NCBI RefSeq assembly: GCF_902506105.1 | Contig: NZ_LR733303.1 | Coordinates: 992,001 to 1,056,000 of the forward strand | Direction: 5' to 3' | DNA: 64,000 nt | Source of the DNA: Aeromicrobium sp. 9AM | Lineage (GTDB): Bacteria > Actinomycetota > Actinomycetes > Propionibacteriales > Nocardioidaceae | Shown: positions 1 through 64,000 of the stretch, in pieces | How the letters are laid out: every line of letters starts with the position of its first letter | Position numbering within the stretch: position 1 is the stretch's first letter | Program-made: the position numbers and the translations under genes | The notes under the pieces: model-generated | Databases searched by the model: none | Told to the model about the DNA's origin: nothing | The model's input: only the letters and a program-made list of their open reading frames with translations

Positions 1-20
1 CTCGGGGCTATCCTGACCCG

Positions 21-794
21 ATGCTGCACATTCGCCTCGGCGAGCTCCGCCAAGTCGATCCAGTGGCCGACGACCTCGGCCGCAGCGTCGTCGGCTATCG
101 CGAGGGCATGACCGACGCCCAGGTGTACGAGGCCAATCGTGGCTGCTGGCGTCTGGGTGCACGCGCGCAGGACGAGCGGTACGCGATCTTCAGCTTCAAC
201 GGCATCGTCCGCCAGGTCGTCGAGATCTCGAGCGTCGAGCCGGCACCGAAGCGCTCGATGCGCAGCGTCGTCTACGGCCGCGTGCTCGGCCCGGGTGAGC
301 GAATCCACGACGCGTACGTCAACCAGCCGGCGCCGGAGTCGCGTGGGCGAAACCCCATCTCGTACGTGCCGGACACACCTGACATGGCGACACCCGAGCA
401 GAGCGAGGTCTTCCACGTCGGCGACAACGGAGCCGGCTTCGGTGATCCCGCGTCGAACCGCGAGGTGGAGCTCGTGGCGATGAGCTTCGTCAGCGGGCAG
501 TACGCCGTCGACGGCTGGATCGTCGAGGACGTCAGCGCCCTCAACCTCGGCTGGGACATCACCGCCACCAAGGGGCCGCGCGTGCGGCACGTCGAGGTCA
601 AGGGCGTCGCCGGCTCGGTGCCCAAGGTGCTGGTCACCCGCAACGAGCTGCGTGCCGCCGGCCACGACCTCGACTGGCTGCTCGTCGTGGTCACCGATGC
701 GCTGACCGGGCCGCGGCTGCACGAGTTCGGCCCCGAGCAGATCCGCCGACTCGCGGTGCCGCTCGCGTACGAAGTGGACCTCGGCAAGGCCTGA
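21..794 (+). CDS. DUF3883-domain protein (PD-(D/E)xK-like nuclease fold)
   Basis: Protein of 257 residues. The N-terminal 110 residues are unrecognised; residues about 148-235 read as a DUF3883 domain. The block GWDITAT at 177-183 followed by HVEVKG at 190-195 gives a D179...E192-x-K194 arrangement, the core of PD-(D/E)xK nuclease-like folds, to which DUF3883 has been related. DUF3883 is often appended to DNA-processing or defence proteins; here it stands almost alone, so the job is unknown. The ATG sits 20 bases from the window edge, so the start and any upstream partner cannot be judged fully. The next gene is convergent, 3 bp away, and metabolically unrelated. Confidence 0.7.
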   Translation: MLHIRLGELRQVDPVADDLGRSVVGYREGMTDAQVYEANRGCWRLGARAQDERYAIFSFNGIVRQVVEISSVEPAPKRSMRSVVYGRVLGPGERIHDAYVNQPAPESRGRNPISYVPDTPDMATPEQSEVFHVGDNGAGFGDPASNREVELVAMSFVSGQYAVDGWIVEDVSALNLGWDITATKGPRVRHVEVKGVAGSVPKVLVTRNELRAAGHDLDWLLVVVTDALTGPRLHEFGPEQIRRLAVPLAYEVDLGKA

Positions 795-797
795 GCG

Positions 798-1733
798 TCA
801 GCGCACGACGGCGTCGGTCACCTCGGCGTCGAGCTCCTGGCGGGTGATCGCGCCCTCCCAGTCGCCCTCGTGGCGGCACACCGCGGCGCCTGCCTTGACC
901 GCGGTGGCCAGGCACTCGGTCAGCGACCGGCCCTCGATCAGCTCGGCCAGGTAGCCGGCGACGAACGCATCGCCGGCGCCGACCGTGTCGACCACATCGA
1001 CACGTACGGCGCTGGCTCGGGCTCGTCCCGCGCCGGACCGGGCCAGGGCACCGCGCTCGCCGAGCTTGAGCACGACCGTCGACGGCCCCAGGTCGGCGAG
1101 CGCCTCGACGGTCTTCCACGGATCGTCGGGCAGGTCGCCCAGCAGGACGGCCGCCTCGTCGAGGCCGGCGAACAGTACGTCAGACCGTGCCGCGAGCTCA
1201 CGATAGATCGGCGCGGCCGCCTCGCTGCTCCACAGGCGTGACCGGTGGTTGACGTCGAACGAGATCGTGAGGCCGGCGTCGCCGGCGCGGCGTACGGCCT
1301 CGGTGACCGTGGCGGCGGCCGAGTCCGACAGCGCCGGGGTGATGCCGGTGATGTGCAGCAGGCCGAACTGCGACCAGTCCACGCCGTCGAGGTCGGCCGG
1401 CTCGAGCCTGCTGCCGGCGCTTGCGGTGCGGTGATAGGTCACGAGGGTGCGACCGAGCGCGTCGCGTTCCTTGAGCAGCAAGCCGGTGTGCCGGTCGTCG
1501 GTTGGCGCGATGGCATGCACCCCCTCGGCTCGCAGCTCGCGGACCACGCGGCGGCCCAGCCCGTCGGGGCCGACCCGGCCGAGCCAGGTGACCTCCGTGC
1601 CGAGGCGGGCAAGCCCGATGGCGACGTTGAGCTCGGCCCCGCCGACGCCGACGCCGAGGTGGGGGGCGGTCACGAGCGCCTCGGACGTACGGATGACGCC
1701 GAGGCCCTCGCCGAGGGTGAGGACGCGGGTCAT
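798..1733 (-). CDS. kdgK: 2-keto-3-deoxygluconate kinase, PfkB family
   Basis: Ribokinase/PfkB-fold sugar kinase of 311 residues. The N-terminal glycine-rich PfkB block is GGAELNVAIG (31-40), and the C-terminal signature has GAGD at 252-255 with D255 as the expected catalytic base. The stretch DVNHRSRLW (160-168) resembles the substrate-loop region of KDG kinases, so phosphorylation of 2-keto-3-deoxygluconate to KDPG is the likely reaction. It is last in a four-gene operon in which every junction overlaps by 4 bp (ATGA), directly after KDPG aldolase, which would use its product. The ATG was chosen over longer frames because it overlaps the aldolase stop. Confidence 0.87.
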   Translation of the reverse strand: MTRVLTLGEGLGVIRTSEALVTAPHLGVGVGGAELNVAIGLARLGTEVTWLGRVGPDGLGRRVVRELRAEGVHAIAPTDDRHTGLLLKERDALGRTLVTYHRTASAGSRLEPADLDGVDWSQFGLLHITGITPALSDSAAATVTEAVRRAGDAGLTISFDVNHRSRLWSSEAAAPIYRELAARSDVLFAGLDEAAVLLGDLPDDPWKTVEALADLGPSTVVLKLGERGALARSGAGRARASAVRVDVVDTVGAGDAFVAGYLAELIEGRSLTECLATAVKAGAAVCRHEGDWEGAITRQELDAEVTDAVVR

Positions 1734-2359
1734 GACGCCGCCAGCATCGAGGCCGTCGCGCGGGCGAGCCGCTCGATCTCGGCGAAGTCGCCATAGGCCA
1801 GCGCCGACCGCGGCGTCAGCCAGCTGCCGCTGATCGCGGCGACGGACGGGACGCCGAGGTAGTCCGCCGCATTCGCCAACGAGACCCCGCCGCTCGGCAC
1901 GAACCTGACGTCGGGGAACGGAGCGGCGAGCGCGTTCAAAAGCTTCGGCCCGCCCAGCGCGCCGACCGGGAACACCTTGAGCAGGGACAGGCCGAGCCGC
2001 AACGCGTGCTGCACCTCGGTCGCCGTCGCCACACCTGGGATCACCGCGACCTCGCGCGTACGGGCCTGCGCGACGACGTCGCTGTCGAGCCCCGGGCTGA
2101 TGATGAACCGGGCCCCGGCGTCGACGCACTCGTCGACCTGGCCGGGGCTGAGCACCGTTCCGGCGCCGACGAGGAAGCCGTCGACCTTGGCCGCCTCGCG
2201 GATCGCCTCGATGCCTGCCGGCGTACGCAGGGTGATCTCGGCGCAGCCAATGCCTCCGGCCAGCAGCGCTTCGGCCATCGGCCGCGCAGCAGCCGGATCA
2301 TCGATGACGACGACCGGGACCATCCGGAGCTGCGACAGCTGCTCGGCGACGCTGCTCAT
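1730..2359 (-). CDS. eda: KDPG aldolase (2-keto-3-deoxy-6-phosphogluconate aldolase)
   Basis: Class I aldolase of 209 residues, the usual length for Eda/KdgA. The conserved EITLRT block (E41, R45) and LLKVFP with Schiff-base Lys128 are present, as are GAGTV (66-70), ISPG (87-90) and the phosphate-loop PSGGV (155-159). It should cleave KDPG to pyruvate and glyceraldehyde-3-phosphate. It overlaps kdgK downstream and kduD upstream by 4 bp each, so the three are almost certainly co-translated. An alternative substrate is the galactonate phosphate analogue (KDPGal), but pairing with kdgK and kduD favours KDPG. Confidence 0.9.
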   Translation of the reverse strand: MSSVAEQLSQLRMVPVVVIDDPAAARPMAEALLAGGIGCAEITLRTPAGIEAIREAAKVDGFLVGAGTVLSPGQVDECVDAGARFIISPGLDSDVVAQARTREVAVIPGVATATEVQHALRLGLSLLKVFPVGALGGPKLLNALAAPFPDVRFVPSGGVSLANAADYLGVPSVAAISGSWLTPRSALAYGDFAEIERLARATASMLAAS

Positions 2360-3114
2360 CGCGCCAGCCAGCCACCGTCGACCGGCAGGACGATGCCGCT
2401 CACGTAGTCCGAGGCGGGCGAGGCGAGGAACACCGCTGCGCCGGCAAGGTCGTCGGGACGACCCCAACGGCCGGCGGGGATCCGCTCGAGGATGGAGCGT
2501 GAGCGGTCCGCGTCGTCCTGGAGCGCCTGCGTGTTGTCGGTCGCGATGTAGCCCGGTGCGATCGCGTTGACCGTCACACCCCGGCCGGCCCACTCGTTGG
2601 ACAGCGCGCGGACCAGGCCGAGCAGGCCGGACTTCGCGGCCGCGTAGCCGGGCACGTTGATGCCGCCCTGGAAGCTGAGCAGGCTCGCGGTGAAGATGAT
2701 CTTGCCGGTGCCGCGGTCGAGCATCCCGCGGCCGACGGCCTGGGACAGCGCGAACTGGCTCGACAGGTCGACCTCGAGCACCCGGTCCCACGACGCGAGC
2801 GAGTGCTCGGCAGCGGGTGCGCGTTCGATCGTGCCGGCGTTGTTGACCAGGATGTCGACCTCGCGCTCGGCGAGCTCGGCGCCCAGGGCCTCGACCGCGG
2901 CCCGGTCGGCGAAGTCGACGGCCTTGGCCTCGAACCGCCGGCCGTGCTTCTCGACGGCGGCTGCTGCGGCGCTGCCCTCGGACTCCATCGAGGCGCTGAT
3001 CCCGATGATGTCGGCGCCCGCAGCGGCGAGGGCCTCGGCGAAAGCCAGTCCGATGCCGCGGCGGGCACCGGTCACGACGGCGAGCCGGCCGGTGAGATCG
3101 AACGGTCCGGTCAT
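2356..3114 (-). CDS. kduD: 2-deoxy-D-gluconate 3-dehydrogenase / DKII reductase-type SDR
   Basis: Classical short-chain dehydrogenase of 252 residues: NAD(P)-binding TGARRGIG (15-22), NNAG (91-94), catalytic S144, Y157 and K161. The C-terminal part, with PGYIATDNTQ, RIPAGRWG and SDYVSG...VDGGWLAR, closely matches KduD proteins as I know them. KduD interconverts 2,5-diketo-3-deoxygluconate and KDG, so it would feed the downstream kinase and aldolase. It is third in the operon adh-kduD-eda-kdgK, overlapping both neighbours by 4 bp. SDR substrate assignment from sequence is never certain, but the C-terminal match is unusually good. Confidence 0.85.
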   Translation of the reverse strand: MTGPFDLTGRLAVVTGARRGIGLAFAEALAAAGADIIGISASMESEGSAAAAAVEKHGRRFEAKAVDFADRAAVEALGAELAEREVDILVNNAGTIERAPAAEHSLASWDRVLEVDLSSQFALSQAVGRGMLDRGTGKIIFTASLLSFQGGINVPGYAAAKSGLLGLVRALSNEWAGRGVTVNAIAPGYIATDNTQALQDDADRSRSILERIPAGRWGRPDDLAGAAVFLASPASDYVSGIVLPVDGGWLAR

Positions 3115-4175
3115 GACGCGGCCCCTTCCTGCACGGCGACGAGCATCTTCATCGCGGTCCCGGCCTCGAGGCGGGCGAACGCCTCGCCGGTGGCCTCCAG
3201 CGGTACGACGTCGGTGATCAGCTCGTCGGCCGGGATGACTCCGTCGACGATGAGCTGCACGGCGCGATCGAAGTCCTCGCGCTCGTACACCCGCGCTCCG
3301 AGGATGCGCAGCTCGCGCCAGAACACGCGCTGCAGGTCGACCGGGCGGGGCGTCGGGTGGATGGCGACCACGACGATCGTGCCGCGCACCTTGGCCAGCG
3401 CGGTCGCAGCCAGCACGGCCGCCGGAGCGCCGGAGACCTCGAAGACGACATCCGCGCCGGCGCCGCCGGTCCACTCGGTGACGCTGGCCTCCACGTCCTC
3501 GTCGCGCGCGTTGAGTGTACGGAAGCCGAGTTCCTCGACCTGCTGCAGCCGGGTCGGGTCGACCTCGGAGACGCACACGTCGGCGCCGGCATGACGCGCG
3601 ACGGTGGCGATCAGCACGCCGATCGGCCCGCCGCCGAGCACCACGACCTTGTCGCCCGACGCGAGCTCGGACCGGCGTACGTCGTGGGCTGCCACGGCGA
3701 CCGGCTCGACCAGGGCCGCGTGCCGCAGCGAGGCGTCGTCCGGCAGGCGTACGACGACGTGCTCGGGCACGGTCCAGAGCTCCTGCAGCGAGCCGGGGGA
3801 GTCGATGCCGATGAAGTTGAGGTGGTGGCACAGGTGCTGGTGACCGGCGAGGCACGCCGGGCAGGTGCCGTCCCAGTCGAGCGGCATCACGGTGACCCGG
3901 TCGCCGGGGGAGACGGCGGTGACGTTCGAGCCGACGGCGGCGACCGTGCCGCTCATCTCGTGGCCGAACACCAGGGGTCGCGTGACCCGGGCGTCCATGT
4001 TGCCGTGGACGATGTGCAGGTCGGTGCCGCACAAGCCGGTGTATGCCACCGCGATCTGCACCTCGCCCGGACCGGGCTGGAGGGGCTCGGCCGGCTCTGT
4101 CCGGACCGTCTTGTCACCGACATAATGGGCTGCGCGCAACGACCTGTTCCCTTCAGCTGGAGACCGCACCGACAT
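3111..4175 (-). CDS. Zinc-dependent sugar(-acid) alcohol dehydrogenase, MDR family
   Basis: Medium-chain dehydrogenase of up to 354 residues, first gene of the adh-kduD-eda-kdgK operon. Catalytic zinc ligands are C49 and H72-E73 (GHE); the Rossmann loop is GGGPIG (181-186). The structural-zinc lobe has C105, C108 and C116 but Asp102 where the first Cys normally stands. It resembles threonine/sorbitol-dehydrogenase-like enzymes. In this setting I infer oxidation of a 2-keto-3-deoxy-hexonate (for example at C5) to the diketo acid that KduD reduces. The ATG at 4175 directly abuts a GAGG; the third codon, GTG at 4169, has that GAGG at a normal 6-nt distance, and TTG at codon 13 follows AAGGG, so the true start may be a little downstream. 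Confidence 0.72.
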   Translation of the reverse strand: MSVRSPAEGNRSLRAAHYVGDKTVRTEPAEPLQPGPGEVQIAVAYTGLCGTDLHIVHGNMDARVTRPLVFGHEMSGTVAAVGSNVTAVSPGDRVTVMPLDWDGTCPACLAGHQHLCHHLNFIGIDSPGSLQELWTVPEHVVVRLPDDASLRHAALVEPVAVAAHDVRRSELASGDKVVVLGGGPIGVLIATVARHAGADVCVSEVDPTRLQQVEELGFRTLNARDEDVEASVTEWTGGAGADVVFEVSGAPAAVLAATALAKVRGTIVVVAIHPTPRPVDLQRVFWRELRILGARVYEREDFDRAVQLIVDGVIPADELITDVVPLEATGEAFARLEAGTAMKMLVAVQEGAAS

Positions 4176-4186
4176 CCTCGGTTGAA

Positions 4187-4206
4187 TAGGTCATACATCA
4201 CACCTT
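4187..4206. promoter_or_regulatory. Candidate GntR operator, divergent adh / fucose dehydrogenase promoter
   Basis: The 82-bp gap between divergent genes contains TCATACATCACAC (4191-4203). Its TCATACAT core resembles one arm of the near-perfect palindrome before the sugar-binding protein (6191-6208), and ACATCACAC repeats the other arm exactly. On the minus strand TATGAC could also be a -10 element for the adh operon, so operator and promoter probably overlap. Operator identity is inferred from recurrence only. Confidence 0.45.
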
Positions 4207-4257
4207 ACACTGAGGCGCATCGGCTGCTCCTGCACCGACTTTCGCAAGGGAACGAGG

Positions 4258-5262
4258 ATGAGCGCCGTGGGACGATCTGCTGTGGACGGTTCCATGGAGC
4301 GACGCGACTACCGGCGCGGTGGATCACTCACCGAGGTCGGCATGGGGTCTGCGCAGCTCGGCAACCTCTTCGTCGAGACGACCGACGAGGAGTCCACCGC
4401 TGCGGTCGACGCCGCGTGGCAGGCGGGCATCCGCTACTTCGACACGGCACCCCACTACGGTCTCGGCCTGTCGGAGCGACGCCTCGGACGCGCGCTGGCC
4501 GGCCGGCCGCGCGAGGAGTACGTGCTCTCCAGCAAGGTCGGGCGTCTGCTCGTCGACTCGCCGGAGACCGCGCACCAGCAGGACGATGACGGCTTCGTCG
4601 TCCCGGCGGAGACCAAGCGGGTCTTCGACTTCACCCGGGACGGCGTGTTGCAGTCGGTCGAGTCCAGCCTCGAGCGGCTGGGCGTCGACCGGCTCGACAT
4701 CGCCTATCTGCACGACCCTGACGATCACTGGGAGGCGGCGTCGACGACGGGCGTTGACGCCCTGGTCGAGCTGCGGGACCAAGGCGTGGTCGGGGCGATC
4801 GGCGCCGGCATGAACCAGTCCGCGATGCTCGCCGAGTTCGTCCGGCGCACCGACGTCGACATCATGATGGTCGCCGGCCGCTACTCGCTGCTCGACCAGT
4901 CGGCGGCTGACGACCTCCTGCCGATCGCAGCCGAGCGAGGCGTCAGCGTCGTGGCGGCCGCCGTCTACAACTCCGGCATCCTCAGCACGTCGACGGTCCC
5001 GGCCGATGCGCATTTCGACTACGGCGTCGCGTCGGCCGAGGTCCTGGCGAAGGCGCGGCGGATCCAGGAGGTGTGCGCGACCTTCGAGGTGGACCTGCCG
5101 GCCGCCGCGGTCCAGTTCGCCCTGCGGCGACCCGAGGTCGCCTCGGTCGTGCTGGGCATACGTACGGCCGGACACGCGATCTCGTCGGTCGAGCGGGCGA
5201 CTGCGCCGATCCCCGACGAGCTCTGGGGCGCACTGGCTGATGAAGGACTGGTCCGCGTATGA
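4258..5262 (+). CDS. Aldo/keto reductase, D-threo-aldose 1-dehydrogenase (L-fucose dehydrogenase) type
   Basis: AKR-fold protein of 334 residues. The tetrad is complete: D62 and Y67 in RYFDTAPHYG, K93 in LSSKVG, H152 in AYLHDPDD. The GLGLSERRLG block after the Tyr is characteristic of D-threo-aldose 1-dehydrogenases, which oxidise L-fucose, L-galactose and D-arabinose to lactones with NAD(P). It would be the first oxidative step of the cluster, supplying the lactonase encoded at 10992-11822. AAGGG lies 7 nt before the ATG. It diverges from the adh operon across a short shared promoter region and is followed by the gntR regulator. Confidence 0.8.
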   Translation: MSAVGRSAVDGSMERRDYRRGGSLTEVGMGSAQLGNLFVETTDEESTAAVDAAWQAGIRYFDTAPHYGLGLSERRLGRALAGRPREEYVLSSKVGRLLVDSPETAHQQDDDGFVVPAETKRVFDFTRDGVLQSVESSLERLGVDRLDIAYLHDPDDHWEAASTTGVDALVELRDQGVVGAIGAGMNQSAMLAEFVRRTDVDIMMVAGRYSLLDQSAADDLLPIAAERGVSVVAAAVYNSGILSTSTVPADAHFDYGVASAEVLAKARRIQEVCATFEVDLPAAAVQFALRRPEVASVVLGIRTAGHAISSVERATAPIPDELWGALADEGLVRV

Positions 5263-5318
5263 CCGCCGTCGCACCGCGATCTGCGCGTCGCCGCCCCCAT
5301 CTGCGCTGGTGGGCGCGA

Positions 5319-5336
5319 TGATAGGACGTATGAGGT
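5319..5336. promoter_or_regulatory. Candidate GntR operator upstream of gntR gene
   Basis: This site upstream of the first GntR gene contains ACGTATGAGGT, which matches ACGTATGATGT of the palindrome at 6191-6208 at 10 of 11 positions; over the 18-bp frame 12 bases agree. It would allow autoregulation. The TATGAG part could instead be a -10 hexamer. Confidence 0.4.
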
Positions 5337-5397
5337 CATGTGTGGTCACGTCTCGGACCACGCCAGGAAGCCCCACGGAGCATTGGAGTCCCCACGC

Positions 5398-6135
5398 ATG
5401 AGTGGTCGAGGTCAGATCAAGGATCTGCAGGCGCCCGAGAGCCGGGAACGACCTGCCGACATGTTGATGCGTGCCATCGTCGACTCGATCGTCGCGGGTC
5501 GCTACGAGGCCGAGCAGGCGCTCCCGCCCGAGGCGGCACTGGCCGAGCACTTCGGCGTCAGCCGCACGATCGTCCGCGAGTCGATGAAGCGTCTCGAGGA
5601 GAAGGGCCTCGTGGCGGTCCAGCAGGGCCGCGGCACCCTGGTGCAGCCGCACTCGAGCTGGAACGTGCTGGATCCCGTGGTGCTCAGCGCCGTCATCTCC
5701 CACGACGAGGAGCTGCACACCCTCGACGAGCTCACGCTGGTGCGCGGCTCCCTGGAGGGTGTCATGGCCGCGCAGGCGGCGGAGCGGGCCGGCGACGAGG
5801 GGCGCGCCGAGCTGTCCGCCGCGCTCGACCGGATGGTCGCGCTGACGGGGGACTACGACCAGTTCAGCGAGGCCGACGCCGTCTTCCACCGCACCGTGAT
5901 GGACCTGTCCGAGAACTTCCTGGCGAGCAACATCGCCTACACGCTCTACAGCCGCGCCCGCTCCTTCGCGCGGTTCGAGGGCGATCCGCCGTCGGACGCC
6001 ATCGACCGTACGGTCGACGAGCACCGCGCGGTCTACGAGGCGATCGCCGCAGGCAAGGTCGCCGAGGCACAGCAGGCCATGATCGACCACATCGTCGGCT
6101 CGTGGGAGCGGCGCAACCCGGCCCGCAAGTCCTAG
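5398..6135 (+). CDS. GntR-family transcriptional regulator, FCD (FadR) subfamily
   Basis: Regulator of 245 residues: winged HTH at about 20-85 (PPEAALAEHFGVSRTIVRES, wing QQGRGT) and an all-helical FCD ligand domain at about 105-235. Metal-binding residues typical of FCD are D160, H164, H209 and H231. Such proteins sense sugar acids or other carboxylates and are displaced from palindromic operators. The gene sits between the fucose-dehydrogenase gene and the ABC transporter, and similar candidate sites lie before adh/AKR, itself and the transporter, so it is the likely local repressor. The ATG was chosen because GGAG lies 9 nt upstream; an upstream in-frame codon at 5338 would overlap the candidate operator. 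Confidence 0.85.
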   Translation: MSGRGQIKDLQAPESRERPADMLMRAIVDSIVAGRYEAEQALPPEAALAEHFGVSRTIVRESMKRLEEKGLVAVQQGRGTLVQPHSSWNVLDPVVLSAVISHDEELHTLDELTLVRGSLEGVMAAQAAERAGDEGRAELSAALDRMVALTGDYDQFSEADAVFHRTVMDLSENFLASNIAYTLYSRARSFARFEGDPPSDAIDRTVDEHRAVYEAIAAGKVAEAQQAMIDHIVGSWERRNPARKS

Positions 6136-6190
6136 CCCTCCCGCGTGATCTGAAGAAAAGTGATCCGCTTCACACAAATCTCTTGCGCAA

Positions 6191-6208
6191 ACATCACACG
6201 TATGATGT
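6191..6208. promoter_or_regulatory. Near-perfect 18-bp palindrome (GntR operator) before the sugar ABC genes
   Basis: ACATCACACGTATGATGT is its own reverse complement except for one C/T pair, centred on ACGT. It lies 50 bp before the substrate-binding-protein start in an AT-richer gap, and TATGAT inside it could be the -10. Position and symmetry fit repression by the adjacent FCD GntR protein. Confidence 0.6.
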
Positions 6209-6257
6209 GCTATCTCTGCTGCCGACCAAGGCAGACCCTGTGACAGTGGAGGAATGA

Positions 6258-7625
6258 ATGAACCGCATCCAACCCCGCCGCCTTGTTCGGCAGATCGGCC
6301 TTCTCGGTGTCCTCAGCGTGACCGCCGTGGCCGTCCTCTCGGGATGCTCCAGCGGCAGCAGTGACAGCTCGGACGGAGGCCGCGGGTTCTCCGAGGCCAA
6401 GCAGGACAAGAACAGCACCATCACGGTGTGGGTCGACGCGACCCGCGTACCGGCGGTGAAGGCGTTCGAGAAGGCCAACCCGTCGATCAAGGTCAAGACC
6501 GTCACGTATGACGGCTCGGCCAACGGGTCCAACTCGTTCAAGACGAAGATGGCGCTCTACGACCGCGCCGGCAAGGGCTGGCCCGACGTCGTCTTCTCGT
6601 CGCAGAACAACGACGCTGCCTGGGCGACGCAGAAGGTGGCCGGCAAGCAGTCGTTCGCGGCCCGCCTCGACAAGGGCCTCGTCCCCGAAGGCACCCTGTC
6701 CGGGTTCTCCAAGGGCGCGCTCAACCCCTGCACAGTCGACGGCGGTGTCTACTGCCTGCGCAACGACCTCGCCCAGACCGTGCTCTGGTACGACAACTCG
6801 CTGCTGAAGAAGTTCGGCTACGCGGTCCCCAAGACGTGGGAGGAGTACCAGGCGCTCGGCGAGAAGGTCGCCAAGGAGCACCCCGGCTACATCGTCGGCT
6901 CGGTCGGCGACACGTGGACGCCTGAGGTGTTCATGTGGTCGAGCAAGTGCCAGGCCAACGACGTGACCGACATCCGCTCGGTGACCGTCAAGACCGACTC
7001 CACCGAGTGCAAGCGTGCCGCGTCGATGCTCGACACCCTCGTGGCCAACAAGTCGCTGACCAAGCTGAGCGTCTTCACGCCTGACTTCGTCAAGACCTAC
7101 ACCGGCAAGGTCCTCATGATGCCCGGCCCGGCTTGGTTCGCCGGCGCGATCTTCAACAACCCCGAGTCGCTCAACGTGCCCAAGGGCCGTCTGGGCGTCG
7201 CGGCTCCGCTGGCGTGGGACGGCGACTCGGCTGTCGCCGGCAACGTCGGTGGTGGCACGTGGTTCATCTCGAGCCACTCCAAGAACCTGGCCAACTCCGC
7301 CAAGTTCGCCGAGTTCGTCACGACGGACGACGCGTACCAGGTCAACCTCGCTCCCGGATACCCCGCGTTCTCGGCAGCCGCCGACAAGTGGGTCGCCAAG
7401 CAGGAGTCGTCCGGCTACTACGCCACGGACCTGTCCGGGCTGCTGAAGGCCGGCGGCCTCGTGTGGGACGGCTGGGGATTCCCCTCCTTCAGCCAGGAGG
7501 CGATCTGGGCCAAGACCATCACTCCGCTGGTGTCCTCGGGCAAGTCGATCGAGGAGAATCTTGGCACCTGGGGAACCGCCATCAAGAACCAGGCGAAGGT
7601 CAACGGTTACCAGGTCAATGACTGA
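6258..7625 (+). CDS. Sugar ABC transporter substrate-binding lipoprotein (family 1)
   Basis: Protein of 455 residues with a lipoprotein signal peptide: basic N-terminus, hydrophobic segment and lipobox LSGC with C30 as the acylated Cys. The rest reads as a cluster-B (UgpB/MalE-like) binding protein, with ITVWVDATRVPAVKAFEKANPSIKV-type opening at about 53-80. It would capture the extracellular sugar for the two permeases that follow. GGAGG lies 5 nt before the ATG. It is first in a run (binding protein, two permeases, dehydratase, mutarotase) in which every junction overlaps. A membrane-anchored receptor is normal for a Gram-positive cell. Confidence 0.88.
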   Translation: MNRIQPRRLVRQIGLLGVLSVTAVAVLSGCSSGSSDSSDGGRGFSEAKQDKNSTITVWVDATRVPAVKAFEKANPSIKVKTVTYDGSANGSNSFKTKMALYDRAGKGWPDVVFSSQNNDAAWATQKVAGKQSFAARLDKGLVPEGTLSGFSKGALNPCTVDGGVYCLRNDLAQTVLWYDNSLLKKFGYAVPKTWEEYQALGEKVAKEHPGYIVGSVGDTWTPEVFMWSSKCQANDVTDIRSVTVKTDSTECKRAASMLDTLVANKSLTKLSVFTPDFVKTYTGKVLMMPGPAWFAGAIFNNPESLNVPKGRLGVAAPLAWDGDSAVAGNVGGGTWFISSHSKNLANSAKFAEFVTTDDAYQVNLAPGYPAFSAAADKWVAKQESSGYYATDLSGLLKAGGLVWDGWGFPSFSQEAIWAKTITPLVSSGKSIEENLGTWGTAIKNQAKVNGYQVND

Positions 7626-8598
7626 GATGACCACTGCGCAGTCGGCCGGCTCGGAGACCCCGAGCCGGCCGGCGGCCACCGACGACAACGGGATCCCGAA
7701 GGAGGCCGTGAGCGTGAACCGCGATCGCAAACGCAGGCAACGGTCGATCGGCGCCGTGTTCGTGGCACCGTACGCGGTGTTCATGCTGGCGTTCGGCGTG
7801 CTGCCGGCGCTCTACGCGATCTATCTGGCGCTGACCGACGCCAACGGCGGGTTCACCCCGACCGCCAACTTCTCCAAGGTCATCGACGACTTCAGGTTCT
7901 TCGCCGCGGCGCGTCATGTCGCCTTCTTCCTCGTGATCTGGCTTGGCGCACTGCTCGTGCTGGTCGTCTTCCTGGCGATCGTCGTCCATGCCATCCGGTC
8001 GCGTTGGCTCAGCGGGACCGCCCGGCTCTTCTTCTACCTCCCGGGAGCCCTGGCCGGTGCCTCGAGCGTCATGCTGTGGCTCTTCGTGCTCGACCCCGTC
8101 GCCAGTCCCGCCGGCCCGCTGCTGCGCGCCCTGGGCTGGGACACGTTCACCAACGTCATCCAGCCGAGCCACCTGCCACTGATCTTCGCCATCATTGCGT
8201 TCTGGACCGGCGCCGGCGGATGGATCATCGTCATGTACGGCGCGCTCAACAACATCTCGACCGAGATCATGGAGGCGGCCCGCATCGACGGCGCCAACCC
8301 GTTCCAGGTCGCGATCCACATCCAGCTGCCGCTGCTACGCAAGTGGATCGCCTACATGGCGGTCCTGTCGCTCGCGACCGGCACGCAGCTGTTCATCGAG
8401 CCGTCGCTGCTGTCGCAGGCGAGCAACGCGGTCGTACCGAACGACTACTCGCTCAACCAGCTGGCCTATCAGTACGCGTTCGACCTGAACGACTTCAACG
8501 GCTCCGCGGCGATCTCCGTGATGCTGCTGGTCGTCGCGCTGCTGCTGTCCGCAGTCTTCGTCGCCAAGGGCGGCCTGTTCGATACCGAGGATGTATGA
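7618..8598 (+). CDS. Sugar ABC transporter permease (MalF/UgpA-like)
   Basis: Integral membrane permease of 326 residues from ATG 7618, with six predicted hydrophobic segments and the cytoplasmic EAA loop (EIMEAARIDGANPFQ...LPLL) that docks the ATPase. ATG 7618 overlaps the binding-protein stop by 8 bp, but a perfect AAGGAGG at 7699-7705 stands 8 nt before an in-frame GTG at 7714; starting there gives 294 residues with TM1 beginning at about residue 12, closer to the family norm. No ATPase gene is in the cluster, so a shared MsiK-type ATPase elsewhere is inferred. Confidence 0.85.
   Translation: MTEMTTAQSAGSETPSRPAATDDNGIPKEAVSVNRDRKRRQRSIGAVFVAPYAVFMLAFGVLPALYAIYLALTDANGGFTPTANFSKVIDDFRFFAAARHVAFFLVIWLGALLVLVVFLAIVVHAIRSRWLSGTARLFFYLPGALAGASSVMLWLFVLDPVASPAGPLLRALGWDTFTNVIQPSHLPLIFAIIAFWTGAGGWIIVMYGALNNISTEIMEAARIDGANPFQVAIHIQLPLLRKWIAYMAVLSLATGTQLFIEPSLLSQASNAVVPNDYSLNQLAYQYAFDLNDFNGSAAISVMLLVVALLLSAVFVAKGGLFDTEDV
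7699..7705 (+). promoter_or_regulatory. Strong internal Shine-Dalgarno deciding the permease start
   Basis: AAGGAGG is the best ribosome-binding site in the transporter operon. It serves GTG 7714 (8-nt spacing), whereas the upstream candidates ATG 7618 and ATG 7627 have only weak matches. I infer that 7714 is a real, possibly the main, start. Confidence 0.55.
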
Positions 8599-9494
8599 GT
8601 ACGGCAACAGCGACCCGCCCGAACCGACTCACCGGCTGGAGCGGCCGGTCGATCATCGGGCTGATGCTGGTGGTCGCGACGATGTTCTTCATCGTCCCGC
8701 TGATCTGGCTGCTCATCGCGGCGACCAAGACCGAGCACGAGCTGGCCGTACGTTCGCCGTTCGCGATCGGGTCCTGGGACACGTTCACCTCCAACGTGCG
8801 ACAGCTCTTCGACTTCCAGTCCGGCGCCGTCGTCGGCTGGATGCGCAACTCCGCGTTCTACTCCATCGGCGCGCTCGTCATCACGCTCGCGATCTCGGTG
8901 CCGGCGGGGTATGCCCTGGCGCTGACCGAGTTCCGCTTCCGCCGGATCCTGATGGTCACGACGCTCGTCGTGATGCTGATGCCCAACACGGCGCTCGTGC
9001 TGCCGGTGTTCCTCGAGATGAACAAGGTGGGGCTCGTCGGGCAGCCGTTGTCGGTGATCCTGCCGTTCTCGTTCTACCCGTTCGGCGTCTACCTGACCTA
9101 CATCTACTTCTCGACGAGCATTCCCCGGAACCTGCTCGCCGCGGCCCGTCTCGACGGCTGCAACGAGGTGCAGGTGTTCACCCGGATCGCGCTCCCGCTC
9201 GCCGCGCCAGTGGTGGCCCTCGTGGCGTTCTTCAGCTTCGTGCAGAACTGGAACAACTACTTCCTGCCGTTCGTGATGCTGCCGTCGAGCGACAGCTATC
9301 CCATGCAGGTCGGGCTCTCGACGCTGCTCTCGTCGACGCCCGCGTTCAACCCGAGCGCCGTGGGATCGGAGTCGATGCACCTGCCAGCGCTCGCGATGGC
9401 GACCATCTTGTCGATGCTGCCGGTGCTGATCCTGTTCTTGTTCTCGCAGCGCTTCCTGGTGGCGGGCATGACGGCCGGGGGAGTCAAGGAATGA
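8595..9494 (+). CDS. Sugar ABC transporter permease (MalG/UgpE-like)
   Basis: Second permease, 299 residues, with six hydrophobic segments and an EAA loop (NLLAAARLDGCNEVQ...ALPLA) near residues 178-205. It pairs with the preceding permease to form the channel. The start overlaps the previous stop by 4 bp (ATGA), and its own stop overlaps the dehydratase start the same way, so translation is coupled. No nucleotide-binding subunit follows. Confidence 0.87.
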   Translation: MSTATATRPNRLTGWSGRSIIGLMLVVATMFFIVPLIWLLIAATKTEHELAVRSPFAIGSWDTFTSNVRQLFDFQSGAVVGWMRNSAFYSIGALVITLAISVPAGYALALTEFRFRRILMVTTLVVMLMPNTALVLPVFLEMNKVGLVGQPLSVILPFSFYPFGVYLTYIYFSTSIPRNLLAAARLDGCNEVQVFTRIALPLAAPVVALVAFFSFVQNWNNYFLPFVMLPSSDSYPMQVGLSTLLSSTPAFNPSAVGSESMHLPALAMATILSMLPVLILFLFSQRFLVAGMTAGGVKE

Positions 9495-10660
9495 AGATCA
9501 CCGGCTATCGCGAGCTCTTCACCCAGCACGAGTGGCACCGCCCCGTCGGCGACGTCAACGGCGTCAGCGTGGGGACCCGCACCGATGTGCACGTCCTGAT
9601 CCTCACGACCGATGAGGGCTATGAGGGCATCAGCATCGGCCCGTCGAGCCGAGGAGACCTCGCACGTGTCTTCCCGGCGATCGAGGGCGAGGACCCGCGC
9701 AGCGTCACGGCGCTCTACGACCGCATGCTGGCGTACGTCTTCAAGACCGGGCACACCGGCAGCGTCTTCGCGTCGATCGGTGCGATCGACGACGCGCTCT
9801 GGGACCTCAAGGCCAAGATGGCCGGCGAGCCCCTGTGGCGGATGCTCGGCGGCCGTACGCGGTTCGTGCCCGGCTATGCCTCGGGCCTCGAGTTCGGGCT
9901 GGCGGACGAGGAGGTGCACGCGCTCTACCAGCGGTTCGCCGACGCCGGTTTCGCCCAGGCCAAGCTCAAGGGCGGCCGCAACGTCGATGACGACGTACGC
10001 CGGCTGCGCCTCGTGCGCGACGTGCTGACCGCCAACTCCGCACAGCCCGCCATGATGTTCGACGCCAACGAGTCGTGGCACCGCTCCCAGGCGGTTCGGC
10101 ACATCCAGCGCATCGAGGCGGAGGTCGACCTGACCTGGATCGAGGAGCCCGTACGCCGCTGGGACGCCCACGGGCTGGCGGAGGTGCGCCGCAGCGTCAA
10201 GACCGGGGTGGCAACCGGCGAGAACCTGACCGGACTCGAGCAGTATCGCCCGCTGTTCGACGCCGATGCCGTCGACGTGGTGCAGTTCAACAGCGGCTGG
10301 GGCACCACGAACGCCTTGCGCGTCGCCGTGGTGGCCCACGCGCACGACCTGCCGGTCAGCCCGATCGGCTTCACGCCGATCATCGCGCACGCTGCGAGCA
10401 CGATGCCCAACCACCTGACGACCGAGGTGCAGGACCTCGGCCAGCCCATCGGGGTGCACATCGACCAGGAGATCGCCGACGGCGGCATCGTCCTGGGCAA
10501 CGCCCCGGGCGCCGGCATCACGATCGACGAGGCGCTGATCGAGCAGCTGCCGGTCGGTCAGGGCTGGGCCACGCCTGCGGGGCCCCACGTGCGACCCGAA
10601 CGCGCCGGTCTGCGGATGGTGCCGGGGGATCCCGGCGACACCACCTGGCTCGGCGCATGA
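9491..10660 (+). CDS. Enolase-superfamily sugar-acid dehydratase (mandelate racemase subgroup)
   Basis: Protein of 389 residues. N-terminal capping domain 1-125, then a TIM barrel with K158-x-K160 (KLK), metal ligands D191 (MMFDANE), E219 (IEEP) and E244 (TGEN), and a His at the seventh-strand end (H300 in PIIAH). This is the MR-subgroup pattern of acid-sugar dehydratases. Cluster context (fucose-type dehydrogenase, mutarotase, lactonase, KDF-type SDR and FAH hydrolase) makes L-fuconate, and probably L-galactonate, the substrate, giving the 2-keto-3-deoxy acid. Characterised fuconate dehydratases, as I recall them, are longer (about 440 residues), so this may be a different clade. Start and stop overlap both neighbours by 4 bp. 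Confidence 0.78.
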   Translation: MKITGYRELFTQHEWHRPVGDVNGVSVGTRTDVHVLILTTDEGYEGISIGPSSRGDLARVFPAIEGEDPRSVTALYDRMLAYVFKTGHTGSVFASIGAIDDALWDLKAKMAGEPLWRMLGGRTRFVPGYASGLEFGLADEEVHALYQRFADAGFAQAKLKGGRNVDDDVRRLRLVRDVLTANSAQPAMMFDANESWHRSQAVRHIQRIEAEVDLTWIEEPVRRWDAHGLAEVRRSVKTGVATGENLTGLEQYRPLFDADAVDVVQFNSGWGTTNALRVAVVAHAHDLPVSPIGFTPIIAHAASTMPNHLTTEVQDLGQPIGVHIDQEIADGGIVLGNAPGAGITIDEALIEQLPVGQGWATPAGPHVRPERAGLRMVPGDPGDTTWLGA

Positions 10661-10995
10661 GCGAGCCGCTGCGGGTCTGCCAGACGACCCAGCTTCGTCC
10701 GGAGATGCGGGAGCGCTATCTCGAGCTGCACTCGGCGGTCTGGCCGACGGTGGAAGCCGGGATCCGGTCCGCGCACATCGAGAACTACTCGATCTTCGTG
10801 CGCGGCGACACGCTCGTCGCCTACTTCGAGTACACGGGGGACGACCTGGCCGCCGACCTCGCGGTGCTCGACGACGATCCCGACATGCAGCGGTGGTTGG
10901 CGCTCACCGATCCGTGCCAGCTGGACCCTGAACCGGGTCAGCCGGGCGGGCCGTGGCGCGAGCTCACGCTGGCCTGGCGCCTGTCACGCGGCTAG
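10657..10995 (+). CDS. L-rhamnose/L-fucose mutarotase (RhaM family, DUF718)
   Basis: Small protein of 112 residues resembling RhaM-type mutarotases: the N-terminal RPEMRERYLELHSAVWPTV block (12-30) with the conserved H22, the central IENYSIF and the WRELTLAWRL end. It would equilibrate anomers of the sugar before oxidation at C1. It is the last gene of the transporter-dehydratase run, with a 4-bp start overlap. Its TAG stop lies inside CTAG and is shared with the stop of the convergent lactonase gene. Confidence 0.82.
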   Translation: MSEPLRVCQTTQLRPEMRERYLELHSAVWPTVEAGIRSAHIENYSIFVRGDTLVAYFEYTGDDLAADLAVLDDDPDMQRWLALTDPCQLDPEPGQPGGPWRELTLAWRLSRG

Positions 10996-11822
10996 CCGAG
11001 CTCGATCCCGTACGTCGTTGCGGCGTTGGTCACCAGCACGAGGTCCTGCTCGGCGTCCGACAGGCCGTACGAGGTGGCGACGTGGTCGAACCACGCTTCG
11101 TACGGCTCGGCGTCGCGTCGGGAGACCGGCCAGTCGCTGCCGACCAGGCAGCGCCCGGGTCCGAACGTCTCGAGCGCCGCGCTGACGAACGGGCGCGCAC
11201 GGTCGGTGGACGCCTGGCCCGACAGCTTGATGAGGGTGTTGGGCTCTGCCGCGAGGGCTCGGAGACCGTCCAGCCACTGTGTCGCCGACGGGCTGCCCCA
11301 CTCGTCGTCGATCGCGGGCTTGCCGAGGTGGTCGAGCACGATCGTGGTCTGCGGGGCCTGCCGGCTCAGCCGCGTCAGGGCGGGCAGCTGGTGGGCCCGG
11401 ACGCACGCGTCGAACGTCAGACCGGCGTCGCCGACGGCCGCCAGGCCCGCGGCGACCCCTGGGTCGTCGAAGAGCTCGACCGGCTCGTCCTGCAGCAACC
11501 GGCGAATGCCGGTGACCTTGTCAATCTCACGCAGCACGTCGAGGTCGGCGGCCACGGCGTCGCCGCGATCGATGGGTGCGAAGGCCACGACGGCAGCGAT
11601 GGCGGGGCCGCCTTCGTCCAGCTGCGAGGCCCACGCCGCCTCGGCCGGAGCCTCGGCAGCGGTCCGATCCGCTTCCACGAAGACCGCTCCGAGGGAGCTC
11701 GGACTCACCTCGGCGACGTCGGCGGGGGTGAACCGCTCGGGGAACGGCGCCCCGTCCAGCCACGCGTACGAGAACAGTCGCCGGTCCCAGCAGTGCAGAT
11801 GCGTGTCGATGTACATGGCCAC
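10992..11822 (-). CDS. Amidohydrolase-2 family lactonase (L-fucono-1,5-lactonase type)
   Basis: TIM-barrel metal-dependent hydrolase (COG3618 type), 276 residues from GTG or 274 from the internal ATG at 11816. It opens with YIDTHLHCWD (HxH metal motif), has VLDHLGKP in the middle and VGSDWPVS with the catalytic Asp near the C-terminus. The family opens sugar lactones such as fuconolactone; here it would hydrolyse the lactone made by the aldo/keto reductase. It is divergent from the FAH gene across a gap holding two inverted operator-like sites, and convergent with the mutarotase gene, overlapping it by the 4 bases CTAG. Confidence 0.8.
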   Translation of the reverse strand: MAMYIDTHLHCWDRRLFSYAWLDGAPFPERFTPADVAEVSPSSLGAVFVEADRTAAEAPAEAAWASQLDEGGPAIAAVVAFAPIDRGDAVAADLDVLREIDKVTGIRRLLQDEPVELFDDPGVAAGLAAVGDAGLTFDACVRAHQLPALTRLSRQAPQTTIVLDHLGKPAIDDEWGSPSATQWLDGLRALAAEPNTLIKLSGQASTDRARPFVSAALETFGPGRCLVGSDWPVSRRDAEPYEAWFDHVATSYGLSDAEQDLVLVTNAATTYGIELG

Positions 11823-11833
11823 AGCCCGAGCCT

Positions 11834-11851
11834 AGACATTCGATGTTTGAT
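11834..11851. promoter_or_regulatory. Operator-like site A in the lactonase/FAH divergent gap
   Basis: AGACATTCGATGTTTGAT lies 12 bp upstream of the lactonase start. Its reverse complement recurs, with 16 of 18 bases identical, at 11896-11913. The pair is arranged symmetrically around the divergent promoters. The likely binder is the second FCD GntR protein encoded at 13550. Confidence 0.55.
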
Positions 11852-11895
11852 CCGTCAAGATATCTACTGACCGCTCAATGACGAGCGCATCGCGT

Positions 11896-11913
11896 ATTAA
11901 AGATCGAATGTCT
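11896..11913. promoter_or_regulatory. Operator-like site B in the lactonase/FAH divergent gap
   Basis: Inverted copy of site A (ATTAAAGATCGAATGTCT), 44 bp away and 13 bp before the FAH-hydrolase start. One protein binding both sites could control both transcripts. No other copy was noticed in the window. Confidence 0.55.
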
Positions 11914-11926
11914 GTGAAGGAATCTG

Positions 11927-12787
11927 ATGAAGTTTGCTCGGCTCGGCCCGTTGGGTCACGAGATCCCCGTCGTCCAGGCCGAGGACCGCGTCTTCGACCT
12001 GTCCTCGGTCACGGCCGACATCGACGCGTCGTTCTGGGAGTCCGGCGGCGTCGCGAAGGTCAGCGCCGCACTGGCTGACGGCACGTTGCCCGTCCTGGCC
12101 GATGCCGAGACACTGCGGGTGGGTGCGCCAATCGCCAAGCCCGGCACGATCGTCTGCATCGGCATGAACTACGCAGCGCACGCTGCGGAGTCCGGCTCCG
12201 AACCGCCGAGCGTGCCCGTGCTGTTCTTCAAGGCCGCCAACACGATCGCAGGCCCCAACGACACCGTCACGATCCCGCGCGGCAGCGAGAAGACCGACTG
12301 GGAGGTCGAGCTCGGCATCGTGATCGGCCGCCGGGCGTCCTACCTCGACTCGGTCGAGCAGAGCCTCGACCACGTCGCTGGATTCGTGCTGGCCAACGAC
12401 CTGTCGGAGCGGGCGTTCCAGCTCGAGGAGTCCGGCGGGCAGTGGAGCAAGGGCAAGATCGCACCCGGGTTCAGCCCGCTCGGCCCGTGGGTCGTCACGC
12501 CCGACGAGGTCGACCACGAGAACCTCCGGCTCCGCAGCTGGGTCAACGGCGAGCCGCGACAGGACTCGTCGACGGCGGACCTGATCTTCGACGTGGCGCA
12601 CATCATCCATCATCTGAGCCAGTACATGGTGCTCGATCCGGGCGACGTGGTCCTGACCGGTACGCCCGAGGGTGTCGCGCTGTCGGGGCGGTTCCCCTAC
12701 CTGCAGCCCGGTGACGTCGTCGAGCTCGAGATCGGCGGTCTCGGCCGGCAGCGTCAGGACGTCGTCGCGTACGAGGCGGCACGATGA
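11927..12787 (+). CDS. Fumarylacetoacetate-hydrolase-family protein (2,4-diketo-3-deoxy-L-fuconate hydrolase type)
   Basis: FAH-fold hydrolase of 286 residues: IGMNYAAHAAESG, the substrate loop KAANTIAGPNDTV, and the metal ligands in DWEVELGIVIGR are all present, with the long C-terminal LTGTPEGVA block. In the non-phosphorylating L-fucose route this family cleaves 2,4-diketo-3-deoxy-L-fuconate to pyruvate and L-lactate. The gene is translationally coupled (ATGA) to the SDR that would make that diketo acid. AAGGA lies 6 nt before the ATG. Other FAH substrates are possible in principle, but the neighbours argue strongly. Confidence 0.82.
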   Translation: MKFARLGPLGHEIPVVQAEDRVFDLSSVTADIDASFWESGGVAKVSAALADGTLPVLADAETLRVGAPIAKPGTIVCIGMNYAAHAAESGSEPPSVPVLFFKAANTIAGPNDTVTIPRGSEKTDWEVELGIVIGRRASYLDSVEQSLDHVAGFVLANDLSERAFQLEESGGQWSKGKIAPGFSPLGPWVVTPDEVDHENLRLRSWVNGEPRQDSSTADLIFDVAHIIHHLSQYMVLDPGDVVLTGTPEGVALSGRFPYLQPGDVVELEIGGLGRQRQDVVAYEAAR

Positions 12788-13548
12788 GCGCGCCCGAGCT
12801 CGACGGCCTCGTCGCGATCGTCACCGGTGGTGCCAGCGGGATCGGCGCCGCCGTCGCCATGGAGCTCCGCGACCGGGGAGCATCGGTCGCGGTCCTCGAC
12901 CTCGACCCGAGCACCGCACCTGAGGGAACGCTCGCTGTGCAGGCGGACGTCGCCTCCGACGACAGCGTCCGCGCGGCCATCGCGAGCGTGGTGAGCAGCT
13001 TGGACCGCATCGACATCGTCGTCAACAACGCCGGCATCGGCGCCAAGGGCACGGTCGAGGACAACTCCGACGCCGAGTGGCAGCGGGTGTTCGACGTCAA
13101 CGTGTTCGGCGTCGTCCGCACGACCCGCGCTGCGCTCCCGTACCTCCGGCTCTCGCCGAGCCCCGCGATCGTCAACGTCTCCTCGATCGCCGCGACCGCC
13201 GGGCTGCCCGAGCGCGCGCTCTACTCAGCCACCAAGGGTGCCGTGCATGCGCTCACTCTGGCCATGGCTGCCGACCACGTACGCGAGGGCATCCGGATCA
13301 ACAGCGTCAACCCGGGGACGGTCGAGACGCACTTCGTCACCTTGCTGCTCGAGAAGGCCGAAGACCCGGTCGCCGAGCGCGCCGCGGTGACGGCGCGCCA
13401 GCCGCACGGCCGACTGGTCAGCCCGGAGGAGGTCGCGCACGCCGTGGCGTACCTCGCCAGCCCGCTTGCCGGCTCGACCACCGGGACATCACTCGCCGTC
13501 GACGGTGGCATGGCAGGTCTGCGCACCCGTCCCGCCGCTAGGGAGTGA
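12784..13548 (+). CDS. SDR-family oxidoreductase (2-keto-3-deoxy-L-fuconate dehydrogenase type)
   Basis: Classical SDR of 254 residues: TGGASGIG near residues 15-22, NNAG (80-83 region), Ser-Tyr-Lys triad in NVSSIA and YSATK. It would oxidise the 2-keto-3-deoxy acid at C4 to give the diketo substrate of the coupled FAH hydrolase upstream. Its end lies 1 bp before the second GntR gene, so the three form one operon. SDR substrate is assigned by context only. Confidence 0.8.
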   Translation: MSAPELDGLVAIVTGGASGIGAAVAMELRDRGASVAVLDLDPSTAPEGTLAVQADVASDDSVRAAIASVVSSLDRIDIVVNNAGIGAKGTVEDNSDAEWQRVFDVNVFGVVRTTRAALPYLRLSPSPAIVNVSSIAATAGLPERALYSATKGAVHALTLAMAADHVREGIRINSVNPGTVETHFVTLLLEKAEDPVAERAAVTARQPHGRLVSPEEVAHAVAYLASPLAGSTTGTSLAVDGGMAGLRTRPAARE

Positions 13549-13549
13549 G

Positions 13550-14236
13550 ATGGCACTGACCGACGAGGCGATCTCGAAGATCAAGACCATGATCCTCGAC
13601 GGCCGGCTCAAGCCCGGCGACCGGTTGCCGCGCGAGGCCGATCTGGCCGAGCAGCTCGGCATCTCCCGCGGCTCCCTGCGTGAGGCGGTCAGGGCGCTGT
13701 CGATGATCCGGATCCTCGACGTACGCCGTGGCGACGGCACGTATGTGACGAGCCTCGAGCCCGAGCTGTTGCTGGAGACGCTGACGTTCGTCATCGACTT
13801 CCACCAGGACTCCGACGTCCTCGACCTGTTCGAGGTCCGTCGTGCACTCGAGCCGATGGCTGCGGAGAAGGCCGCGCGGCTGATGCCCGCTGACGAGGCC
13901 GCCGAGCTGCTCACGCTGGTGGACTCGGTGCGGGCCGACGACCCGGTCGAGGCCTGGGTCGCCAACGACATCGAGTTCCACCACCGGATCGCGCTCGCCG
14001 CCGACAACTCCGTGCTGTGCCTGCTGGCCGACAGCGTGGCCGCCCGCACGCATCAGGCACGGGTGTGGCGGGGTGTGACGCAGGAGGACTCGTTCGAGCA
14101 GACGCGTCGCGAGCACCGTGCGATCGCGCTGGCGATCTCCGAGCGGCAGCCGAGCGTCGCGGCAGCGTGCGCGCTGACTCATGTCGCGGGGATCGAGGGC
14201 TGGCTGCGGCGCAGCCTCGGTGGCGCCGAGTCCTGA
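13550..14236 (+). CDS. GntR-family transcriptional regulator, FCD subfamily (second in cluster)
   Basis: Protein of 228 residues. The winged HTH occupies about 1-67 (PREADLAEQLGISRGSLREA, wing VRRGDGTY); the FCD domain shows D140, H144, H189 and H211 as expected metal ligands. GGGAG lies just upstream of the ATG, and the gene is the third of the FAH-SDR-gntR operon. The inverted sites in the divergent promoter of the same operon are its likely targets, giving autoregulated control of lactonase and cleavage steps. It differs from the first FCD regulator, implying two inducers or two branches. A hairpin terminator follows 11 bp after the stop. Confidence 0.85.
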   Translation: MALTDEAISKIKTMILDGRLKPGDRLPREADLAEQLGISRGSLREAVRALSMIRILDVRRGDGTYVTSLEPELLLETLTFVIDFHQDSDVLDLFEVRRALEPMAAEKAARLMPADEAAELLTLVDSVRADDPVEAWVANDIEFHHRIALAADNSVLCLLADSVAARTHQARVWRGVTQEDSFEQTRREHRAIALAISERQPSVAAACALTHVAGIEGWLRRSLGGAES

Positions 14237-14247
14237 GACGAACACCG

Positions 14248-14267
14248 CCGCCCCGCACGCGGGGCGG
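14248..14267. terminator. GC hairpin terminator after gntR
   Basis: CCGCCCCG pairs perfectly with CGGGGCGG across a 4-nt loop (CACG), 11 bp after the gntR stop. The following T-run is weak, as often in high-GC genomes. Confidence 0.6.
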
Positions 14268-14299
14268 GCTTGCCATGCCCTCATCTGAACCCTTAATGT

Positions 14300-14314
14300 G
14301 AATGAAAATCATTC
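14300..14314. promoter_or_regulatory. Zur/Fur-type box upstream of AztD-like gene
   Basis: GAATGA and TCATTC form a perfect inverted repeat around AAA, giving GAATGAAAATCATTC within a longer AT-rich stretch. This resembles Fur-superfamily boxes (Zur sites are built on AATGA...TCATT). It lies 21 bp before a zinc-chaperone-like gene, so zinc-dependent repression by Zur is the natural reading. The regulator gene is not in the window. Confidence 0.7.
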
Positions 14315-14335
14315 CCAATAAGGAAAGCGATCCTC

Positions 14336-15547
14336 ATGCACCTCGTACGACGATCTCGGGTGGCCCTTGCGGTCATCATCTCGACGCTTGCGCTCGCCAC
14401 ATCGGCCTGCAGCGGCGGCAAGCAGGACGACGCCGTCAACGTGTCATCCTCGGACGAGCCGGCCGGCCAGCTCACCGGGCCGCGACTCGCGATGACGTAC
14501 GACGGGGGAGTCCGCGTCCTCGAGCGCGACACGCTCAAGACGGTCGCCGACTTCCCCATGACCGGCTACCTGCGGGTCAACCGGGCCGGCGACGAGCGGC
14601 ATGTCCTCGTGTCGACCGAGACCCAGGGCTTCCGACTGCTCGACACCGCGGTCAAGGTCGAGTCGCACGGCGATCACTCGCACTACCTCCCCGACGGCAA
14701 GCCGGCCCTGGCCGGATCCTTCGAGGCGCAGGAGCCCGGGCACGTCACGATCCACGACGGCAAGACGGTGCTGTGGAGCGACGGGACCGGCACGGCGCAG
14801 ATCCTCGACTCGGCCAGGCCGACCAAGGTCGTCGGCACCTACAAGGCGGCCAGCCCGCACCACGGCGTTGCGGTGCAGCTGGACGACGGGCTGCTGGTCA
14901 CGGACGGCACGGCCGACCAGCGCACCGGAGCCAAGGTCATACGGCTCGGCAAGGAGGTCGCCAGCACGAAGGACTGCCCCGGCGTCCACGGCGAGGCGAC
15001 GGCCGGCAACGGTGTGGCGGTGATCGGCTGCGAGAACGGCGTCGAGCTCTACGAGACCGGCAGGTTCACCAAGCTCGACAGCCCCGACGCGTACGGGCGC
15101 ATCGGCAACCAGGCCGGGTCGCCGTCGTCCCCGATCGTGCTGGGTGACTACAAGGTCGACAAGGATGCCGTGCTCGAGCGTCCTGAGCGCATCACGCTGA
15201 TCAACACGGAGACCAAGGAGCTCAAGCTCGTCGACCTGGGCACGAGCTACTCGTTCCGCTCGCTGGGGCGTGGCGCCGCGGGCGAGGCGATCATCCTCGG
15301 CACCGATGGCGCGATGCACGTGCTCGACGCGAAGGACGGCAGCACGCTTTCGACGATCAAGGTCGTCAAGCCGTGGTCCGAGCCCGTCGACTGGATGCAG
15401 CCGCGGCCGACGCTGCACGTCAGCGGTGACACGGCGTGGGTGACCGAGCCCGCCATCTCGACGGTGCACGTCGTCGACATCCCGTCGGGCAAGGTCGTCA
15501 AGAGCGTGAGGCTCGACGTCGTGCCAGACGAGATCACCTCGAGCTGA
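14336..15547 (+). CDS. aztD: AztD-like periplasmic zinc metallochaperone (lipoprotein)
   Basis: Protein of 403 residues with a signal peptide ending in the lipobox TSAC (Cys near residue 23), then a repeat-rich beta-propeller-like body. Potential zinc-binding clusters are GDHSHY (about residues 117-122), ASPHHGV and CPGVHGE. These traits fit AztD, the zinc chaperone that hands zinc to the binding protein of AztABC importers. The upstream Fur/Zur-type box supports a zinc role. The importer genes are absent here, so the protein would have to work with a transporter encoded elsewhere. Family assignment is from remembered features, not a search. Confidence 0.68.
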   Translation: MHLVRRSRVALAVIISTLALATSACSGGKQDDAVNVSSSDEPAGQLTGPRLAMTYDGGVRVLERDTLKTVADFPMTGYLRVNRAGDERHVLVSTETQGFRLLDTAVKVESHGDHSHYLPDGKPALAGSFEAQEPGHVTIHDGKTVLWSDGTGTAQILDSARPTKVVGTYKAASPHHGVAVQLDDGLLVTDGTADQRTGAKVIRLGKEVASTKDCPGVHGEATAGNGVAVIGCENGVELYETGRFTKLDSPDAYGRIGNQAGSPSSPIVLGDYKVDKDAVLERPERITLINTETKELKLVDLGTSYSFRSLGRGAAGEAIILGTDGAMHVLDAKDGSTLSTIKVVKPWSEPVDWMQPRPTLHVSGDTAWVTEPAISTVHVVDIPSGKVVKSVRLDVVPDEITSS

Positions 15548-15585
15548 GTCTGCGGTGGCCGGGGCGCCGTCCTCGGCCGCCGGGC

Positions 15586-16155
15586 TCACTCGACCTGTTC
15601 GCGGAGGCGCACCAACAGGTCACGAGCCTCGTCGTACGCGTCCCGGGGGAGTCCGAGCTCTCGTCGTGCGCGCCAACGACCGTCTAGCAACGACATCGGC
15701 AGCGCTTCAAGATCGTCCTCGGGATCGAGGTCGCGCAGAGGAATCGTGAACCACCGCATCGCCTCACGGAACCTCCCGGCTTCTTCGAGGGACTCCCCAA
15801 CCCATTGATGCTCGGTGTTCCTGAGGCCTTGAAGCCGAGTGATGGACAGCAGCTCAGCGAGGAGATTCTGCACGCGATCGTCGTCTCCGGCGGCCAGCTC
15901 GACCATCAACAGGCCACAACGCGGTTCGAGCTCGGTCGGTCCACCGTCGGCTATCGCGTCTAGGTAAGCGATGCGCGCGGCGTCCAGCTCGCCGTTCATT
16001 TCCAGCTCGGCCGCAAGGGAGGTCAGGAACTCGGCGCGCCCGTGCTCGCCGATCTCAAGTTCGGATGCTCGCGCACGAAATGCGGCAATTCGCCCGACAA
16101 GACCCATTGACTCGTGAATCTCGTCGATCTCGTTGATCGCGTCGCTGAAATCCAT
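15586..16155 (-). CDS. Hypothetical protein, TPR-like helical repeats
   Basis: 189 residues, acidic, with helical pairs in tetratricopeptide style (for example RAEFLTSLAAELEMNGELDAARIAYLDAI and WVGESLEEAGRFREAMRWF). No catalytic motif, signal peptide or membrane segment is visible. It is convergent with the AztD-like gene, 38 bp apart, and followed upstream by the FHA-like gene on the same strand. I do not recognise a function; protein-protein contact is a reasonable guess. Confidence 0.6.
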   Translation of the reverse strand: MDFSDAINEIDEIHESMGLVGRIAAFRARASELEIGEHGRAEFLTSLAAELEMNGELDAARIAYLDAIADGGPTELEPRCGLLMVELAAGDDDRVQNLLAELLSITRLQGLRNTEHQWVGESLEEAGRFREAMRWFTIPLRDLDPEDDLEALPMSLLDGRWRARRELGLPRDAYDEARDLLVRLREQVE

Positions 16156-16182
16156 GCACCGAGTGTGCCATCGAGCGTGGGC

Positions 16183-16923
16183 TCAGGCGTCGATGCCCAC
16201 GGCCCGCAACCTCGCGCGGATGTCGTCGAGCAGGCGGGCCGGGAACTCCGACGTACGCCGGCACCGCTCGACGAGGTAGACGATCTTGTTGAGCCGCGGC
16301 CCCGGCATCTCGAGCCCTCGGGACGCAAGCGCCGGGCGGAGCATGTTGCGGTCGAAGGCGCCGTCGCTGGCGATCTCGGTGCCGCGCCACGCGGCGAAGG
16401 CCCGTTTGAGGTCGCCGTGCGCGACCACGCCGTGCTCCGGCGAGAGGGCGACCGCTATCGCCGCCACGAGCCAGGCGTCGTCGTGCTGCAGGGCGTCGAC
16501 GCCCAGCTGCACCGTGCCCGAGTCCATCAGTTGCGCCTCCGGCAGGTCGAACTCCACGACCGCGGTGAACGTCAGGTCGGGATAGCGAAGCTCGATGCGG
16601 GTGCCGCTGTGGGTCAGCGAGATCTTCTGCCCCGGTGCGGGCGTGGTCGCCTCGCCCGACGGTGCGGTGAGCTCGACGATCGCACCGTTGGCGCGCTGCC
16701 CTCGATGCACGACGGGATGCGCCGCGGTCGCTGAGATCACCAGCGCCGGGTCGCTGACGTAGGGGAGGCGCACGAAGACGTACGCCGACCCGGCGATCTG
16801 CTCGGCGACGAGGGGCTGCTGCTCGGGCAGGTTCATCCGCCGGGCGAGCACGAACGCCGAACCGGGCTCGATCGCCGCCTCGCCCGAGTGCTGCTCGCCG
16901 GCTGACCAGGCGATGTGCAGCAC
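16183..16923 (-). CDS. Hypothetical FHA-like protein
   Basis: 246 residues from GTG 16923, chosen because GAAGGAG lies 5 nt upstream; longer frames run into the divergent gene. Residues about 1-125 look like a degenerate FHA domain (LARR near 28, SDPALVISATAAHPVVH and NGAIVEL later), lacking a clean G-R...S-x-x-H pattern. Residues 140-246 are helical and charged, with RLNKIVYLVERCRRTSE. It is divergent, 70 bp away, from a membrane FHA protein and the kinase after it, which suggests a phospho-signalling partner. The domain call is tentative. Confidence 0.55.
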   Translation of the reverse strand: MLHIAWSAGEQHSGEAAIEPGSAFVLARRMNLPEQQPLVAEQIAGSAYVFVRLPYVSDPALVISATAAHPVVHRGQRANGAIVELTAPSGEATTPAPGQKISLTHSGTRIELRYPDLTFTAVVEFDLPEAQLMDSGTVQLGVDALQHDDAWLVAAIAVALSPEHGVVAHGDLKRAFAAWRGTEIASDGAFDRNMLRPALASRGLEMPGPRLNKIVYLVERCRRTSEFPARLLDDIRARLRAVGIDA

Positions 16924-16993
16924 CGGTGCTCCTTCGTGGAATGCGTTCCGCCGCGGCTCGACCTCAGCCCCGGATGACCCCCACGATGATGCC

Positions 16994-17992
16994 ATGTATG
17001 GAACTGTCTCGGGGCTCGCCTCCAACCTGTTGATCCTCGTCATCTTCGTCGCCGTCGTGTGGGTCGGGCTGCGGATCGCGCAGAGCATCTTCGGCGTCAG
17101 TTCCAAACGCGCGGCCGCCGCCGAGGTCGGGGCCAAGCTCGTGTCCTACCCGACCGGGTCCGCCGCGGTGCTGCGCCGTCGGTTCGTCCGCGCGCTGACC
17201 GCGCAGCACGTCGTGATGCCCAGCGGTGAGCGGCTCGCGTTCGCGGAGCTCACGGTTCGGGTGGCACCGGAGGACCTGGAGCGGCTCGACCCCGACGGCG
17301 ACCTGGAGCGGCTCGGTGACGACGGGGCTCAGCTCTACGTCGCACACGCTGAGCGGGCCGGCTGGGCGGTGCCGCCTGAGGTCACGGTGATCGTGGAGGT
17401 GGACCCAGGGCTGCGGTCGGGCTGGATCCCGCCGGCGCGAGGCAGCGGCCGCGCGGACCCGGCCAGGCGTGTCCCCGAACGTACGGGACTGGGGTGGGAG
17501 GACGTGGCGGATGGACCGGATGACGTGGTTTCGAGACGTTCCTCGTTCCTCGTCGCTCCTCAACCACCGAGTGGCGCCGTTCCTCAACCGCCCGCGCCCG
17601 ACCCGGCGGCGACGATGAACTTCCCGGCGCTCGTTCCCGATCTCGAGGACACCGCGCCGACCATGAACGTCGCGAGTGCGCTGCGCCTCGAGCGCGGCGG
17701 GCGTACGGCCTCGGTCCCGATCGACGGCGCCGTGCTGGGCCGGCTGCCGGAGAGCCCCATGCGGTTCGAGGAGCCCCAGGTGTCCTACCGCCACGCTGCG
17801 ATCCGCCTGCACGGCACCCGGTGGGAGGTGAAGGACCTCGGCAGCACCAACGGCACCACGGTCGACGGCCAGCGCATCGACGACTGGACCGCGCTGCGTC
17901 CCGGATCGGTCATCGCGCTCGCCGGGGTCAGCGTCGTGGCGGCGATGGACACGGCGGGAACCGTGCATCTGCAGGGATTGACGAGTCACTAG
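16994..17992 (+). CDS. Membrane-anchored FHA-domain protein with DUF3662-like region
   Basis: 332 residues. One N-terminal membrane helix (about 8-28) precedes a DUF3662-like region (56-140; LRRRFVRALTAQHVVMPSGERLAF-type), a Pro-rich linker and a C-terminal FHA domain with G249-R250, S264-x-x-H267 and N286-G287, all key phosphothreonine-binding residues. Two TMN motifs (208-210, 223-225) just before the FHA domain are candidate phospho-acceptors. In actinobacteria FhaA (DUF3662 plus FHA) and FhaB (TM plus FHA) are usually separate; this protein combines the traits. The kinase gene follows 70 bp downstream. Linker residues 178-192 come from a repeat-like DNA segment. Confidence 0.78.
   Translation: MYGTVSGLASNLLILVIFVAVVWVGLRIAQSIFGVSSKRAAAAEVGAKLVSYPTGSAAVLRRRFVRALTAQHVVMPSGERLAFAELTVRVAPEDLERLDPDGDLERLGDDGAQLYVAHAERAGWAVPPEVTVIVEVDPGLRSGWIPPARGSGRADPARRVPERTGLGWEDVADGPDDVVSRRSSFLVAPQPPSGAVPQPPAPDPAATMNFPALVPDLEDTAPTMNVASALRLERGGRTASVPIDGAVLGRLPESPMRFEEPQVSYRHAAIRLHGTRWEVKDLGSTNGTTVDGQRIDDWTALRPGSVIALAGVSVVAAMDTAGTVHLQGLTSH
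17526..17570. repeat. Repeat-like segment inside the FHA linker
   Basis: The segment begins TGGTTTCGAGACG and ends CTCCTCAACCACCGA, with TGGTT/AACCA as inverted ends and a CTCGTTCCTCG core like the dispersed repeats at 26.6 and 51.8 kb. It is read in frame as linker residues 178-192. Only one copy of this exact form was seen here, so repeat status is inferred. Confidence 0.4.
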
Positions 17993-18062
17993 GGACAATG
18001 GAGCTGACCGACGTACCGTCGAGGTGAGCGTGTTGCCGATGTGGAGCAGGAGGATCAGCCCG

Positions 18063-19583
18063 ATGCCAGATCCTCTTGCGACCCCGGCGACCCCGCCCAG
18101 CACCGTACCGGTCGAGCAGCGCTTCGAGCTGCTGGGCCGCATCGGTGCGGGCAACCACGGGGTCGTGTTCCGGGCCCGGGACAGCCAGCTGCAGCGCGAG
18201 GTCGCGATCAAGCGGTTCTCGCACTTCCTCGCCGACGATCCACGCGCGATGCGCCGCATCACCCGGGAGGTGGCGGCGCTGGCACGGGTGTCGCACCCGA
18301 ACGTCGTGACGGTGCACGACCTCGTGCACATGCCGGATGGCGACGGCGAGGTCACGCCGCACCTGGTGATGGAGCTCGTCGAGGGCACCTCGCTGCGTGA
18401 CCTGCTGGCCACGCGCGGCCCGAGCCTGCGCTCGGTCACCGCGGTGCGCGGAGTGCTCGAAGGACTCGCCGCGTGCCACCAGGCCGGCATCCTGCACCTC
18501 GACATCAAGCCCGCCAACATCCTGGTGACGACGCGCGGGGGCATCAAGATCGTCGACTTCGGCATCGCGCGAGCGGCTTCCGACACCACCGCGACGGTGG
18601 CCGGCACTCCGCACTACATGGCGCCGGAGCAGTTCGACGGCAGGGCCGACGAACGCAGCGACATCTACTCCGTCGGCTGCCTGTTGTACGAGTGCCTGAC
18701 CGGCAAGCCGCCGTTCGAGGGCACCATGGCCGCCCAGGTCATGGCCCACCGCAACCGGCCGCGCCCCGATCCGCGCCAGCTGGCGCCGGTGAGTGCGTCG
18801 CTGGCGGCGGTCGTCATGCGGGCGATGGCGATAGAACCCACACAGCGCTACCAGAGCGTCGCCGAGATGCTCGCGGCCCTGGCGGCGGCCGACCTGAGTC
18901 CGGCAGAGGTCCTTCCGACGGCCCCGCAGAGCGATGTCCTTTCGTCAGGCTCAAGGGGCGACGACCCGAGGATCGGGGCCGTGGCGCCCGGCGGGCCGGT
19001 CGTCACGCGCTGGAGCAGGCTCAAGACGTACGCCGTCGGGTGGGCGCTGAGCGCGTTCATCGTGGCGCTCCTGCCCGGCCTCGTGTGGCTGAGCACCGCG
19101 TTCGTCTCCGACGACTACCGGCCGCACGCGATGCGTGAGTCCAGCTCGTTCGGCTGGTGGCTGCTCGCGGTCGCGATCGCCGGCGTCTTCCTGCTGACAC
19201 GCAGGCAGGGCTTCCTCGCGTTGATCGGCGGGCCGGCCGTGGGGCAACCCGCACCGCCACGCGTGGTCGACCGGTCGATGCGGAGTGGACTCGGACTCGC
19301 GGCGGGAGCGGCAGCGCGCGGTTCGTTGCCGATGCTGTTCCCGTGGTACGTCGTGCTGGTCGCCGGGTTCGCCAAGGCGACCGACGTCGCGTGGCCGGAC
19401 GACGTGTTCGGCACGACCTGGGGCCTGGCGTGGGTCCTGATGCCCGCCGCCGCGATGCTGCTCGTCATTCGCGGGATCTCGCGGCTCAGGCTCCGGTTCG
19501 GCTCGTTGCTGATGGCCATGATGCACCTGACCGGGGCAGGCCTCGCCGCGGTGCTCTTCGTGGCATACCCCCTCGCGCTCTGA
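18063..19583 (+). CDS. Serine/threonine protein kinase with multi-pass membrane domain
   Basis: 506 residues from ATG 18063, chosen over GTG 18024 because AGGAGG stands 9 nt upstream. Kinase domain at about 20-275: GRIGAGNHG loop, K50, E69, catalytic loop HLDIKPANI (D147; Leu replaces the usual Arg of HRD), DFG 165-167, APE 187-189. The C-terminal half has four or more hydrophobic segments (about 321-345, 363-378 and several after 410) instead of the single helix and PASTA repeats of PknB. It probably phosphorylates the upstream FHA protein. No phosphatase gene is nearby. The ligand or sensing role of the membrane part is unknown. Confidence 0.85.
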   Translation: MPDPLATPATPPSTVPVEQRFELLGRIGAGNHGVVFRARDSQLQREVAIKRFSHFLADDPRAMRRITREVAALARVSHPNVVTVHDLVHMPDGDGEVTPHLVMELVEGTSLRDLLATRGPSLRSVTAVRGVLEGLAACHQAGILHLDIKPANILVTTRGGIKIVDFGIARAASDTTATVAGTPHYMAPEQFDGRADERSDIYSVGCLLYECLTGKPPFEGTMAAQVMAHRNRPRPDPRQLAPVSASLAAVVMRAMAIEPTQRYQSVAEMLAALAAADLSPAEVLPTAPQSDVLSSGSRGDDPRIGAVAPGGPVVTRWSRLKTYAVGWALSAFIVALLPGLVWLSTAFVSDDYRPHAMRESSSFGWWLLAVAIAGVFLLTRRQGFLALIGGPAVGQPAPPRVVDRSMRSGLGLAAGAAARGSLPMLFPWYVVLVAGFAKATDVAWPDDVFGTTWGLAWVLMPAAAMLLVIRGISRLRLRFGSLLMAMMHLTGAGLAAVLFVAYPLAL

Positions 19584-19673
19584 GCCCTGTCGGCATGCAT
19601 CGGCTGTGCGTGGCTGGGTAGACATGTCCTGCGGCGCACCCGTCGCACCAAGCAACACGGAAAGAGGACTCTC

Positions 19674-19943
19674 ATGGAAATCATCGGTCTGATCGTGGCG
19701 GGCATCATCATCGGCCTGCTCGGCAAGTTCATCGCTCCCGGCGACAAGGACAACATCCCGATCTGGCTCACGATCGTGTGCGGCGTCGGAGGGGTCCTGA
19801 TCGGCCGGTTCATCTATGGCGCATTCGGTGGAGACGGCAGCGACGGCGTCGACTGGGTCCGCTGGCTCGTCGCGATCGTCACCGCTGCGGTGCTCGTCAT
19901 CGTCGCGTCGACCGTGACCGGACGCAGCAAGACCCGCGTCTAG
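19674..19943 (+). CDS. GlsB/YeaQ/YmgE family stress-response membrane protein
   Basis: 89 residues, three hydrophobic segments with the family pattern IIGLIVAGIIIGLLGKFIAPG at the N-terminus and a Gly-rich second segment. These small transglycosylase-associated proteins are abundant, often stress-induced, and of unclear function. AGAGG lies 7 nt before the ATG. A strong terminator follows 15 bp after the stop, so it is a monocistronic unit. Confidence 0.8.
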   Translation: MEIIGLIVAGIIIGLLGKFIAPGDKDNIPIWLTIVCGVGGVLIGRFIYGAFGGDGSDGVDWVRWLVAIVTAAVLVIVASTVTGRSKTRV

Positions 19944-19958
19944 ACAGCACGGACACCA

Positions 19959-19990
19959 GGGACCCCGGCCGGCTGGCCGGGGTCCCTTTC
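19959..19990 (+). terminator. Rho-independent terminator
   Basis: GGGACCCCGGCC pairs perfectly with GGCCGGGGTCCC around a GGCT loop, followed by TTTC. It terminates the GlsB-like gene. Confidence 0.85.
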
Positions 19991-20027
19991 GTCGCATACG
20001 AGAGCGGTCGCTGGGTATGCCCCGGGC

Positions 20028-20255
20028 ATGAGCAAGCTGATGACCGCGGGGGTCTTCGCGACGGGGTATGTGCTGGGTGCGAGGGCGGGACGCGAACGGT
20101 ACGAGGAGATTCGACGGGCGTGGGAGAGGATCACCAACCACCCGCGGATCAAGGAGATCGTGGTGCGGGTCGAGGACCGGGCGATGAACGCCTACAACGA
20201 CACCACTCCGTCCGACAACGGCGCGCACCCGGCCAACCGGACCAAACTCGCCTGA
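20028..20255 (+). CDS. Small hypothetical protein (YtxH-like)
   Basis: 75 residues. A short N-terminal hydrophobic stretch with FATGYVLGARAGRERYEEI (9-27) is typical of small actinobacterial proteins with a membrane-proximal glycine-rich helix followed by a charged helix. No enzyme motif is present. It lies between a terminator and the histidine phosphatase gene. Function unknown; the coding call rests on the conserved-looking GARAGRERYEEIRR block and good codon use. Confidence 0.6.
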   Translation: MSKLMTAGVFATGYVLGARAGRERYEEIRRAWERITNHPRIKEIVVRVEDRAMNAYNDTTPSDNGAHPANRTKLA

Positions 20256-20303
20256 CCGGCGTGGCGCCCGCCTAGACTGAGCAGCGCCACCGACAGGGAG
20301 ACC

Positions 20304-21560
20304 ATGCTCAAGATCATCAGCATCATCGTCTCCCTGCTGGCTGCCCTGATCGGCCCCGCCGAGGCCGACATCGTCAGCGACAACCACGCGTACGCCAACC
20401 AGACGCCGTACGGCGACCCGGCGAGCACGTCGATCAAGGCGCCGCCGCCGGGCTACCAGCTGGTGTTCCTCGAGAACGTGGGACGCCACGGTTCACGCAG
20501 CCAGACGACCAACGACGGCGAGCAGCGCGCGTACGCCGTGTGGAAGTCCGCCTCCGGCAAGGGACAGCTGACCACCGCCGGCAAGCAGTTCGACGACGAC
20601 CTCAAGGCGTTCCAGAAGGCGGAGTCGGCGATCGGATACGGCAAGCTCAGCGCCCTCGGCAAGGCGCAATGGGCCGGGATCGGCCGGCGTACGGCGGCCA
20701 ACTACCACGACTTCCTCACCCAGGCCGCGACCACCGGCGACGACATCGCGTTCCGGACGACGAGTGTCACCCGCACCAAGCAGAGCGCCGCGGCGCTGCT
20801 CAGGGCGCTCGACACCGCGGTCCCCGGTCTCGACCTCAAGCCGGCATCGGTCGACGACCGGATGCGCATCACCGACGGCTCGACCAGCGCGGGCCGGGCG
20901 GGGATCGCCAGTGTGCTGCGTCGGTCCGACGTACGCACAGCGGCGCGGCACGTGCTGCGCCGGCTCTACACCGCGAAGTTCGTCGACAGCCTCAGCGATC
21001 CTGTCGGCAAGGCGCTCGACATCTACGGGCTCTATGCGATCGCGCCGAGCATGCGGACCGAGACGCCGGTGACGTTCAGCCGCTACGTCCCGGTCGCCGA
21101 CGCACACCTGCTGGGCTTCGCCAAGGACGCGCAGAACTTCTACCGCTACGGTCCCGGCGTCAAGGGGCAGACCGGCTCCTACCGGCAGGCGCAGCCCGTG
21201 CTCGACGACTTCTTCGCCCAGCTCGACAAGCGCCTCAAGGGCGGACACACGGCGGCCGTTTTCCGGCTCGCGCACGGCGAGACCACGATGCCGTTCGCCG
21301 CTCTGAGCAAGATGCCGGGCAGCACCAAGCAGGCCACGACCGGCACCCCCTACTCGTACGGCAACAACCCCTGGCGCGGCTATGTCGCGGGGCGCATGGC
21401 GGGCAACATCGAGTGGGCCGCCTATCGCAACTCGACGGGCGCCGTGCTGGTGACGGTCCGCTACAACGAGCAGCCGGTCAAGCTGCACAGCTCATGCGCC
21501 CAGTCGACCGTGGCCCCGTACTTCTACCGCGTCTCCGCGCTCAAGAAGTGCATGTCCTGA
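20304..21560 (+). CDS. Secreted histidine-type phosphatase (MINPP/phytase-like)
   Basis: 418 residues with a signal peptide (about 1-21). The histidine-phosphatase nucleophile motif RHGSR is at 61-65, with Ser-Gln where a Pro often follows. The distal catalytic motif is HGE (324-326) in AHGETTMPF, not the usual HAE/HD of branch-2 phosphatases. Size and layout fit multiple inositol polyphosphate phosphatases, which act on phytate-type substrates outside the cytoplasm. A beta-propeller phytase gene lies 4 kb away. Substrate is inferred. Confidence 0.72.
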   Translation: MLKIISIIVSLLAALIGPAEADIVSDNHAYANQTPYGDPASTSIKAPPPGYQLVFLENVGRHGSRSQTTNDGEQRAYAVWKSASGKGQLTTAGKQFDDDLKAFQKAESAIGYGKLSALGKAQWAGIGRRTAANYHDFLTQAATTGDDIAFRTTSVTRTKQSAAALLRALDTAVPGLDLKPASVDDRMRITDGSTSAGRAGIASVLRRSDVRTAARHVLRRLYTAKFVDSLSDPVGKALDIYGLYAIAPSMRTETPVTFSRYVPVADAHLLGFAKDAQNFYRYGPGVKGQTGSYRQAQPVLDDFFAQLDKRLKGGHTAAVFRLAHGETTMPFAALSKMPGSTKQATTGTPYSYGNNPWRGYVAGRMAGNIEWAAYRNSTGAVLVTVRYNEQPVKLHSSCAQSTVAPYFYRVSALKKCMS

Positions 21561-21563
21561 GTC

Positions 21564-21896
21564 ATGACTGACGTGACGATCGACGAGCGGTTGGCGTACG
21601 CGATCGAGCATCGGCGGCAGCTCGAGATCAGGTATGTGCTCGGGCCGCAGTCGCGCGGGCTGCGCGTGGTGAACCCGCACGTGGTGTTCACGGCGTCGAA
21701 CGGTTCGCTGACGCTGCACGCTGTGCAAGTTGCGGGATTCTCGTCGACGGGACTGACCGAACCTGCGTGGCGGTCGTTCGACCTGTCGCGCGTGTGGGTC
21801 ACCAAGCTGCTCGACAGCACCTTCGCGATCGACGACGAGCTCAATCTCGGCAACGACGAGCTCTACGCCGAGATCCACCTGGCCGTGCGGCAATAA
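21564..21896 (+). CDS. Stand-alone WYL-domain-like protein
   Basis: 110 residues that seem to be little more than a WYL-type ligand-binding domain: IRYVLGPQSRGLRVVNPHVVF, a central LHAVQVAGFSS strand and WRSFDLSRVWVTKLLDS, which mirrors the arginine-rich FRLDRI-type strand of WYL regulators. There is no HTH. It starts 4 bp after the phosphatase stop, so it may be co-transcribed. A solo WYL domain could sense a ligand or nucleic acid for another protein. Identification is by pattern only. Confidence 0.6.
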   Translation: MTDVTIDERLAYAIEHRRQLEIRYVLGPQSRGLRVVNPHVVFTASNGSLTLHAVQVAGFSSTGLTEPAWRSFDLSRVWVTKLLDSTFAIDDELNLGNDELYAEIHLAVRQ

Positions 21897-21909
21897 GCCA
21901 GAGCAACCG

Positions 21910-21930
21910 TTTGCATGCAATGCATGCAAA
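21910..21930. promoter_or_regulatory. Perfect 10-1-10 palindrome, toxin-antitoxin operator/promoter
   Basis: The arm TTTGCATGCA and its exact reverse complement flank a single A, 31 bp before the antitoxin start. A -35-like TTGCAT lies inside the left arm and a -10-like TAGTCT at 21935-21940 (18-bp spacing), so a bound complex would block RNA polymerase. This is the expected layout for autorepression by an antitoxin-toxin complex. Confidence 0.75.
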
Positions 21931-21960
21931 TGGTTAGTCTTGGGATCAGGAGGCGATCAC

Positions 21961-22200
21961 ATGAGCATGTTGACGGTGCGAGACCTCGACCCTGAAGTCA
22001 AGGCAAAGCTGCGCGCGCGAGCGGCACGTCAAGGGCGGTCGATGGAGGCTGAGGTGAGGCTGATCCTTGCGCGAGCCGTGGAGATCGACGAGGCGCGTCC
22101 CAGCATTGCCGACGTCTTCCTGGACGAGTTCTCACGCCATCCCGTCGAGCTCGAACTCCCCGAGCGCGGCGCGATGTCGCAGCGACCAGTCAATCTGTGA
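21961..22200 (+). CDS. fitA: FitA/VapB-type antitoxin (ribbon-helix-helix)
   Basis: 79 residues. The N-terminal SMLTVRDLDPEVKAKLRARAARQGRSMEAEVRLIL is a typical FitA-like RHH DNA-binding domain; the C-terminal part (PVELELPERG) would wrap the toxin. AGGAGG is 7 nt before the ATG. The GTG start of the PIN toxin overlaps its stop by 4 bp. It should repress its own promoter through the palindrome just upstream. Confidence 0.85.
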   Translation: MSMLTVRDLDPEVKAKLRARAARQGRSMEAEVRLILARAVEIDEARPSIADVFLDEFSRHPVELELPERGAMSQRPVNL

Positions 22201-22610
22201 TCATTCTTGACACCAACGTGATCTCCGAGCTCATGCGAGGGGGAAGCGCGGAGATCACGCGATGGTTGGCCTCGGTGCGGGGCGACGACCTGCACACGAC
22301 CGTCATCACGAGGGCGGAAATTGGCTACGGAATCGCCCGGCTCCCCGATGGACGCCGTCGTGACCAGCTGAGGGGTCGAGCTCGGACTGTGTTCGCGCAG
22401 ATCGCCGATCGCACGCTGTCACTCGATGTTGCCGCGGCGGATCGCTACGGCGAGCTGGTCGCTGCGCGCGAGCGATCAGGGCGCCCCATCTCGGCGCCAG
22501 GCGCACAGATCGCCAGCATTGCCTTCGTCCACGGAGCGACCGTCGCGACGCGCAACACCGCTGACTTTGCGGATTGCGGAGTCGATGTCGTGAACCCGTT
22601 CGCTGCCTGA
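22197..22610 (+). CDS. fitB: FitB/VapC-type PIN-domain toxin
   Basis: 137 residues, PIN fold: D5 in ILDTNV, E41 in TRAEIGYG, D123 in RNTADF, ending VDVVNPF as FitB-like toxins do. The third acidic position, normally Asp in a DAQIA-type motif, is Gly102 here (APGAQIASIA), which removes one Mg2+ ligand. The toxin may be weakened or inactive, or its metal site may differ. It is coupled to the antitoxin by a GTGA overlap and is followed 1 bp later by the convergent helicase gene. Confidence 0.83.
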   Translation: MIILDTNVISELMRGGSAEITRWLASVRGDDLHTTVITRAEIGYGIARLPDGRRRDQLRGRARTVFAQIADRTLSLDVAAADRYGELVAARERSGRPISAPGAQIASIAFVHGATVATRNTADFADCGVDVVNPFAA

Positions 22611-22611
22611 G

Positions 22612-25221
22612 CTACTTGCGCAGGCGGACGAGGTCGGCGAGCGCGGCGTCCGAGAGCTCGGTCAGCGCGCCCTCGCCGCCGTTGACGACCGCGTCAGCGA
22701 GTGAGCGCTTGGATCGGATCAGCTCGGCGATCGACTCCTCGATCGTGCCCTCGCTGATGAGCCGGTGCACCTGGACGTTCTTGGTCTGGCCGATGCGGTG
22801 CGCCCGGTCGGTGGCCTGGTCCTCGACGGCGGGGTTCCACCAGCGGTCGTAGTGGATGACGTGGTCGGCCTTGGTCAGGTTGAGGCCGACGCCGGCCGCC
22901 TTGAGCGACAGCACGAAGACCGGGATCTCGCCGCCCTGGAACTTGTGCACCATCTTCTCGCGCGCGCGTACGGTCGTGGCGCCGTGCAGGAACTGGTGGC
23001 CGATCTTCTTCTCCTCGAGGTGCCGCGTCAGCAGCCGGCCCATCTGGGCGTACTGGGTGAACACGAGCGTCGCGCCGTCCTCGGCGACGATCTCCTCGAC
23101 CAGCTCGTCGAAGACGCCGAGCTTGCCCGAGCGCCCGGTGATGCGGCCGTCGGGCTCGCGGAGGAACTGGGCGGGGTGGTTGCAGATCTGCTTGAGCTGG
23201 GTCAGCAGCTTGACGACGAGGCCGCGGCGCTGGATGCCCTGTGCGTTCTCGATCTGCGCCATCGTGCTGCGGACGACCGCCTCGTAGAGCCCGACCTGCT
23301 CGCGGGTCAGGTTGATGCGGTGATCGGTCTCGATCTTGGGCGGCAGCTCCGGGGCGATGCCGGGATCGGACTTGCGTCGGCGCAGCACGAACGGGCGGAT
23401 GAGCTGCGACAGCCCGGTCGCCTTGCCCGAGTCGCGGCGCGACTCGATCGCTCGCGACCAGGTGTTGCGGAACTGCTGGTTGGTCCCGAGGAGGCCGGGC
23501 GTGGTCCAGTCGAGGATCGCCCACAGCTCACCGAGGTTGTTCTCGACCGGGGTGCCGGTCAGCGCCAGCCGGGCCTGGGCCGGGATGCCGCGGATGGCCT
23601 GAGCGGTGCGGGCGTGCGGGTTCTTGATGTTCTGCGCCTCGTCGGCGACGACCAGGCCCCAGCCGGGCTGGTGCTCGGACAGCTCGATCGCGTCGGAGCG
23701 CATCGTGGCGTACGTCGTGACGAGGAATCCGTCGTCGACGCCGTCGAGGCGCCGTTTGGGCCCGTGATAGCGGCGGACGTTGACACCCGGGGCGAATCGC
23801 TTGATCTCGCGCTCCCAGTTGCCGAGCACGGAGGCGGGGCACACCACGAGCGTCGGCGACGAGGAGATCGCGGTGCGCTGCAGGTGCAGGGCGATCAGCA
23901 TGACGGTCTTGCCGAGGCCCATGTCGTCGGCGAGGATGCCGCCGAGCTGCAGGTCGACGAGCTGCGTCATCCAGCGCAGTCCCTGCAGCTGGTAGTCGCG
24001 CAGGGTGCCGTCGAGTCCGTCCGGCTGCACCGCAGGGGCGATGTCGCGGTCCTGCACTGCGAGTCGCTTGCGTACGTCCTCTAGCCAGCCGACCGTGTCG
24101 ACCTCGGTCATCCGGCCGTCGACCTCGAGCTCGCCGGTGACGGCGGCCCTCAGCGCCTCGAGCGGGGAGATCTCGCGCGTACGCCGTTCGAGCACGCGTT
24201 GCAGCCGCGCCTTGTCGACGAAGACCCAGCGGTCGCGCAGCCGCAGCAGTCCGGTCTGTGACTGCGCGAGCTGGTCCAGCTCGGCGGCCGACAGCACGTC
24301 GTCGCCGAGCGCCACCTGCCAGTCGAACGAGAAGAGCTGGCCCTGCGTGAACGCCGACGGTCGGTCGGATCGCGGTGTCTCGTCACGGCGTACGACGGCG
24401 GACGTCGACAGCTCGCGTACGAGCTCGGGTGGCCAGCGGATCTCGATGCGGTTGGCCATCAGGGTCGGCGCGAGGGAGCGGTCGCCGAGCCGGGCGAGCT
24501 CGTCGGGACTGACGGTCGCCGCGCCGCGAGTGTGCGGATCACGCAGTCGTTCGGCAGGGGACCACCACGGCTCGAGCCGGCGCAGCATCGCCGCGGTCGG
24601 CTCCTTGGCGTCCTGGCCGAGGGGGTGCGTCGTCGATCCGGCGAACATGTCTCCCGCGTCGAACGCGGCCCACGAGCCCGAGCGCGGCTGCACCCTCAGA
24701 CGTACGACGGCGGCCTGCTCTGCCGTGGGCTGCTCGAGGAACGACACCATGAGCGTCCACGAGAACGTCGTCTCGCGCTGCCGGGGCTGCTTCGCCTGAG
24801 GAGACACGTACGGCTGCCGCTGCGGCGTCGAGGCCGCAGCGGGCGCGTCGACGGCGAGCGCCTTGAGGAACGCGTTGATCGTCGCCTGGCCACGGCCGGC
24901 GTTGCTGTCGATCGCGGTCGCGGCGTTCTGCAGCTGGTTGAGCTCGGTCGAGTCCGGTGAGCCCAGCGCGCCGCGGGCCATGATGCGCAGCGCGAGGATC
25001 GCGGGAGTCGCCCACGCGCGTACCGAAGGATCGGCCGACATCACCCGGATGCCCTGGCTCAGCGCTCCGATCGACTCGTTGGCCGTGGCCTCGTGATCGC
25101 CGTCGGTGGCGTGGAACACGAAGCGCGAATCAGCGGGATCCTCGGCTGCGACGAACTCCACGGGGAAGCGCAAAAGCCGGCGCAGATCCGTGGACGTAGG
25201 CATCCCTCCATTGTCGCTCAC
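22612..25221 (-). CDS. SNF2/SWI2-family DEAD-like helicase (HepA/RapA-like)
   Basis: Up to 869 residues. The first 400 residues form an accessory region typical of bacterial SNF2 proteins. Then helicase motif I DDMGLGKT, motif II with DEAQ (in VADEAQNIKNP), TGTPVENNLGELW (motif III), and in the C-terminal lobe LSLKAAGVGLNL and QATDRAHRIGQ (motif VI). It would use ATP to remodel protein-DNA complexes. Such genes often sit next to a SWIM zinc-finger gene; none is here. GTG 25221 gives the full frame; ATG 25203 is an alternative with GGAGG almost touching it. Confidence 0.88.
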   Translation of the reverse strand: MSDNGGMPTSTDLRRLLRFPVEFVAAEDPADSRFVFHATDGDHEATANESIGALSQGIRVMSADPSVRAWATPAILALRIMARGALGSPDSTELNQLQNAATAIDSNAGRGQATINAFLKALAVDAPAAASTPQRQPYVSPQAKQPRQRETTFSWTLMVSFLEQPTAEQAAVVRLRVQPRSGSWAAFDAGDMFAGSTTHPLGQDAKEPTAAMLRRLEPWWSPAERLRDPHTRGAATVSPDELARLGDRSLAPTLMANRIEIRWPPELVRELSTSAVVRRDETPRSDRPSAFTQGQLFSFDWQVALGDDVLSAAELDQLAQSQTGLLRLRDRWVFVDKARLQRVLERRTREISPLEALRAAVTGELEVDGRMTEVDTVGWLEDVRKRLAVQDRDIAPAVQPDGLDGTLRDYQLQGLRWMTQLVDLQLGGILADDMGLGKTVMLIALHLQRTAISSSPTLVVCPASVLGNWEREIKRFAPGVNVRRYHGPKRRLDGVDDGFLVTTYATMRSDAIELSEHQPGWGLVVADEAQNIKNPHARTAQAIRGIPAQARLALTGTPVENNLGELWAILDWTTPGLLGTNQQFRNTWSRAIESRRDSGKATGLSQLIRPFVLRRRKSDPGIAPELPPKIETDHRINLTREQVGLYEAVVRSTMAQIENAQGIQRRGLVVKLLTQLKQICNHPAQFLREPDGRITGRSGKLGVFDELVEEIVAEDGATLVFTQYAQMGRLLTRHLEEKKIGHQFLHGATTVRAREKMVHKFQGGEIPVFVLSLKAAGVGLNLTKADHVIHYDRWWNPAVEDQATDRAHRIGQTKNVQVHRLISEGTIEESIAELIRSKRSLADAVVNGGEGALTELSDAALADLVRLRK

Positions 25222-25269
25222 CGCTCCAACAAGCGGTCATGCGGCTACCCGATTCGAAAGGAGCTCGAG

Positions 25270-26568
25270 TCAGCGGGTCAGGATCTTCGCGTCGAGGAAC
25301 TTGAAGTTGGTGTTGACCCGCGGCTCGCCGTCGGCGCCGAGCTCGACCGGTGTGTTGTCGCCGTCCTGCACGACGAGGAGGCCGTGCGGATAGCCGGGCA
25401 GGGGAGTGCTGACGGTGTCGGCGCCGTCGCAGTCCTGCGAGCCGTCAGCGGCGGCGCCGTCGACGACCGCGAAGTGCTTGAGCGGCCGGTTGGTCTGCCG
25501 GTCGTACGTGTAGAAGGTGTTGTCACCCTGGCTCGACACCAGCAGCGTCCCGCTGCGCTTGCCGGTCTCGTGGATCGTGAGGCCCTCGGTGTCGGCCGCG
25601 ATGCGACCGCCGAACCCTGGGTCGACGCCCGAAGGCACGCACTCCTCGGTCTTCTCGTCGTACGTCGCGGGGACGCCGAACTCCTTCGTACGCTCGACGG
25701 CCCTCGGCCGGCCCTGGAACGACCCGTGCTTCAGCTGGACCCGCCACAGGCCGATGTCCTCCTGAGCGGCGTACAGCGTGCCGGCCGCCTCGTCGACGAC
25801 GACTCCTTCGAGCTGCGGGCCCTCGCCGGGCTCCTCGCACGGCGACCAGGTGGTGTCGTTCGGCAGGCGGAACGACGACGGGAAGTCGAGCGTGTCGACC
25901 TTCTTGTAGGTCACCTTGCCGCCGGACGCGATCAGCTCGAACAGGCCGACGTCGGTCTGGTGCCTGCGGGTGCCCACGACGTACGCCGTGCCGTGGTCCT
26001 GGAACGTGGTGAGGCCGTAGATCGTCTCCTGGTCGTTGACCTGAGCCTGGTTGCGGGAGAAGGCGAGCGGCACGTTGGCGGCGGTCGCGTCGGTGAGCTT
26101 GCCGGTGCGCTGGTCGATGACGTACGACCGGATCTGGTCGCGTCCGCGGTCGCTCGTCACGGCGAGGTCCACGGTCCGTCCGCCGAGCTTGAAGCCGTGC
26201 ACGATGTCGACGTTGTTGAAGCGGCCCGCCTCGTCGTCGGGCCCGGGTGCTGCCGGTGCCGCGATGCTCTGCACGAGCCTGCCCTTGAGGTCGTACACGT
26301 TGAGCCCGGCGTTCTTGGCCGTGCCGATCACGACGCTGCGCGCCCTGTCGTGACGGTTGACCCAGATCGCCGGGTCATCGGCGTCGCCCTTGTGGCCGGC
26401 TGCGTCGTCATACACGCCCGGCGTCTCGGTCTTGGCCGTCACGGACACGAGGTGGTCGCTCGGTCGCGGGTGGGCAGACGCCTGGGAGGCGATCAGGGTG
26501 GGTACGACGATCAGGGCGAGGGCCGCGAAGGGGCGCGCAGGTGTGGTCACGCGCGAGACGCTAACCAT
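25270..26568 (-). CDS. Secreted beta-propeller phytase (3-phytase, BPP family)
   Basis: 432 residues with a signal peptide (ALALIVVPTLIASQASA, probable cleavage after residue 32). The mature protein has the BPP pattern: GDADDPAIWVN, SVVIGTAKNAGLNVYDL, RFNNVDIVHGF and later acidic residues for calcium and phosphate binding (EGVVVDE, ADTEGLTIHE). It should release phosphate from calcium phytate outside the cell. Located 4 kb from the histidine phosphatase; together they suggest phytate use. It diverges from a repeat element and the serine-hydrolase gene. Confidence 0.85.
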   Translation of the reverse strand: MVSVSRVTTPARPFAALALIVVPTLIASQASAHPRPSDHLVSVTAKTETPGVYDDAAGHKGDADDPAIWVNRHDRARSVVIGTAKNAGLNVYDLKGRLVQSIAAPAAPGPDDEAGRFNNVDIVHGFKLGGRTVDLAVTSDRGRDQIRSYVIDQRTGKLTDATAANVPLAFSRNQAQVNDQETIYGLTTFQDHGTAYVVGTRRHQTDVGLFELIASGGKVTYKKVDTLDFPSSFRLPNDTTWSPCEEPGEGPQLEGVVVDEAAGTLYAAQEDIGLWRVQLKHGSFQGRPRAVERTKEFGVPATYDEKTEECVPSGVDPGFGGRIAADTEGLTIHETGKRSGTLLVSSQGDNTFYTYDRQTNRPLKHFAVVDGAAADGSQDCDGADTVSTPLPGYPHGLLVVQDGDNTPVELGADGEPRVNTNFKFLDAKILTR

Positions 26569-26624
26569 GCGGGTTGTACGCGACGCGGCGTCAAGGTGAG
26601 CGCTGGGCGAACAACAACCGTTCC

Positions 26625-26762
26625 CTAGTGAGGCCGCCTGCGGCCGAGCGGGAGCGAGCTCTGCGAGCGAAGGGTGGTGAGGTGATCAGCTCGCCCGAGC
26701 CTCTCGTCGTACGCCCCTTCGGTCGCTCGTTCCTCGCTCCCTCCCGCGACTTCGTCGCTAGG
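26625..26762. repeat. Dispersed near-palindromic repeat, copy 1
   Basis: A 138-bp element starting CTAGTGAGGCCG and ending TCGCTAGG. Arms at about 26648-26672 (GCGGGAGCGAG...GCGAGCGAAG) and 26717-26747 (CTTCGGTCGCTCG...CTCCCGC) are inverted to each other, so it can fold as a long hairpin. A second copy is at 51835-51982. It lies between the divergent phytase and serine-hydrolase genes. Confidence 0.7.
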
Positions 26763-26804
26763 GGCCGGGCCCTCGGGCTGGGGGCCGAGTGGGATCGTGG
26801 GGGA

Positions 26805-27935
26805 GTGCTGATCGGGCGGGTTCTTGCTGTGGGGACGATGCTCGTGGTCGCGGCGTGCACCGGCGAGGACCCGGACGACGAGGTCAGCGTGACACCCGTG
26901 ACGTTGCCGACCGTCACCGCTGTGCCAGACGCCTTCCCGGGGAAGAGCTGGCAGCGCGCGGAGCAGGGCGACTGGTCGAAGCTCGATGCGACCCTCGGAC
27001 GTACGGGCTCGACGTGTGTCGCGGTGATCAAGAACGGAGAGCTGGTCCACGACGCGTACTGGAACGGTGGCAGCGAGCATGGACCCCACCGGGTCTACTC
27101 GATCACCAAGTCATTGACCGCGCTGCTGCTCGGCATGGCCGCGGACGAGGGTTATCTGACGCTCGACGACACGGCCTCGGAGGAGATCGACGAGTGGCGG
27201 ATCGGCGCAGCCACCGAGGTCTCCATCCGTGACCTGCTCTCGATGACGTCGGGCCGGCACTGGGACGAAGCAGCCGACAACCGGATGATCCGCGACGAGG
27301 CGGACAAGACGACGTACGCGGTGAACCTCCCGCAGGACCGCCCACCGGGCACGAAGTGGGTCTACGACAACTCGGCCGCGCAGGCCCTGGAGTCCGTGCT
27401 CGACGACGTCTACGAGACCGGCGACGTGGCCGACATCGCCGAGGACCGCCTGCTCGATCCACTGGGCATGCGCGACACGACCTGGGCTCGCGACCAGGCC
27501 GGCAACGCGCTGACGTTCTCCGGCGTCGAGTCGACGTGCCTCGATCTCGCCCGCGTAGGTCACCTCATGCTCAACCGCGGGTCGTGGGACGGCAAGCGGC
27601 TCGTCTCGGCCGGCTTCGTCCAGCAGTCGACGCGGCCGTCGTCCGACCTCAACGCCGCGTACGGGCTGCTCTGGTGGGTCAACGGCGAGGGGCGGATCGT
27701 CGAGGTGCTCCGGCAGGCCGGCTACGCGACGGACAAGCCGCCGCACGAGGGCCGGCTCGCGCCGAACGTGCCCGACGACGCGTTCTGGGCGTACGGCTAT
27801 GGCGACCAGTACGTGGCCGTCGTGCCCTCCGAAGGCGTTGTTGCCGTACGTCTGGGAGCCCGGCCCGCGAGCCCCGACGACCTGACGTTCGACGGCTTCA
27901 CGAGCGGCGTCCTCAAAGGTCTGGGCGTCGAGTGA
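26805..27935 (+). CDS. Serine hydrolase lipoprotein (class C beta-lactamase/DD-peptidase fold)
   Basis: 376 residues from GTG 26805, chosen because it places a short signal peptide with lipobox VAAC directly at the N-terminus; longer frames run back through the repeat element. Catalytic motifs: SITK (YSITKSLTALLLG) as SxxK and YDNS as the Tyr motif; the third motif is not obvious, with YGYGDQY the best candidate. Members of this beta-lactamase-like family include esterases, amidases and D-aminopeptidases. The bluB start overlaps its stop by 4 bp. Confidence 0.72.
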   Translation: MLIGRVLAVGTMLVVAACTGEDPDDEVSVTPVTLPTVTAVPDAFPGKSWQRAEQGDWSKLDATLGRTGSTCVAVIKNGELVHDAYWNGGSEHGPHRVYSITKSLTALLLGMAADEGYLTLDDTASEEIDEWRIGAATEVSIRDLLSMTSGRHWDEAADNRMIRDEADKTTYAVNLPQDRPPGTKWVYDNSAAQALESVLDDVYETGDVADIAEDRLLDPLGMRDTTWARDQAGNALTFSGVESTCLDLARVGHLMLNRGSWDGKRLVSAGFVQQSTRPSSDLNAAYGLLWWVNGEGRIVEVLRQAGYATDKPPHEGRLAPNVPDDAFWAYGYGDQYVAVVPSEGVVAVRLGARPASPDDLTFDGFTSGVLKGLGVE

Positions 27936-28576
27936 CCGATCACGCGTACGACAAGGAGGACCTTGAGGCGGTCTACCGAGTCATTGCCGAGCGGCGCGAC
28001 ATGCGGCACTTCGCGGGTGGCGCGGTCGACGAGGACGTCCTCGCCCGGCTGCTGTCGGCGGCGCACCAGGCGCCGAGCGTGGGGCTCATGCAGCCGTGGC
28101 GGATCGTACGTGTGACAGATCCGCAGCTGCGTCAGGCGCTTCACGACCATGTCGAGGTCGAACGCCGGCACACCGCCGAGGCGATGGGGGAGCGCGCTGA
28201 GGAGTTCATGCGGCTCAAGGTGCAGGGCATCCTCGACTGCGCCGAGGTCCTGGTGGTCGCCCTGGGCGACGACCGCGAGCGGCATGTCTTCGGCCGACGG
28301 ACCATGCCGCACATGGACCTCGCATCGGTGTCGTGCGCGATCCAGAATCTCTGGCTGGCCGCCCGCGCCGAAGGCCTCGGCATGGGGTGGGTGTCACTGT
28401 TCGTGCCGGACGAGGTCGCCGGGTTGATCGGTGCGCCGGAGGGCGCCGAGCCGGTCGCGATCCTGTGCCTCGGACCCGTCGATGCGTTCTACGCGCGGCC
28501 CATGCTCGAGCAGGAGAGCTGGACCACCGTACGTCCGTTGGACGAGCTGCTCGGCGAGAACTCCTGGCCCATCTGA
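27932..28576 (+). CDS. bluB: 5,6-dimethylbenzimidazole synthase (BluB)
   Basis: 214 residues, nitroreductase-fold flavoenzyme. The opening AVYRVIAERRDMRHFAGG, AAHQAPSVGLMQPWR and RRTMPHMDLASVSCAIQNLWLAARAEGLGMGWVS match BluB. It fragments reduced FMN with oxygen to make the lower ligand of vitamin B12. GTG start overlaps the previous stop (GTGA), though that gene has no evident link to cobalamin. No cobalamin genes or B12 riboswitch are near, so this is an isolated gene. Confidence 0.87.
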   Translation: MTDHAYDKEDLEAVYRVIAERRDMRHFAGGAVDEDVLARLLSAAHQAPSVGLMQPWRIVRVTDPQLRQALHDHVEVERRHTAEAMGERAEEFMRLKVQGILDCAEVLVVALGDDRERHVFGRRTMPHMDLASVSCAIQNLWLAARAEGLGMGWVSLFVPDEVAGLIGAPEGAEPVAILCLGPVDAFYARPMLEQESWTTVRPLDELLGENSWPI

Positions 28577-28605
28577 CTGTCAGACCTCGGTGCTTGAGTC
28601 GGGGT

Positions 28606-29118
28606 ATGGAGCCCGATGAACCCGGATGGCAGCTGCTCGACGACTTCTTCGCCAAGGAGGCGTCGGGACGCGCCGAGGCGACCGTGCGGCGCTACGTCCG
28701 CGTACGCGACCGGCTGACGCGGTTCCTCGACACCGGTGACATGAGCCCATGGCTCGGCAGCGAGCCGGGGACGCTGCTCTCCGCGGAGCGTGAGTTCCAC
28801 GAGAGCGGTGCGTTCTGGCAGCTGTTCAGTGCAGACGAGCTGGTCTGTGCGCTGCCCGGCTTCCTCCTGGAGCCATGGATGCCCGATGGTCTGGGCGAGG
28901 CGCGCACGCAGATCAGCCTGGTCTCGCGCCTGCTCAGTCACCTGAGCCGCAAACGGTTGATCGACTTCTCGGTCGTACGATGCGCCTATTGGGAGGCCGA
29001 GGCGGCGGTCAAGCAGGCACGGGTCGATCTCGAGGGCCGCTCGGCGACACGCGAGCCCGACGAGTGGGCACAGGAAATGCCTCTTCGCTTCAGGCAGGAG
29101 CCGGGACCGCAGTGGTGA
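28606..29118 (+). CDS. Hypothetical protein
   Basis: 170 residues, mostly helical and charged; TVRRYVRVRDRLTRFLDTGD (about 26-45) and SLVSRLLSHLSRKRLIDFSVVRCAYWEAEAAVK are the most ordered segments. The N-terminal helix faintly recalls the SAM-like N-terminal domain of tyrosine recombinases, but no catalytic residues follow. No signal peptide. It lies between bluB and the dioxygenase operator. Function not recognised. Confidence 0.6.
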   Translation: MEPDEPGWQLLDDFFAKEASGRAEATVRRYVRVRDRLTRFLDTGDMSPWLGSEPGTLLSAEREFHESGAFWQLFSADELVCALPGFLLEPWMPDGLGEARTQISLVSRLLSHLSRKRLIDFSVVRCAYWEAEAAVKQARVDLEGRSATREPDEWAQEMPLRFRQEPGPQW

Positions 29119-29123
29119 TGCTA

Positions 29124-29141
29124 TAGTTGAAGCATCAACTA
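29124..29141. promoter_or_regulatory. MarR-type operator before the dioxygenase gene
   Basis: TAGTTGA and TCAACTA are perfect inverted arms around AGCA, the usual layout of MarR-family boxes, 16 bp before the ATG. TATAGT at 29122 could be the -10 it covers. No marR gene is adjacent; the MarR gene in the window (40441-40866) is 11 kb away and has a different inverted repeat. Confidence 0.65.
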
Positions 29142-29157
29142 ATACAGGAGCGGCACG

Positions 29158-29976
29158 ATGGCGAACTACTCGATCTCAGACCTCGACAACCGGCTGACCC
29201 CCAGCCCGCTGATGCCTGTGCTCTTCGTCGGCCACGGCAACCCGATGCACGCCATCGCCGACAACTCCTACACACAGAAGTGGGCTCAGGTCGGTCAGGG
29301 CCTGCCCGACGCGCAGGCCATCGTCGTGGTCAGTGCGCACTGGCTGACGCCGGGGCAGACCCACATCACCGACGCACCCCGCAACAAGATCATCTATGAC
29401 TTCGGCGGATTCCCCGACGAGCTCTACCGCGTGCAGTACGACACCGTCGGTGACGAGGACGTCGCGAGGCTCCTGGCCAAGCAGCTCATCGAGTACGAGG
29501 CCGAGCTCGACAAGCAGTGGGGCCTCGACCACGGCACGTGGAGCGTGCTCAGGCACCTCGCGCCTGCTCCGGAGGTGCCGGTCCTGCAGATCAGCATCGA
29601 CTACGCGATGCCGCTGCCGGAGCTCTTCCAGCTCTATGGCCGCCTGCGTGCCATGCGCCGCCGCGGTGTCGTGTTCATCGGCAGCGGCAACATCGTCCAC
29701 GCCCTCAACCGGGTCAAGTGGGACGGCGGCAGCGCCTGGGACTGGGCCGAGCAGTTCGACGCCGACACCGCCGTGGCGCTCCGCGACCGCGAGATCGGCA
29801 AGCTGGTCAACCCCTACGCGACGTGGTCCGAAGCGCGCATCGCGGTGCCGACCGACGACCACTATCGGCCGATGGTCGCCGCGTTGAGCCTGCTCGAGGA
29901 GGGCGAGGACATCGAGTTCTTCAACGACGAGATCGACATGGGCGCCATCAGCATGAGGTCGTTCATCTCGGTCTGA
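29158..29976 (+). CDS. ygiD: 4,5-DOPA-extradiol-dioxygenase-like protein (LigB/YgiD family)
   Basis: 272 residues of the class III extradiol dioxygenase fold: GHGNPM with H26, VSAHW with H61, GLDHGTW with a further His and FIGSGNIVHALN with another, the metal-ligand set of YgiD proteins. It may open catechol-type rings, but physiological substrates of these bacterial proteins are poorly known. In actinobacteria such genes are often under MarR control in response to phenolics, and a MarR-type box lies at its promoter. Monocistronic. Confidence 0.82.
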   Translation: MANYSISDLDNRLTPSPLMPVLFVGHGNPMHAIADNSYTQKWAQVGQGLPDAQAIVVVSAHWLTPGQTHITDAPRNKIIYDFGGFPDELYRVQYDTVGDEDVARLLAKQLIEYEAELDKQWGLDHGTWSVLRHLAPAPEVPVLQISIDYAMPLPELFQLYGRLRAMRRRGVVFIGSGNIVHALNRVKWDGGSAWDWAEQFDADTAVALRDREIGKLVNPYATWSEARIAVPTDDHYRPMVAALSLLEEGEDIEFFNDEIDMGAISMRSFISV

Positions 29977-30069
29977 TGACGAAGGCGTCAAGTTGCGACA
30001 AAACGACGCGGCAGAGGCAGCGGACGCGCTACGGTTTGGCGTTCGATCCGCCAAGCCAGAGGAACTCTT

Positions 30070-30489
30070 GTGTCCAACTTCGATCCGCCCGCTTCACCGC
30101 CGCCTCCGCCGGCGTACGCGCCGCCCCCAGCCGCAGGCCCGCCGGGCCAGATCCGCGGCACCGGCATCTCGATCCTGCTCTACATCGTGACGCTCGGCAT
30201 CTACGGCTGGGTCTACTTCTTCAAGACCCACGATGAGATGAAGCGGCATTCGGGCGACGGCCTCGGTGGAGGCATCGCACTCGTCCTGGCCATCTTCGTC
30301 GGATTCGTCCTTCCGTTCACGATGGCCAGCGAGGTGGGCAATCTCTACAAGCGGGCCGGCCGCGCCGCGCCGGTCTCCGGCGTGACGGGTCTGTGGATCC
30401 TCCTGCCGATCGCCGGTGCGATCGTCTGGTTCGTCAAGACCAACGGTGCCCTCAACGAGTACTGGAAGTCGCAGGGCGCGACCGCCTGA
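30070..30489 (+). CDS. DUF4234 membrane protein with Pro-rich N-terminus
   Basis: 139 residues from GTG with AGAGGA upstream. A proline/alanine-rich N-terminus (1-26) precedes three hydrophobic segments; the block ISILLYIVTLGIYGWVYFFKTHDEM is the DUF4234 hallmark. The family has no assigned function. It is followed by a strong hairpin. Confidence 0.78.
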   Translation: MSNFDPPASPPPPPAYAPPPAAGPPGQIRGTGISILLYIVTLGIYGWVYFFKTHDEMKRHSGDGLGGGIALVLAIFVGFVLPFTMASEVGNLYKRAGRAAPVSGVTGLWILLPIAGAIVWFVKTNGALNEYWKSQGATA

Positions 30490-30503
30490 GCACCTTCTGA
30501 CCG

Positions 30504-30541
30504 ACGGGCCGTTCACCATCTCAGGATGGTGGGCGGCCCGT
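30504..30541. terminator. 17-bp stem-loop after the DUF4234 gene
   Basis: ACGGGCCG and CACCATC pair with GATGGTG and CGGCCCGT (two G-T wobbles between them) around a TCAG loop. No T-run follows, so it could be a terminator, an attenuator of the next gene or an RNA-stability element. Confidence 0.55.
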
Positions 30542-30568
30542 ATGCTCGTGGCCACCCAAGGAGCCGAC

Positions 30569-31357
30569 ATGACTGCTGTCACCATCACCCACATCGGCGG
30601 CCCAACCGCGCTGATCGAGTTCGACGGATGGCGGATCCTGACCGATCCGACGTTCGATCCGCCGGGCAAGCGCTACTTCTTCGGGTGGGGCACCATGTCG
30701 AGCAAGGTCGTCGGCCCGTCGGTCGCCCCTGAGGCGCTCGGCCCGATCGATGCCGTGCTGATCAGTCATCACCATCACGCCGACAATCTCGACCCGACCG
30801 GAGTCTCGATGCTGCCGAAGCTTGGCACGGTGCTGACGACCAAGAAGGCGGCGACCCGGCTCGGCGGTGGTGCCATCGGCCTCGCCGCATGGGACACCTG
30901 GACCCTCGAGGCGCCCGGCAAGCCCACGATCACGGTCACCGCGACCCCGTGCCAGCACGGGCCGGTGGCACTCAACCCGATCACCGGACCGGTGGTCGGG
31001 TTCGCCCTCACCTGGGAGGGACAGGAGCACGGTGCGCTCTGGATGACCGGCGACACCGTGCTGTTTCGTGGGTTGCGTGATGTCGCCTCACGCGTGGACG
31101 TCGGCACGATGCTGATGCATCTGGGGGCCGTGCGCTTCCGCTACCTCACCGGCTGGTTCCGCTACACGATGGACGCCCGGCAGGGCGCGGAGCTGCTCGA
31201 CATCGTCAAGCCATCGGCTGTCGTGCCAGTGCACTACGAGGGCTGGACGCACTTCCAGCAGGGCCGCGACGACGCCGAGCAGGTGCTGGCCAGCTCGCCC
31301 TACGCCGAACGCATCACGTGGGTCGACCCAGGCGGCTCCACCGTCATTTCGGTCTGA
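30569..31357 (+). CDS. Metallo-beta-lactamase-fold hydrolase (UlaG-like)
   Basis: 262 residues from ATG 30569, with AAGGAG 5 nt upstream. The metal motif is H68-x-H70-x-D72-N73 in SHHHHADNLD, where Asn replaces the last His of HxHxDH; downstream CQHGP, WMTGDTV and VPVHYEGW supply further ligands. The family covers lactonases and phosphodiesterases; no substrate can be given. Monocistronic, preceded by the stem-loop. Confidence 0.77.
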   Translation: MTAVTITHIGGPTALIEFDGWRILTDPTFDPPGKRYFFGWGTMSSKVVGPSVAPEALGPIDAVLISHHHHADNLDPTGVSMLPKLGTVLTTKKAATRLGGGAIGLAAWDTWTLEAPGKPTITVTATPCQHGPVALNPITGPVVGFALTWEGQEHGALWMTGDTVLFRGLRDVASRVDVGTMLMHLGAVRFRYLTGWFRYTMDARQGAELLDIVKPSAVVPVHYEGWTHFQQGRDDAEQVLASSPYAERITWVDPGGSTVISV

Positions 31358-31470
31358 CTCGACGATCGCCGGACATGGCTCCCTTGAGCCATCTTTCGGC
31401 AAAGCCACACGTGGCCTCCCGCGGTGCCGGAAGATTCGAGGCGCACTGTCACAACGGGAGGGAATCCGCC

Positions 31471-31740
31471 ATGTTTCGAAAGCTCGTCATTGCCTGTTGC
31501 GCGTCCGCGCTCAGCGTTGGAGTCATCGCCGCTACGTCTTATCCAGCAGAGGCAGCGGTGAAGAAGTACAGCAACTGCAAGAAGCTCAACAAGGACTACA
31601 AGCACGGTGTCGGCAAGCCCGGGGCCCACGATCACACATCCGGGACGCCGGTCACCAACTTCACCCGCAACAAGGCGGTCTACACGAAGAACAAGGCACG
31701 AGACCGTGACAAGGACGGCATCGCCTGCGAGAAGAAGTGA
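31471..31740 (+). CDS. Secreted excalibur calcium-binding-domain protein
   Basis: 89 residues: signal peptide (1-28, ending AEAA), then an excalibur domain with paired Cys (SNCKKLN and IACEKK) and a calcium-loop-like DRDKDGIAC near the end. The domain is found on extracellular proteins and nucleases, but alone its role is unknown. GGGAGGG lies upstream of the ATG. A perfect terminator hairpin follows 4 bp after the stop. Confidence 0.82.
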   Translation: MFRKLVIACCASALSVGVIAATSYPAEAAVKKYSNCKKLNKDYKHGVGKPGAHDHTSGTPVTNFTRNKAVYTKNKARDRDKDGIACEKK

Positions 31741-31744
31741 CACC

Positions 31745-31780
31745 GCCGCGTGTCAGGCGCTGGTGCACCTGACACGCGGC
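31745..31780. terminator. Bidirectional terminator between excalibur and trx genes
   Basis: GCCGCGTGTCAGG pairs perfectly with CCTGACACGCGGC across a 10-nt loop. It stands between two convergent genes and can serve both. Confidence 0.75.
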
Positions 31781-31789
31781 GTGGTCGGC

Positions 31790-32176
31790 TCAGGCCTGGC
31801 GCGCCTCGGGCGCGTCAGCCTCCTGGGCGGCGATCTGACGACGTACGTCGTCCATGTCGAGGTCCTTGACCGCCGTGATGATCTGCTCGAGTCCGGCGGC
31901 CGGGAGGGCGCCGGGCTGTGAGAACACCAGGACGCCGTCGCGGAACGCCATCAGCGTCGGGATCGAGGTGATCTGCGCGGCGGCGGCCAGCTCGCGCTGG
32001 TCCTCGGTGTCGATCTTGCCGAAGACGACGTCGGTGTGCTGCTCGCTCGCGGCCTCGAAGACCGGGCCGAACTGCTTGCACGGACCACACCACTCAGCCC
32101 ACCAGTCGACGAGGGTGATGCCCTCAGCGCCGATGACGTCGTCGATGGTGTCCTTGGTCAGGGTGACGGTGCTCAT
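31790..32176 (-). CDS. trxA: Thioredoxin
   Basis: 128 residues, thioredoxin fold with the active site W-C30-G-P-C33 and the cis-Pro loop SIPTL. The C-terminal extension (VRRQIAAQEADAPEARQA) goes about 15 residues beyond the compact 108-residue form. Reduces protein disulfides in the cytoplasm. It is convergent with the excalibur gene and 83 bp downstream of the PASTA-kinase gene on the same strand. Confidence 0.9.
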   Translation of the reverse strand: MSTVTLTKDTIDDVIGAEGITLVDWWAEWCGPCKQFGPVFEAASEQHTDVVFGKIDTEDQRELAAAAQITSIPTLMAFRDGVLVFSQPGALPAAGLEQIITAVKDLDMDDVRRQIAAQEADAPEARQA

Positions 32177-32259
32177 GACTGCCTCTCATAGGAAAACTCC
32201 GTACGCACTGTTCAACGGTACGACCGTGGTGGGCATTCCCGGGCCCTCGGCGAGGGTGC

Positions 32260-33933
32260 TCAGGGGTTGGCCGGCTCCGCCGTGGTCGGCGAGGTCGTCG
32301 TGGGCGCCGGCGAGGGACTCGTCTTCCCGGGTTTGGCCGGCCCGGTCTTCCCGCCCTTCTTGCCGGAGTCCTTCTTGTCCTTGTCGGGCTCCTTCTTGCC
32401 CTTGCCTTCGCCCTTCTTGTCGTCCGGGGGCGCCGGTACGCCGTTGGCGACCGTGAGACTCACGGTCGCGCCTGCCTTGGCGGTGGTGTCGGGATCGACC
32501 GAGATCACGGTGCCCGCGGCCTCGTCCGACGGCGCAAAGGCCTTCGATGGTGTGAGCCCCAGCTTGGTGAGCACGGCCGCCGCCTCGTCGTACGTCGCTC
32601 CGACAAGCTTGTCGACCGGTATGCGTACTCGACCGGTCGCGACGGAGAGCGTCACGGTGCTGTCCTCGTCGGCCTCGGTGCCCGGCGGGGGCGTCTGGCG
32701 CACGACCTCGCCGGCCTTGGCGTTCGCGACATCGACCTTCCGCACCCTGGCCACCAGGCCGGCAGCATCCAGCTTGCTCTTCGCGGCGCTCACGGACGTG
32801 CCCTTCACGTTCGGCACGGTCACGGTGTCGCCGCCACCGCCGAGCAGCAGCCAGCCGAGAGCCGCAGCGACGAGAACGAGCAGGACCGAGCTGAGCAGCA
32901 CCATGGGTCGCCGTGAACGCCTGCGGCGCACATGCTCGGCCGCGACAGCGCTGCCGACCGGTGCACCCACGAGCGTCGCGGGTCCCGCGTCGTCGTCGGC
33001 ACCGACATCGACGGGCCGCTCGACGATGCCCGGCAGCGTGGTGCCGGGCATGGCCGCGGCGTCCGGCATGGTCGGCTCTCCGGTGAGGGCCGGGGCATGG
33101 CCCGGAGGAGCCGGGATAGACGTCGCCAGCGCGGCCGCCTGATTGGCGACGACGATGCCCGAAGCGGGGCGAGCGCTCGGCTCCTTGGCCAGCATCCCGT
33201 TGACCAGAGCGGTGGCGTCGGCTGGGACGTTGTCCGGCAGGGCGGGCGCGTCGTCCTGGAGGTGGGCGAGGGCCGTCGCGATGTCGCTGTCGCGATGGAA
33301 CGGCAGATTGCCGCTCAGGCAGGTGTAGGCCACGACGCCGAGGGAGTAGAGGTCCGAGGCAGGAGTGGCCGTACGGCCGGCAGCCTGCTCGGGGCTCAGG
33401 TAGTCCGCGGTGCCGACGAGGGCGCCGGTCTGGGTCAGGGGCTCGCCGCCGGCCGCGTGGGCGATGCCGAAGTCGACGAGCATGACCCGCCCATCCGGCG
33501 TGACGAGGATGTTGCCCGGCTTGAGGTCGCGGTGGACGATGCCGGCCTCGTGCGCGATCTGCAGTGCGGCGGCGATCTCGGAGACGATCGCCATCGTCTC
33601 GCCGGTCGACAGCGAGCCGCGCTCAGCCAGCAACGCCGACAACGGGGCGCCGTCGATCAACGGCATGACGAGGTAGGGGACGGGCTTGCCGTCCTCCTCG
33701 TCCTCGCCGTAGTCGAAGACGTCGACGATGCCCGGGTGGTGCAGCTTGCCGGCCAGCTGCGCCTCGACCCGCAGTCGTGCGCGGATGTTCTCGTCGTCGG
33801 CCAGGTGCGGCCGGATGATCTTGATCGCGACGGTGCGATCGAGGACCTCGTCGTGGCCTTGCCAGACCTCGCCCATGCCGCCGCCGCCGATGAGCTTGTC
33901 GAGGCGGTAGCGACCGCCGAGCAGAGGGGGCAT
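32260..33933 (-). CDS. pknB: PknB-type Ser/Thr protein kinase with PASTA repeats
   Basis: 557 residues. Kinase domain about 8-265: GGGGMGEV loop, K38, HRDLKPGN, DFGIAHA, then a Pro/Ala-rich juxtamembrane segment, one membrane helix (about 343-362) and two PASTA repeats (DTVTVPNVKGTSVSAAK... and VRIPVDKLVGATYDEAA...), ending in a Lys/Pro/Thr-rich tail. Extracellular PASTA domains sense peptidoglycan fragments. Mycobacterial PknB usually has four repeats and sits in the dcw-adjacent pknA/rodA/pbpA operon; this one has two and stands alone, so it may be a second paralogue. Confidence 0.88.
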   Translation of the reverse strand: MPPLLGGRYRLDKLIGGGGMGEVWQGHDEVLDRTVAIKIIRPHLADDENIRARLRVEAQLAGKLHHPGIVDVFDYGEDEEDGKPVPYLVMPLIDGAPLSALLAERGSLSTGETMAIVSEIAAALQIAHEAGIVHRDLKPGNILVTPDGRVMLVDFGIAHAAGGEPLTQTGALVGTADYLSPEQAAGRTATPASDLYSLGVVAYTCLSGNLPFHRDSDIATALAHLQDDAPALPDNVPADATALVNGMLAKEPSARPASGIVVANQAAALATSIPAPPGHAPALTGEPTMPDAAAMPGTTLPGIVERPVDVGADDDAGPATLVGAPVGSAVAAEHVRRRRSRRPMVLLSSVLLVLVAAALGWLLLGGGGDTVTVPNVKGTSVSAAKSKLDAAGLVARVRKVDVANAKAGEVVRQTPPPGTEADEDSTVTLSVATGRVRIPVDKLVGATYDEAAAVLTKLGLTPSKAFAPSDEAAGTVISVDPDTTAKAGATVSLTVANGVPAPPDDKKGEGKGKKEPDKDKKDSGKKGGKTGPAKPGKTSPSPAPTTTSPTTAEPANP

Positions 33934-34023
33934 CCCTCAAGATTAGGAGCAGATCGGCGACTTCTCATGTCGAGCGGAGCTGACGCACTGTCGCATCGCA
34001 GCTGCGAAGGGCATGATCGTTCC

Positions 34024-35136
34024 ATGGAGCGTCGAACCCTGCTGACCGGCTTCGCGGCGATCGGGGCTGTGGCCCTGGTGGGGTGCGGGAGCGACGACGA
34101 CAAGCCGCGTCCCACGCGCACGCCGTCGAAGACCCCGACCACGACCGCCACGACGACGCAGACCCCCACGAGCATCGAGCCCAAGATCGCCTCGACCATC
34201 GCCACGGGCCTCAACGTGCCGTGGGACATCGTGTTCCTCGAGAGCGGCGACGCCCTGGTGTCACAGCGTGACGTGGGGTCGATCGTCCGCATCTCGACCG
34301 ACGGCAAGGTCACCAAGGTCGGCGATGTCGACGGCGCATCGGGCGGGGCCGGGGGAGAGGGCGGCCTGCTCGGCCTGGCGCTCGCGCCCGACGACGAGTC
34401 GACGCTCTATGCGTACGTCTCGACCAGGTCGGACGACCGCGTCGTACGCCTGACCCTCGACGGCGACTCGATCAAGTCCCAGAAGCCGATCCTCACCGGC
34501 ATCGCCATCGGGTCCCGTCACCACGGCGGGCGCCTGCTGTTCGACGGCGACGGAGCCCTCTTCGTGTCGACCGGCGACGCAGGCAACGGCCCACTCGCGC
34601 AGGACAAGAACTCGCTCAACGGCAAGGTCCTGCGCATCACCCGCGACGGCAAGGCGGCGCCGGGCAACCCGTTCGGCAACCGCACGTGGTCCTACGGACA
34701 TCGCAACATCGAGGGTCTCGCCTACGACGCGGACGGCCGCTTGTGGGCCACGGAGTTCGGCGACAAGGCGTTCGATGAGCTCAATCTCATCGAACGTGGC
34801 GGCAACTACGGCTGGCCCGGCGTCGAGGGCAAGTCGGACGACGACGACCTCGTCAACCCCAAGGTCACGTGGGGCACCGACGAGTGCTCGCCGGCCGGCC
34901 TGGCGATCACCCGGTCCACGGCGTTCCTGGGAGCGCTGCAGGGTGAGTGCATGTTCGCCGTGCCCCTCGACGGGAAGAAGGCCGGCAAGCCCAAGGCTTA
35001 CTTCAGCGGCGACCACGGGCGCATCCGCAGCGTGACCGCGGCGCCCGACGGCTCGTTGTGGGTCACCACGAGCAACACCGACGGTCGTGGCGAGCTGCGC
35101 GCCAAGGACGACCGGATCCTGCGCGTCACGCTCTGA
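34024..35136 (+). CDS. PQQ-dependent sugar dehydrogenase-like lipoprotein (soluble aldose dehydrogenase family)
   Basis: 370 residues with a lipoprotein signal (lipobox LVGC, Cys about residue 21), a Thr/Pro-rich linker (24-50) and a six-bladed propeller with the family blocks LNVPWDIVFL, GEGGLLGLALAP, SRHHGGRLLFDGDG, WSYGHRNIEGLAYD and GGNYGWPGVEG. Close relatives oxidise aldoses with PQQ; many Gram-positive members have no proven cofactor. It is divergent from pknB. A possible link to the sugar cluster at the left end is only conceptual. Confidence 0.8.
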   Translation: MERRTLLTGFAAIGAVALVGCGSDDDKPRPTRTPSKTPTTTATTTQTPTSIEPKIASTIATGLNVPWDIVFLESGDALVSQRDVGSIVRISTDGKVTKVGDVDGASGGAGGEGGLLGLALAPDDESTLYAYVSTRSDDRVVRLTLDGDSIKSQKPILTGIAIGSRHHGGRLLFDGDGALFVSTGDAGNGPLAQDKNSLNGKVLRITRDGKAAPGNPFGNRTWSYGHRNIEGLAYDADGRLWATEFGDKAFDELNLIERGGNYGWPGVEGKSDDDDLVNPKVTWGTDECSPAGLAITRSTAFLGALQGECMFAVPLDGKKAGKPKAYFSGDHGRIRSVTAAPDGSLWVTTSNTDGRGELRAKDDRILRVTL

Positions 35137-35169
35137 ACCTACCGATTGGTAAGGGTTACGCCGCGGCAA

Positions 35170-35189
35170 ACATGAGGTTATCCTCATGT
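35170..35189. promoter_or_regulatory. Perfect 8-bp inverted repeat before a 58-residue ORF
   Basis: ACATGAGG and CCTCATGT flank TTAT, 27 bp before the ATG of the small ORF. It could be an operator or a short RNA hairpin. The surrounding DNA is AT-richer than average, as promoters here usually are. Confidence 0.5.
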
Positions 35190-35216
35190 CAACGCCCGTG
35201 AGCAGAGGAGAGCCCC

Positions 35217-35393
35217 ATGGACGAGTCCACGTTCGAGATCGATTCGGAGCAGGTTGCCGAGACCTCGGCCCGTTTCCCGGCTCACCGGCTGGCCCCGCGG
35301 CACGCGAAGCCTGACACCGACGTGACCTATCTCGAGACCGCGCCGAGCGCCGAGTTCGGCCGCCACGCGTGGGACGAGGGCGGACACCTCTGA
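35217..35393 (+). CDS. Small acidic hypothetical protein, 58 residues
   Basis: Begins MDESTFEIDSEQVAETS and ends GRHAWDEGGHL; acidic, His-containing, no signal peptide or membrane segment. GAGGAG stands 7 nt before the ATG, an inverted repeat precedes it and a strong terminator follows 16 bp after the stop, so it looks like a complete transcription unit. I do not recognise it. The His/Asp/Glu-rich C-terminus might bind metal, but this is a guess. Confidence 0.6.
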   Translation: MDESTFEIDSEQVAETSARFPAHRLAPRHAKPDTDVTYLETAPSAEFGRHAWDEGGHL

Positions 35394-35409
35394 GCAAGCC
35401 CCAGACAAG

Positions 35410-35447
35410 CGAAAGCCCCCGGAGCCATGCTCCGGGGGCTTTCGTCT
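35410..35447. terminator. Strong rho-independent terminator
   Basis: A perfect 16-bp stem starts CGAAAGCCCCCGGAGC, with a 3-nt loop and its exact complement ending in GCTTTCG then TC. It closes the small-ORF unit and may also stop read-through from cspA on the other strand. Confidence 0.85.
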
Positions 35448-35449
35448 GA

Positions 35450-35465
35450 CCTACTTACAGGGGCC
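35450..35465. repeat. 16-bp direct repeat, copy 1 (cspA 3' end duplicated)
   Basis: CCTACTTACAGGGGCC occurs here and again at 35502-35517, where it includes the cspA stop codon. The duplicate lies 52 bp beyond, in the cspA 3' untranslated region. Confidence 0.6.
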
Positions 35466-35501
35466 TGCAAGCCGGCCCCTCGGCTCTCGCGAGCCGTTCG
35501 G

Positions 35502-35517
35502 CCTACTTACAGGGGCC
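35502..35517. repeat. 16-bp direct repeat, copy 2 (contains cspA stop)
   Basis: Second copy of CCTACTTACAGGGGCC. It spans the end of the cspA coding region (residues RPL and the stop on the minus strand). Confidence 0.6.
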
Positions 35518-35710
35518 GGATGTTCGCGGCCTGCAGGCCCTTCTGGCCCTGCTCGACGTCGAACTCGACCTTCTGGTTCTCGTTCAGCGAGCGGTAGCCG
35601 CTCGACTGGATCGCGCTGAAGTGCGCGAAGACGTCTTCGCTGCCGTCGTCAGGGGCGATGAATCCAAAGCCCTTGTCAGCGTTGAACCACTTGACGGTTC
35701 CTGTTGCCAT
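35507..35710 (-). CDS. cspA: Cold shock protein
   Basis: 67 residues, the standard length. RNA-binding motifs KGFGFI and VFAHF are intact within [19 protein letters not shown]. It acts as a single-stranded nucleic-acid chaperone. The 5' region (35711-35924) is comparatively AT-rich and long enough for a structured leader. Its stop lies in a duplicated 16-bp segment. Confidence 0.93.
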
Positions 35711-35882
35711 GTCCTACTCCTCTTGGCGAGTTCACTCACGACTTTCGCGAATGACTGTCGCGACGTACATCCAACCTTCGTGAAGAACAGACACCCCGAG
35801 AGGAACTCTTATTCATTCTTGCGGCCCAACGTCGTGCAACTGCCGACAAGCCTAGGGCACAGCGAACCCCCCTTGGGAAGTG

Positions 35883-35918
35883 TTCCGGGTCGTGAATCGA
35901 AAAATTCACGACCCGGAA
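35883..35918. terminator. Terminator hairpin between CAP-protein gene and cspA leader
   Basis: TTCCGGGTCGTGAAT pairs perfectly with ATTCACGACCCGGAA over a CGAAAA loop, 6 bp beyond the CAP gene stop. It insulates cspA from upstream transcription. Confidence 0.82.
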
Positions 35919-35924
35919 ACTCCG

Positions 35925-36377
35925 CTACCTGGTGCCGAACACCTGCGACACCCACCAGACGCCATTCTTGTCCTGAACCGCGCCGACGCCGATCCACCGC
36001 ATGTTGCCCTTCAGCAGGTTGGCTCGGTGTCCCGGTGATTTCATCCAGGCGGTGACGACGGATCTGCCTGACGAGAAGCCGTACGCGATGTTCTCCGACA
36101 CGCTCGTGAAGTCGCACGCATCGAGGATCGTGCCCATGTTCTGGTGCTTGAGCTTGCGGTGACTCGCAAGCCAGGCCGCCTGCTTCTCGGCGTACCGGTC
36201 GGCGCACGTCTGTGGCTTGACCGGGTGCTTGTCGTGCGCCTCTCGTTTGACGTTGGTCCATCGGATGGTCTCGGACTCGTACGTTGCCGAGGTCAGCGCC
36301 GATGCCGGCGTGAACGTGAGGATCATCAGGATCATCACACCTCCCGCGAGCGCGCGCGGGTTCAGTATTTTTTTCAT
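35925..36377 (-). CDS. Secreted CAP-domain (SCP/YkwD-like) protein
   Basis: 150 residues with a signal peptide (about 1-27). The CAP core is seen in CDFTSVSENIAYGF, VVTAWMKSPGHRANLLKGNMRWIGVGAV and WWVSQVFG, with the conserved H-x-E-type residues partly represented by the SENI and GHR blocks. Extracellular CAP proteins have varied roles and often no known activity. GC content is lower than in the neighbours. A terminator follows closely. Confidence 0.8.
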   Translation of the reverse strand: MKKILNPRALAGGVMILMILTFTPASALTSATYESETIRWTNVKREAHDKHPVKPQTCADRYAEKQAAWLASHRKLKHQNMGTILDACDFTSVSENIAYGFSSGRSVVTAWMKSPGHRANLLKGNMRWIGVGAVQDKNGVWWVSQVFGTR

Positions 36378-36451
36378 TGGGTTCTCCCTCCCGCTCTACA
36401 CGATAGGACACGGCCGGGCAGGGGCGGGCGAATTCGGCGGCTTGTACGTTT

Positions 36452-36479
36452 GGTGACTAGTCACGAAGGACTAGTCACC
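36452..36479. promoter_or_regulatory. 11-bp perfect inverted repeat upstream of the M6 protease
   Basis: GGTGACTAGTC and GACTAGTCACC are exact inverted arms around ACGAAG. No T-run follows. It lies in the gap between the divergent CAP and protease genes and is a good operator candidate for one or both. Confidence 0.55.
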
Positions 36480-36550
36480 TATAGCCATGCTGTCCAAATG
36501 TCAAGACTGCCGTTCTACCTGAAAATTACCTAAGTTGACTTCGTTGTGCC

Positions 36551-36607
36551 GCGCGCGCCTCACGAGGGCGTGCGCACCAGCAGGCCGGGCAAATCCGCCC
36601 GGCTGCT
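36551..36607 (+). promoter_or_regulatory. Tandem hairpins in the M6 protease leader
   Basis: Two stem-loops stand head to tail before the protease: GCGCGCGCCT with AGGGCGTGCGC (one wobble), and AGCAGGCCGGGC with GCCCGGCTGCT (one bulge) around AAATCC. They end 27 nt before the GTG start. The layout suggests a structured 5' leader; I could not match it to a known riboswitch. Confidence 0.45.
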
Positions 36608-36634
36608 CACTCGAAATGGGAAACAGGGGGAACA

Positions 36635-39022
36635 GTGAAGCGTGTGACCTCAGGCCTCGTCGGCCTTGCACTCGCGGCCGCATTCGGTACGGCTTATGCC
36701 GCGCCGGGTTCCGCATCCGCAGCACCACCCGTCTCCGGCAGCGACCGGGTCACCAACAAGCAGGACGAGCTCAAGAGCCCGATGGAGGACAAGCGACGCG
36801 CACTGCGCGAGTCGGCCATCACCGGCGTCCTCAACGGTGACCTCAAGCCGGTCGAGAAGGACGGCAGCACCGTCGTCAAGGTCGGACGCGGCACCAGCCC
36901 CGCTGACGCTGCTCGCGCAGGCAACAAGAAGTTCCGCAAGAACTTCAAGGCCCGCGCCGGCGCCAAGCAGCAGGACCAGTACGTCGAGCTGTCGCAGGAG
37001 CGTGCCGACAAGATCTTCGTGATCCTCGCTGAGTTCGGCAACCAGCGTCACCCTGACTACCCGGACGTCGACACCGATCCGGACACCCCCGGACCCACGA
37101 CCTTCGAGGGCCCGCTGCACAACAAGATCCCTGAGCCCGACCGCACCAAGGACAACTCGACGGTGTGGCAGGCGGACTTCAACCGCAAGCACTACCAGGA
37201 CCTGTACTTCAAGAAGAACGCCGAGTCGCTCAAGACGTACTACAGCACGCAGTCGTCAGGTCGCTACTCCGTCGACGGCACGGTCTCGGACTGGGTCAAG
37301 GTGCCCTACAACGAGGCTCGCTACGGTCGCGAGGACTCCGGCACCTGGTACCTCATCCAGGACGCGGTCACCGCATGGATCGCGCAGCAGAAGGCGGCCG
37401 GCCAGACTGACGCCCAGATCAAGACGGCGCTGCAGGCGTACGACAAGTACGACCGCTACGACTACGACGGTGACGGCGACTTCAACGAGCCCGACGGCTA
37501 CATCGATCACTTCCAGATCGTGCACGCCGGCGGCGACGAGGCCGACGGCGATCCGCAGCAGGGTGAGGACGCCATCTGGTCGCACCGCTGGAACGCCTTC
37601 CTGACCGACGCCGGCATCACCGGCCCGGACTACAACCGTCTCGGCGGCACCCAGATCGGCAACACGGGCATCTGGATCTCCGACTACACGGTGCAGCCCG
37701 AGAACGGCGGCCTGTCGGTGTTCGTCCACGAGTACGGCCACGACCTCGGTCTGCCGGACGCGTACGACACCAGCGGTGGCGGCGACAACTCCAACGAGTA
37801 CTGGACCCTCATGGCCCAGAGCCGGCTCAACGCCAAGGGCGAGCCGCTCGGCACGCGTCCCGGCGACATCGGCGCGTGGGAGAAGCTGCAGCTCGGTTGG
37901 CTCGACTACGAGGCGCTGAGCACGCACCAGAAGAAGACGATCAAGCTCGGCCCGCAGGAGTACAACACCAAGAAGGCGCAAGGCGCTGTCGTGGTGCTGC
38001 CCAAGAAGACTGTCGTCAAGAACAACGGCGCTCCGGCGTCGGGCAGCAAGCAGTTCTTCTCCGGCTCCGGCGATGATCTGGCCAACTCCCAGACGACGGA
38101 CGTCGACCTCACCGGCAAGTCCGGCGGAGTGCTGACGGCCAAGGTTCGCTACTCGATCGAGCAGGGCTACGACTACGCGTACGTCCAGGCCTCGACCGAC
38201 GGCGGCACCAACTGGAAGTCGCTGGACGGCACGGTCGGCGGCACGGCGATCGGCGATGACACCTCGGGCAACCCGGGTCTCAGCGGCGACCAGGCGACCT
38301 GGGCGGACCTCAACGTCCCGCTCGGGGCGTACGACGGCCAGAAGATCAAGCTGCGGTTCTACTACAAGACCGACGGTGGTCTGGCCAAGGCTGGTCTGTA
38401 CGTCGACGACATCGCGATCAAGGCCGGCAGCGAGACGCTGCTGACCGACGGTGCCGAGACCGGTGGACCGGCGTGGACGTTCGACGGATTCTCGATCGTG
38501 GGAGCCACCACGTCGAGCCTCGCCGACAACTACTACGTCATGGGTCACCGCTCCTACGTGAGCTTCGACAAGTACCTGCTGACCGGCCCGTACAACTTCG
38601 GCTTCACCAACACGAAGCCGGACTGGGTCGAGCACTACAAGTACGGTCACGGCCTGTTGATCTCCTACTGGGACACCTCGGTCGGCGACAACAACACGTC
38701 GGAGCACCCGGGCACGGGTCGCAACCTGCCGATCGACGCCAACCCGGAGCCGATCATCAACATCGCAACGGGTGCACCGTGGCGTGCGCGGATCCAGATG
38801 TACGACGCGCCGTTCTCGCTGCACAAGGCCGACTCGATGACGCTGCACACCAACGGTGTCGCCAGCTACATCCGCGGCCAGAATGCGAAGCCGTTGTTCG
38901 ATGACACCAAGAAGTACTGGTACGCGGAGCTGCCGAACCACGGCGTCAAGCTGCCGGCTGCTGGTGTCAAGGTGCGGGTGCTCGAGGAGAACGGCACCTC
39001 ACTGAAGGTCAGGTTCAACTGA
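36635..39022 (+). CDS. Secreted M6-family metalloprotease (immune inhibitor A-like)
   Basis: 795 residues from GTG, with CAGGGGG upstream. Signal peptide 1-29; long propeptide; catalytic domain with zinc motif H365-E-Y-G-H369 in FVHEYGHDLGLPD and the Met-turn-like WTLMAQSR. The C-terminal third holds a MAM/jelly-roll-like region (GAYDGQKIKLRFYYKTDGG...GLYVDDI) typical of immune inhibitor A proteases. Asp/Gly-rich DYDGDGDFNEPDGY may bind calcium. It is an extracellular protein-degrading enzyme. Divergent from the CAP gene, with palindrome and hairpins upstream and a strong terminator downstream. Confidence 0.9.
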   Translation: MKRVTSGLVGLALAAAFGTAYAAPGSASAAPPVSGSDRVTNKQDELKSPMEDKRRALRESAITGVLNGDLKPVEKDGSTVVKVGRGTSPADAARAGNKKFRKNFKARAGAKQQDQYVELSQERADKIFVILAEFGNQRHPDYPDVDTDPDTPGPTTFEGPLHNKIPEPDRTKDNSTVWQADFNRKHYQDLYFKKNAESLKTYYSTQSSGRYSVDGTVSDWVKVPYNEARYGREDSGTWYLIQDAVTAWIAQQKAAGQTDAQIKTALQAYDKYDRYDYDGDGDFNEPDGYIDHFQIVHAGGDEADGDPQQGEDAIWSHRWNAFLTDAGITGPDYNRLGGTQIGNTGIWISDYTVQPENGGLSVFVHEYGHDLGLPDAYDTSGGGDNSNEYWTLMAQSRLNAKGEPLGTRPGDIGAWEKLQLGWLDYEALSTHQKKTIKLGPQEYNTKKAQGAVVVLPKKTVVKNNGAPASGSKQFFSGSGDDLANSQTTDVDLTGKSGGVLTAKVRYSIEQGYDYAYVQASTDGGTNWKSLDGTVGGTAIGDDTSGNPGLSGDQATWADLNVPLGAYDGQKIKLRFYYKTDGGLAKAGLYVDDIAIKAGSETLLTDGAETGGPAWTFDGFSIVGATTSSLADNYYVMGHRSYVSFDKYLLTGPYNFGFTNTKPDWVEHYKYGHGLLISYWDTSVGDNNTSEHPGTGRNLPIDANPEPIINIATGAPWRARIQMYDAPFSLHKADSMTLHTNGVASYIRGQNAKPLFDDTKKYWYAELPNHGVKLPAAGVKVRVLEENGTSLKVRFN

Positions 39023-39081
39023 TCTAGACCCGAGCCCGGGACCATGCTTCAGGGGATGCGTGGCCCCGGGCCAGGAAGAAG

Positions 39082-39125
39082 GCCCGGGTGTGCAGCGCAG
39101 TCATGCGTTGCACACCCGGGCTTTT
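39082..39125 (+). terminator. Rho-independent terminator after the M6 protease
   Basis: GCCCGGGTGTGCAGCGC pairs with GCGTTGCACACCCGGGC (one wobble) around AGTCAT, followed by TTTT. It lies 60 bp after the protease stop, in the gap before the convergent MFS gene. Confidence 0.87.
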
Positions 39126-39185
39126 GTGTGGAGCCGCGGCGCCCGCTCTGACCTGGGAAGTGGGACGCCGCGGCGGCTCGAGGGA

Positions 39186-40451
39186 TCAGCGGGCTGTCAT
39201 GACCTCGTCGATCGCGCCTGATGCGCCGCCGAACTCGTCGGCGACCTCGCCACTCACGTCGTCGTCACCGTGGCCGGCGAGGCTGCGATCGGCCTCGGCG
39301 AGGAGCGTGCGACCGGAGGCGAGGACCCCGATCGCGACGAGCACCGTGATCGCGCCGATCGCGAACGGCACGTGCACGTTGAAGTGCTCGACGAGCTTGC
39401 CTGCGGCGAACGGGGCGAGGCCACCGCCGATGAATCGCACGAAGCCGTACGCCGCGGATGCGACGGGCCGTTCGACCGGCGAGACGGTCATGACGGCCTG
39501 GGTCATCAAGGTGTTGTTGATGCCGATGAAGATGCCCGCGGCGATGACGCAGCCGATCATCAGCACCTGGTTGGTCGGGCTGACCGCCATCACGGCGAGG
39601 TCGATCGCGAACAGGCCCAACGAGCCGTAGAGCGAGGCGGCGGTGCCGAACCGGGCCTGCAGCCATGGCGCACCGATGACCGAGAAGAACGCGACGAGCA
39701 CGCCCCAGCAGAAGAACACCCAGCCGAGTGCCGTGATCGACAGGCCCATCGGGAACGGGGCATAGCCCAGCATCGTGAAGAAGCCCCAGTTGTAGAGCAG
39801 CGCGGTGACGCTCATCGTGAGCAGGCCGCGGTGGCCGAGGGCTCGCAACGGTGCGCTGAGCGACGTACGGTGCTCCGGCTTCGGCGTGGACGGGAGCAGG
39901 AAGAACGTCGCGACGAGGGCGATGGCCATGAGCACCGAGACGCCGTAGAACGGTCCGCGCCAGCTGATGTTGCCGAGCACGCTGCCGACGAGCGGACCGG
40001 CGGCGATACCCAGGCCGAGCGCGGCTTCGTACAGGATGATCGCGCCGGCGAAGCCGCCTCGGGCGCTCGCCACGATCGCGGCGAGGGACGTCGCGATGAA
40101 CAACGCGTTGCCCAGGCCCCAGCCGGCGCGGAACGCGACGATCCCCGAGATGGTGTCGGTCGACCCGGCGAGGGCAGCGAACGCGACGATGATGACGAGG
40201 CCGGTGAGCAGTGTCCGCTTCGCGCCGAGGCGGCTGGAGACCCAGTTGGTGACGAGCATCGCGACTGCGGTCACCACGAGGTAGCTGGTGAAGAGCAGGG
40301 TCACCTGGCTCTCGGTGGCGTCGAGCTGGGTCTTGAGCGCCGGCAGGATCGGGTCCACGAGACCGATGCCCATGAACGAGATGACGCAGGCGAAGGCGAC
40401 CGCGTAGACGGCCTTGGGCTGCTTGAACAAGGTGGCGTTGTCAGACGACAT
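39186..40451 (-). CDS. MFS transporter
   Basis: 421 residues, 12 hydrophobic segments; DxxS/SRLGAKRT-type loop after TM2 (motif A) and a GLGIAAGPLVGSVLG stretch in TM5 (motif C of drug/H+ antiporters). It is probably a drug or metabolite exporter. The start overlaps the marR gene by 11 bp, so the two are one operon and the MarR protein is the likely regulator. The C-terminal tail is acidic (GHGDDDVSGEVADEFGG). Confidence 0.85.
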   Translation of the reverse strand: MSSDNATLFKQPKAVYAVAFACVISFMGIGLVDPILPALKTQLDATESQVTLLFTSYLVVTAVAMLVTNWVSSRLGAKRTLLTGLVIIVAFAALAGSTDTISGIVAFRAGWGLGNALFIATSLAAIVASARGGFAGAIILYEAALGLGIAAGPLVGSVLGNISWRGPFYGVSVLMAIALVATFFLLPSTPKPEHRTSLSAPLRALGHRGLLTMSVTALLYNWGFFTMLGYAPFPMGLSITALGWVFFCWGVLVAFFSVIGAPWLQARFGTAASLYGSLGLFAIDLAVMAVSPTNQVLMIGCVIAAGIFIGINNTLMTQAVMTVSPVERPVASAAYGFVRFIGGGLAPFAAGKLVEHFNVHVPFAIGAITVLVAIGVLASGRTLLAEADRSLAGHGDDDVSGEVADEFGGASGAIDEVMTAR

Positions 40452-40866
40452 GGAGCTCCGTGACGTTGTAGAGGGCGGGAAGTGCCGCCTCGAGGGCGGC
40501 GAGCTCGTCAGGGGACAACCCGGCGAGCCGGTCGAGAATGATGGCGTCCTGCGACGCGCGCCTCCGATGCAAGGCCTCGAGACCCAGCGGGGTGATGTCG
40601 ATCAGGGCGACACGGCCGTCGCGGGCATCGGCCTTGCGGGTCACGAGGCCGGCTGCCTCGAGACGCTGCACGAGCCCGGTCATGGCCGGCTGCGTCACGA
40701 CCTCGCGCTCGGCGAGCGTCGTGATCCTCAGTGCGCCCTCCCGGGAGAGCCAGGAGAGGGTCGAGGCGGCCGTACGGCTGAGGGAGTCGGTGCGCGTCGA
40801 CCGCAGGAGCGCTCCCGCGAACTCGCGGAGTCCGCGGGCGAGATGGTCCAGATCAGGTTGCGGCAT
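40441..40866 (-). CDS. MarR-family transcriptional regulator
   Basis: 141 residues with the winged-HTH core TLAEREVVTQPAMTGLVQRLEAAGLVTRKADARDGRVALIDIT, including the DxR wing motif (ARDGR). It would sense the MFS substrate and control its export. First gene of the marR-MFS operon. An inverted repeat overlaps its own start codon. Confidence 0.87.
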   Translation of the reverse strand: MPQPDLDHLARGLREFAGALLRSTRTDSLSRTAASTLSWLSREGALRITTLAEREVVTQPAMTGLVQRLEAAGLVTRKADARDGRVALIDITPLGLEALHRRRASQDAIILDRLAGLSPDELAALEAALPALYNVTELHVV

Positions 40867-40872
40867 GCAACC
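40856..40872. promoter_or_regulatory. Inverted repeat over the marR start codon
   Basis: GGTTGC and GCAACC flank GGCAT, with the marR ATG (minus strand) inside. A further GTTGCAT lies 20 bp upstream. Binding here would block both transcription and initiation. Confidence 0.45.
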
Positions 40873-41001
40873 AAGTGTATGACAGGGTTATGCAACGTTC
40901 AACTTGTGGCGTGGCGCAGGGGTTGCCACAGCTCTCGTGCAGGGATTCACTGAGCCCAGCGCATCGAATCGGTGGGCTGGGTCGGGACCGAGGTGCGGCA
41001 C

Positions 41002-42717
41002 ATGAATGATGACTTCGAGGTGGTCGGCGAGAACGACAGCGCGGCCTTCACGCTGAAGGTGCACCGTGGCGAGGGCATGGCACTGCTCGGCATGAACTGG
41101 CGGGTGGGGCGACCGCCGGACGACTTCGTCGGCTTCGCGATCCAGTATCGCGAGCCCGGCGGCGACAGGTTCCTGTCCGTCAGGAACCGCCTGACGTTCG
41201 AGCCTTTCGGCTCGCCGGCAGGGGGAGACGTTCGGTCGTCGCTGCGGTCGCCGATCCAGAAGTTCCGTTGGGTGCACTTCCCGTTCAGGGCGGAACGCCC
41301 CGGTGGGTTCCTGTATCGGGTCACGCCGGTCTTCATGGCGGCGGACGGGGTGCTCAGCTACGGGGAGGCCCAGGAGGCGGAGATCGACCTGGCCGGTGAG
41401 ACTTACCCGGGCAGGCTCAACGTCTGCTTCACCCGCGGATTCGTGTCCTCCCAGGCGTTCGTGGACCGGTTCGAGCGGGGCGGGGCCATCTCGACGCTGC
41501 TGCCGGCGAAGGCCGACGACGGCCTGGACTTCGTCCCGACGCACCCGGATGCCGAAGAGGCGCTCGACTGGATGGGCTTCGAGGCACGACGGGCCGTCCT
41601 CGCCGTCCTCGACGCCGCCATCGCGGACGAGACCACGGCCGTGAAGGTCGTGGCGTACGACCTGAGCGAGGCAGACGTCGTGAGTCGGCTCGAACAGCTG
41701 GGGTCGCGCCTGACGATCATCGTCGACGACTCGGACGCGCACGGCGAGAAGGGGTCGGCCGAGACCGAAGCTGCCCGGCGGCTCCGCGCCTCCGCGGGGA
41801 CCGCGAATGTCAGACGGCAACACATGGGCGGCCTGCAGCACAACAAGTGCATCGTCGTGACCGGGCCCAAGCTGAACCAAGCGGTCTGCGGCTCGACGAA
41901 CTTCAGCTGGCGGGGATTCTTCGTCCAGAGCAACAACGCGGTGGTCCTGACCGGTCGCCAGGCGATCCAGCCGTTCGTCGACGCGTTCGAGTCGTACTGG
42001 GGCACCGACGAGGCGGCTGAGTTCGGCGCCTTGCCTGCCGCCCAGTGGGTGGATCTCGGGTTCGACGGGATCGAGGCCGAGGTTGCGTTCTCTCCGCACT
42101 CGGCGGGCAATGCCCAGCTGGCCACGATCGCCGGCGACATCCGCGAAGGGGCGACGTCGAGCCTGCTCTACTCCCTGGCGTTCTTGGCCCAGACCAAGGG
42201 GTCGATCCGCCAGGCCGTGAAGGTGGTCACCGAGGGTGATCGGGTCTTCGTCTACGGCATTGCCGATCGGGCTGTGGGTGGCATCGACCTGCAGAAGCCG
42301 GACGGCAACGTGGCCCCGGTCAGCCCGGCTGCCCTCTCGGCGCACGTTCCTGAGCCGTTCAAGTCCGAACCGACGGGGGGCGGCGGCATCCGTATGCACC
42401 ACAAGTTCGTGGTCGTCGACTTCGACCTGCCGACGGCACGGGTCTATCTCGGGTCCTACAACTTCTCGAAGGCGGCCGACCGGGAGAACGGCGAGAACCT
42501 CCTGCTGATCCGCGACCGGCGCGTCGCCGTGTCGTACGCGATCGAGGCGGTGCGGCTCTTCGACCACTACGAGTTCCGGCTCCGGCAGGAGGAGGCGAAG
42601 ACCGGCGTCAAGAAGCTGGTGCTGCAGAGGCCGCCCAGCAAGGCGGGCGCGACCCCTTGGTGGCTCGAGGACTACACGAACGGCCGGAAGGCTCGGGACC
42701 GGCTCATCTTCTCCTGA
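41002..42717 (+). CDS. Phospholipase D-like protein with two HxK lobes
   Basis: 571 residues from ATG 41002 (GAGG 9 nt upstream); GTG 40972 would add ten. The first 130 residues look like a beta-rich, fibronectin-type domain (ALLGMNWRVGRPPDDFVGFAIQYREPGGDRF...). Two PLD half-sites follow: H280-N-K282 with GSTNFSWRG, and H466-H-K468 with GSYNFSKAADRENGEN. No signal peptide is seen, so it may act inside the cell on a phosphodiester (lipid or nucleic acid). The convergent APC permease gene overlaps its end by 14 bp. Substrate unknown. Confidence 0.78.
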   Translation: MNDDFEVVGENDSAAFTLKVHRGEGMALLGMNWRVGRPPDDFVGFAIQYREPGGDRFLSVRNRLTFEPFGSPAGGDVRSSLRSPIQKFRWVHFPFRAERPGGFLYRVTPVFMAADGVLSYGEAQEAEIDLAGETYPGRLNVCFTRGFVSSQAFVDRFERGGAISTLLPAKADDGLDFVPTHPDAEEALDWMGFEARRAVLAVLDAAIADETTAVKVVAYDLSEADVVSRLEQLGSRLTIIVDDSDAHGEKGSAETEAARRLRASAGTANVRRQHMGGLQHNKCIVVTGPKLNQAVCGSTNFSWRGFFVQSNNAVVLTGRQAIQPFVDAFESYWGTDEAAEFGALPAAQWVDLGFDGIEAEVAFSPHSAGNAQLATIAGDIREGATSSLLYSLAFLAQTKGSIRQAVKVVTEGDRVFVYGIADRAVGGIDLQKPDGNVAPVSPAALSAHVPEPFKSEPTGGGGIRMHHKFVVVDFDLPTARVYLGSYNFSKAADRENGENLLLIRDRRVAVSYAIEAVRLFDHYEFRLRQEEAKTGVKKLVLQRPPSKAGATPWWLEDYTNGRKARDRLIFS

Positions 42718-43930
42718 CGCGCCCGCGCCGGAGCGCGTAGAACGCGCCGCCGACGGCGACGACGATCGCACCCGCGAGGATCGTTGACGGCGGCAGGCTC
42801 AATGCCAGCACCGCGCAACCTGCCAGCCCCAGTGCGGCCACGAGACGCGGCACGACAGCCGCGCTCAACGTCCACGCCGACGCGTTGGCGATCGCGTAAT
42901 AGATCAGCACGCAGAACGACGAGAACGCCACGCTGGTGACGAGGTCACCGAAGCAGACGAGCGCTGCGACGACCACGCCCACGGCCATCTCGGCCAGGTG
43001 GGGGACCCGGGTGTGGCGGCTGACCGCGGCGAGGCCGCGAGGCAGGTGTCCGTCGCGGGCCATCGCGAGGGTCGTGCGAGACACGCCCAGCATCAGGGAG
43101 AGGAGCGCACCTCCGGCAGCGAGCGCAGCGGCGACGAGGACCAGCGGCACGAGGCCATGCGCGTCGGCAGCGTCGACACCGGCGACAAACGGTCGCGCGG
43201 CCTGGGAGAGGCCGGAGGCGCCGAGTGCGTGCAGGAGCGCCAGGGCAGCAGCCGCGTAGAGCGCGAGGACCAGCACGAACGTCACGGCGATCGCTCGCGG
43301 GATGGTGCGGGCCGGCTCGCGTACCTCCTCGCCGAGCGTCGCGAGGCGCGCGTAGCCGGCGAACGCGAAGAACAGCAGCCCCGCGGCCTCGAGCACCCCA
43401 CCCGACGAGGTGGGCAGGTCCGGGCCGCGACCGCTGGAACCCGCAAGCATGGCGATCAGCGCGGCGCCGACGATCACGACGACGCCGGCGACCAGTGGGA
43501 GACTCACCGCTGCGGACTTCTCGACCCCCGCCAGGTTGACCGCGGTGAAGACGACGACGGCGGCGATCGCACCGAGCCGCGCATGGCCGGGCCACAGGTA
43601 GCTGCCCAGCGCGAACGCCATCGCAGCGCATGATGCGACCTTGCCGGCGATGAATGACCAGCCGGCGAGGTAGCCCCACAGCGGACCCAGACGCTCGCGG
43701 CCGTAGACGTACGTGCCGCCGGCGACCGGGTGCCGCCGGGCGAGGCGGGCCGACGAGATCGCATTGCACGCTGCGACGACCGCCGCGAGTCCCAGTGCGA
43801 TGAGCAGCCCATCGCCGGCCGCCGACACGGCGGGCGGGAACACCACGAACAGGCCAGCGCCGATCATCGCGCTCATGCCGACGGCGACGGAGCCGACGAG
43901 CCCCAGACGTCGATCGAGCGGGGTCGTCAT
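42704..43930 (-). CDS. APC-family amino acid permease
   Basis: 408 residues, about 12 hydrophobic segments. The N-terminal GSVAVGMSAMIGAGLFVVFP and the FFAFAGYARLATLGEEVREPARTIPRAI block are APC-superfamily hallmarks. It imports or exchanges an amino acid or related amine. The start is 1 bp from the end of the exonuclease III gene, implying co-transcription without obvious functional link. The 3' end overlaps the convergent PLD-like gene by 14 bp. Confidence 0.83.
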   Translation of the reverse strand: MTTPLDRRLGLVGSVAVGMSAMIGAGLFVVFPPAVSAAGDGLLIALGLAAVVAACNAISSARLARRHPVAGGTYVYGRERLGPLWGYLAGWSFIAGKVASCAAMAFALGSYLWPGHARLGAIAAVVVFTAVNLAGVEKSAAVSLPLVAGVVVIVGAALIAMLAGSSGRGPDLPTSSGGVLEAAGLLFFAFAGYARLATLGEEVREPARTIPRAIAVTFVLVLALYAAAALALLHALGASGLSQAARPFVAGVDAADAHGLVPLVLVAAALAAGGALLSLMLGVSRTTLAMARDGHLPRGLAAVSRHTRVPHLAEMAVGVVVAALVCFGDLVTSVAFSSFCVLIYYAIANASAWTLSAAVVPRLVAALGLAGCAVLALSLPPSTILAGAIVVAVGGAFYALRRGRVRRR

Positions 43931-43931
43931 G

Positions 43932-44756
43932 TCAGAGGTCGTAGTCGATGACCAGGGGTGCGTGGTCGGACCAGCGCTCGGCCCAGCTGGGCGCCCGGTC
44001 GACGACCGCCTCGCGCGCTGCTGCGGCCAGCTCGGGCGTCGCGATCTGGTAGTCGATGCGCCAACCGGTGTCGGTGTCGTACGCCTGACCGCGCATCGAC
44101 CACCACGTGTAGGGGCCGTCGACGTCGCCGGCGAGCGTGCGGTGCACGTCGACCCAGCCGAGCTCGCCGAAGTAGCGGTCGAAGTAGGCGCGTTCCTCGG
44201 GCAGGAAGCCGGCCTTCTTGACGTTGCCCTTCCAGTTGCGGATGTCGCGTTCGGTGTGACCGACGTTGAGGTCACCCGTGACGACGCCGTGATTGCCCGT
44301 GGCGCGGATCTGCGCGAGGCGAGTGGCCATCTGCTCGAGGAATCGGTACTTGTCGTCCTGACGCGGCGTGCCCGCCTCGCCGGAGTGGACGTAGGCCGAC
44401 ACGGTCGTCAGGATCGAGCCGTCGGAGAGCGGGATGTCGGACTCGATCCAGCGCCCGGAGTCGTGGAAGTAGTCGTCGCCGTTGCCGACGCGGACCTCCT
44501 TGGGCTCGGCCAGGCTGAGCACCGCGACACCGGCGCGCCCCTTGGCGGCCGCCTCGGCGTGGACGACGTGATAGCCGGCATCGGCGGTCAGCTCACGCAC
44601 GATCTCGTCGGGTGCGCGGACCTCCTGCAGGGTGACGATGTCGGCACCCCGGTCGGCGAGCCAGTCGCCGAATCCGAGGGTCTGGCCCCGGGTCTTGTTG
44701 TGGGCGGCGCGGATGCCGTTGACATTGACGGTGGCGATACGAAGCACGGGTGCCAC
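43932..44756 (-). CDS. xthA: Exodeoxyribonuclease III
   Basis: 274 residues, EEP fold: TVNVNGIRA with the metal-binding Asn, LQEVRAP with the catalytic Glu, GDLNVGHTERDI and the terminal SDHAPLV. It removes 3' blocks and cleaves abasic sites in base-excision repair. Start GTG at 44756 gives the common VAPVLRIATVNVNG opening; a shorter start inside that block is possible. Confidence 0.88.
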   Translation of the reverse strand: MAPVLRIATVNVNGIRAAHNKTRGQTLGFGDWLADRGADIVTLQEVRAPDEIVRELTADAGYHVVHAEAAAKGRAGVAVLSLAEPKEVRVGNGDDYFHDSGRWIESDIPLSDGSILTTVSAYVHSGEAGTPRQDDKYRFLEQMATRLAQIRATGNHGVVTGDLNVGHTERDIRNWKGNVKKAGFLPEERAYFDRYFGELGWVDVHRTLAGDVDGPYTWWSMRGQAYDTDTGWRIDYQIATPELAAAAREAVVDRAPSWAERWSDHAPLVIDYDL

Positions 44757-44789
44757 CCTAGTCCGCGGCCCCGACGGTTCCGGGGGCGG

Positions 44790-45185
44790 TCAGTTGGCGG
44801 CGATGAGGCTCGTGACGACGGCCAGCAATGCCGGCAGGCCCTGAATCGTGGCCGCCCGGGCGTACGACTTGCCGCCGTGCGAGATCAGCACCACCGCGGC
44901 TGCGAGCATGCTGCCGCACGCGAACACGATCAGGGCCCAGCCGGTCGCGTCGTGGTCGTCGGAGAACGCGATGAGCCCGATGCCCACAGCGGTGCCGATG
45001 GCGAGGAACAGGTTGTAGAAGCCCTGGTTGAACGCCAGCGAGGCGGTCGTGTCGGCGTCGGCCTGCGACTCGAGCCCGAACGTCTTCCACGTCTTGGGCT
45101 TGCGCCAGTCGAGCGACTCCAGCTTGAAGAACAGCACGTGGAGCAGGGCGGCGACGCCGGCGAGGATCAGCGCGAGAGCGGTCAT
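44790..45185 (-). CDS. DUF1304 membrane protein
   Basis: 131 residues with four hydrophobic segments. The blocks LHVLFFKLESLDW and NQGFYNLFLAIG are characteristic of DUF1304. Function unknown for the family. It lies 24 bp before the xthA end region on the same strand and 25 bp after an aldo/keto reductase gene, so all may share a transcript. Confidence 0.8.
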   Translation of the reverse strand: MTALALILAGVAALLHVLFFKLESLDWRKPKTWKTFGLESQADADTTASLAFNQGFYNLFLAIGTAVGIGLIAFSDDHDATGWALIVFACGSMLAAAVVLISHGGKSYARAATIQGLPALLAVVTSLIAAN

Positions 45186-45209
45186 GCAAGGAACCTAGCG
45201 GTTCGGCGC

Positions 45210-46034
45210 TCAGAACTCCTCGTGCGTACGCGGGTCGCCGCCGATGCGCCGGCCCTGGTCGAGCCCGGCGATGCGGTCGAGGTCGTCCTGGTCGAGCTCG
45301 AAGTCGAAGATGTCGAGGTTGCTGCGGAACCGCTCCGGTGTCGCCGACTTGGGGATCGGTGCGGCGCCGATCTGGGTGTGCCACCGGAGCACCACCTGGG
45401 CCGGCGACTTGCCGTGCCGGTCTCCGATCTCGGCGAGCACGGGGTTGTCGAGCAGGTCGGTGCCCCGACCGATCGGCGTCCAGCTCTGCGTGACGATGTC
45501 GTAGGCCTCGTCGGCGGCACGCTGCTCGACCTGCGGGAAGTAGGGATGCAGCTCGACCTGGTTGACGGCTGGCGCCACGCCGGTCTCCGCAACGAGGCGT
45601 GTGAGGTGGTCCGGGAGGAAGTTGGAGACGCCGATCGACGTCGCCAGCCCTTCGTCGCGGAGCTCGATCATGGCCTGCCACGTCTCGACGTACTTGTCGA
45701 TGCGAGGCAGCGGCCAGTGGATCAGGAAGAGGTCGACGTGATCAAGTCCGAGCCTCTCGAGAGAGGCGGTCAGCTCGATGCGTGGACCCTGCGAGCCGTG
45801 GGCGTTGCCGGGCAGCTTGGTCGTGACGAACAGCTCGTCGCGCGACACCGGCGACTCGGCGATGCCGCGGCCGACCTTTGTCTCGTTCTCGTAGCGGGTG
45901 GCCGTGTCGAGCAGGCGGTAGCCGGTGGCGATCGCCTCGACGAAGACCTGGGGGTCCTTGATCGAGTACGTCCCGAAGCCGAGGACCGGCATCTGGCGTC
46001 CGTCGTTGAGCTCCAGCAGCGGTGCGGTGTTCAT
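45210..46034 (-). CDS. Aldo/keto reductase (2,5-diketo-D-gluconate reductase-like)
   Basis: 274 residues. AKR tetrad: Asp and Tyr in RLLDTATRYENE, Lys in FVTTKLPG, His in LFLIHWP. The GVSNFLPDHL block and IPKSATPERF cofactor loop are typical of AKR5-type NADPH reductases. Substrates may be ketones, aldehydes or diketogluconate. It is not the same type as the fucose-dehydrogenase AKR at 4258. Upstream neighbour on the same strand is the flavoprotein gene. Confidence 0.83.
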   Translation of the reverse strand: MNTAPLLELNDGRQMPVLGFGTYSIKDPQVFVEAIATGYRLLDTATRYENETKVGRGIAESPVSRDELFVTTKLPGNAHGSQGPRIELTASLERLGLDHVDLFLIHWPLPRIDKYVETWQAMIELRDEGLATSIGVSNFLPDHLTRLVAETGVAPAVNQVELHPYFPQVEQRAADEAYDIVTQSWTPIGRGTDLLDNPVLAEIGDRHGKSPAQVVLRWHTQIGAAPIPKSATPERFRSNLDIFDFELDQDDLDRIAGLDQGRRIGGDPRTHEEF

Positions 46035-46055
46035 ACGTCCAAACCTACGTCGACC

Positions 46056-47708
46056 TCACCCGACTTGCTTCGCTGCGGCGCGGCCGGCGGCGCGTCCGCT
46101 GAAGATGCAGCCGCCGAGGAACGTGCCCTCGAGCGAGTTGTAGCCGTGCACGCCGCCACCACCGAAGCCGGCGACCTCACCCGCGGCATACAACCCGTCG
46201 AGCGGCGATCCGTCGGTGCCGAGGACCTGCGAGTCGAGGTTGGTCTCGAGCCCGCCGAGCGACTTGCGGGTCAGGACGTGCAGGCGTACGGCGATCAGCG
46301 GCCCCTTCTTGGGGTCGAGGATCTTGTGCGGGGAGGCGACACGGATGAGCTTGTCGCCGCGATAGCTGCGTGCCTGCTTGAGCGCGGCGATCTGCAGGTC
46401 CTTGGTGAATGCGTTGTCGAGCTCGCGGTCACGGTCGGCGACCTGCCGGCGTACGTCGTCGACATCGACCGGCGCCTCGGGCGTCAGGGCGTTCATGCCG
46501 GCGACGAGCTCCTCGATCGTGTCGGCCACGATGAAGTCCTCGCCCTTGGACTTGAACGCCTCGACGGGGCCGGTCGCGCCCTTGGCGAGTCGCTGCTTGA
46601 GCAGCTCGCGCACGCTCTTGCCGGTCAGGTCAGGGTTCTGCTCCTGGCCGGAGAGGGCGAACTCCTTCTCGATGATCGCCTGCGTCAGCACGAACCACGA
46701 GTGGTCGTGGCCGCTCTGGCGGAGCAGCTTGAGCGTGCCGAGGGTGTCGTAGCCGGGCAGTCCCGGGATCGGCAGGCGCTTGCCGCCGCCGTCGAGCCAG
46801 ATCGACGACGGTCCGGGGAGGATGCGGATGCCGTGCTTGGGCCAGATCGGGTCCCAGTTCTTGATGCCTTCGACGTAGTGCCACATGCGATCGCGGTTGA
46901 TGTGGCTCGCGCCGGCCGACTCGGCGATGCCGAGCATGCGGCCGTCGACGTGAGCCGGGACGCCGGAGATCATGTGCTGCGGGGGAGTGCCGAGCCGTTC
47001 GGGCCAGTTGGCGCGTACGAGGTCGTGGTTGCCGCCGATGCCGCCCGACGTGACGATGACGGCCTGGGCGGTCATCGTGAACTCACCGATCGACGTACGT
47101 GAGGTGGGTGCGGCGCGCTCGGCGTCGCTGGGCTCGAGGACCTGCCCGCGTACGCCGGTGACGGCGCCGTCGCTGACGATCAGCTCGTCGACCTGGTGGC
47201 GGAACGCGAACTGCACGAGTCCCTGGTCGTGGCCCGCCCGGACGAGCTTCTCGAACGGCTCGACGATGCCGGGACCGGTGCCCCAGGTGATGTGGAACCG
47301 GGGGACGGAGTTGCCGTGGCCACTCGCGAGCCCGCCGCCGCGCTCGGCCCAGCCGACGACCGGGAACAGGCTGTGGCCGCGCTCCTTGAGCCAGGCCCGC
47401 TTCTCGCCGGCGGCGAAGTTGACGTACGCCTCGGCCCACTGCCGCGGCCAGTTGTCCTCGTCGCGGTCGAACTGGGCGCTGCCCATCCAGTCCTGCATCG
47501 CCAGCTCGACCGAGTCCTTGATGCCCATGCGGCGCTGCTGGGGCGAGTCGACGAGGAACAGGCCGCCGAACGACCAGAACGCCTGGCCGCCGATGCCCTG
47601 CTCGCCCTCCTGGTCCACGAGGATGACCTTGCGGCCGGCTTCGACGAGCTCTGCGGTGGCGACGAGGCCGGCGAGGCCCGCTCCGACGACGATGACATCT
47701 GCATCCAT
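46056..47708 (-). CDS. FAD-binding dehydrogenase (KstD/fumarate-reductase-like)
   Basis: 550 residues starting MDADVIVVGAGLAGLVATA, a dinucleotide-binding GxGxxG, then QGIGGQAFWSFGGLFLVD and near the C-terminus LYAAGEVAGFGGGGVHGYNSLEGTFLGGCIFSGRAAG, the FAD/substrate motif of flavoproteins annotated as FAD-binding dehydrogenases. These resemble 3-ketosteroid dehydrogenases and fumarate reductases but the substrate is generally unknown. The ATG was chosen because it begins the Rossmann fold at once. Confidence 0.85.
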   Translation of the reverse strand: MDADVIVVGAGLAGLVATAELVEAGRKVILVDQEGEQGIGGQAFWSFGGLFLVDSPQQRRMGIKDSVELAMQDWMGSAQFDRDEDNWPRQWAEAYVNFAAGEKRAWLKERGHSLFPVVGWAERGGGLASGHGNSVPRFHITWGTGPGIVEPFEKLVRAGHDQGLVQFAFRHQVDELIVSDGAVTGVRGQVLEPSDAERAAPTSRTSIGEFTMTAQAVIVTSGGIGGNHDLVRANWPERLGTPPQHMISGVPAHVDGRMLGIAESAGASHINRDRMWHYVEGIKNWDPIWPKHGIRILPGPSSIWLDGGGKRLPIPGLPGYDTLGTLKLLRQSGHDHSWFVLTQAIIEKEFALSGQEQNPDLTGKSVRELLKQRLAKGATGPVEAFKSKGEDFIVADTIEELVAGMNALTPEAPVDVDDVRRQVADRDRELDNAFTKDLQIAALKQARSYRGDKLIRVASPHKILDPKKGPLIAVRLHVLTRKSLGGLETNLDSQVLGTDGSPLDGLYAAGEVAGFGGGGVHGYNSLEGTFLGGCIFSGRAAGRAAAKQVG

Positions 47709-47775
47709 GACGCAGATTGTGTCGTACGTGGGTGTCTGGCTGTGCGCTGCCTGATGCGCGGATACGCTTTCGGCG

Positions 47776-48261
47776 ATGAACCCTCTCGGACTGGCGGCAC
47801 GGATCGTGGCGGCGGTGGCATTGCTCGCAGCCCTCGGGGCGACGTTCATTCGGAAGTTCCTCGTGCTGACGATCGACATCCAAGGTCTCGCGGCGACCTC
47901 CGCCGGTGCCACGCCGTGGCGCGGCACGTTCGGCCTCCTCGGCTGCCTGGTGGTCGCTGGTGGGCTCCTCCTCGCGGTCGTGGCAGCGGTCCTGCCGACG
48001 CAGCTGTCGGTGGGGCGCCGCCTGGTGTCGGGGCTGACCAGCGTGTCCTGTGTCCTGGCCATCGCGATGTTCGTGCTCTACCGGGCCTATGAGACGAACG
48101 TGGCGATCGAGAACCTGGACGGTCTGGGGCTCAGGTTCGGCTGGTCGGCCTTTGTCGTGTTCGGGTTGCTGGTCGTTGGCATGGTGGCCGGCCTCGTCGG
48201 TGCGATGCTGGCCGATCGACCTACCGCTCCGGCGACGTCTGCGGCGTCCTCCCGGGTGTGA
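47776..48261 (+). CDS. Hypothetical four-helix membrane protein
   Basis: 161 residues with four hydrophobic segments (about 8-30, 51-72, 83-105, 122-145) and no other motif. It is divergent from the flavoprotein gene across a 67-bp gap. No function can be assigned. Confidence 0.6.
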   Translation: MNPLGLAARIVAAVALLAALGATFIRKFLVLTIDIQGLAATSAGATPWRGTFGLLGCLVVAGGLLLAVVAAVLPTQLSVGRRLVSGLTSVSCVLAIAMFVLYRAYETNVAIENLDGLGLRFGWSAFVVFGLLVVGMVAGLVGAMLADRPTAPATSAASSRV

Positions 48262-48387
48262 GGATCCAGACCTCTACCACACTTCGACCGCCCAAGACAC
48301 GGCGTGATTACCGGTGGAATTGCTGTCGTATAGGACGCTCGGGGCACTAGATTCAGCCCTAACATTCATCGTTGGGAGAAAATAACT

Positions 48388-48885
48388 ATGGCCGCTGACT
48401 TCAAGTCTTTGGGCAAGTTCGAACAAGGCGCACTGATCTCGGGTGCTGTCGCCATCATCCTGTCGTTCTTCGGCAGCTACGTCACCGCGTCATACGACGG
48501 TCCGGGCTCAAGCGCGATCACCTCGTCAGCCGGGACCAATGCCTGGACGAGCTACGCCACTCTGGGCATCCTGCTGATCATTGCCGCGACCGCCATCGTT
48601 GCCGTCAAGGCATTCTCGAAGGAGAACCTTCCGGACGGCGTGCCGTGGAGCCTCGTGGCGCTCGGCACGGCCGGTCTCGGCACTGTCCTGCTGATTCTGC
48701 GGGCTCTGTTCCCGGGCGACCCCAACTTCCCGGGTCTGGATGTCGGCCCCGGCTGGTCGGGTTACCTGCTCTGGATCGCCTGCATCGCGCTGACGGTCTT
48801 CACGTTCCTGTCCTTCAAGGAGTCGGGCGAGAAGATCCCGGAGATCAAGAAGAACGACACGCCGCCGGCTCCGCCTGCTGCGTGA
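48388..48885 (+). CDS. Hypothetical membrane protein (DUF5336-like)
   Basis: 165 residues with four hydrophobic segments and a short charged tail ending in Pro/Ala. The opening FKSLGKFEQGALISGAVAIILSFFGSYVTASYDG and later WSLVALGTAGLGTVLLILRALFPG recur in actinobacterial membrane proteins of unknown function. A promoter-like AT-rich leader of 126 bp precedes it, and a perfect terminator follows, so it is probably well expressed as a single gene. Confidence 0.65.
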   Translation: MAADFKSLGKFEQGALISGAVAIILSFFGSYVTASYDGPGSSAITSSAGTNAWTSYATLGILLIIAATAIVAVKAFSKENLPDGVPWSLVALGTAGLGTVLLILRALFPGDPNFPGLDVGPGWSGYLLWIACIALTVFTFLSFKESGEKIPEIKKNDTPPAPPAA

Positions 48886-48897
48886 TCCACTGAACGA

Positions 48898-48930
48898 CGA
48901 AAGGCCCGGCTTCGGCCGGGCCTTTCGTGT
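48898..48930. terminator. Terminator with UUCG tetraloop
   Basis: CGAAAGGCCCGGC pairs perfectly with GCCGGGCCTTTCG over TTCG. It lies between convergent genes (48885 and 48943) and can serve both. Confidence 0.88.
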
Positions 48931-48942
48931 GTGCGCGAGCGG

Positions 48943-49758
48943 TCAGGGTGCGACGGTGCCGCCGCTGAGGAACCGGTACGTGTACACGTGCACGAGCATG
49001 GCGAACGGCACCGTGAAGATCATGCCGACGAAGCAGGCGATGACTCCTCCGGTCGCCACGAGCCCGGCCAGCAGCGTCGCGACCAGCGCGTTGCTGAAGT
49101 TGGCCTTCACGACCGCGAAGCTCGACTTGATCGCAGCGATGGGACCCTGACGCTGATCGACCACGAAGTAGAGCGTGAAACCGGCGAACAAGCCGAAGGC
49201 GAGGCCGGGCACGTAGCAGAGGATCAACCCGATCAGTGTCACCACGGAGATGATCAGCGACGTCAGCATGATGCGCGGAGCGTTGCGGTACGAGAAGAGG
49301 GCGCCGACACCGGGCGACTCACCGTCCGCGATCCGCAGGCCCGTGCGGATCAGGCCTGCTGACACCACCGCGAAGGGGATCGACAGCAGGAAGAACACGC
49401 CATAGCTGACGCCCAGCGTGGCGAAGTAGCGGCCGACACCATCGAGCTCGCCGGTGTCGGAATCGGTCAACGTCAGCGTTGGATGCGGCACCACCGCGAA
49501 CACCACAGCGATCGCGACCGCATACATGGCGATCGTCGCCAGCAGCATGATGACGCCACCGGTGAGCAGGGTCGCGGTGTTGGCCTTGAACTTGGCCCAC
49601 GCCCAGCCGAACGCCTGGCCGACCTCGAAGCGCGGCGGACCGTAGTAGCCCGGCGGTGGCGGGTAGTAACCAGGCGGCGGAGGGCCGTAACCCGGAGGCG
49701 GGCCGTAGCCGGGAGGCGGTGGGTTGTACGGCGGTTGACCCGGAGGCGGTTCGGTCAT
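48943..49758 (-). CDS. Pro/Gly/Tyr-rich membrane protein (DUF975-like)
   Basis: 271 residues. The first 42 residues are repeats of P-P-G-Y type (GYGPPPGYGPPPPGYYPPP), the rest has five or six hydrophobic segments. The transmembrane part (AFGWAWAKFKANTATLLTGGVIMLL, later FVVDQRQGPIAAIKSSFAVVKANF) resembles DUF975-type integral membrane proteins. Function unknown. A similar Pro-rich cytoplasmic head occurs on the TM2 protein at 61576 and the DUF4234 protein at 30070. Confidence 0.7.
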   Translation of the reverse strand: MTEPPPGQPPYNPPPPGYGPPPGYGPPPPGYYPPPPGYYGPPRFEVGQAFGWAWAKFKANTATLLTGGVIMLLATIAMYAVAIAVVFAVVPHPTLTLTDSDTGELDGVGRYFATLGVSYGVFFLLSIPFAVVSAGLIRTGLRIADGESPGVGALFSYRNAPRIMLTSLIISVVTLIGLILCYVPGLAFGLFAGFTLYFVVDQRQGPIAAIKSSFAVVKANFSNALVATLLAGLVATGGVIACFVGMIFTVPFAMLVHVYTYRFLSGGTVAP

Positions 49759-49801
49759 GGCCAGAGATTAGCGGCCGGTTGTCGCGTTCGTAGGGAATCC
49801 G

Positions 49802-51055
49802 TCAGGAAGAGAACGGAGGGCGATCGTCGAGGCGTACGGACTGCCGGCCGGCCCAACGCCAGAGGCGTGCAGTGAAGTCGCGGTCCTCGTCGGTCACCAG
49901 GTTGCCCATGACCCGCAGGGCGAAGGTCATGAGGCGGTGCGACCGCATGCCGACGGGCCCTGCGGTGGGCAGCAGTCGCGGCACCGTGATGAGTCCGGCG
50001 AGGCGACGCGCGATCGAGAACGCCTCGCCGTAGTGCGTCGTGAGGAGGGTGGGCCAGGCGTCCTGCAGGTCGGTGTGCGTGCGCATGAGCTCGGCACCGA
50101 CGCGGCCGGTCTCGAGGCCGTAGTCGATGCCCTCGCCGTTGAGCGGGTTGACGCAGCCGGCGGCGTCGCCGACGAGGATCCAGTTGGGCCCGGCGACGCC
50201 CGACACCGCGCCGCCCATCGGCAGCAGCGCGCTGGTGGGCATACGGAGCTCACCGCTGAGGTCCCACTCCTCGCGGCGCAGACCGGCGTAGTACTCCATG
50301 AGCGGCCGGATCTGCAGGTCGGCGGGCCGTTTGGCCGTCGCGAGCGCGCCGACGCCGAGGTTCACCTCGCCGTCGCTGAGCGGGAAGATCCAGCCGTATC
50401 CGGGCAGCAGCTCGTCGTCCTCACCGCGGAGCTCGAGGTGCGAGGAGATCCAGGGATCGTCGCTGCGGCCGGACTTCACGTACGAGCGGCCGGCCACGCC
50501 GTACGCGGTGTCGCGGTGCCACTCGCGGCCGAGGACCCGACCGAGCGGCGAGCGTACGCCGTCGGCGATCACGAGCCGGTCGCACTGGATCGTGTGCGGC
50601 GTGCGGTCCTTGCCGAGGTGGAACGTCACCGAGACGACCTTGCCGGCGGCGTCGCGCTCGGCATCGACGGCGCGGGCACCCTCGAGTGGCGTGGCGCCGG
50701 ACTCGACCGCGACACGGAAGATCTTGTCGTCGAGCTCGGTGCGGGGGACCGCGGAACCCCAGTCGGGCAGCGAGCCGCCGGGCCAGGGCAGCAGGAGCTC
50801 CTGGCCGAACCCTGACGCGCGGAGCCCGCGGTTGGTGCCGTGGCCACGTACCCAGTCCTCGAGGCCGAGTCGCTGCAGCTCGGCGATCGCACGGGGCGTG
50901 AGGCCGTCGCCGCAGGTCTTGTCGCGCGGGAACGTTGCCGCGTCAGCCAGGACGGTCTGCATGCCGAAGCGTGAGGTCCAGGCGGCGGCCGCCGAGCCCG
51001 CAGGGCCGGCGCCGACGACGAGCACGTCGGTACGTGTCGGCAGCTCGGCGGTCAT
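49802..51055 (-). CDS. Geranylgeranyl reductase-family FAD oxidoreductase (MenJ-like)
   Basis: 417 residues from ATG 51055 (GGGAG 9 nt upstream). FAD-binding VLVVGAGPAGSAAA, DKTCGDGLTPRAIAELQRLG (GD motif typical of geranylgeranyl reductases) and LVGDAAGCVNPLNGEGIDYGLETG near residue 285-310. Relatives saturate isoprenoid chains of menaquinone or lipids; in actinobacteria MenJ reduces one prenyl double bond of menaquinone. It is divergent from the queuosine-transporter gene across 43 bp. Exact isoprenoid target not visible. Confidence 0.82.
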   Translation of the reverse strand: MTAELPTRTDVLVVGAGPAGSAAAAWTSRFGMQTVLADAATFPRDKTCGDGLTPRAIAELQRLGLEDWVRGHGTNRGLRASGFGQELLLPWPGGSLPDWGSAVPRTELDDKIFRVAVESGATPLEGARAVDAERDAAGKVVSVTFHLGKDRTPHTIQCDRLVIADGVRSPLGRVLGREWHRDTAYGVAGRSYVKSGRSDDPWISSHLELRGEDDELLPGYGWIFPLSDGEVNLGVGALATAKRPADLQIRPLMEYYAGLRREEWDLSGELRMPTSALLPMGGAVSGVAGPNWILVGDAAGCVNPLNGEGIDYGLETGRVGAELMRTHTDLQDAWPTLLTTHYGEAFSIARRLAGLITVPRLLPTAGPVGMRSHRLMTFALRVMGNLVTDEDRDFTARLWRWAGRQSVRLDDRPPFSS

Positions 51056-51098
51056 GACTCGATTCTCCCAGAGGTGCCCAGACTGGCAGGATGGGCCC

Positions 51099-51824
51099 AT
51101 GACATCGCAGGAAACCGCTGCTCAGCCCGAACGCGAGATCCACTACGCGTCCCGCGGATCGTCCTACTACGACGTCATCCTCGCGGTGTTCTGCGTCGTG
51201 CTCGTGGTGTCCAACATCGCCGCGACCAAGGCCACCGAGTTCGGCTCAGGAGACCTGTCGCTGGGCCCGGTGCAGATCTGGCCGATCATCTCCGACGGGG
51301 GAGCGGTGCTGTTCCCGCTGGCCTACATCCTCGGCGACGTCATGTCCGAGGTCTACGGCTTCAAGGCCGCGCGGCGGGCGATCCTGGTGGGCTTCGGCAC
51401 GGCGATCATGACGTTCGCGACGTTCCTGATCGTCATGAAGCTGCCGGGCGCGAGCTTCTACGAGAACCAGGAGGCGTTCGAGAGCGTCGTCTGGTCCGGT
51501 CTGCAGATCGTGGCGGCGTCGATGATCGCGTACCTCACCGGCCAGTTCCTCAACTCGTGGGTGCTCGTACGCATGAAGGCCCGAAGCGCGGAGCCCGGGC
51601 TGTTCCGCCGGCTCGCGGGGTCGACCGGTGTCGGCGAGGCGGCGGACACGCTGATCTTCTGCGCCATCGCCGCGTCGGCGATCGGCATCTCGACGGGTGG
51701 CCAGTTCGTCAACTACTTCGTCGTCGGGTTCGTCTTCAAGTGCGCCGTCGAGCTGATCGTCATGCCGGTCACGATGCTGGTCATCCGCCTGCTCAAGGAC
51801 CGCGAGCCGTCCTACTGGGCTTAG
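51099..51824 (+). CDS. yhhQ: Queuosine precursor transporter (YhhQ/QPTR family)
   Basis: 241 residues with six or seven hydrophobic segments. VLVVSNIAATKAT, FPLAYILGDVMSEVYGFKAARRAI and GEAADTLIFCAIA are the family blocks (DUF165/COG1738). It imports preQ0, preQ1 or a related queuosine precursor. The convergent downstream gene is tgt, which inserts the base into tRNA. No de novo queuosine synthesis gene is seen here, which favours salvage. Confidence 0.85.
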   Translation: MTSQETAAQPEREIHYASRGSSYYDVILAVFCVVLVVSNIAATKATEFGSGDLSLGPVQIWPIISDGGAVLFPLAYILGDVMSEVYGFKAARRAILVGFGTAIMTFATFLIVMKLPGASFYENQEAFESVVWSGLQIVAASMIAYLTGQFLNSWVLVRMKARSAEPGLFRRLAGSTGVGEAADTLIFCAIAASAIGISTGGQFVNYFVVGFVFKCAVELIVMPVTMLVIRLLKDREPSYWA

Positions 51825-51834
51825 AACTCGCTCG

Positions 51835-51982
51835 CTAGTGAGGCCGTCCGCGGCCGAGCGGGAGCGAGCTCTGCGAGCGAAGCGTGGTGACATGACCTCC
51901 CGGCGCGAGTGGTTGACGGCACTGCCCTTCGCTCGCTCGTTCCTCGCTCGCTCCCGCTCGGGCGCTGAGCGCCCTCGCTAGG
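51835..51982. repeat. Dispersed near-palindromic repeat, copy 2
   Basis: A 148-bp element beginning CTAGTGAGGCCG and ending CCTCGCTAGG, sharing the GAGCGGGAGCGAGCTCTG and CGCTCGTTCCTCGCTC blocks with copy 1 at 26625. The two halves are inverted to each other. It fills the gap between convergent yhhQ and tgt; its terminal CTAG supplies the TAG stop of tgt. Confidence 0.72.
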
Positions 51983-53180
51983 GTGCGGGAGGGCCGTAGA
52001 ACCGGGTCAGGAAGTCGGCCTTGAACTCGGCGAACGTGCCGGCTTCGAGGTGCGTACGCATGTCGTTGACGAGCCGCACCGTGAACCGCTCGTTGTGGAT
52101 CGTCGCGAGGGTCGCCGCGACGTACTCCTTGGTCTTGAACATGTGGTGCAGGTACGCCTTGGAGTAGTGCCCGCACGTGTAGCAGTCGCACTCAGGGTCG
52201 ATCGGGCCGAAGTCGCGCCGTGACGCGGCGACGTTGAGGTTGTAGCGGCCGGTCATGGCATACACGCGTGACGAGCGGGCCACCCGCGACGGCGAGACGC
52301 AGTCGAACGTGTCGCAACCGTTCTCAACAGCGGTGAACAGGTCGTCGGGCTCGCTGATCCCCAACAGGTGGCGCGGCTTGTCGTCGGGCAGCTCCTCGTT
52401 GACCCAACCCACGATCGTGCCGAGGTTCTCCTTCTCGATTGCGCCGCCGACGCCGTAGCCGTCGAAGTCGAGCCCGACGAGCCCGCGGGCGGCAGCGCGG
52501 CGCAGGTCCTCGTGCTGCGCGCCCTGCACGACGCCGAACAGCGCCTGCCGCGGCTTGTGCGCCCGCTCGGCCGACAGCCGCTGGTGCTCGACGACGCAAC
52601 GCTCGGCCCAGGCCTGCGTGCGCTTGATCGACTCCTCCTGGTAGCCGCGGGTGTTCATCAGCGTCGTCAGCTCGTCGAAGGCGAACATGATGTCGGCGCC
52701 GAGCTGGTGCTGGATCTGCATCGACACCTCGGGGGTGAAGCGGTGCTTCGTGCCGTCGAGGTGACTCTTGAACGTCACGCCGTCGTCGTCGACGATCGCG
52801 AGACGGTCCTTGCCCTCGGCTATGACGTCGTCGGCCTCGGCGCCCTTGGCGTCCATCGACAGCGTCTTCTTGAAGCCCGCGCCGAGCGACAGCACCTGGA
52901 ACCCGCCGGAGTCGGTGAACGTGGGGCCGGGCCAGTTCATGAACGTGCCGAGGCCGCCGGCCTCGTCGATGATGTCGGCGCCGGGCTGGAGATAGAGGTG
53001 GTACGCGTTGGCGAGCAGCGCCTGCGCGCCGAGGTCGGCCATCGCCTCGGGCAGCACGGCCTTGACCGTGGCGCGCGTGCCGACGGGGATGAACGCCGGG
53101 GTGCGGATCTCACCGTGCGGGGTCGAGATCGTGCCGCTGCGCCCGAGTGCGCCTGGGAGCTCCTTGCCGACGGTGAACAC
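51978..53180 (-). CDS. tgt: tRNA-guanine transglycosylase
   Basis: 400 residues. Substrate-binding TFTDSGGFQVLSLG (Asp for base recognition), GVVQGA, LLGISEPDD and the catalytic-Asp region VENGCDTFDCVSPSRVARS are present, with a C-terminal zinc site CDCYTCGHYSKAYLHH. It exchanges guanine-34 for a queuosine precursor in GUN anticodons. It is convergent with the YhhQ transporter, separated only by the repeat element, and the stop codon lies within the repeat end. Confidence 0.92.
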   Translation of the reverse strand: MFTVGKELPGALGRSGTISTPHGEIRTPAFIPVGTRATVKAVLPEAMADLGAQALLANAYHLYLQPGADIIDEAGGLGTFMNWPGPTFTDSGGFQVLSLGAGFKKTLSMDAKGAEADDVIAEGKDRLAIVDDDGVTFKSHLDGTKHRFTPEVSMQIQHQLGADIMFAFDELTTLMNTRGYQEESIKRTQAWAERCVVEHQRLSAERAHKPRQALFGVVQGAQHEDLRRAAARGLVGLDFDGYGVGGAIEKENLGTIVGWVNEELPDDKPRHLLGISEPDDLFTAVENGCDTFDCVSPSRVARSSRVYAMTGRYNLNVAASRRDFGPIDPECDCYTCGHYSKAYLHHMFKTKEYVAATLATIHNERFTVRLVNDMRTHLEAGTFAEFKADFLTRFYGPPAP

Positions 53181-53193
53181 GTCCGCCAGTCAA

Positions 53194-53856
53194 TCAGGTG
53201 AGCAGATCGGTCACGCGTACCGCACCGGCGAGCGCGGCGAGCGTCAGCAGCAGGAAGATGGTGTTCCACACCGCAGCGGGCAGGATCGTGAGGCGGGCGA
53301 GGATGTCGGCGTCGGTCGTACGCGTACGGACGCGCCGCCGGTGTGCCCAGAGGTCAACAGTCATGCGTGGTGCGGCGACGAGCAGGAACCAAGCGAACGC
53401 CAGCGCGGCGAAGTCCTGCACACGTTCGGGCGCCTTCCAGATCAGCAGACCGACGGCGACCCCGCTGAGCCCGACCACGACGAGGCCGAACCAGTTGCGG
53501 ATGTACAGCAGCATCAGCGCCAAGGTGGCCAGCCCGGCATACAGGGCCCAAGGGGTGTGCCCGCCGTCGACCAGCAGCACGGAGCCGAGGCCGAGCGCTG
53601 CCGGCGCGAGGTAGCCGGCCGCCGCCGTCGCGATCATGCCGGCACCCCGGGGCTTACCGCTGGAGACGGTCAGCCCCGAGGTGTCGCTGTGCAGCCGTAT
53701 GCCGTTGAGTCGCCGCCCGGTCAGCACTGCCACGACCGCGTGACCGGCCTCGTGCACCAGCGTCACGAGATGCCTGGTCGTCCGCCACACGGTCGGGATG
53801 AGGACGAGCGCGAGGGCGGTCGCGACGGCAGCCTGCTGCGTGTCCAGGACGCTCAG
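53194..53856 (-). CDS. M50-type membrane metalloprotease
   Basis: Membrane protein with zinc motif HEAGH (in LVTLVHEAGHAVVAVL) and six or so hydrophobic segments, like the M50B peptidases common in actinobacteria. No ATG, GTG or TTG stands at a sensible place: the previous in-frame GTG would add some 50 low-quality residues overlapping the upstream gene, while GTG 53790 would cut into TM1. CTG 53856 overlaps the TPR gene stop as CTGA, like the ATGA couplings elsewhere, and gives 220 residues. I show that start but it is uncertain. Same strand as tgt, 13 bp upstream of it. Confidence 0.68.
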   Translation of the reverse strand: MSVLDTQQAAVATALALVLIPTVWRTTRHLVTLVHEAGHAVVAVLTGRRLNGIRLHSDTSGLTVSSGKPRGAGMIATAAAGYLAPAALGLGSVLLVDGGHTPWALYAGLATLALMLLYIRNWFGLVVVGLSGVAVGLLIWKAPERVQDFAALAFAWFLLVAAPRMTVDLWAHRRRVRTRTTDADILARLTILPAAVWNTIFLLLTLAALAGAVRVTDLLT

Positions 53857-54257
53857 CCGGTCTGTCTGTCGACGAGCTCGACGCGCGTGGCGTCGCGCTC
53901 GGACGCGCCCATCGCCGCAGCGACGCGGTGATGAACTGCGCCCTCGCGGTGACGGCTCTGCCGGTCGAGGGTCAGCCCGAGTGCGGTCTGCGCCCACATG
54001 CTGGTGGGCTCCAGCTCGATGAGGCGTCGGAACGCGTCCTCGGCGGGCGAGAGCTGGGCGGCCGCGAAGTGCGCCCGGCCGAGCAGCTCCCATCCTGCGG
54101 AGTTGTCGGGCTCGGCTTCGACCACCTTGCGCAGCACGCGTGCGGCGTCGCGCGGGAAGCGCGAGTCGAGCAGGTCCTCGCCGTAGCGGTAGGCGTCGAA
54201 CAGGTCGAGCGCGGCGATCTTCTCGTCGCTGATGTTCGGGGTCAGGTAGATGGTCAT
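53853..54257 (-). CDS. Tetratricopeptide-repeat protein
   Basis: 134 residues with TPR helices: LDSRFPRDAARVLRKVVEAEPDNSAGWELLGRAHFAAAQLSPAEDAFRRLIELEPTSMWAQTALGLTLDRQ. Likely an adaptor or scaffold. GAAGGAGG stands just before the start on the minus strand, an excellent ribosome-binding site. Its stop overlaps the proposed CTG start of the M50 protease, so the pair may act together. Confidence 0.78.
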   Translation of the reverse strand: MTIYLTPNISDEKIAALDLFDAYRYGEDLLDSRFPRDAARVLRKVVEAEPDNSAGWELLGRAHFAAAQLSPAEDAFRRLIELEPTSMWAQTALGLTLDRQSRHREGAVHHRVAAAMGASERDATRVELVDRQTG

Positions 54258-54306
54258 GAAGCCTCCTTCCAGGGCGTCGGCCGGGTCAACGCCGCCATGA
54301 CGGGGT

Positions 54307-54948
54307 TCATTCCGCCGGCTCGGTCGTCTCGGTGGGGGTCGGAGTCGGGGTCGTCGCCGTGTCGCTGGGTGTGGGCGTGGTGGCCGACGGGGTCGGTGTC
54401 GTCGTGGGGTCGGTCTTGGTCGGTGTGGTGGTCGGATCGGTCGGCTTGTCGCTCGGCTTGGGCTTGCCCTTGTGGCCGCCGAAGGTGTCGCCGATCGTGG
54501 TGCCCTTGGAGCCGTCGAGCGTACGGTCGGTCACCAGCTCGTACGTCGTGATGGCCGCCAGCGCGAGGAGCAGCACGACGACGGTCGTCGCGATGATGGT
54601 CTTCCAGTGCAGTCGCGGGGGCGCCTCGTCGGGGACGAACTCGGCGCGCTCGACGGGTGCGTCCTCGGCGGCCTGGTCGATCGTCTCGGCGATCTCACCG
54701 TCCTCGTCGACCCGCCGCTGGATGATCGTGCCGCTGGCCGTGGTCACGAGCAGGGTGCGGCCCTTGTCGAGCGTACGCGCGTAGAACGCCGACGTGAGCG
54801 TGACGACCGCGCTGCCGACCGCGGCGCCGACGAGGGTGCCCGCGACGCCCAGAGAGGACGCGATCCACGCGGCCGTCACCGCCGCAAGGACACTTGCGGC
54901 GACCTGGAACCAGGACACCTCACCCAGGAACCCGCGACGTTCAGACAT
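54307..54948 (-). CDS. Hypothetical membrane protein with Thr/Pro-rich tail
   Basis: 213 residues: two or three hydrophobic segments (about 15-55 and 116-137), an acidic middle, and a low-complexity extracellular-type tail of T-P-T and K-P repeats (from residue 150 on). No catalytic motif. The tail could span the cell wall. Function unknown. Confidence 0.62.
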   Translation of the reverse strand: MSERRGFLGEVSWFQVAASVLAAVTAAWIASSLGVAGTLVGAAVGSAVVTLTSAFYARTLDKGRTLLVTTASGTIIQRRVDEDGEIAETIDQAAEDAPVERAEFVPDEAPPRLHWKTIIATTVVVLLLALAAITTYELVTDRTLDGSKGTTIGDTFGGHKGKPKPSDKPTDPTTTPTKTDPTTTPTPSATTPTPSDTATTPTPTPTETTEPAE

Positions 54949-54958
54949 ACCGGCCAGA

Positions 54959-55579
54959 CTAAAGGGCGGTGCCGAATGTCTGCGCTGCCAGCGCGTCGAC
55001 CTCGTCGAGCCAGGCTTTTCGCTGCTCGTTCGTGGAGTCGCCGACCGGCCGTAGCACGCGCCGGGTCACGCGTGGGCCGCCGAGGTAGGGCGCGACGCAG
55101 CGTCCCCAGATCGAGTCGAGCGGGTCCTTGTAGAGGTCGCGTTCCCGCTCGTCGGTCGTGTCGGACGTGTTGACCACGAACAGCTCGGTGATCGGGGCGA
55201 GCGGCTCGGGGTAGCCGGTGGCCTCCGCGAGGCGGTAGGCGACGCCGGGCACGACCACGCGGTTGATCCAGCCGGTGAGGATCGCCGGCGGCATGCCCCA
55301 CCAGTTGGGGTGCACGGCGATGAGTCCGTCGGCCACGCGGAGCTCCTCGCGGTGCAGCGCCACGAGCGGGTCGTTCTCGCGGGCGAGCACCGACTCGATC
55401 GCACCGCCGCTGGTGTGCGACTCCTCGGCGGTGAGCACGGGATCGAACAGCTCGGCGTACAGGTCGTGCGACCGCACCTCGTGGCCGAGGTTGAGCAGGC
55501 TCTCGCCGATACGCTGGGCGATCGCGTGGCAATAGCTCGTGGCCCTCGGGTGGGCCAGCAGGAGCATCACGGTCGACAT
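54959..55579 (-). CDS. NAD(P)H dehydrogenase (quinone), flavodoxin-like fold
   Basis: 206 residues: MLLLAHPRATSYCHAIAQRI opening, VHPNWWGMPPAILTGWINRVV and ELFVVNTSDT are typical of the modulator-of-drug-activity/NQO1-like flavodoxin-fold family. It should reduce quinones by two electrons using FMN or FAD. Divergent from the rmuC gene. Confidence 0.82.
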   Translation of the reverse strand: MSTVMLLLAHPRATSYCHAIAQRIGESLLNLGHEVRSHDLYAELFDPVLTAEESHTSGGAIESVLARENDPLVALHREELRVADGLIAVHPNWWGMPPAILTGWINRVVVPGVAYRLAEATGYPEPLAPITELFVVNTSDTTDERERDLYKDPLDSIWGRCVAPYLGGPRVTRRVLRPVGDSTNEQRKAWLDEVDALAAQTFGTAL

Positions 55580-55680
55580 GGTTGACGATTCTGGCAGTCC
55601 CGGGGGTCTCGTGGGGCCGATCGGGCGTGTCAGTGGCCTTCCTCCACGAATGTGTCGGTCCCGGTTGCGACACTGACGAC

Positions 55681-57030
55681 ATGGAACTCGTCATCGTGCT
55701 TCTCGTCGGACTCGCGCTCGGCCTCGTCGGAGGCTGGTTGTTCGGGCGTGCGGGCGTCGTCGCTGAGTCCACGGGGTCGATCGACCCGCAGGTGACCGAG
55801 GCACGCCACGAGGCGTTGATCTCGCAGATCCGTCACGACGAGGCGGTCGTACGCGCTGAGGTCGAGCAGCAGCTCGCCGCCGCCCAGGCGTCGGTCCAGG
55901 GCCTGCGTGAGCAGCTCGTGCAGGCGCAGGAGCAGCACCGCCAGACGGTCGAGGCGCACCGCCAGGAGACCCGTCAGCGCGAGGCCGCGACGCAGACCGA
56001 GAGCAAGGTGCTGCAGAAGCTCGCGCCGGTCGCCGCGCAGCTCAAGGACATGCAGCAGAAGGTCCTCGACCTCGAGAAGCAGCGCAGCGAGCAGCACGGC
56101 GACCTCGCCGCGCAGATCCGCGCGACCCGGCAGAGCGCCGAGCAGTCCAAGATGGCCGCCGAGACCTTGTCAGCCGCGCTGCGCAACAACTCGGTGCGCG
56201 GTGCCTACGGTGAGCTCCAGCTCAAGACGCTGGTCGAGTCCGCAGGGCTGCTCAACCGCATCGACTACTCCGTGCAGGAGTCGATCTCCGCCGACTCCGG
56301 CGCCCGGCGCCCCGACATGGTGATCAAGCTGCCCGGTCGCAAGCAGGTCGCGATCGACTCCAAGGTGCCGTTCAGTGCGTTCATCGACTCGTTCCGCGAG
56401 GACATCAGCGAGGCCGAGCGCAAGACGCTCCAGACCCAGCACGCCAAGCAGGTGCGCGGGCACGTCGATGCCCTGGCCGGCAAGGAGTACTGGACCGGAC
56501 TGCCGGTCAGCCCCGAGTACACGATCGCCTTCATCCCGAGCGAGGCGATCCTCAACACCGCCCTCGACGCCGATCCCACCCTCCTGGAGTACGCCTTCAG
56601 CCGTGGCATCGTGCTCGCGACACCGGTCAACCTGTGGGCCACGCTCAAGACCGTCGCACTGACGTGGAAGCAGGAAGACCTCGCCGAGAACGCCCAGGAG
56701 CTGGTCGACCTGGGTCGCGAGCTCTACAAGCGGCTCGGCAAGCTGTCCGACCATGTCTCCAAGCTGGGCCGGTCGATCGAGACCACGGTGCGGTCCTACA
56801 ACGACTTCGCCGGCTCGCTCGAGGGTCGCGTGCTGGTGACCGCCCGCAAGCTCGACGGCATCGACGAGGCGCGGATGCTCGGCGAGGTCAAGCAGATCGA
56901 GGGCGACACCCGCCGGCTCACCGCGAGCGAGTTCACGGTGCTCGACGAGACCGGCATCGCCCGCCCGGAGATCGACTTCGAGCAGGTCGGCCTGCCCGGC
57001 GTCGCCGAAGACGACGAACGCACCGCCTGA
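55681..57030 (+). CDS. rmuC: DNA recombination protein RmuC
   Basis: 449 residues. N-terminal membrane helix (1-22) followed by a long coiled coil (about 55-170, Gln/Glu/Arg-rich) and the RmuC nuclease-like domain: RGAYGELQLKTLVESAGLL, PDMVIKLPGRKQVAIDSKVP, where the D...D-x-K arrangement is PD-(D/E)xK-like. It limits rearrangements at inverted repeats. ATG 55681 was chosen because it starts the membrane helix. Confidence 0.9.
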   Translation: MELVIVLLVGLALGLVGGWLFGRAGVVAESTGSIDPQVTEARHEALISQIRHDEAVVRAEVEQQLAAAQASVQGLREQLVQAQEQHRQTVEAHRQETRQREAATQTESKVLQKLAPVAAQLKDMQQKVLDLEKQRSEQHGDLAAQIRATRQSAEQSKMAAETLSAALRNNSVRGAYGELQLKTLVESAGLLNRIDYSVQESISADSGARRPDMVIKLPGRKQVAIDSKVPFSAFIDSFREDISEAERKTLQTQHAKQVRGHVDALAGKEYWTGLPVSPEYTIAFIPSEAILNTALDADPTLLEYAFSRGIVLATPVNLWATLKTVALTWKQEDLAENAQELVDLGRELYKRLGKLSDHVSKLGRSIETTVRSYNDFAGSLEGRVLVTARKLDGIDEARMLGEVKQIEGDTRRLTASEFTVLDETGIARPEIDFEQVGLPGVAEDDERTA

Positions 57031-57038
57031 TCGTCCTG

Positions 57039-57662
57039 TCAGTCGGCTGTGCGCCGGCGGCTCAGCATGGCGATGACGCCGACCCACACGTAGCCCGGCC
57101 AGAGGGCAAGGCGTTCGAACCCGCCGAGGGCGGTTGACCCGTCACCCGCCAGCAGTGCCGCGAAGCCGAGGACTCCGATCGCCGACAGCGCCGCGGCCGC
57201 GAGAGTGGCGCGTGCGAGCCCGGGACGTGTGGCCCACAGGCTGAGCGCCGTGAGCACCAGCGCGGTGGGCTGAGCCAGGAAGACCGGAAGGGCGACGAGC
57301 CCGTGCAGCCCGCCGTTCTCGTTGACCGGCACCAGCCCCACACCGACTGAGCCGAGGCCCGAGACGCACCACGTCACGACGGCCGCTGTGCCGACTCGGC
57401 CTGGCAGGATGCGGGAGCCGAGCAGGAGCGCGCCGAGGGCGAGGGTCACCCCGAACCAGATGAACGCGACGTTCATCGTCGCGTGCCATGGCGAGCACAG
57501 CACGTCGCCGCGGATCGTCCGGCACGAGGTGTTGCCGAGGTCGCTGACGGTCGAGTCGACGAAGCTGTAGTCCCGCGAGGCCTGCAGTCCGACGACGACC
57601 TCGGTGACGACGTAGAGCGGTTGCAGCGTCCAGGCGGCCCTGCCCACGCCTCGTGGGGTCAA
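57039..57662 (-). CDS. DUF998 membrane protein
   Basis: 207 residues with six hydrophobic segments. RDYSFVDSTVSDLG and WHATMNVAFIWFGVTLALGA fit DUF998. The function of the family is unknown. It is convergent with rmuC (8 bp apart) and 11 bp from the metB end on the same strand. Confidence 0.78.
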   Translation of the reverse strand: MTPRGVGRAAWTLQPLYVVTEVVVGLQASRDYSFVDSTVSDLGNTSCRTIRGDVLCSPWHATMNVAFIWFGVTLALGALLLGSRILPGRVGTAAVVTWCVSGLGSVGVGLVPVNENGGLHGLVALPVFLAQPTALVLTALSLWATRPGLARATLAAAALSAIGVLGFAALLAGDGSTALGGFERLALWPGYVWVGVIAMLSRRRTAD

Positions 57663-57673
57663 CCTTGAGCGCC

Positions 57674-58845
<1,172 letters not shown>

Positions 58846-58849
<4 letters not shown>

Positions 58850-60222
58850 ACGTGAACCCCCAAGAGGTCGTGGCGGGTCAGGACACCGAGCGGCTTGCCG
58901 TCCTCGACGACCATCACGGCATCGCTGGCGCTGAGCGCCTTGAGGGCGGTGTCGAGGTCCTCCTGGCCGCCGATGAGCGGGAAGGCGGGCTCCATGTGCT
59001 GCGAAACGGCGTCGGTGAGGTGGGCGCGGCCCTCGAACACAGCGCTGAGCAGCGCGCGCTCGCTGACGCTGCCGGCGACCTCGCCGATCACGACGGGCGG
59101 CTCGGCGCCGACCACGGGCATCTGCGAGACGTTGTACTCGCGCAGGATCTCGATCGCGTCACGGATCGTCTCGGACGGGTGCGTGTGCACCAGGGCCGGC
59201 ATGCCGCCGGACTTGCTGCGCAGCAGCTCACCGGCCGTGACCTGGTGGGTGTGACCGTCCAGCGGCTCGCTGAGGAAGCCGTAGGACGACATCCACTCGT
59301 CGTTGAAGATCTTCGCGAGGTAGCCGCGGCCGCCATCGGGCAGCAGGACCACCACGAGGGCGTCCGGTCCGGCCTCTTTGGCGACCTGCAGGGCCGCGAC
59401 GGTCGCCATGCCGCACGATCCGCCGACCAGGAGGCCTTCCTCGCGAGCGAGCCGGCGGGTCATCTCGAACGAGTCGGCATCGCTGACGGCGATGATCTGA
59501 TCGGGGATCGACGGGTCGTACGCGCTGGGCCAGAAGTCCTCGCCGACGCCTTCGACAAGGTAGGGCCGGCCCGTGCCGCCGGAGTAGACCGAGCCTTCGG
59601 GGTCGGCGCCGATGACCTTGACCTTGCCGCCGGAGACCTCCTTGAGGTAGCGGCCGACGCCGGTGATCGTGCCGCCGGTGCCGACGCCGGCGACGAAATG
59701 GGTCACCTTGCCGTCGGTGTCAGCCCAGATCTCGGGTCCGGTGGTCTCGTAGTGGCTCTCGGGTCCGGCGGGGTTGGAGTACTGGTCGGGCTTCCAAGCG
59801 CCCTCGGTCTCGCGGACCAGACGATCGGAAACGTTGTAGTAGCTGTCGGGATGCTCCGGCGGCACGGCGGTCGGGCACACCACGACCTCGGCGCCGTACG
59901 CGCGCATGGCGTTGCGCTTCTCCTCGCCGACCTTGTCGGGGCACACGAAGATGCAGTGATAGCCGCGCTGCTGGGCGACGAGCGCCAGCCCGATCCCGGT
60001 GTTGCCGGAGGTCGGCTCGACGATCGTGCCGCCGGGCTTGAGGGCTCCGGAGGCTTCGGCGGCGTCTACCATCTTGACCGCGATGCGGTCCTTGGCGCTG
60101 CCGCCGGGGTTGAGGTACTCGATCTTGGCGGCCACGGTCGCGGATCCCGCGGAGGTGACCGAGTTGAGACGGACCAGCGGGGTGTTGCCGATCAGCTCAA
60201 CGATGTGGTTTGCAATGGGCAT
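58846..60222 (-). CDS. cbs: Cystathionine beta-synthase
   Basis: 458 residues. PLP-lysine in NPGGSAKDRIA (K44), SGNTGIGLA, GVGTGGTITGVG phosphate loop; then a C-terminal CBS-domain pair (about 335-456; SETIRDAIEILREYNVSQMPVV and MVVEDGKPLGVLTRHDLL). The tandem CBS module marks CBS as opposed to O-acetylserine sulfhydrylase. Condenses serine or O-acetylserine with homocysteine. Coupled to metB. Confidence 0.9.
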
Positions 60223-60266
60223 GCGGCCATTCTTGCACTCGTCGGATCGGCAGGATCTTCACGTCG

Positions 60267-60980
60267 TCAGCGCTTGGTGAGCACGGGTGCGGCCTCGCGG
60301 ACGTCGAGGTCCGCAGCCGGTCCGGATGCCTGCAGCGTCTGCCCGATGGTCTGCCATGCGCCGCCGTCGACGCGGTAGCGCACCCGGTAGGTCACGTCGA
60401 CGCGCGGACGTACGTTGTCGGCAGGCTCGCGATAGCGGTGGGTGACGTCCATCGCCGGGTACGGCTTGCCGGGCCGGCTGGTGGTCTTGACCGTGCGGTC
60501 GCCGTGGACCCAGGTGTAGCGGATCGGCTCGGCGACGAGATCGATGTCGAAGCCCAGCAGCGTGATGCTGCGCTCGAAGGGCTGCGGCCGCGTGTAGAAG
60601 ATGGTCTCGATGTTGACGAGGGTCTCCTCGCCGGGCTGGATCCGCACCTTGAGGCTCGGCAACCCGATCTCCCGCACTGCCCGCAAAACATCCCCGTCGG
60701 TGATGTCCTCAGGCTGAACCCGTGTCGGCGCCTCAGGTGCTGGCTCGCAATTGAAGCCGGCCCCTGGATCTTCGATGCACTCAGTGGTCTCGGTGGCCTT
60801 GCGCACCCCAGCTGGCCTGTTCGATACGTCTTGCCGCCTGTCAGGGCGTTCAATTTCTGATCCGTGAAGGCGGATCCTCGGTTTGCTGGGGTCGGGCGTG
60901 ACGTCAATTGCGGAAGTAGCTGGTGACCCGGTGACAAGCAGAATCACGATGGACAGGATCGATGGAGTGAGCCCCTTCAT
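60267..60980 (-). CDS. Secreted hypothetical protein
   Basis: 237 residues with a signal peptide (1-24). The N-terminal half is Pro/Arg/Glu-rich with a CIEDPGAGFNCEP Cys pair; the C-terminal half is beta-rich (LKVRIQPGEETLVNIETIFYT, VDVTYRVRYRVDGGAW). Start overlaps the stop of the lipoprotein gene by 4 bp (ATGA), so the two likely act together at the cell surface. The DNA at 60.7-61.1 kb is less GC-rich than the surroundings. Not recognised. Confidence 0.7.
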   Translation of the reverse strand: MKGLTPSILSIVILLVTGSPATSAIDVTPDPSKPRIRLHGSEIERPDRRQDVSNRPAGVRKATETTECIEDPGAGFNCEPAPEAPTRVQPEDITDGDVLRAVREIGLPSLKVRIQPGEETLVNIETIFYTRPQPFERSITLLGFDIDLVAEPIRYTWVHGDRTVKTTSRPGKPYPAMDVTHRYREPADNVRPRVDVTYRVRYRVDGGAWQTIGQTLQASGPAADLDVREAAPVLTKR

Positions 60981-61510
60981 TTCGCGTCGCCAAGTGCCAG
61001 TTGGGTGATCCTTCGGGAGCCCGAAGTCCCTTGGATAGCGAACGTCAGTTCGATTTTCTCCGAGCTTGAAGTTTGTTCGTTGTCGTCTCGACTCGTTCGG
61101 AATCGGTTCCTGCCGGAGGTGATCGTTGTAGTTGCGTAAGTTTCAGAATCCCCGGTTTCGAGCGTGAACTTCGAAGCAGTCCACTTCCCGCCCTTGAAGT
61201 AGCCGCCGGATTTGTAGGTGTCGCGGTAGAGGTTGATGTAGCTCTGGCAGCCCTCGCACTTCGGCGACGAAAGGCGCGACAACTCCTCGACGTCTCCGGT
61301 GCTCGCGGCGTAGTTGAAGACGTCGATGTAGTGCTTGACGAACGCGGCGGCGCCTTCGGATGTGTCTTCCTTGGCTTGCGCCGGCATGGTCGGCGGGGTC
61401 GCGGTCGGCGACGCCGAGGTGCTCGTGCGCTTCGGCTCCTTGGGCGCTGGATCCGACGAGCACGCGCCAAGGGTCAACAGGACGGCCAGAACAATTCCCC
61501 CGAATCGCAT
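60977..61510 (-). CDS. DUF6318 lipoprotein
   Basis: 177 residues: lipobox LGAC (C17), Ser/Thr/Pro linker (20-45), then FVKHYIDVFNYAASTGDVEELSRLSSPKCEGCQSYINLYRDTYKSGGYFKGGKW, the DUF6318 core with its C-E-G-C pair. Actinobacterial surface lipoprotein of unknown function with a likely NTF2-like fold. Coupled to the secreted protein that follows. Confidence 0.8.
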   Translation of the reverse strand: MRFGGIVLAVLLTLGACSSDPAPKEPKRTSTSASPTATPPTMPAQAKEDTSEGAAAFVKHYIDVFNYAASTGDVEELSRLSSPKCEGCQSYINLYRDTYKSGGYFKGGKWTASKFTLETGDSETYATTTITSGRNRFRTSRDDNEQTSSSEKIELTFAIQGTSGSRRITQLALGDAK

Positions 61511-61575
61511 GCCCGAGAAACTACCGAAACACGCGCGGTTCTGTCAGCCCCTGCCGTGGACCTGTGGACAACCCG

Positions 61576-62061
61576 TCACGGACGGAGCGGGCGGCCCTGT
61601 GAGTCGTTCGGCTCACCGGTGAGCATCAGGATGCCGTCGATCAGGGACCAGATTCCGCCGATGCCGCAGGTGAAGATCGACACGAGCAGCTGAGCGACGC
61701 CTGTGCCGGTGTCGCCGATGTAGAACCGGCCGATGCCGAACGGCAACAGGATGTTGAGCAGCCCGGCGATGAGCTTCTGCTTGTCCGAGTACGGCACACC
61801 CGTCACCGGGTGCACGCCCCACGGGGCGCCGGCGTGCGCGCCGTACGCGTAGCCCGGAGGCGGGTAACCACCGGGTGGCGGCTGGTAGCCGGGCGGGGGA
61901 CCGTAGCCCGGAGGCGGCGGCGGAGCCTGACCGCCCGGAGGCGGCGGCGCGTACCCCGGAGGCGGCTGGTTGGCCCGTCCGTAGTCGGGCTCGCCGCCCT
62001 CGAGCGGAACAGTCGGCTCGGTGGGGTCGGACTCGGGCGGCTCCGGCGGGGTCGACGTCAT
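61576..62061 (-). CDS. TM2-domain membrane protein with Pro-rich N-terminus
   Basis: 161 residues. Residues 1-75 are acidic then P-P-G-Y-rich; residues about 93-150 are a TM2 domain (KQKLIAGLLNILLPFGIGRFYIGDTGTGVAQLLVSIFTCGIGGIWSLIDGI) with two membrane helices. Function of TM2 proteins is largely unknown. It is 31 bp from secDF on the same strand. Confidence 0.85.
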   Translation of the reverse strand: MTSTPPEPPESDPTEPTVPLEGGEPDYGRANQPPPGYAPPPPGGQAPPPPPGYGPPPGYQPPPGGYPPPGYAYGAHAGAPWGVHPVTGVPYSDKQKLIAGLLNILLPFGIGRFYIGDTGTGVAQLLVSIFTCGIGGIWSLIDGILMLTGEPNDSQGRPLRP

Positions 62062-62092
62062 GCCAACACCCTAGGGGTCCGCCCGGCCCGCC

Positions 62093-64000
62093 TCACACCA
62101 CCGCGCCCGTCGACCTGCCGTCATCGACATTCGCGTACGGGTCGATGACCCGTGCACCGGGCTCCGTCGGGTCGTACGGCCACCGCTCCTCGAGCACGAC
62201 CGCCAACGCCGACGCCGTGAAGATCGTCGACAGGATGCCGACCGACAGGCCCAGCAGCAACGCGATCGCGAAGTCGGTCAGCGAGTCGCCGCCCAGCACC
62301 GCCAGCGCCGCGAGGATGAACATCGCGCCCAGCCCCGTGTTGATCGTGCGGGGGATCGTCTGCAGGATCGCCTCGTTGACCACCTCCCGCAGGGGCCGCT
62401 TGCGGTTCTCGCGGGTGTGCTCGCGGATGCGGTCGAACACGACGATCGTGTCGTTGACCGCCAGACCGATGATCGACAGCACCGCCGCGAGGAACACGCC
62501 GTCGATCGGCTTGCCCCACCACGCGAACACGCCGACCACGGTCAGCACCACCGACGACATCGACAGCACGGCCGCCGCGGCGTACGTCCAACGGAACCGC
62601 CACGCGAGATAGATCATCTGAGCGGCGATAGCGATGCCGAACGCGATCAGCGCCTTGTCGCGCAGCTCCTTGCCGAGGCTCGGACCGACGAGCTCGTCGC
62701 GTTCCTTCTCGACGTCGCCGGCCACCCCGGTGAGGGCCTTCTCGATCTCGAATGCCTCGTCGTTGGTGATGTCGTCGACGCGCACCGTGATGTTCTCCTT
62801 GCCGCCCTCGCCGGACGACGACTGCACGACGGCCTTGGGGAAACCGGCTTCGCCCACGGCGTCACGAGCGTCGTCGACGTCGACGGACTGCGACGAGGAG
62901 TACTCCAGCAAGCGCCCGCCGGTGAACTCGACACCGAGGTTGAGGCCGCGCAGGGCGATGCCACCGATCGAGATCACCGCGACGACCAGCGTGACGGCGA
63001 TCCACGTGCCGCTGCGCTTCATGAGGTTGGGGCCGCTCTCGGTGAGCCACGCGCGGATGCGTCCCGTGCCGGCGATGCCGCTGATGCCCGGATGCTTCCG
63101 GACGTACGCCCGACGCATCGCCCACTCGCTCAGCACTCGCGCGACGACCAGCGCCGACACCATCGAGGCCACGACACCGATGGACAGCGTCACGCCGAAC
63201 CCCTTGACGGGACCGGACGCGAAGAAGAACAGCAGCGCGGCCGCGAGCAGGGTCGTGACGTTGGAGTCGATGATCGCCGACCACGCCTTGTTGAAGCCGG
63301 TGTTGAGCGCGGGGGACAGGCCGCCGGCCCTGCGCTCGGCATACTCCTCACGCGCTCGTTCGAAGACCAGCACGTTGGCGTCGATCGCGAGCCCGATCGC
63401 GAGGACGAAGCCGGCGAGACCGGGCAGCGTGAGGGTCGCACCGAGCCAGACGAGCAGACCGTACGAGATGAGGGCGTACGCACCCAGGGCGATCGTGGCG
63501 AGCAGGCCGACGAGCCGGTAGACGAACATGATGAACAGCCCGGTGAGGACGATGCCGATGATCGCGGCCTCGATCGAGGCGTCGATCGCGACCTTGCCGA
63601 GCGTGGGGCCGACGGTCCTCTGCTCGACGATCTCGACCTCGATCGGCAGGGCGCCGCCCTTGATCAGCACGGCCAGGTCCTTGGCCGACTCCTGCGTGAA
63701 GCTGCCCTGGATCTGCGTGCTGTTGCCGCCGCCGGAGGCGCAGAGCTCAGGGACGACGCCGGGGGAGGAGATGACCTTGTCGTCGAGCACGATCGCGACC
63801 CGGTTGCCGGCTGCGGTGTTGGCGCACGCGTCGGCCACGAGCTCCTTCCACCCGCCGCTGCCCGAGCCGTTGAACGTCACGCCGACGACCCATTCGCCGA
63901 GGCCTTGCTGCTCGGTCTCGGCCGTGGCGTTCTTGACCCCGGTCCCGTCGAGGAGGGCCTTGCCGATGACGACGGGGGCGCCGCTCTCGTCGTTGAGCAC
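62093..64000 (-). CDS. secDF: Protein translocase subunit SecDF fusion (5' end outside window)
   Basis: The visible 635 residues are open to the right edge. First comes the end of the SecD periplasmic domain and its six helices (VGPTLGKVAIDASIEAAIIG, AIGLAIDANVLVFERAREE), then, without a stop, the SecF module (LRGLNLGVEFTGGRLLEY, LSIIGLAVNDTIVVFDRIREHTRE). The complex uses the proton gradient to pull secreted proteins through SecYEG. In many actinobacteria secD and secF are separate genes; here they are one frame. The last 25 residues are a hydrophilic tail. Partial: N-terminus missing. Confidence 0.9.
   Translation of the reverse strand: MLNDESGAPVVIGKALLDGTGVKNATAETEQQGLGEWVVGVTFNGSGSGGWKELVADACANTAAGNRVAIVLDDKVISSPGVVPELCASGGGNSTQIQGSFTQESAKDLAVLIKGGALPIEVEIVEQRTVGPTLGKVAIDASIEAAIIGIVLTGLFIMFVYRLVGLLATIALGAYALISYGLLVWLGATLTLPGLAGFVLAIGLAIDANVLVFERAREEYAERRAGGLSPALNTGFNKAWSAIIDSNVTTLLAAALLFFFASGPVKGFGVTLSIGVVASMVSALVVARVLSEWAMRRAYVRKHPGISGIAGTGRIRAWLTESGPNLMKRSGTWIAVTLVVAVISIGGIALRGLNLGVEFTGGRLLEYSSSQSVDVDDARDAVGEAGFPKAVVQSSSGEGGKENITVRVDDITNDEAFEIEKALTGVAGDVEKERDELVGPSLGKELRDKALIAFGIAIAAQMIYLAWRFRWTYAAAAVLSMSSVVLTVVGVFAWWGKPIDGVFLAAVLSIIGLAVNDTIVVFDRIREHTRENRKRPLREVVNEAILQTIPRTINTGLGAMFILAALAVLGGDSLTDFAIALLLGLSVGILSTIFTASALAVVLEERWPYDPTEPGARVIDPYANVDDGRSTGAVV

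What the first reader, a model, noticed from the sequence alone, without database searches (positions are those of the whole stretch)
798..14236. Forked L-fucose / L-galactose-type pathway in one two-regulator cluster
The window shows all six enzyme types of the non-phosphorylating L-fucose route (fucose-type AKR, mutarotase, lactonase, enolase-superfamily dehydratase, SDR, FAH hydrolase) with a sugar ABC importer, and beside them an operon of Zn-dehydrogenase, KduD, KDG kinase and KDPG aldolase that the fucose route does not need. Fucose-type dehydrogenases also take L-galactose. L-galactonate dehydration gives 2-keto-3-deoxy-L-galactonate, which needs oxidation to a diketo acid and re-reduction by a KduD-type enzyme to become KDG; exactly those two dehydrogenases plus kinase and aldolase are present. 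Inference: 6-deoxy sugars leave via pyruvate plus lactate, 6-hydroxy sugars via KDPG.
Basis: partly seen in the sequence, partly recalled or inferred. Interest (0 to 1): 0.8.

Follow-up and report, generated by a model that had tools for sequence, protein, structure and literature searches.

The report
Two-exit L-galactose/L-fucose gene cluster
A bacterium carries one gene cluster that seems to break down L-galactose-like and L-fucose-like sugars through a shared front end and two exits that look separately switched, reusing an enzyme pair known from seaweed-sugar degradation.

Summary
The genes are there as described (798-14236), except that the lactonase lies on the minus strand. The chemistry proposed for the left operon is well supported. 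Orthologs of its Zn-dehydrogenase are directly followed by a KduD gene in 35 of 39 loci. They sit beside L-fuconate dehydratase (14), a 3,6-anhydro-L-galactonate cycloisomerase type (9, plus 1 weak) or the window's own enolase type (5). The product the first two can share is 2-keto-3-deoxy-L-galactonate (L-KDGal). So the pair is most likely L-KDGal 5-dehydrogenase plus 2,5-diketo reductase, leading to KDG and KDPG. UxaA- and UxaB-type families of the tagaturonate/altronate alternative gave no hit in this genome.

Corrections: (1) the enolase protein is no L-fuconate dehydratase but an uncharacterised subfamily lacking the usual Asp-His pair; a true one sits in a second cluster. (2) The importer's palindromic operator has one other near-exact match genome-wide, before an unlinked secreted GH141-like gene; FAH-SDR and lactonase carry a different, unique operator. 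(3) The KDPG branch looks like the core, FAH-SDR an add-on. The fork is plausible, not proven: a known L-KDF dehydrogenase also oxidises L-KDGal.

The parts
798..1733 (-). KDG kinase (PfkB family), end of left operon
   Evidence: PF00294 172 bits; KDG/KDGal kinase models NF041332 187 and NF040938 155 bits, both below cut-off
1730..2359 (-). KDPG/KHG aldolase Eda
   Evidence: TIGR01182 230 bits, cut-off 156
2356..3114 (-). KduD-type SDR: predicted 2,5-diketo-3-deoxy-L-galactonate 5-reductase
   Evidence: TIGR01832 313 bits, cut-off 339; the homologous neighbour gene on the Catenovulum plasmid is annotated 2,5-didehydro-3-deoxy-L-galactonate 5-reductase
3111..4175 (-). Zn-dependent dehydrogenase: predicted L-KDGal 5-dehydrogenase
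   Evidence: orthologs beside AHGA cycloisomerase types and beside L-fuconate dehydratase, KduD next to it in 35 of 39; five cycloisomerase-bearing plasmid loci
4193..4211 (.). weak GntR1-type site between the two divergent operons
   Evidence: ATACATCANACCTTANACT conserved in 3 genomes; low motif score
4294..5262 (+). aldo/keto reductase, predicted L-galactose/L-fucose/D-arabinose 1-dehydrogenase
   Evidence: PF00248; best solved relatives are L-galactose dehydrogenases, 9w6y 118 bits
5319..5336 (.). moderate GntR1-type site before gntR1
   Evidence: third-best motif score in the 64 kb window, conserved in 3 genomes
5398..6135 (+). GntR/FCD regulator 1
   Evidence: PF00392 and PF07729
6191..6208 (.). 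strong palindromic operator ACATCACACGTATGATGT before the importer
   Evidence: one of only two sites with at most 1 mismatch to ATCATACGTATGAT in the genome; the other is before the GH141-like gene
6258..7625 (+). sugar-binding protein of ABC importer
   Evidence: PF01547
7618..8598 (+). ABC permease 1
   Evidence: PF00528
8595..9494 (+). ABC permease 2
   Evidence: PF00528
9491..10660 (+). enolase-superfamily protein (MLE-W subfamily), predicted aldonate dehydratase
   Evidence: PF13378 148 bits; KxK and three metal ligands kept, Asp-His dyad absent in 20 of 20 aligned members; nearest solved 2pp0, 113 bits
10657..10995 (+). RhaM-family mutarotase
   Evidence: PF05336 81.5 bits
10992..11822 (-). 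amidohydrolase lactonase, opposite strand
   Evidence: PF04909 130 bits; NF052480 L-fucono-1,5-lactonase 115 of 400 bits
11834..11848 (+). GntR2-type operator, copy 1
   Evidence: exact match to AGACATTCGATNTTT; only two sites genome-wide at up to 1 mismatch; conserved in 3 genomes
11899..11913 (-). GntR2-type operator, copy 2 (inverted)
   Evidence: as copy 1
11927..12787 (+). FAH-type 2,4-diketo-3-deoxy acid hydrolase
   Evidence: PF01557 236 bits; 8gsr 214 bits, 1gtt 212 bits; NF053535 282 of 500 bits
12784..13548 (+). SDR, predicted L-KDF 4-dehydrogenase (type-2-like pattern R144-T179-F184-R205)
   Evidence: best solved relative 4dqx; pattern read against PMC11199699
13550..14236 (+). GntR/FCD regulator 2
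   Evidence: PF00392 and PF07729

Best explanation
The cluster imports and degrades an aldose of the L-galacto series (L-galactose, and its 6-deoxy form L-fucose). The AKR oxidises it, the lactonase opens the lactone, and the enolase-superfamily protein dehydrates the acid. The 6-hydroxy product L-KDGal is oxidised at C5 by the Zn-dehydrogenase, reduced by the KduD-type enzyme to D-KDG, phosphorylated, and cleaved by Eda to pyruvate and glyceraldehyde 3-phosphate. The 6-deoxy product L-KDF cannot be phosphorylated at C6; it is oxidised at C4 by the SDR and cleaved by the FAH enzyme to pyruvate and L-lactate. GntR1 controls release (an unlinked secreted GH141-like enzyme), import, dehydratase and mutarotase, probably AKR, and perhaps the left operon. 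GntR2 controls lactonase and SDR-FAH. Shown by sequence: genes, orthology classes, operators, co-occurrence. Inferred: every reaction, every substrate, every regulator-operator pairing.
For: Zn-dehydrogenase orthologs (39 of 80 loci kept, >=44% identity): KduD adjacent in 35, against 2 of 41 controls. Partners: L-fuconate dehydratase (14; own copy 645 bits to 2hne), cycloisomerase type (9, of which 5 are L066 itself or 75-78% identical to it and 4 are 45-47%; L066 copy 556 bits to 5xd7) or MLE-W (5). All 5 plasmid loci opened, of 14 hits, hold the pair with a cycloisomerase homolog (58-72% to L066) and an aldehyde dehydrogenase; one KduD neighbour is annotated as the 2,5-didehydro-3-deoxy-L-galactonate reductase. 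UxaA-type and UxaB-type families: 0 hits in the genome. GH141-like gene beside 6 of 10 clusters of this type, in 14 of 25 MLE-W regions at >=44% identity and 4 more at 24-26%; operator shared only with the importer at <=1 mismatch, 0.034 sites expected. SDR and FAH match L-KDF-type enzymes. Of 394 class genomes, 26 have MLE-W, 23 the Zn-dehydrogenase, 14 both.
Against: The enolase protein lacks the Asp-His dyad of fuconate dehydratase and the cycloisomerase, so its reaction is unproven. L-KDF dehydrogenase of H. huttiense also takes L-KDGal (PMC11199699), so a strict fork is not forced. The GntR1-type site before the left operon is weak. Apart from Eda (TIGR01182), the NCBIfam models quoted here for the cluster enzymes are matched below their cut-offs. 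16 of 25 MLE-W regions show no Zn-dehydrogenase/KduD pair within the fetched stretch, and 12 of 26 MLE-W genomes have no Zn-dehydrogenase match at E<=1e-75, so MLE-W also works with other exits. A KduD gene also touches a distant Zn-dehydrogenase in 2 of 41 controls. GH141 also contains a xylanase (PMC10154630).
Confidence: 0.6

Rival explanations
1. Same downstream chemistry, different entry sugar: a stereoisomer that differs only at C2 or C3 (L-talose, L-gulose, L-idose or their 6-deoxy forms) and converges on L-KDGal or L-KDF after dehydration. The genome's true L-fuconate dehydratase cluster (C6:438000-456000) would then serve L-galactose/L-fucose.
For: MLE-W is far from fuconate dehydratase (versus 52) and lacks its dyad; the genome holds a second, fuconate-dehydratase cluster with its own Zn-dehydrogenase, KduD and Eda.
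Against: AKR nearest to L-galactose dehydrogenases, lactonase's only NCBIfam model L-fucono-lactonase, GH141-like gene with the importer's operator, a relative of BT_1002 of RG-II use.
Confidence: 0.2
2. One exit only: SDR and FAH take both L-KDF and L-KDGal (giving lactate or glycerate), and the left operon serves a uronate, KduD's classical role.
For: H. huttiense L-KDF dehydrogenase accepts L-KDGal (PMC11199699); KduD model score just under cut-off.
Against: The Zn-dehydrogenase-KduD pair travels with fuconate dehydratase, cycloisomerase types and MLE-W across phyla, and 13 of 14 fuconate-dehydratase clusters have the pair but no FAH within range.
Confidence: 0.1
3. Oxidation first: the Zn-dehydrogenase is an L-galactonate 5-dehydrogenase (LgoD-like), the KduD-type enzyme reduces D-tagaturonate, and MLE-W dehydrates D-altronate to KDG, as in E. 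coli, Halomonas and Luteolibacter with other enzymes.
For: D-altronate and L-galactonate share C2-C4 configuration (PMC6336799, passages); LgoD/Uxa genes lie inside L-fucose loci of Halomonas (PMC5507952, passages).
Against: Orthologs of the pair accompany AHGA cycloisomerase, which makes L-KDGal directly with no L-galactonate step; UxaA-type and UxaB-type families gave no hit in the genome. Non-orthologous substitutes such as UxaF were not searched.
Confidence: 0.06
4. The left operon is a relic or copy of a 3,6-anhydro-L-galactose (agar) pathway with no link to the rest.
For: The pair is homologous to the agar-pathway pair.
Against: No aldehyde dehydrogenase and no cycloisomerase among the cluster genes; same head-to-head arrangement kept in two congeners, left-operon proteins 74-97% identical; MLE-W-type clusters with the pair in several families.
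Confidence: 0.04

Closest known systems
3,6-anhydro-L-galactose (agar) catabolism, lower part
   Same: L-KDGal 5-dehydrogenase, 2,5-diketo reductase, KDG kinase, then KDPG (PMC5943477, passages, citing Lee et al. 2014, not read); homologous gene pair
   Different: L-KDGal would come from an aldonate dehydratase fed by an AKR and a lactonase, not from an aldehyde dehydrogenase and a cycloisomerase
Non-phosphorylating L-fucose pathway, route 2 (H. huttiense; PMC11199699, passages and section 10)
   Same: mutarotase, 1-dehydrogenase, lactonase, dehydratase, L-KDF 4-dehydrogenase and FAH hydrolase types all present
   Different: dehydratase is another enolase subfamily; a second, KDPG-type exit is attached; a GH141-like gene shares the importer's operator
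L-fucose/L-galactonate loci of Halomonas (PMC5507952, passages)
   Different: there via LgoD, UxaB (or UxaF) and UxaA; UxaA- and UxaB-type families gave no hit here
Dual L-glucose/L-galactose pathway of Luteolibacter LG18 (PMC12632266, parts 1, 2, 4 and passages)
   Same: L-galactose to KDG and KDPG via C5 oxidation and reduction
   Different: oxidation precedes dehydration (tagaturonate, altronate)
BT_1002, GH141 L-fucosidase of RG-II use (5mqp; PMC10154630, passages)
   Same: beta-helix family homology
   Different: remote; here operator-linked to an L-sugar importer with a KDPG-type exit

Membership tests
L-KDGal 5-dehydrogenase / 2,5-diketo reductase pair (agar pathway) | Zn-dehydrogenase and KduD-type gene adjacent, homologous to pairs beside AHGA cycloisomerase | tested here: met
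   43-51% and 56-67% identity to the pair in 5 of 5 opened plasmid loci (of 14 hits) with cycloisomerase; KduD adjacent in 35 of 39 orthologs, 2 of 41 controls
L-KDGal 5-dehydrogenase / 2,5-diketo reductase pair (agar pathway) | activity on L-KDGal and the 2,5-diketo acid | not testable with these tools
   no assay
Enolase-type L-fuconate dehydratase | orthology to 2hne/1yey and the Asp-His dyad besides KxK | tested here: not met
   no 2hne/1yey hit at E<=1e-30; dyad absent in 20 of 20 MLE-W, present in 4 of 4 FucD
L-KDF 4-dehydrogenase (SDR) | arginine-ligand pattern, types 1 to 4 | tested here: inconclusive
   R144-T179-F184-R205 = R-T-F-R, close to type 2 (R-T-Y-R); best solved relative 4dqx, which the paper places near type 2
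2,4-diketo-3-deoxy-L-fuconate/rhamnonate hydrolase (FAH) | closest solved relative is such a hydrolase; curated model cut-off | tested here: inconclusive
   8gsr 214 bits, but 1gtt (HpaG type) 212 bits; NF053535 282 of 500 bits
L-fucono-1,5-lactonase (amidohydrolase) | curated model cut-off | tested here: not met
   only NCBIfam hit at E<=1e-5, 115 of 400 bits; amidohydrolase family PF04909 met
Tagaturonate/altronate L-galactonate route | UxaA-type dehydratase and UxaB-type reductase | tested here: not met
   PF04295 and PF08125: 0 hits in genome; 5 and 7 of 14 control genomes ring
GH141 (unlinked gene C7:784442) | homology to BT_1002 | tested here: met
   own copy vs 5mqp E 1.7e-36
GH141 (unlinked gene C7:784442) | catalytic Asp523 and Asp564 of BT_1002 | tested here: inconclusive
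   two Asp align, but in a weak colinear segment (9.5 bits) and only if the chain numbering is shifted by +5, which I assumed

The most novel reading that the evidence does not exclude
A widespread, undescribed actinobacterial L-galactose route: a secreted GH141-family enzyme releases L-galactose (or L-fucose), MLE-W, an enolase subfamily without the His-Asp dyad, dehydrates the acid by a mechanism resting on the KxK lysines, and the agar-pathway pair carries L-KDGal to KDPG. Many actinobacterial 'L-fuconate dehydratase' clusters are then L-galactose clusters, with SDR-FAH as an add-on exit for L-fucose under its own regulator.
Probability: 0.4. Interest if true: 0.7.

Novelty: new variant of a known kind. 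Interest (0 to 1): 0.55.

Why it matters
L-galactose occurs in pectin RG-II, plant gums and red-algal galactans (recalled), yet the characterised bacterial L-galactose and L-galactonate routes met in this literature search run through tagaturonate and altronate. If right, this gives a second route, reassigns a class of fuconate-dehydratase clusters, shows an agar-pathway enzyme pair recruited into another sugar pathway, and points to an enolase subfamily that would have to work without its usual second catalytic base.

Tried and rejected
Considered and set aside. Tagaturonate/altronate order: held unlikely on homology to cycloisomerase loci and on no hit for Uxa families. Filing the enolase protein as L-fuconate dehydratase: rejected. 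Reading the FAH co-occurrence as strong evidence: toned down, because FAH relatives at E<=1e-55 occur in 154 of 394 class genomes. Structure of MLE-W: AlphaFold model poor (mean pLDDT 60.8, six sequences); its Foldseek hits confirm only the superfamily, with AHGA cycloisomerases on top. Motif scan: the left-operon site is weak, so its GntR1 membership is only suggested. At up to 2 mismatches the importer's palindrome has 5 sites, the reversed control pattern 1. Rfam and tRNA scans of the window: nothing. Literature: a search for at least 4 of 6 terms (L-fucose, actinobacteria, GntR, L-2-keto-3-deoxyfuconate, KDPG aldolase, KduD) found 0 papers. Other listings were; I saw no title or abstract start there that describes this combination, but some lists were cut (30 of 46, 20 of 23, 12 of 45 and 10 of 26 papers shown) and only open-licence PMC texts were searched.

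Counts: Fisher tests ignore shared ancestry and are descriptive only. The one for KduD adjacency assumed 0 of 41 controls; a recheck found KduD touching the distant Zn-dehydrogenase in 2 of 41 (L081, 59% identity; L091, 44%; upstream in both), and one search replaces it. L119 (S. brasiliensis) is a decayed copy (Zn-dehydrogenase cut short, KduD missing, FAH/SDR fragments) and is left out where 'intact' is said. Of the 26 MLE-W genomes, G550 (40% identity) was fetched (L182) but left out of the 25 regions; G000 and G076 were already in hand. The 25 regions come from 23 genomes; several are shorter than 20 kb, so absence of a gene there is weak evidence. L162 shares 14 kb of identical DNA with named locus L044, so the two samples overlap by one. 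L167 ends before the FAH gene of G403, which lies 2.9 kb from its Zn-dehydrogenase; in G593 (L165) Zn-dehydrogenase and FAH lie 0.8 kb apart but outside the fetched stretch. Nine of the 39 ortholog loci are shorter than 20 kb.

Full report
WHAT IS THERE. The window is G000:C6:992001-1056000 of a 4.19 Mb genome and has 64-73% GC in 2-kb steps. The left operon kinase-Eda-KduD-Zn-dehydrogenase (798-4175, minus) has 4-bp gene overlaps. Head to head with it lie AKR and gntR1, followed by importer, enolase-superfamily protein and RhaM-type mutarotase (4294-10995, plus). The lactonase (10992-11822) is on the minus strand, divergent from FAH-SDR-gntR2 (11927-14236).

WHAT THE LEFT OPERON DOES. In the orthologs the KduD-type gene (>=50% identity, same strand, within 300 bp) is adjacent in 35 of 39; among the controls a KduD match of any strength is adjacent in 2 of 41. 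Enolase-type partners of the orthologs fall in three classes: L-fuconate dehydratase in 14, cycloisomerase type in 10 (one, L050, at only 25% identity and 101 bits), and the window's own subfamily, here called MLE-W, in 5; 10 have none in range. The class labels rest on solved relatives: the fuconate dehydratase of this genome's second cluster matches 2hne with 645 bits, and the Pseudorhodobacter cycloisomerase L066 matches AHGA cycloisomerase 5xd7 with 556 bits. Four other copies (L067, L071, L074, L090) are 75-78% identical to L066; the four of L053, L055, L056 and L073 only 45-47%, so their label is less sure. AHGA cycloisomerase makes 2-keto-3-deoxygalactonate (PMC9706016, passages), in the L-form (PMC11219438, passages). 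Fuconate dehydratase acts on L-fuconate and, from recall of Yew et al. 2006, on L-galactonate. The product the two can share is L-KDGal. A protein search of plasmids found 14 records; I opened 5 (B. uniformis, Catenovulum, two Paracoccus, Microscilla). All 5 carry a cycloisomerase homolog next to the pair or within a few kb, an aldehyde dehydrogenase in the same stretch, and Zn-dehydrogenase followed by KduD; one KduD is annotated 2,5-didehydro-3-deoxy-L-galactonate 5-reductase. The series L-KDGal -> 2,5-diketo acid -> KDG -> KDPG is described for agar degraders (PMC5943477, passages). L-KDGal and D-KDG differ only at C5 (established stereochemistry), so the oxidise-and-re-reduce step makes sense.

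ORDER OF STEPS. The main bacterial alternative oxidises L-galactonate first (Halomonas loci, PMC5507952, passages; Luteolibacter, PMC12632266, parts 1, 2 and 4 and passages). Two observations speak against it here: in the cycloisomerase loci no L-galactonate need be formed, yet the same pair is present; and the UxaA-type (PF04295) and UxaB-type (PF08125) families give 0 hits in this genome while 5 and 7 of 14 control genomes ring. Substitutes such as UxaF were not searched.

THE ENOLASE PROTEIN IS THE WEAK LINK. Its best solved relative is L-talarate/galactarate dehydratase at 113 bits; no fuconate dehydratase appears at E<=1e-30. In an alignment of 20 MLE-W, 4 fuconate dehydratases and 5 cycloisomerase types, the KxK motif and the three metal ligands are kept in MLE-W, but the Asp and His of the second catalytic pair are lacking in all 20. 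Dehydration by MLE-W is therefore an inference from its place in the cluster. The predicted model is poor.

RELEASE OF THE SUGAR AND REGULATION. Beside 6 of 10 MLE-W/Zn-dehydrogenase clusters (window, L034, L035, L038, L039, L043-L045, L047, L119) lies a secreted-type beta-helix protein (L034, L035, L043, L044, L045, L047; 51-93% identical pairwise among the first five); L119 has two diverged ones, L038 and L039 none in range. Its solved relatives, at the cut-offs used, are BT_1002 (GH141) and 9rx2. BT_1002 is the GH141 L-fucosidase of RG-II use, and the family also holds a xylanase (PMC10154630, passages). In an MLE-W-anchored sample (26 of 394 class genomes; 25 regions from 23 genomes examined) the GH141-like gene is present at >=44% identity in 14, at 24-26% in 4, and not found in 7; the Zn-dehydrogenase/KduD pair is present in 9. 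In the window's genome the GH141-like gene is on another contig (C7:784442, 91% to the congener's). Footprinting in two congeners gave a palindrome ATCATACGTATGAT. At no more than one mismatch it occurs twice in the genome, before the importer and before the GH141-like gene, against 0.034 expected; at two mismatches there are three more sites, the reversed control having one. Weaker conserved copies lie before gntR1 and between AKR and the left operon. The lactonase/FAH gap holds a different inverted pair, the only two matches of that pattern in the genome at up to one mismatch. Which regulator binds which site is inferred from position. So release, import and dehydration share one operator type, and the L-KDF-type exit has its own.

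IS THERE A FORK? Both exits are in the same neighbourhood in 8 of 10 family loci and in 4 of 35 named loci that have the Zn-dehydrogenase/KduD pair (L043, L045, L063, L080). By coordinates, FAH also lies 0.8-2.9 kb from the Zn-dehydrogenase in G593, G403, G236 and G076, but 64 kb away in G383. In 13 of 14 fuconate-dehydratase clusters no FAH is in range. FAH relatives exist somewhere in 25 of 26 MLE-W genomes and 21 of 23 Zn-dehydrogenase genomes, against 154 of 394 overall, but that FAH group is broad. The SDR has a type-2-like L-KDF dehydrogenase pattern. Against a strict fork: H. huttiense L-KDF dehydrogenase has kcat/Km 7900 on L-KDF and 1480 on L-KDGal (PMC11199699). I read the KDPG branch as the core and SDR-FAH as an add-on that lets 6-deoxy sugars (and perhaps D-arabinose) leave.

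SECOND CLUSTER. The genome has another copy at C6:438000-456000 (L033): lactonase-like protein, GntR2-like regulator, true L-fuconate dehydratase, Zn-dehydrogenase (56%), KduD (68%), Eda and a kinase-like ORF, with a ribose-type binding protein. No FAH or SDR match was found in that stretch. It may be the plain L-galactose cluster of the organism, and it would mask single mutants.

NOVELTY. The individual steps after the dehydratase have precedents. The combination (an aldonate-dehydratase entry into L-KDGal, the agar-pathway pair, an L-fucose-type exit under a second operator, and a GH141-like gene sharing the importer's operator) was not seen in the listings of the searches made. The authors of PMC6336799 mention an unpublished L-galactonate dehydratase of an unidentified L-galactose route in Acidovorax (passage), so the idea is in the air. 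Hence: new variant of a known kind.

Noticed in passing
L033 (G000:C6:438000-456000): Second, paralogous cluster in the same genome with a true L-fuconate dehydratase, Zn-dehydrogenase, KduD and Eda but no FAH/SDR match in the stretch.
   Followed up: yes
L126 10443-12500 (G000:C7:784442) and L127 8943-10814 (G000:C7:2508930-2510795): Two secreted-type GH141-like beta-helix genes; the first carries the importer's operator, the second is a distant relative (about 29-34%).
   Followed up: partly
L167 12636-18669, L165 5986-7218, L037 8429-9625, L038 1393-2574: CoA-transferase family III type ORFs near several of these sugar clusters (Pfam-confirmed in L167, by sequence look in the others), in L167 with enoyl-CoA hydratase and aldehyde dehydrogenase: an unexplained alternative exit.
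   Followed up: no
L119 (Streptomyces brasiliensis): Decayed copy of the cluster: Zn-dehydrogenase cut short, KduD gone, FAH and SDR fragments left, MLE-W and AKR still present.
   Followed up: partly
L173 5778-7328: Arabinofuranosidase ArfA (NF051901, over cut-off) next to MLE-W and the GH141-like gene, pointing to plant cell-wall or arabinogalactan substrates.
   Followed up: no
L081 9261-10996 and L091 9211-10993: KduD-type gene touching a distantly related Zn-dehydrogenase (34-37% to the window's), upstream instead of downstream: perhaps another oxidise-and-reduce pair.
   Followed up: no
window 14285-14345: A Fur/Zur-like AT-rich inverted sequence (GAATGAAAATCATTC) just before an exported lipoprotein-like ORF at 14336-15547; the likeness is by eye and recall.
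   Followed up: no
window 21-794: NO VEIN C-terminal domain (PF13020) protein, plus strand, its stop 3 bp from the end of the left operon.
   Followed up: no
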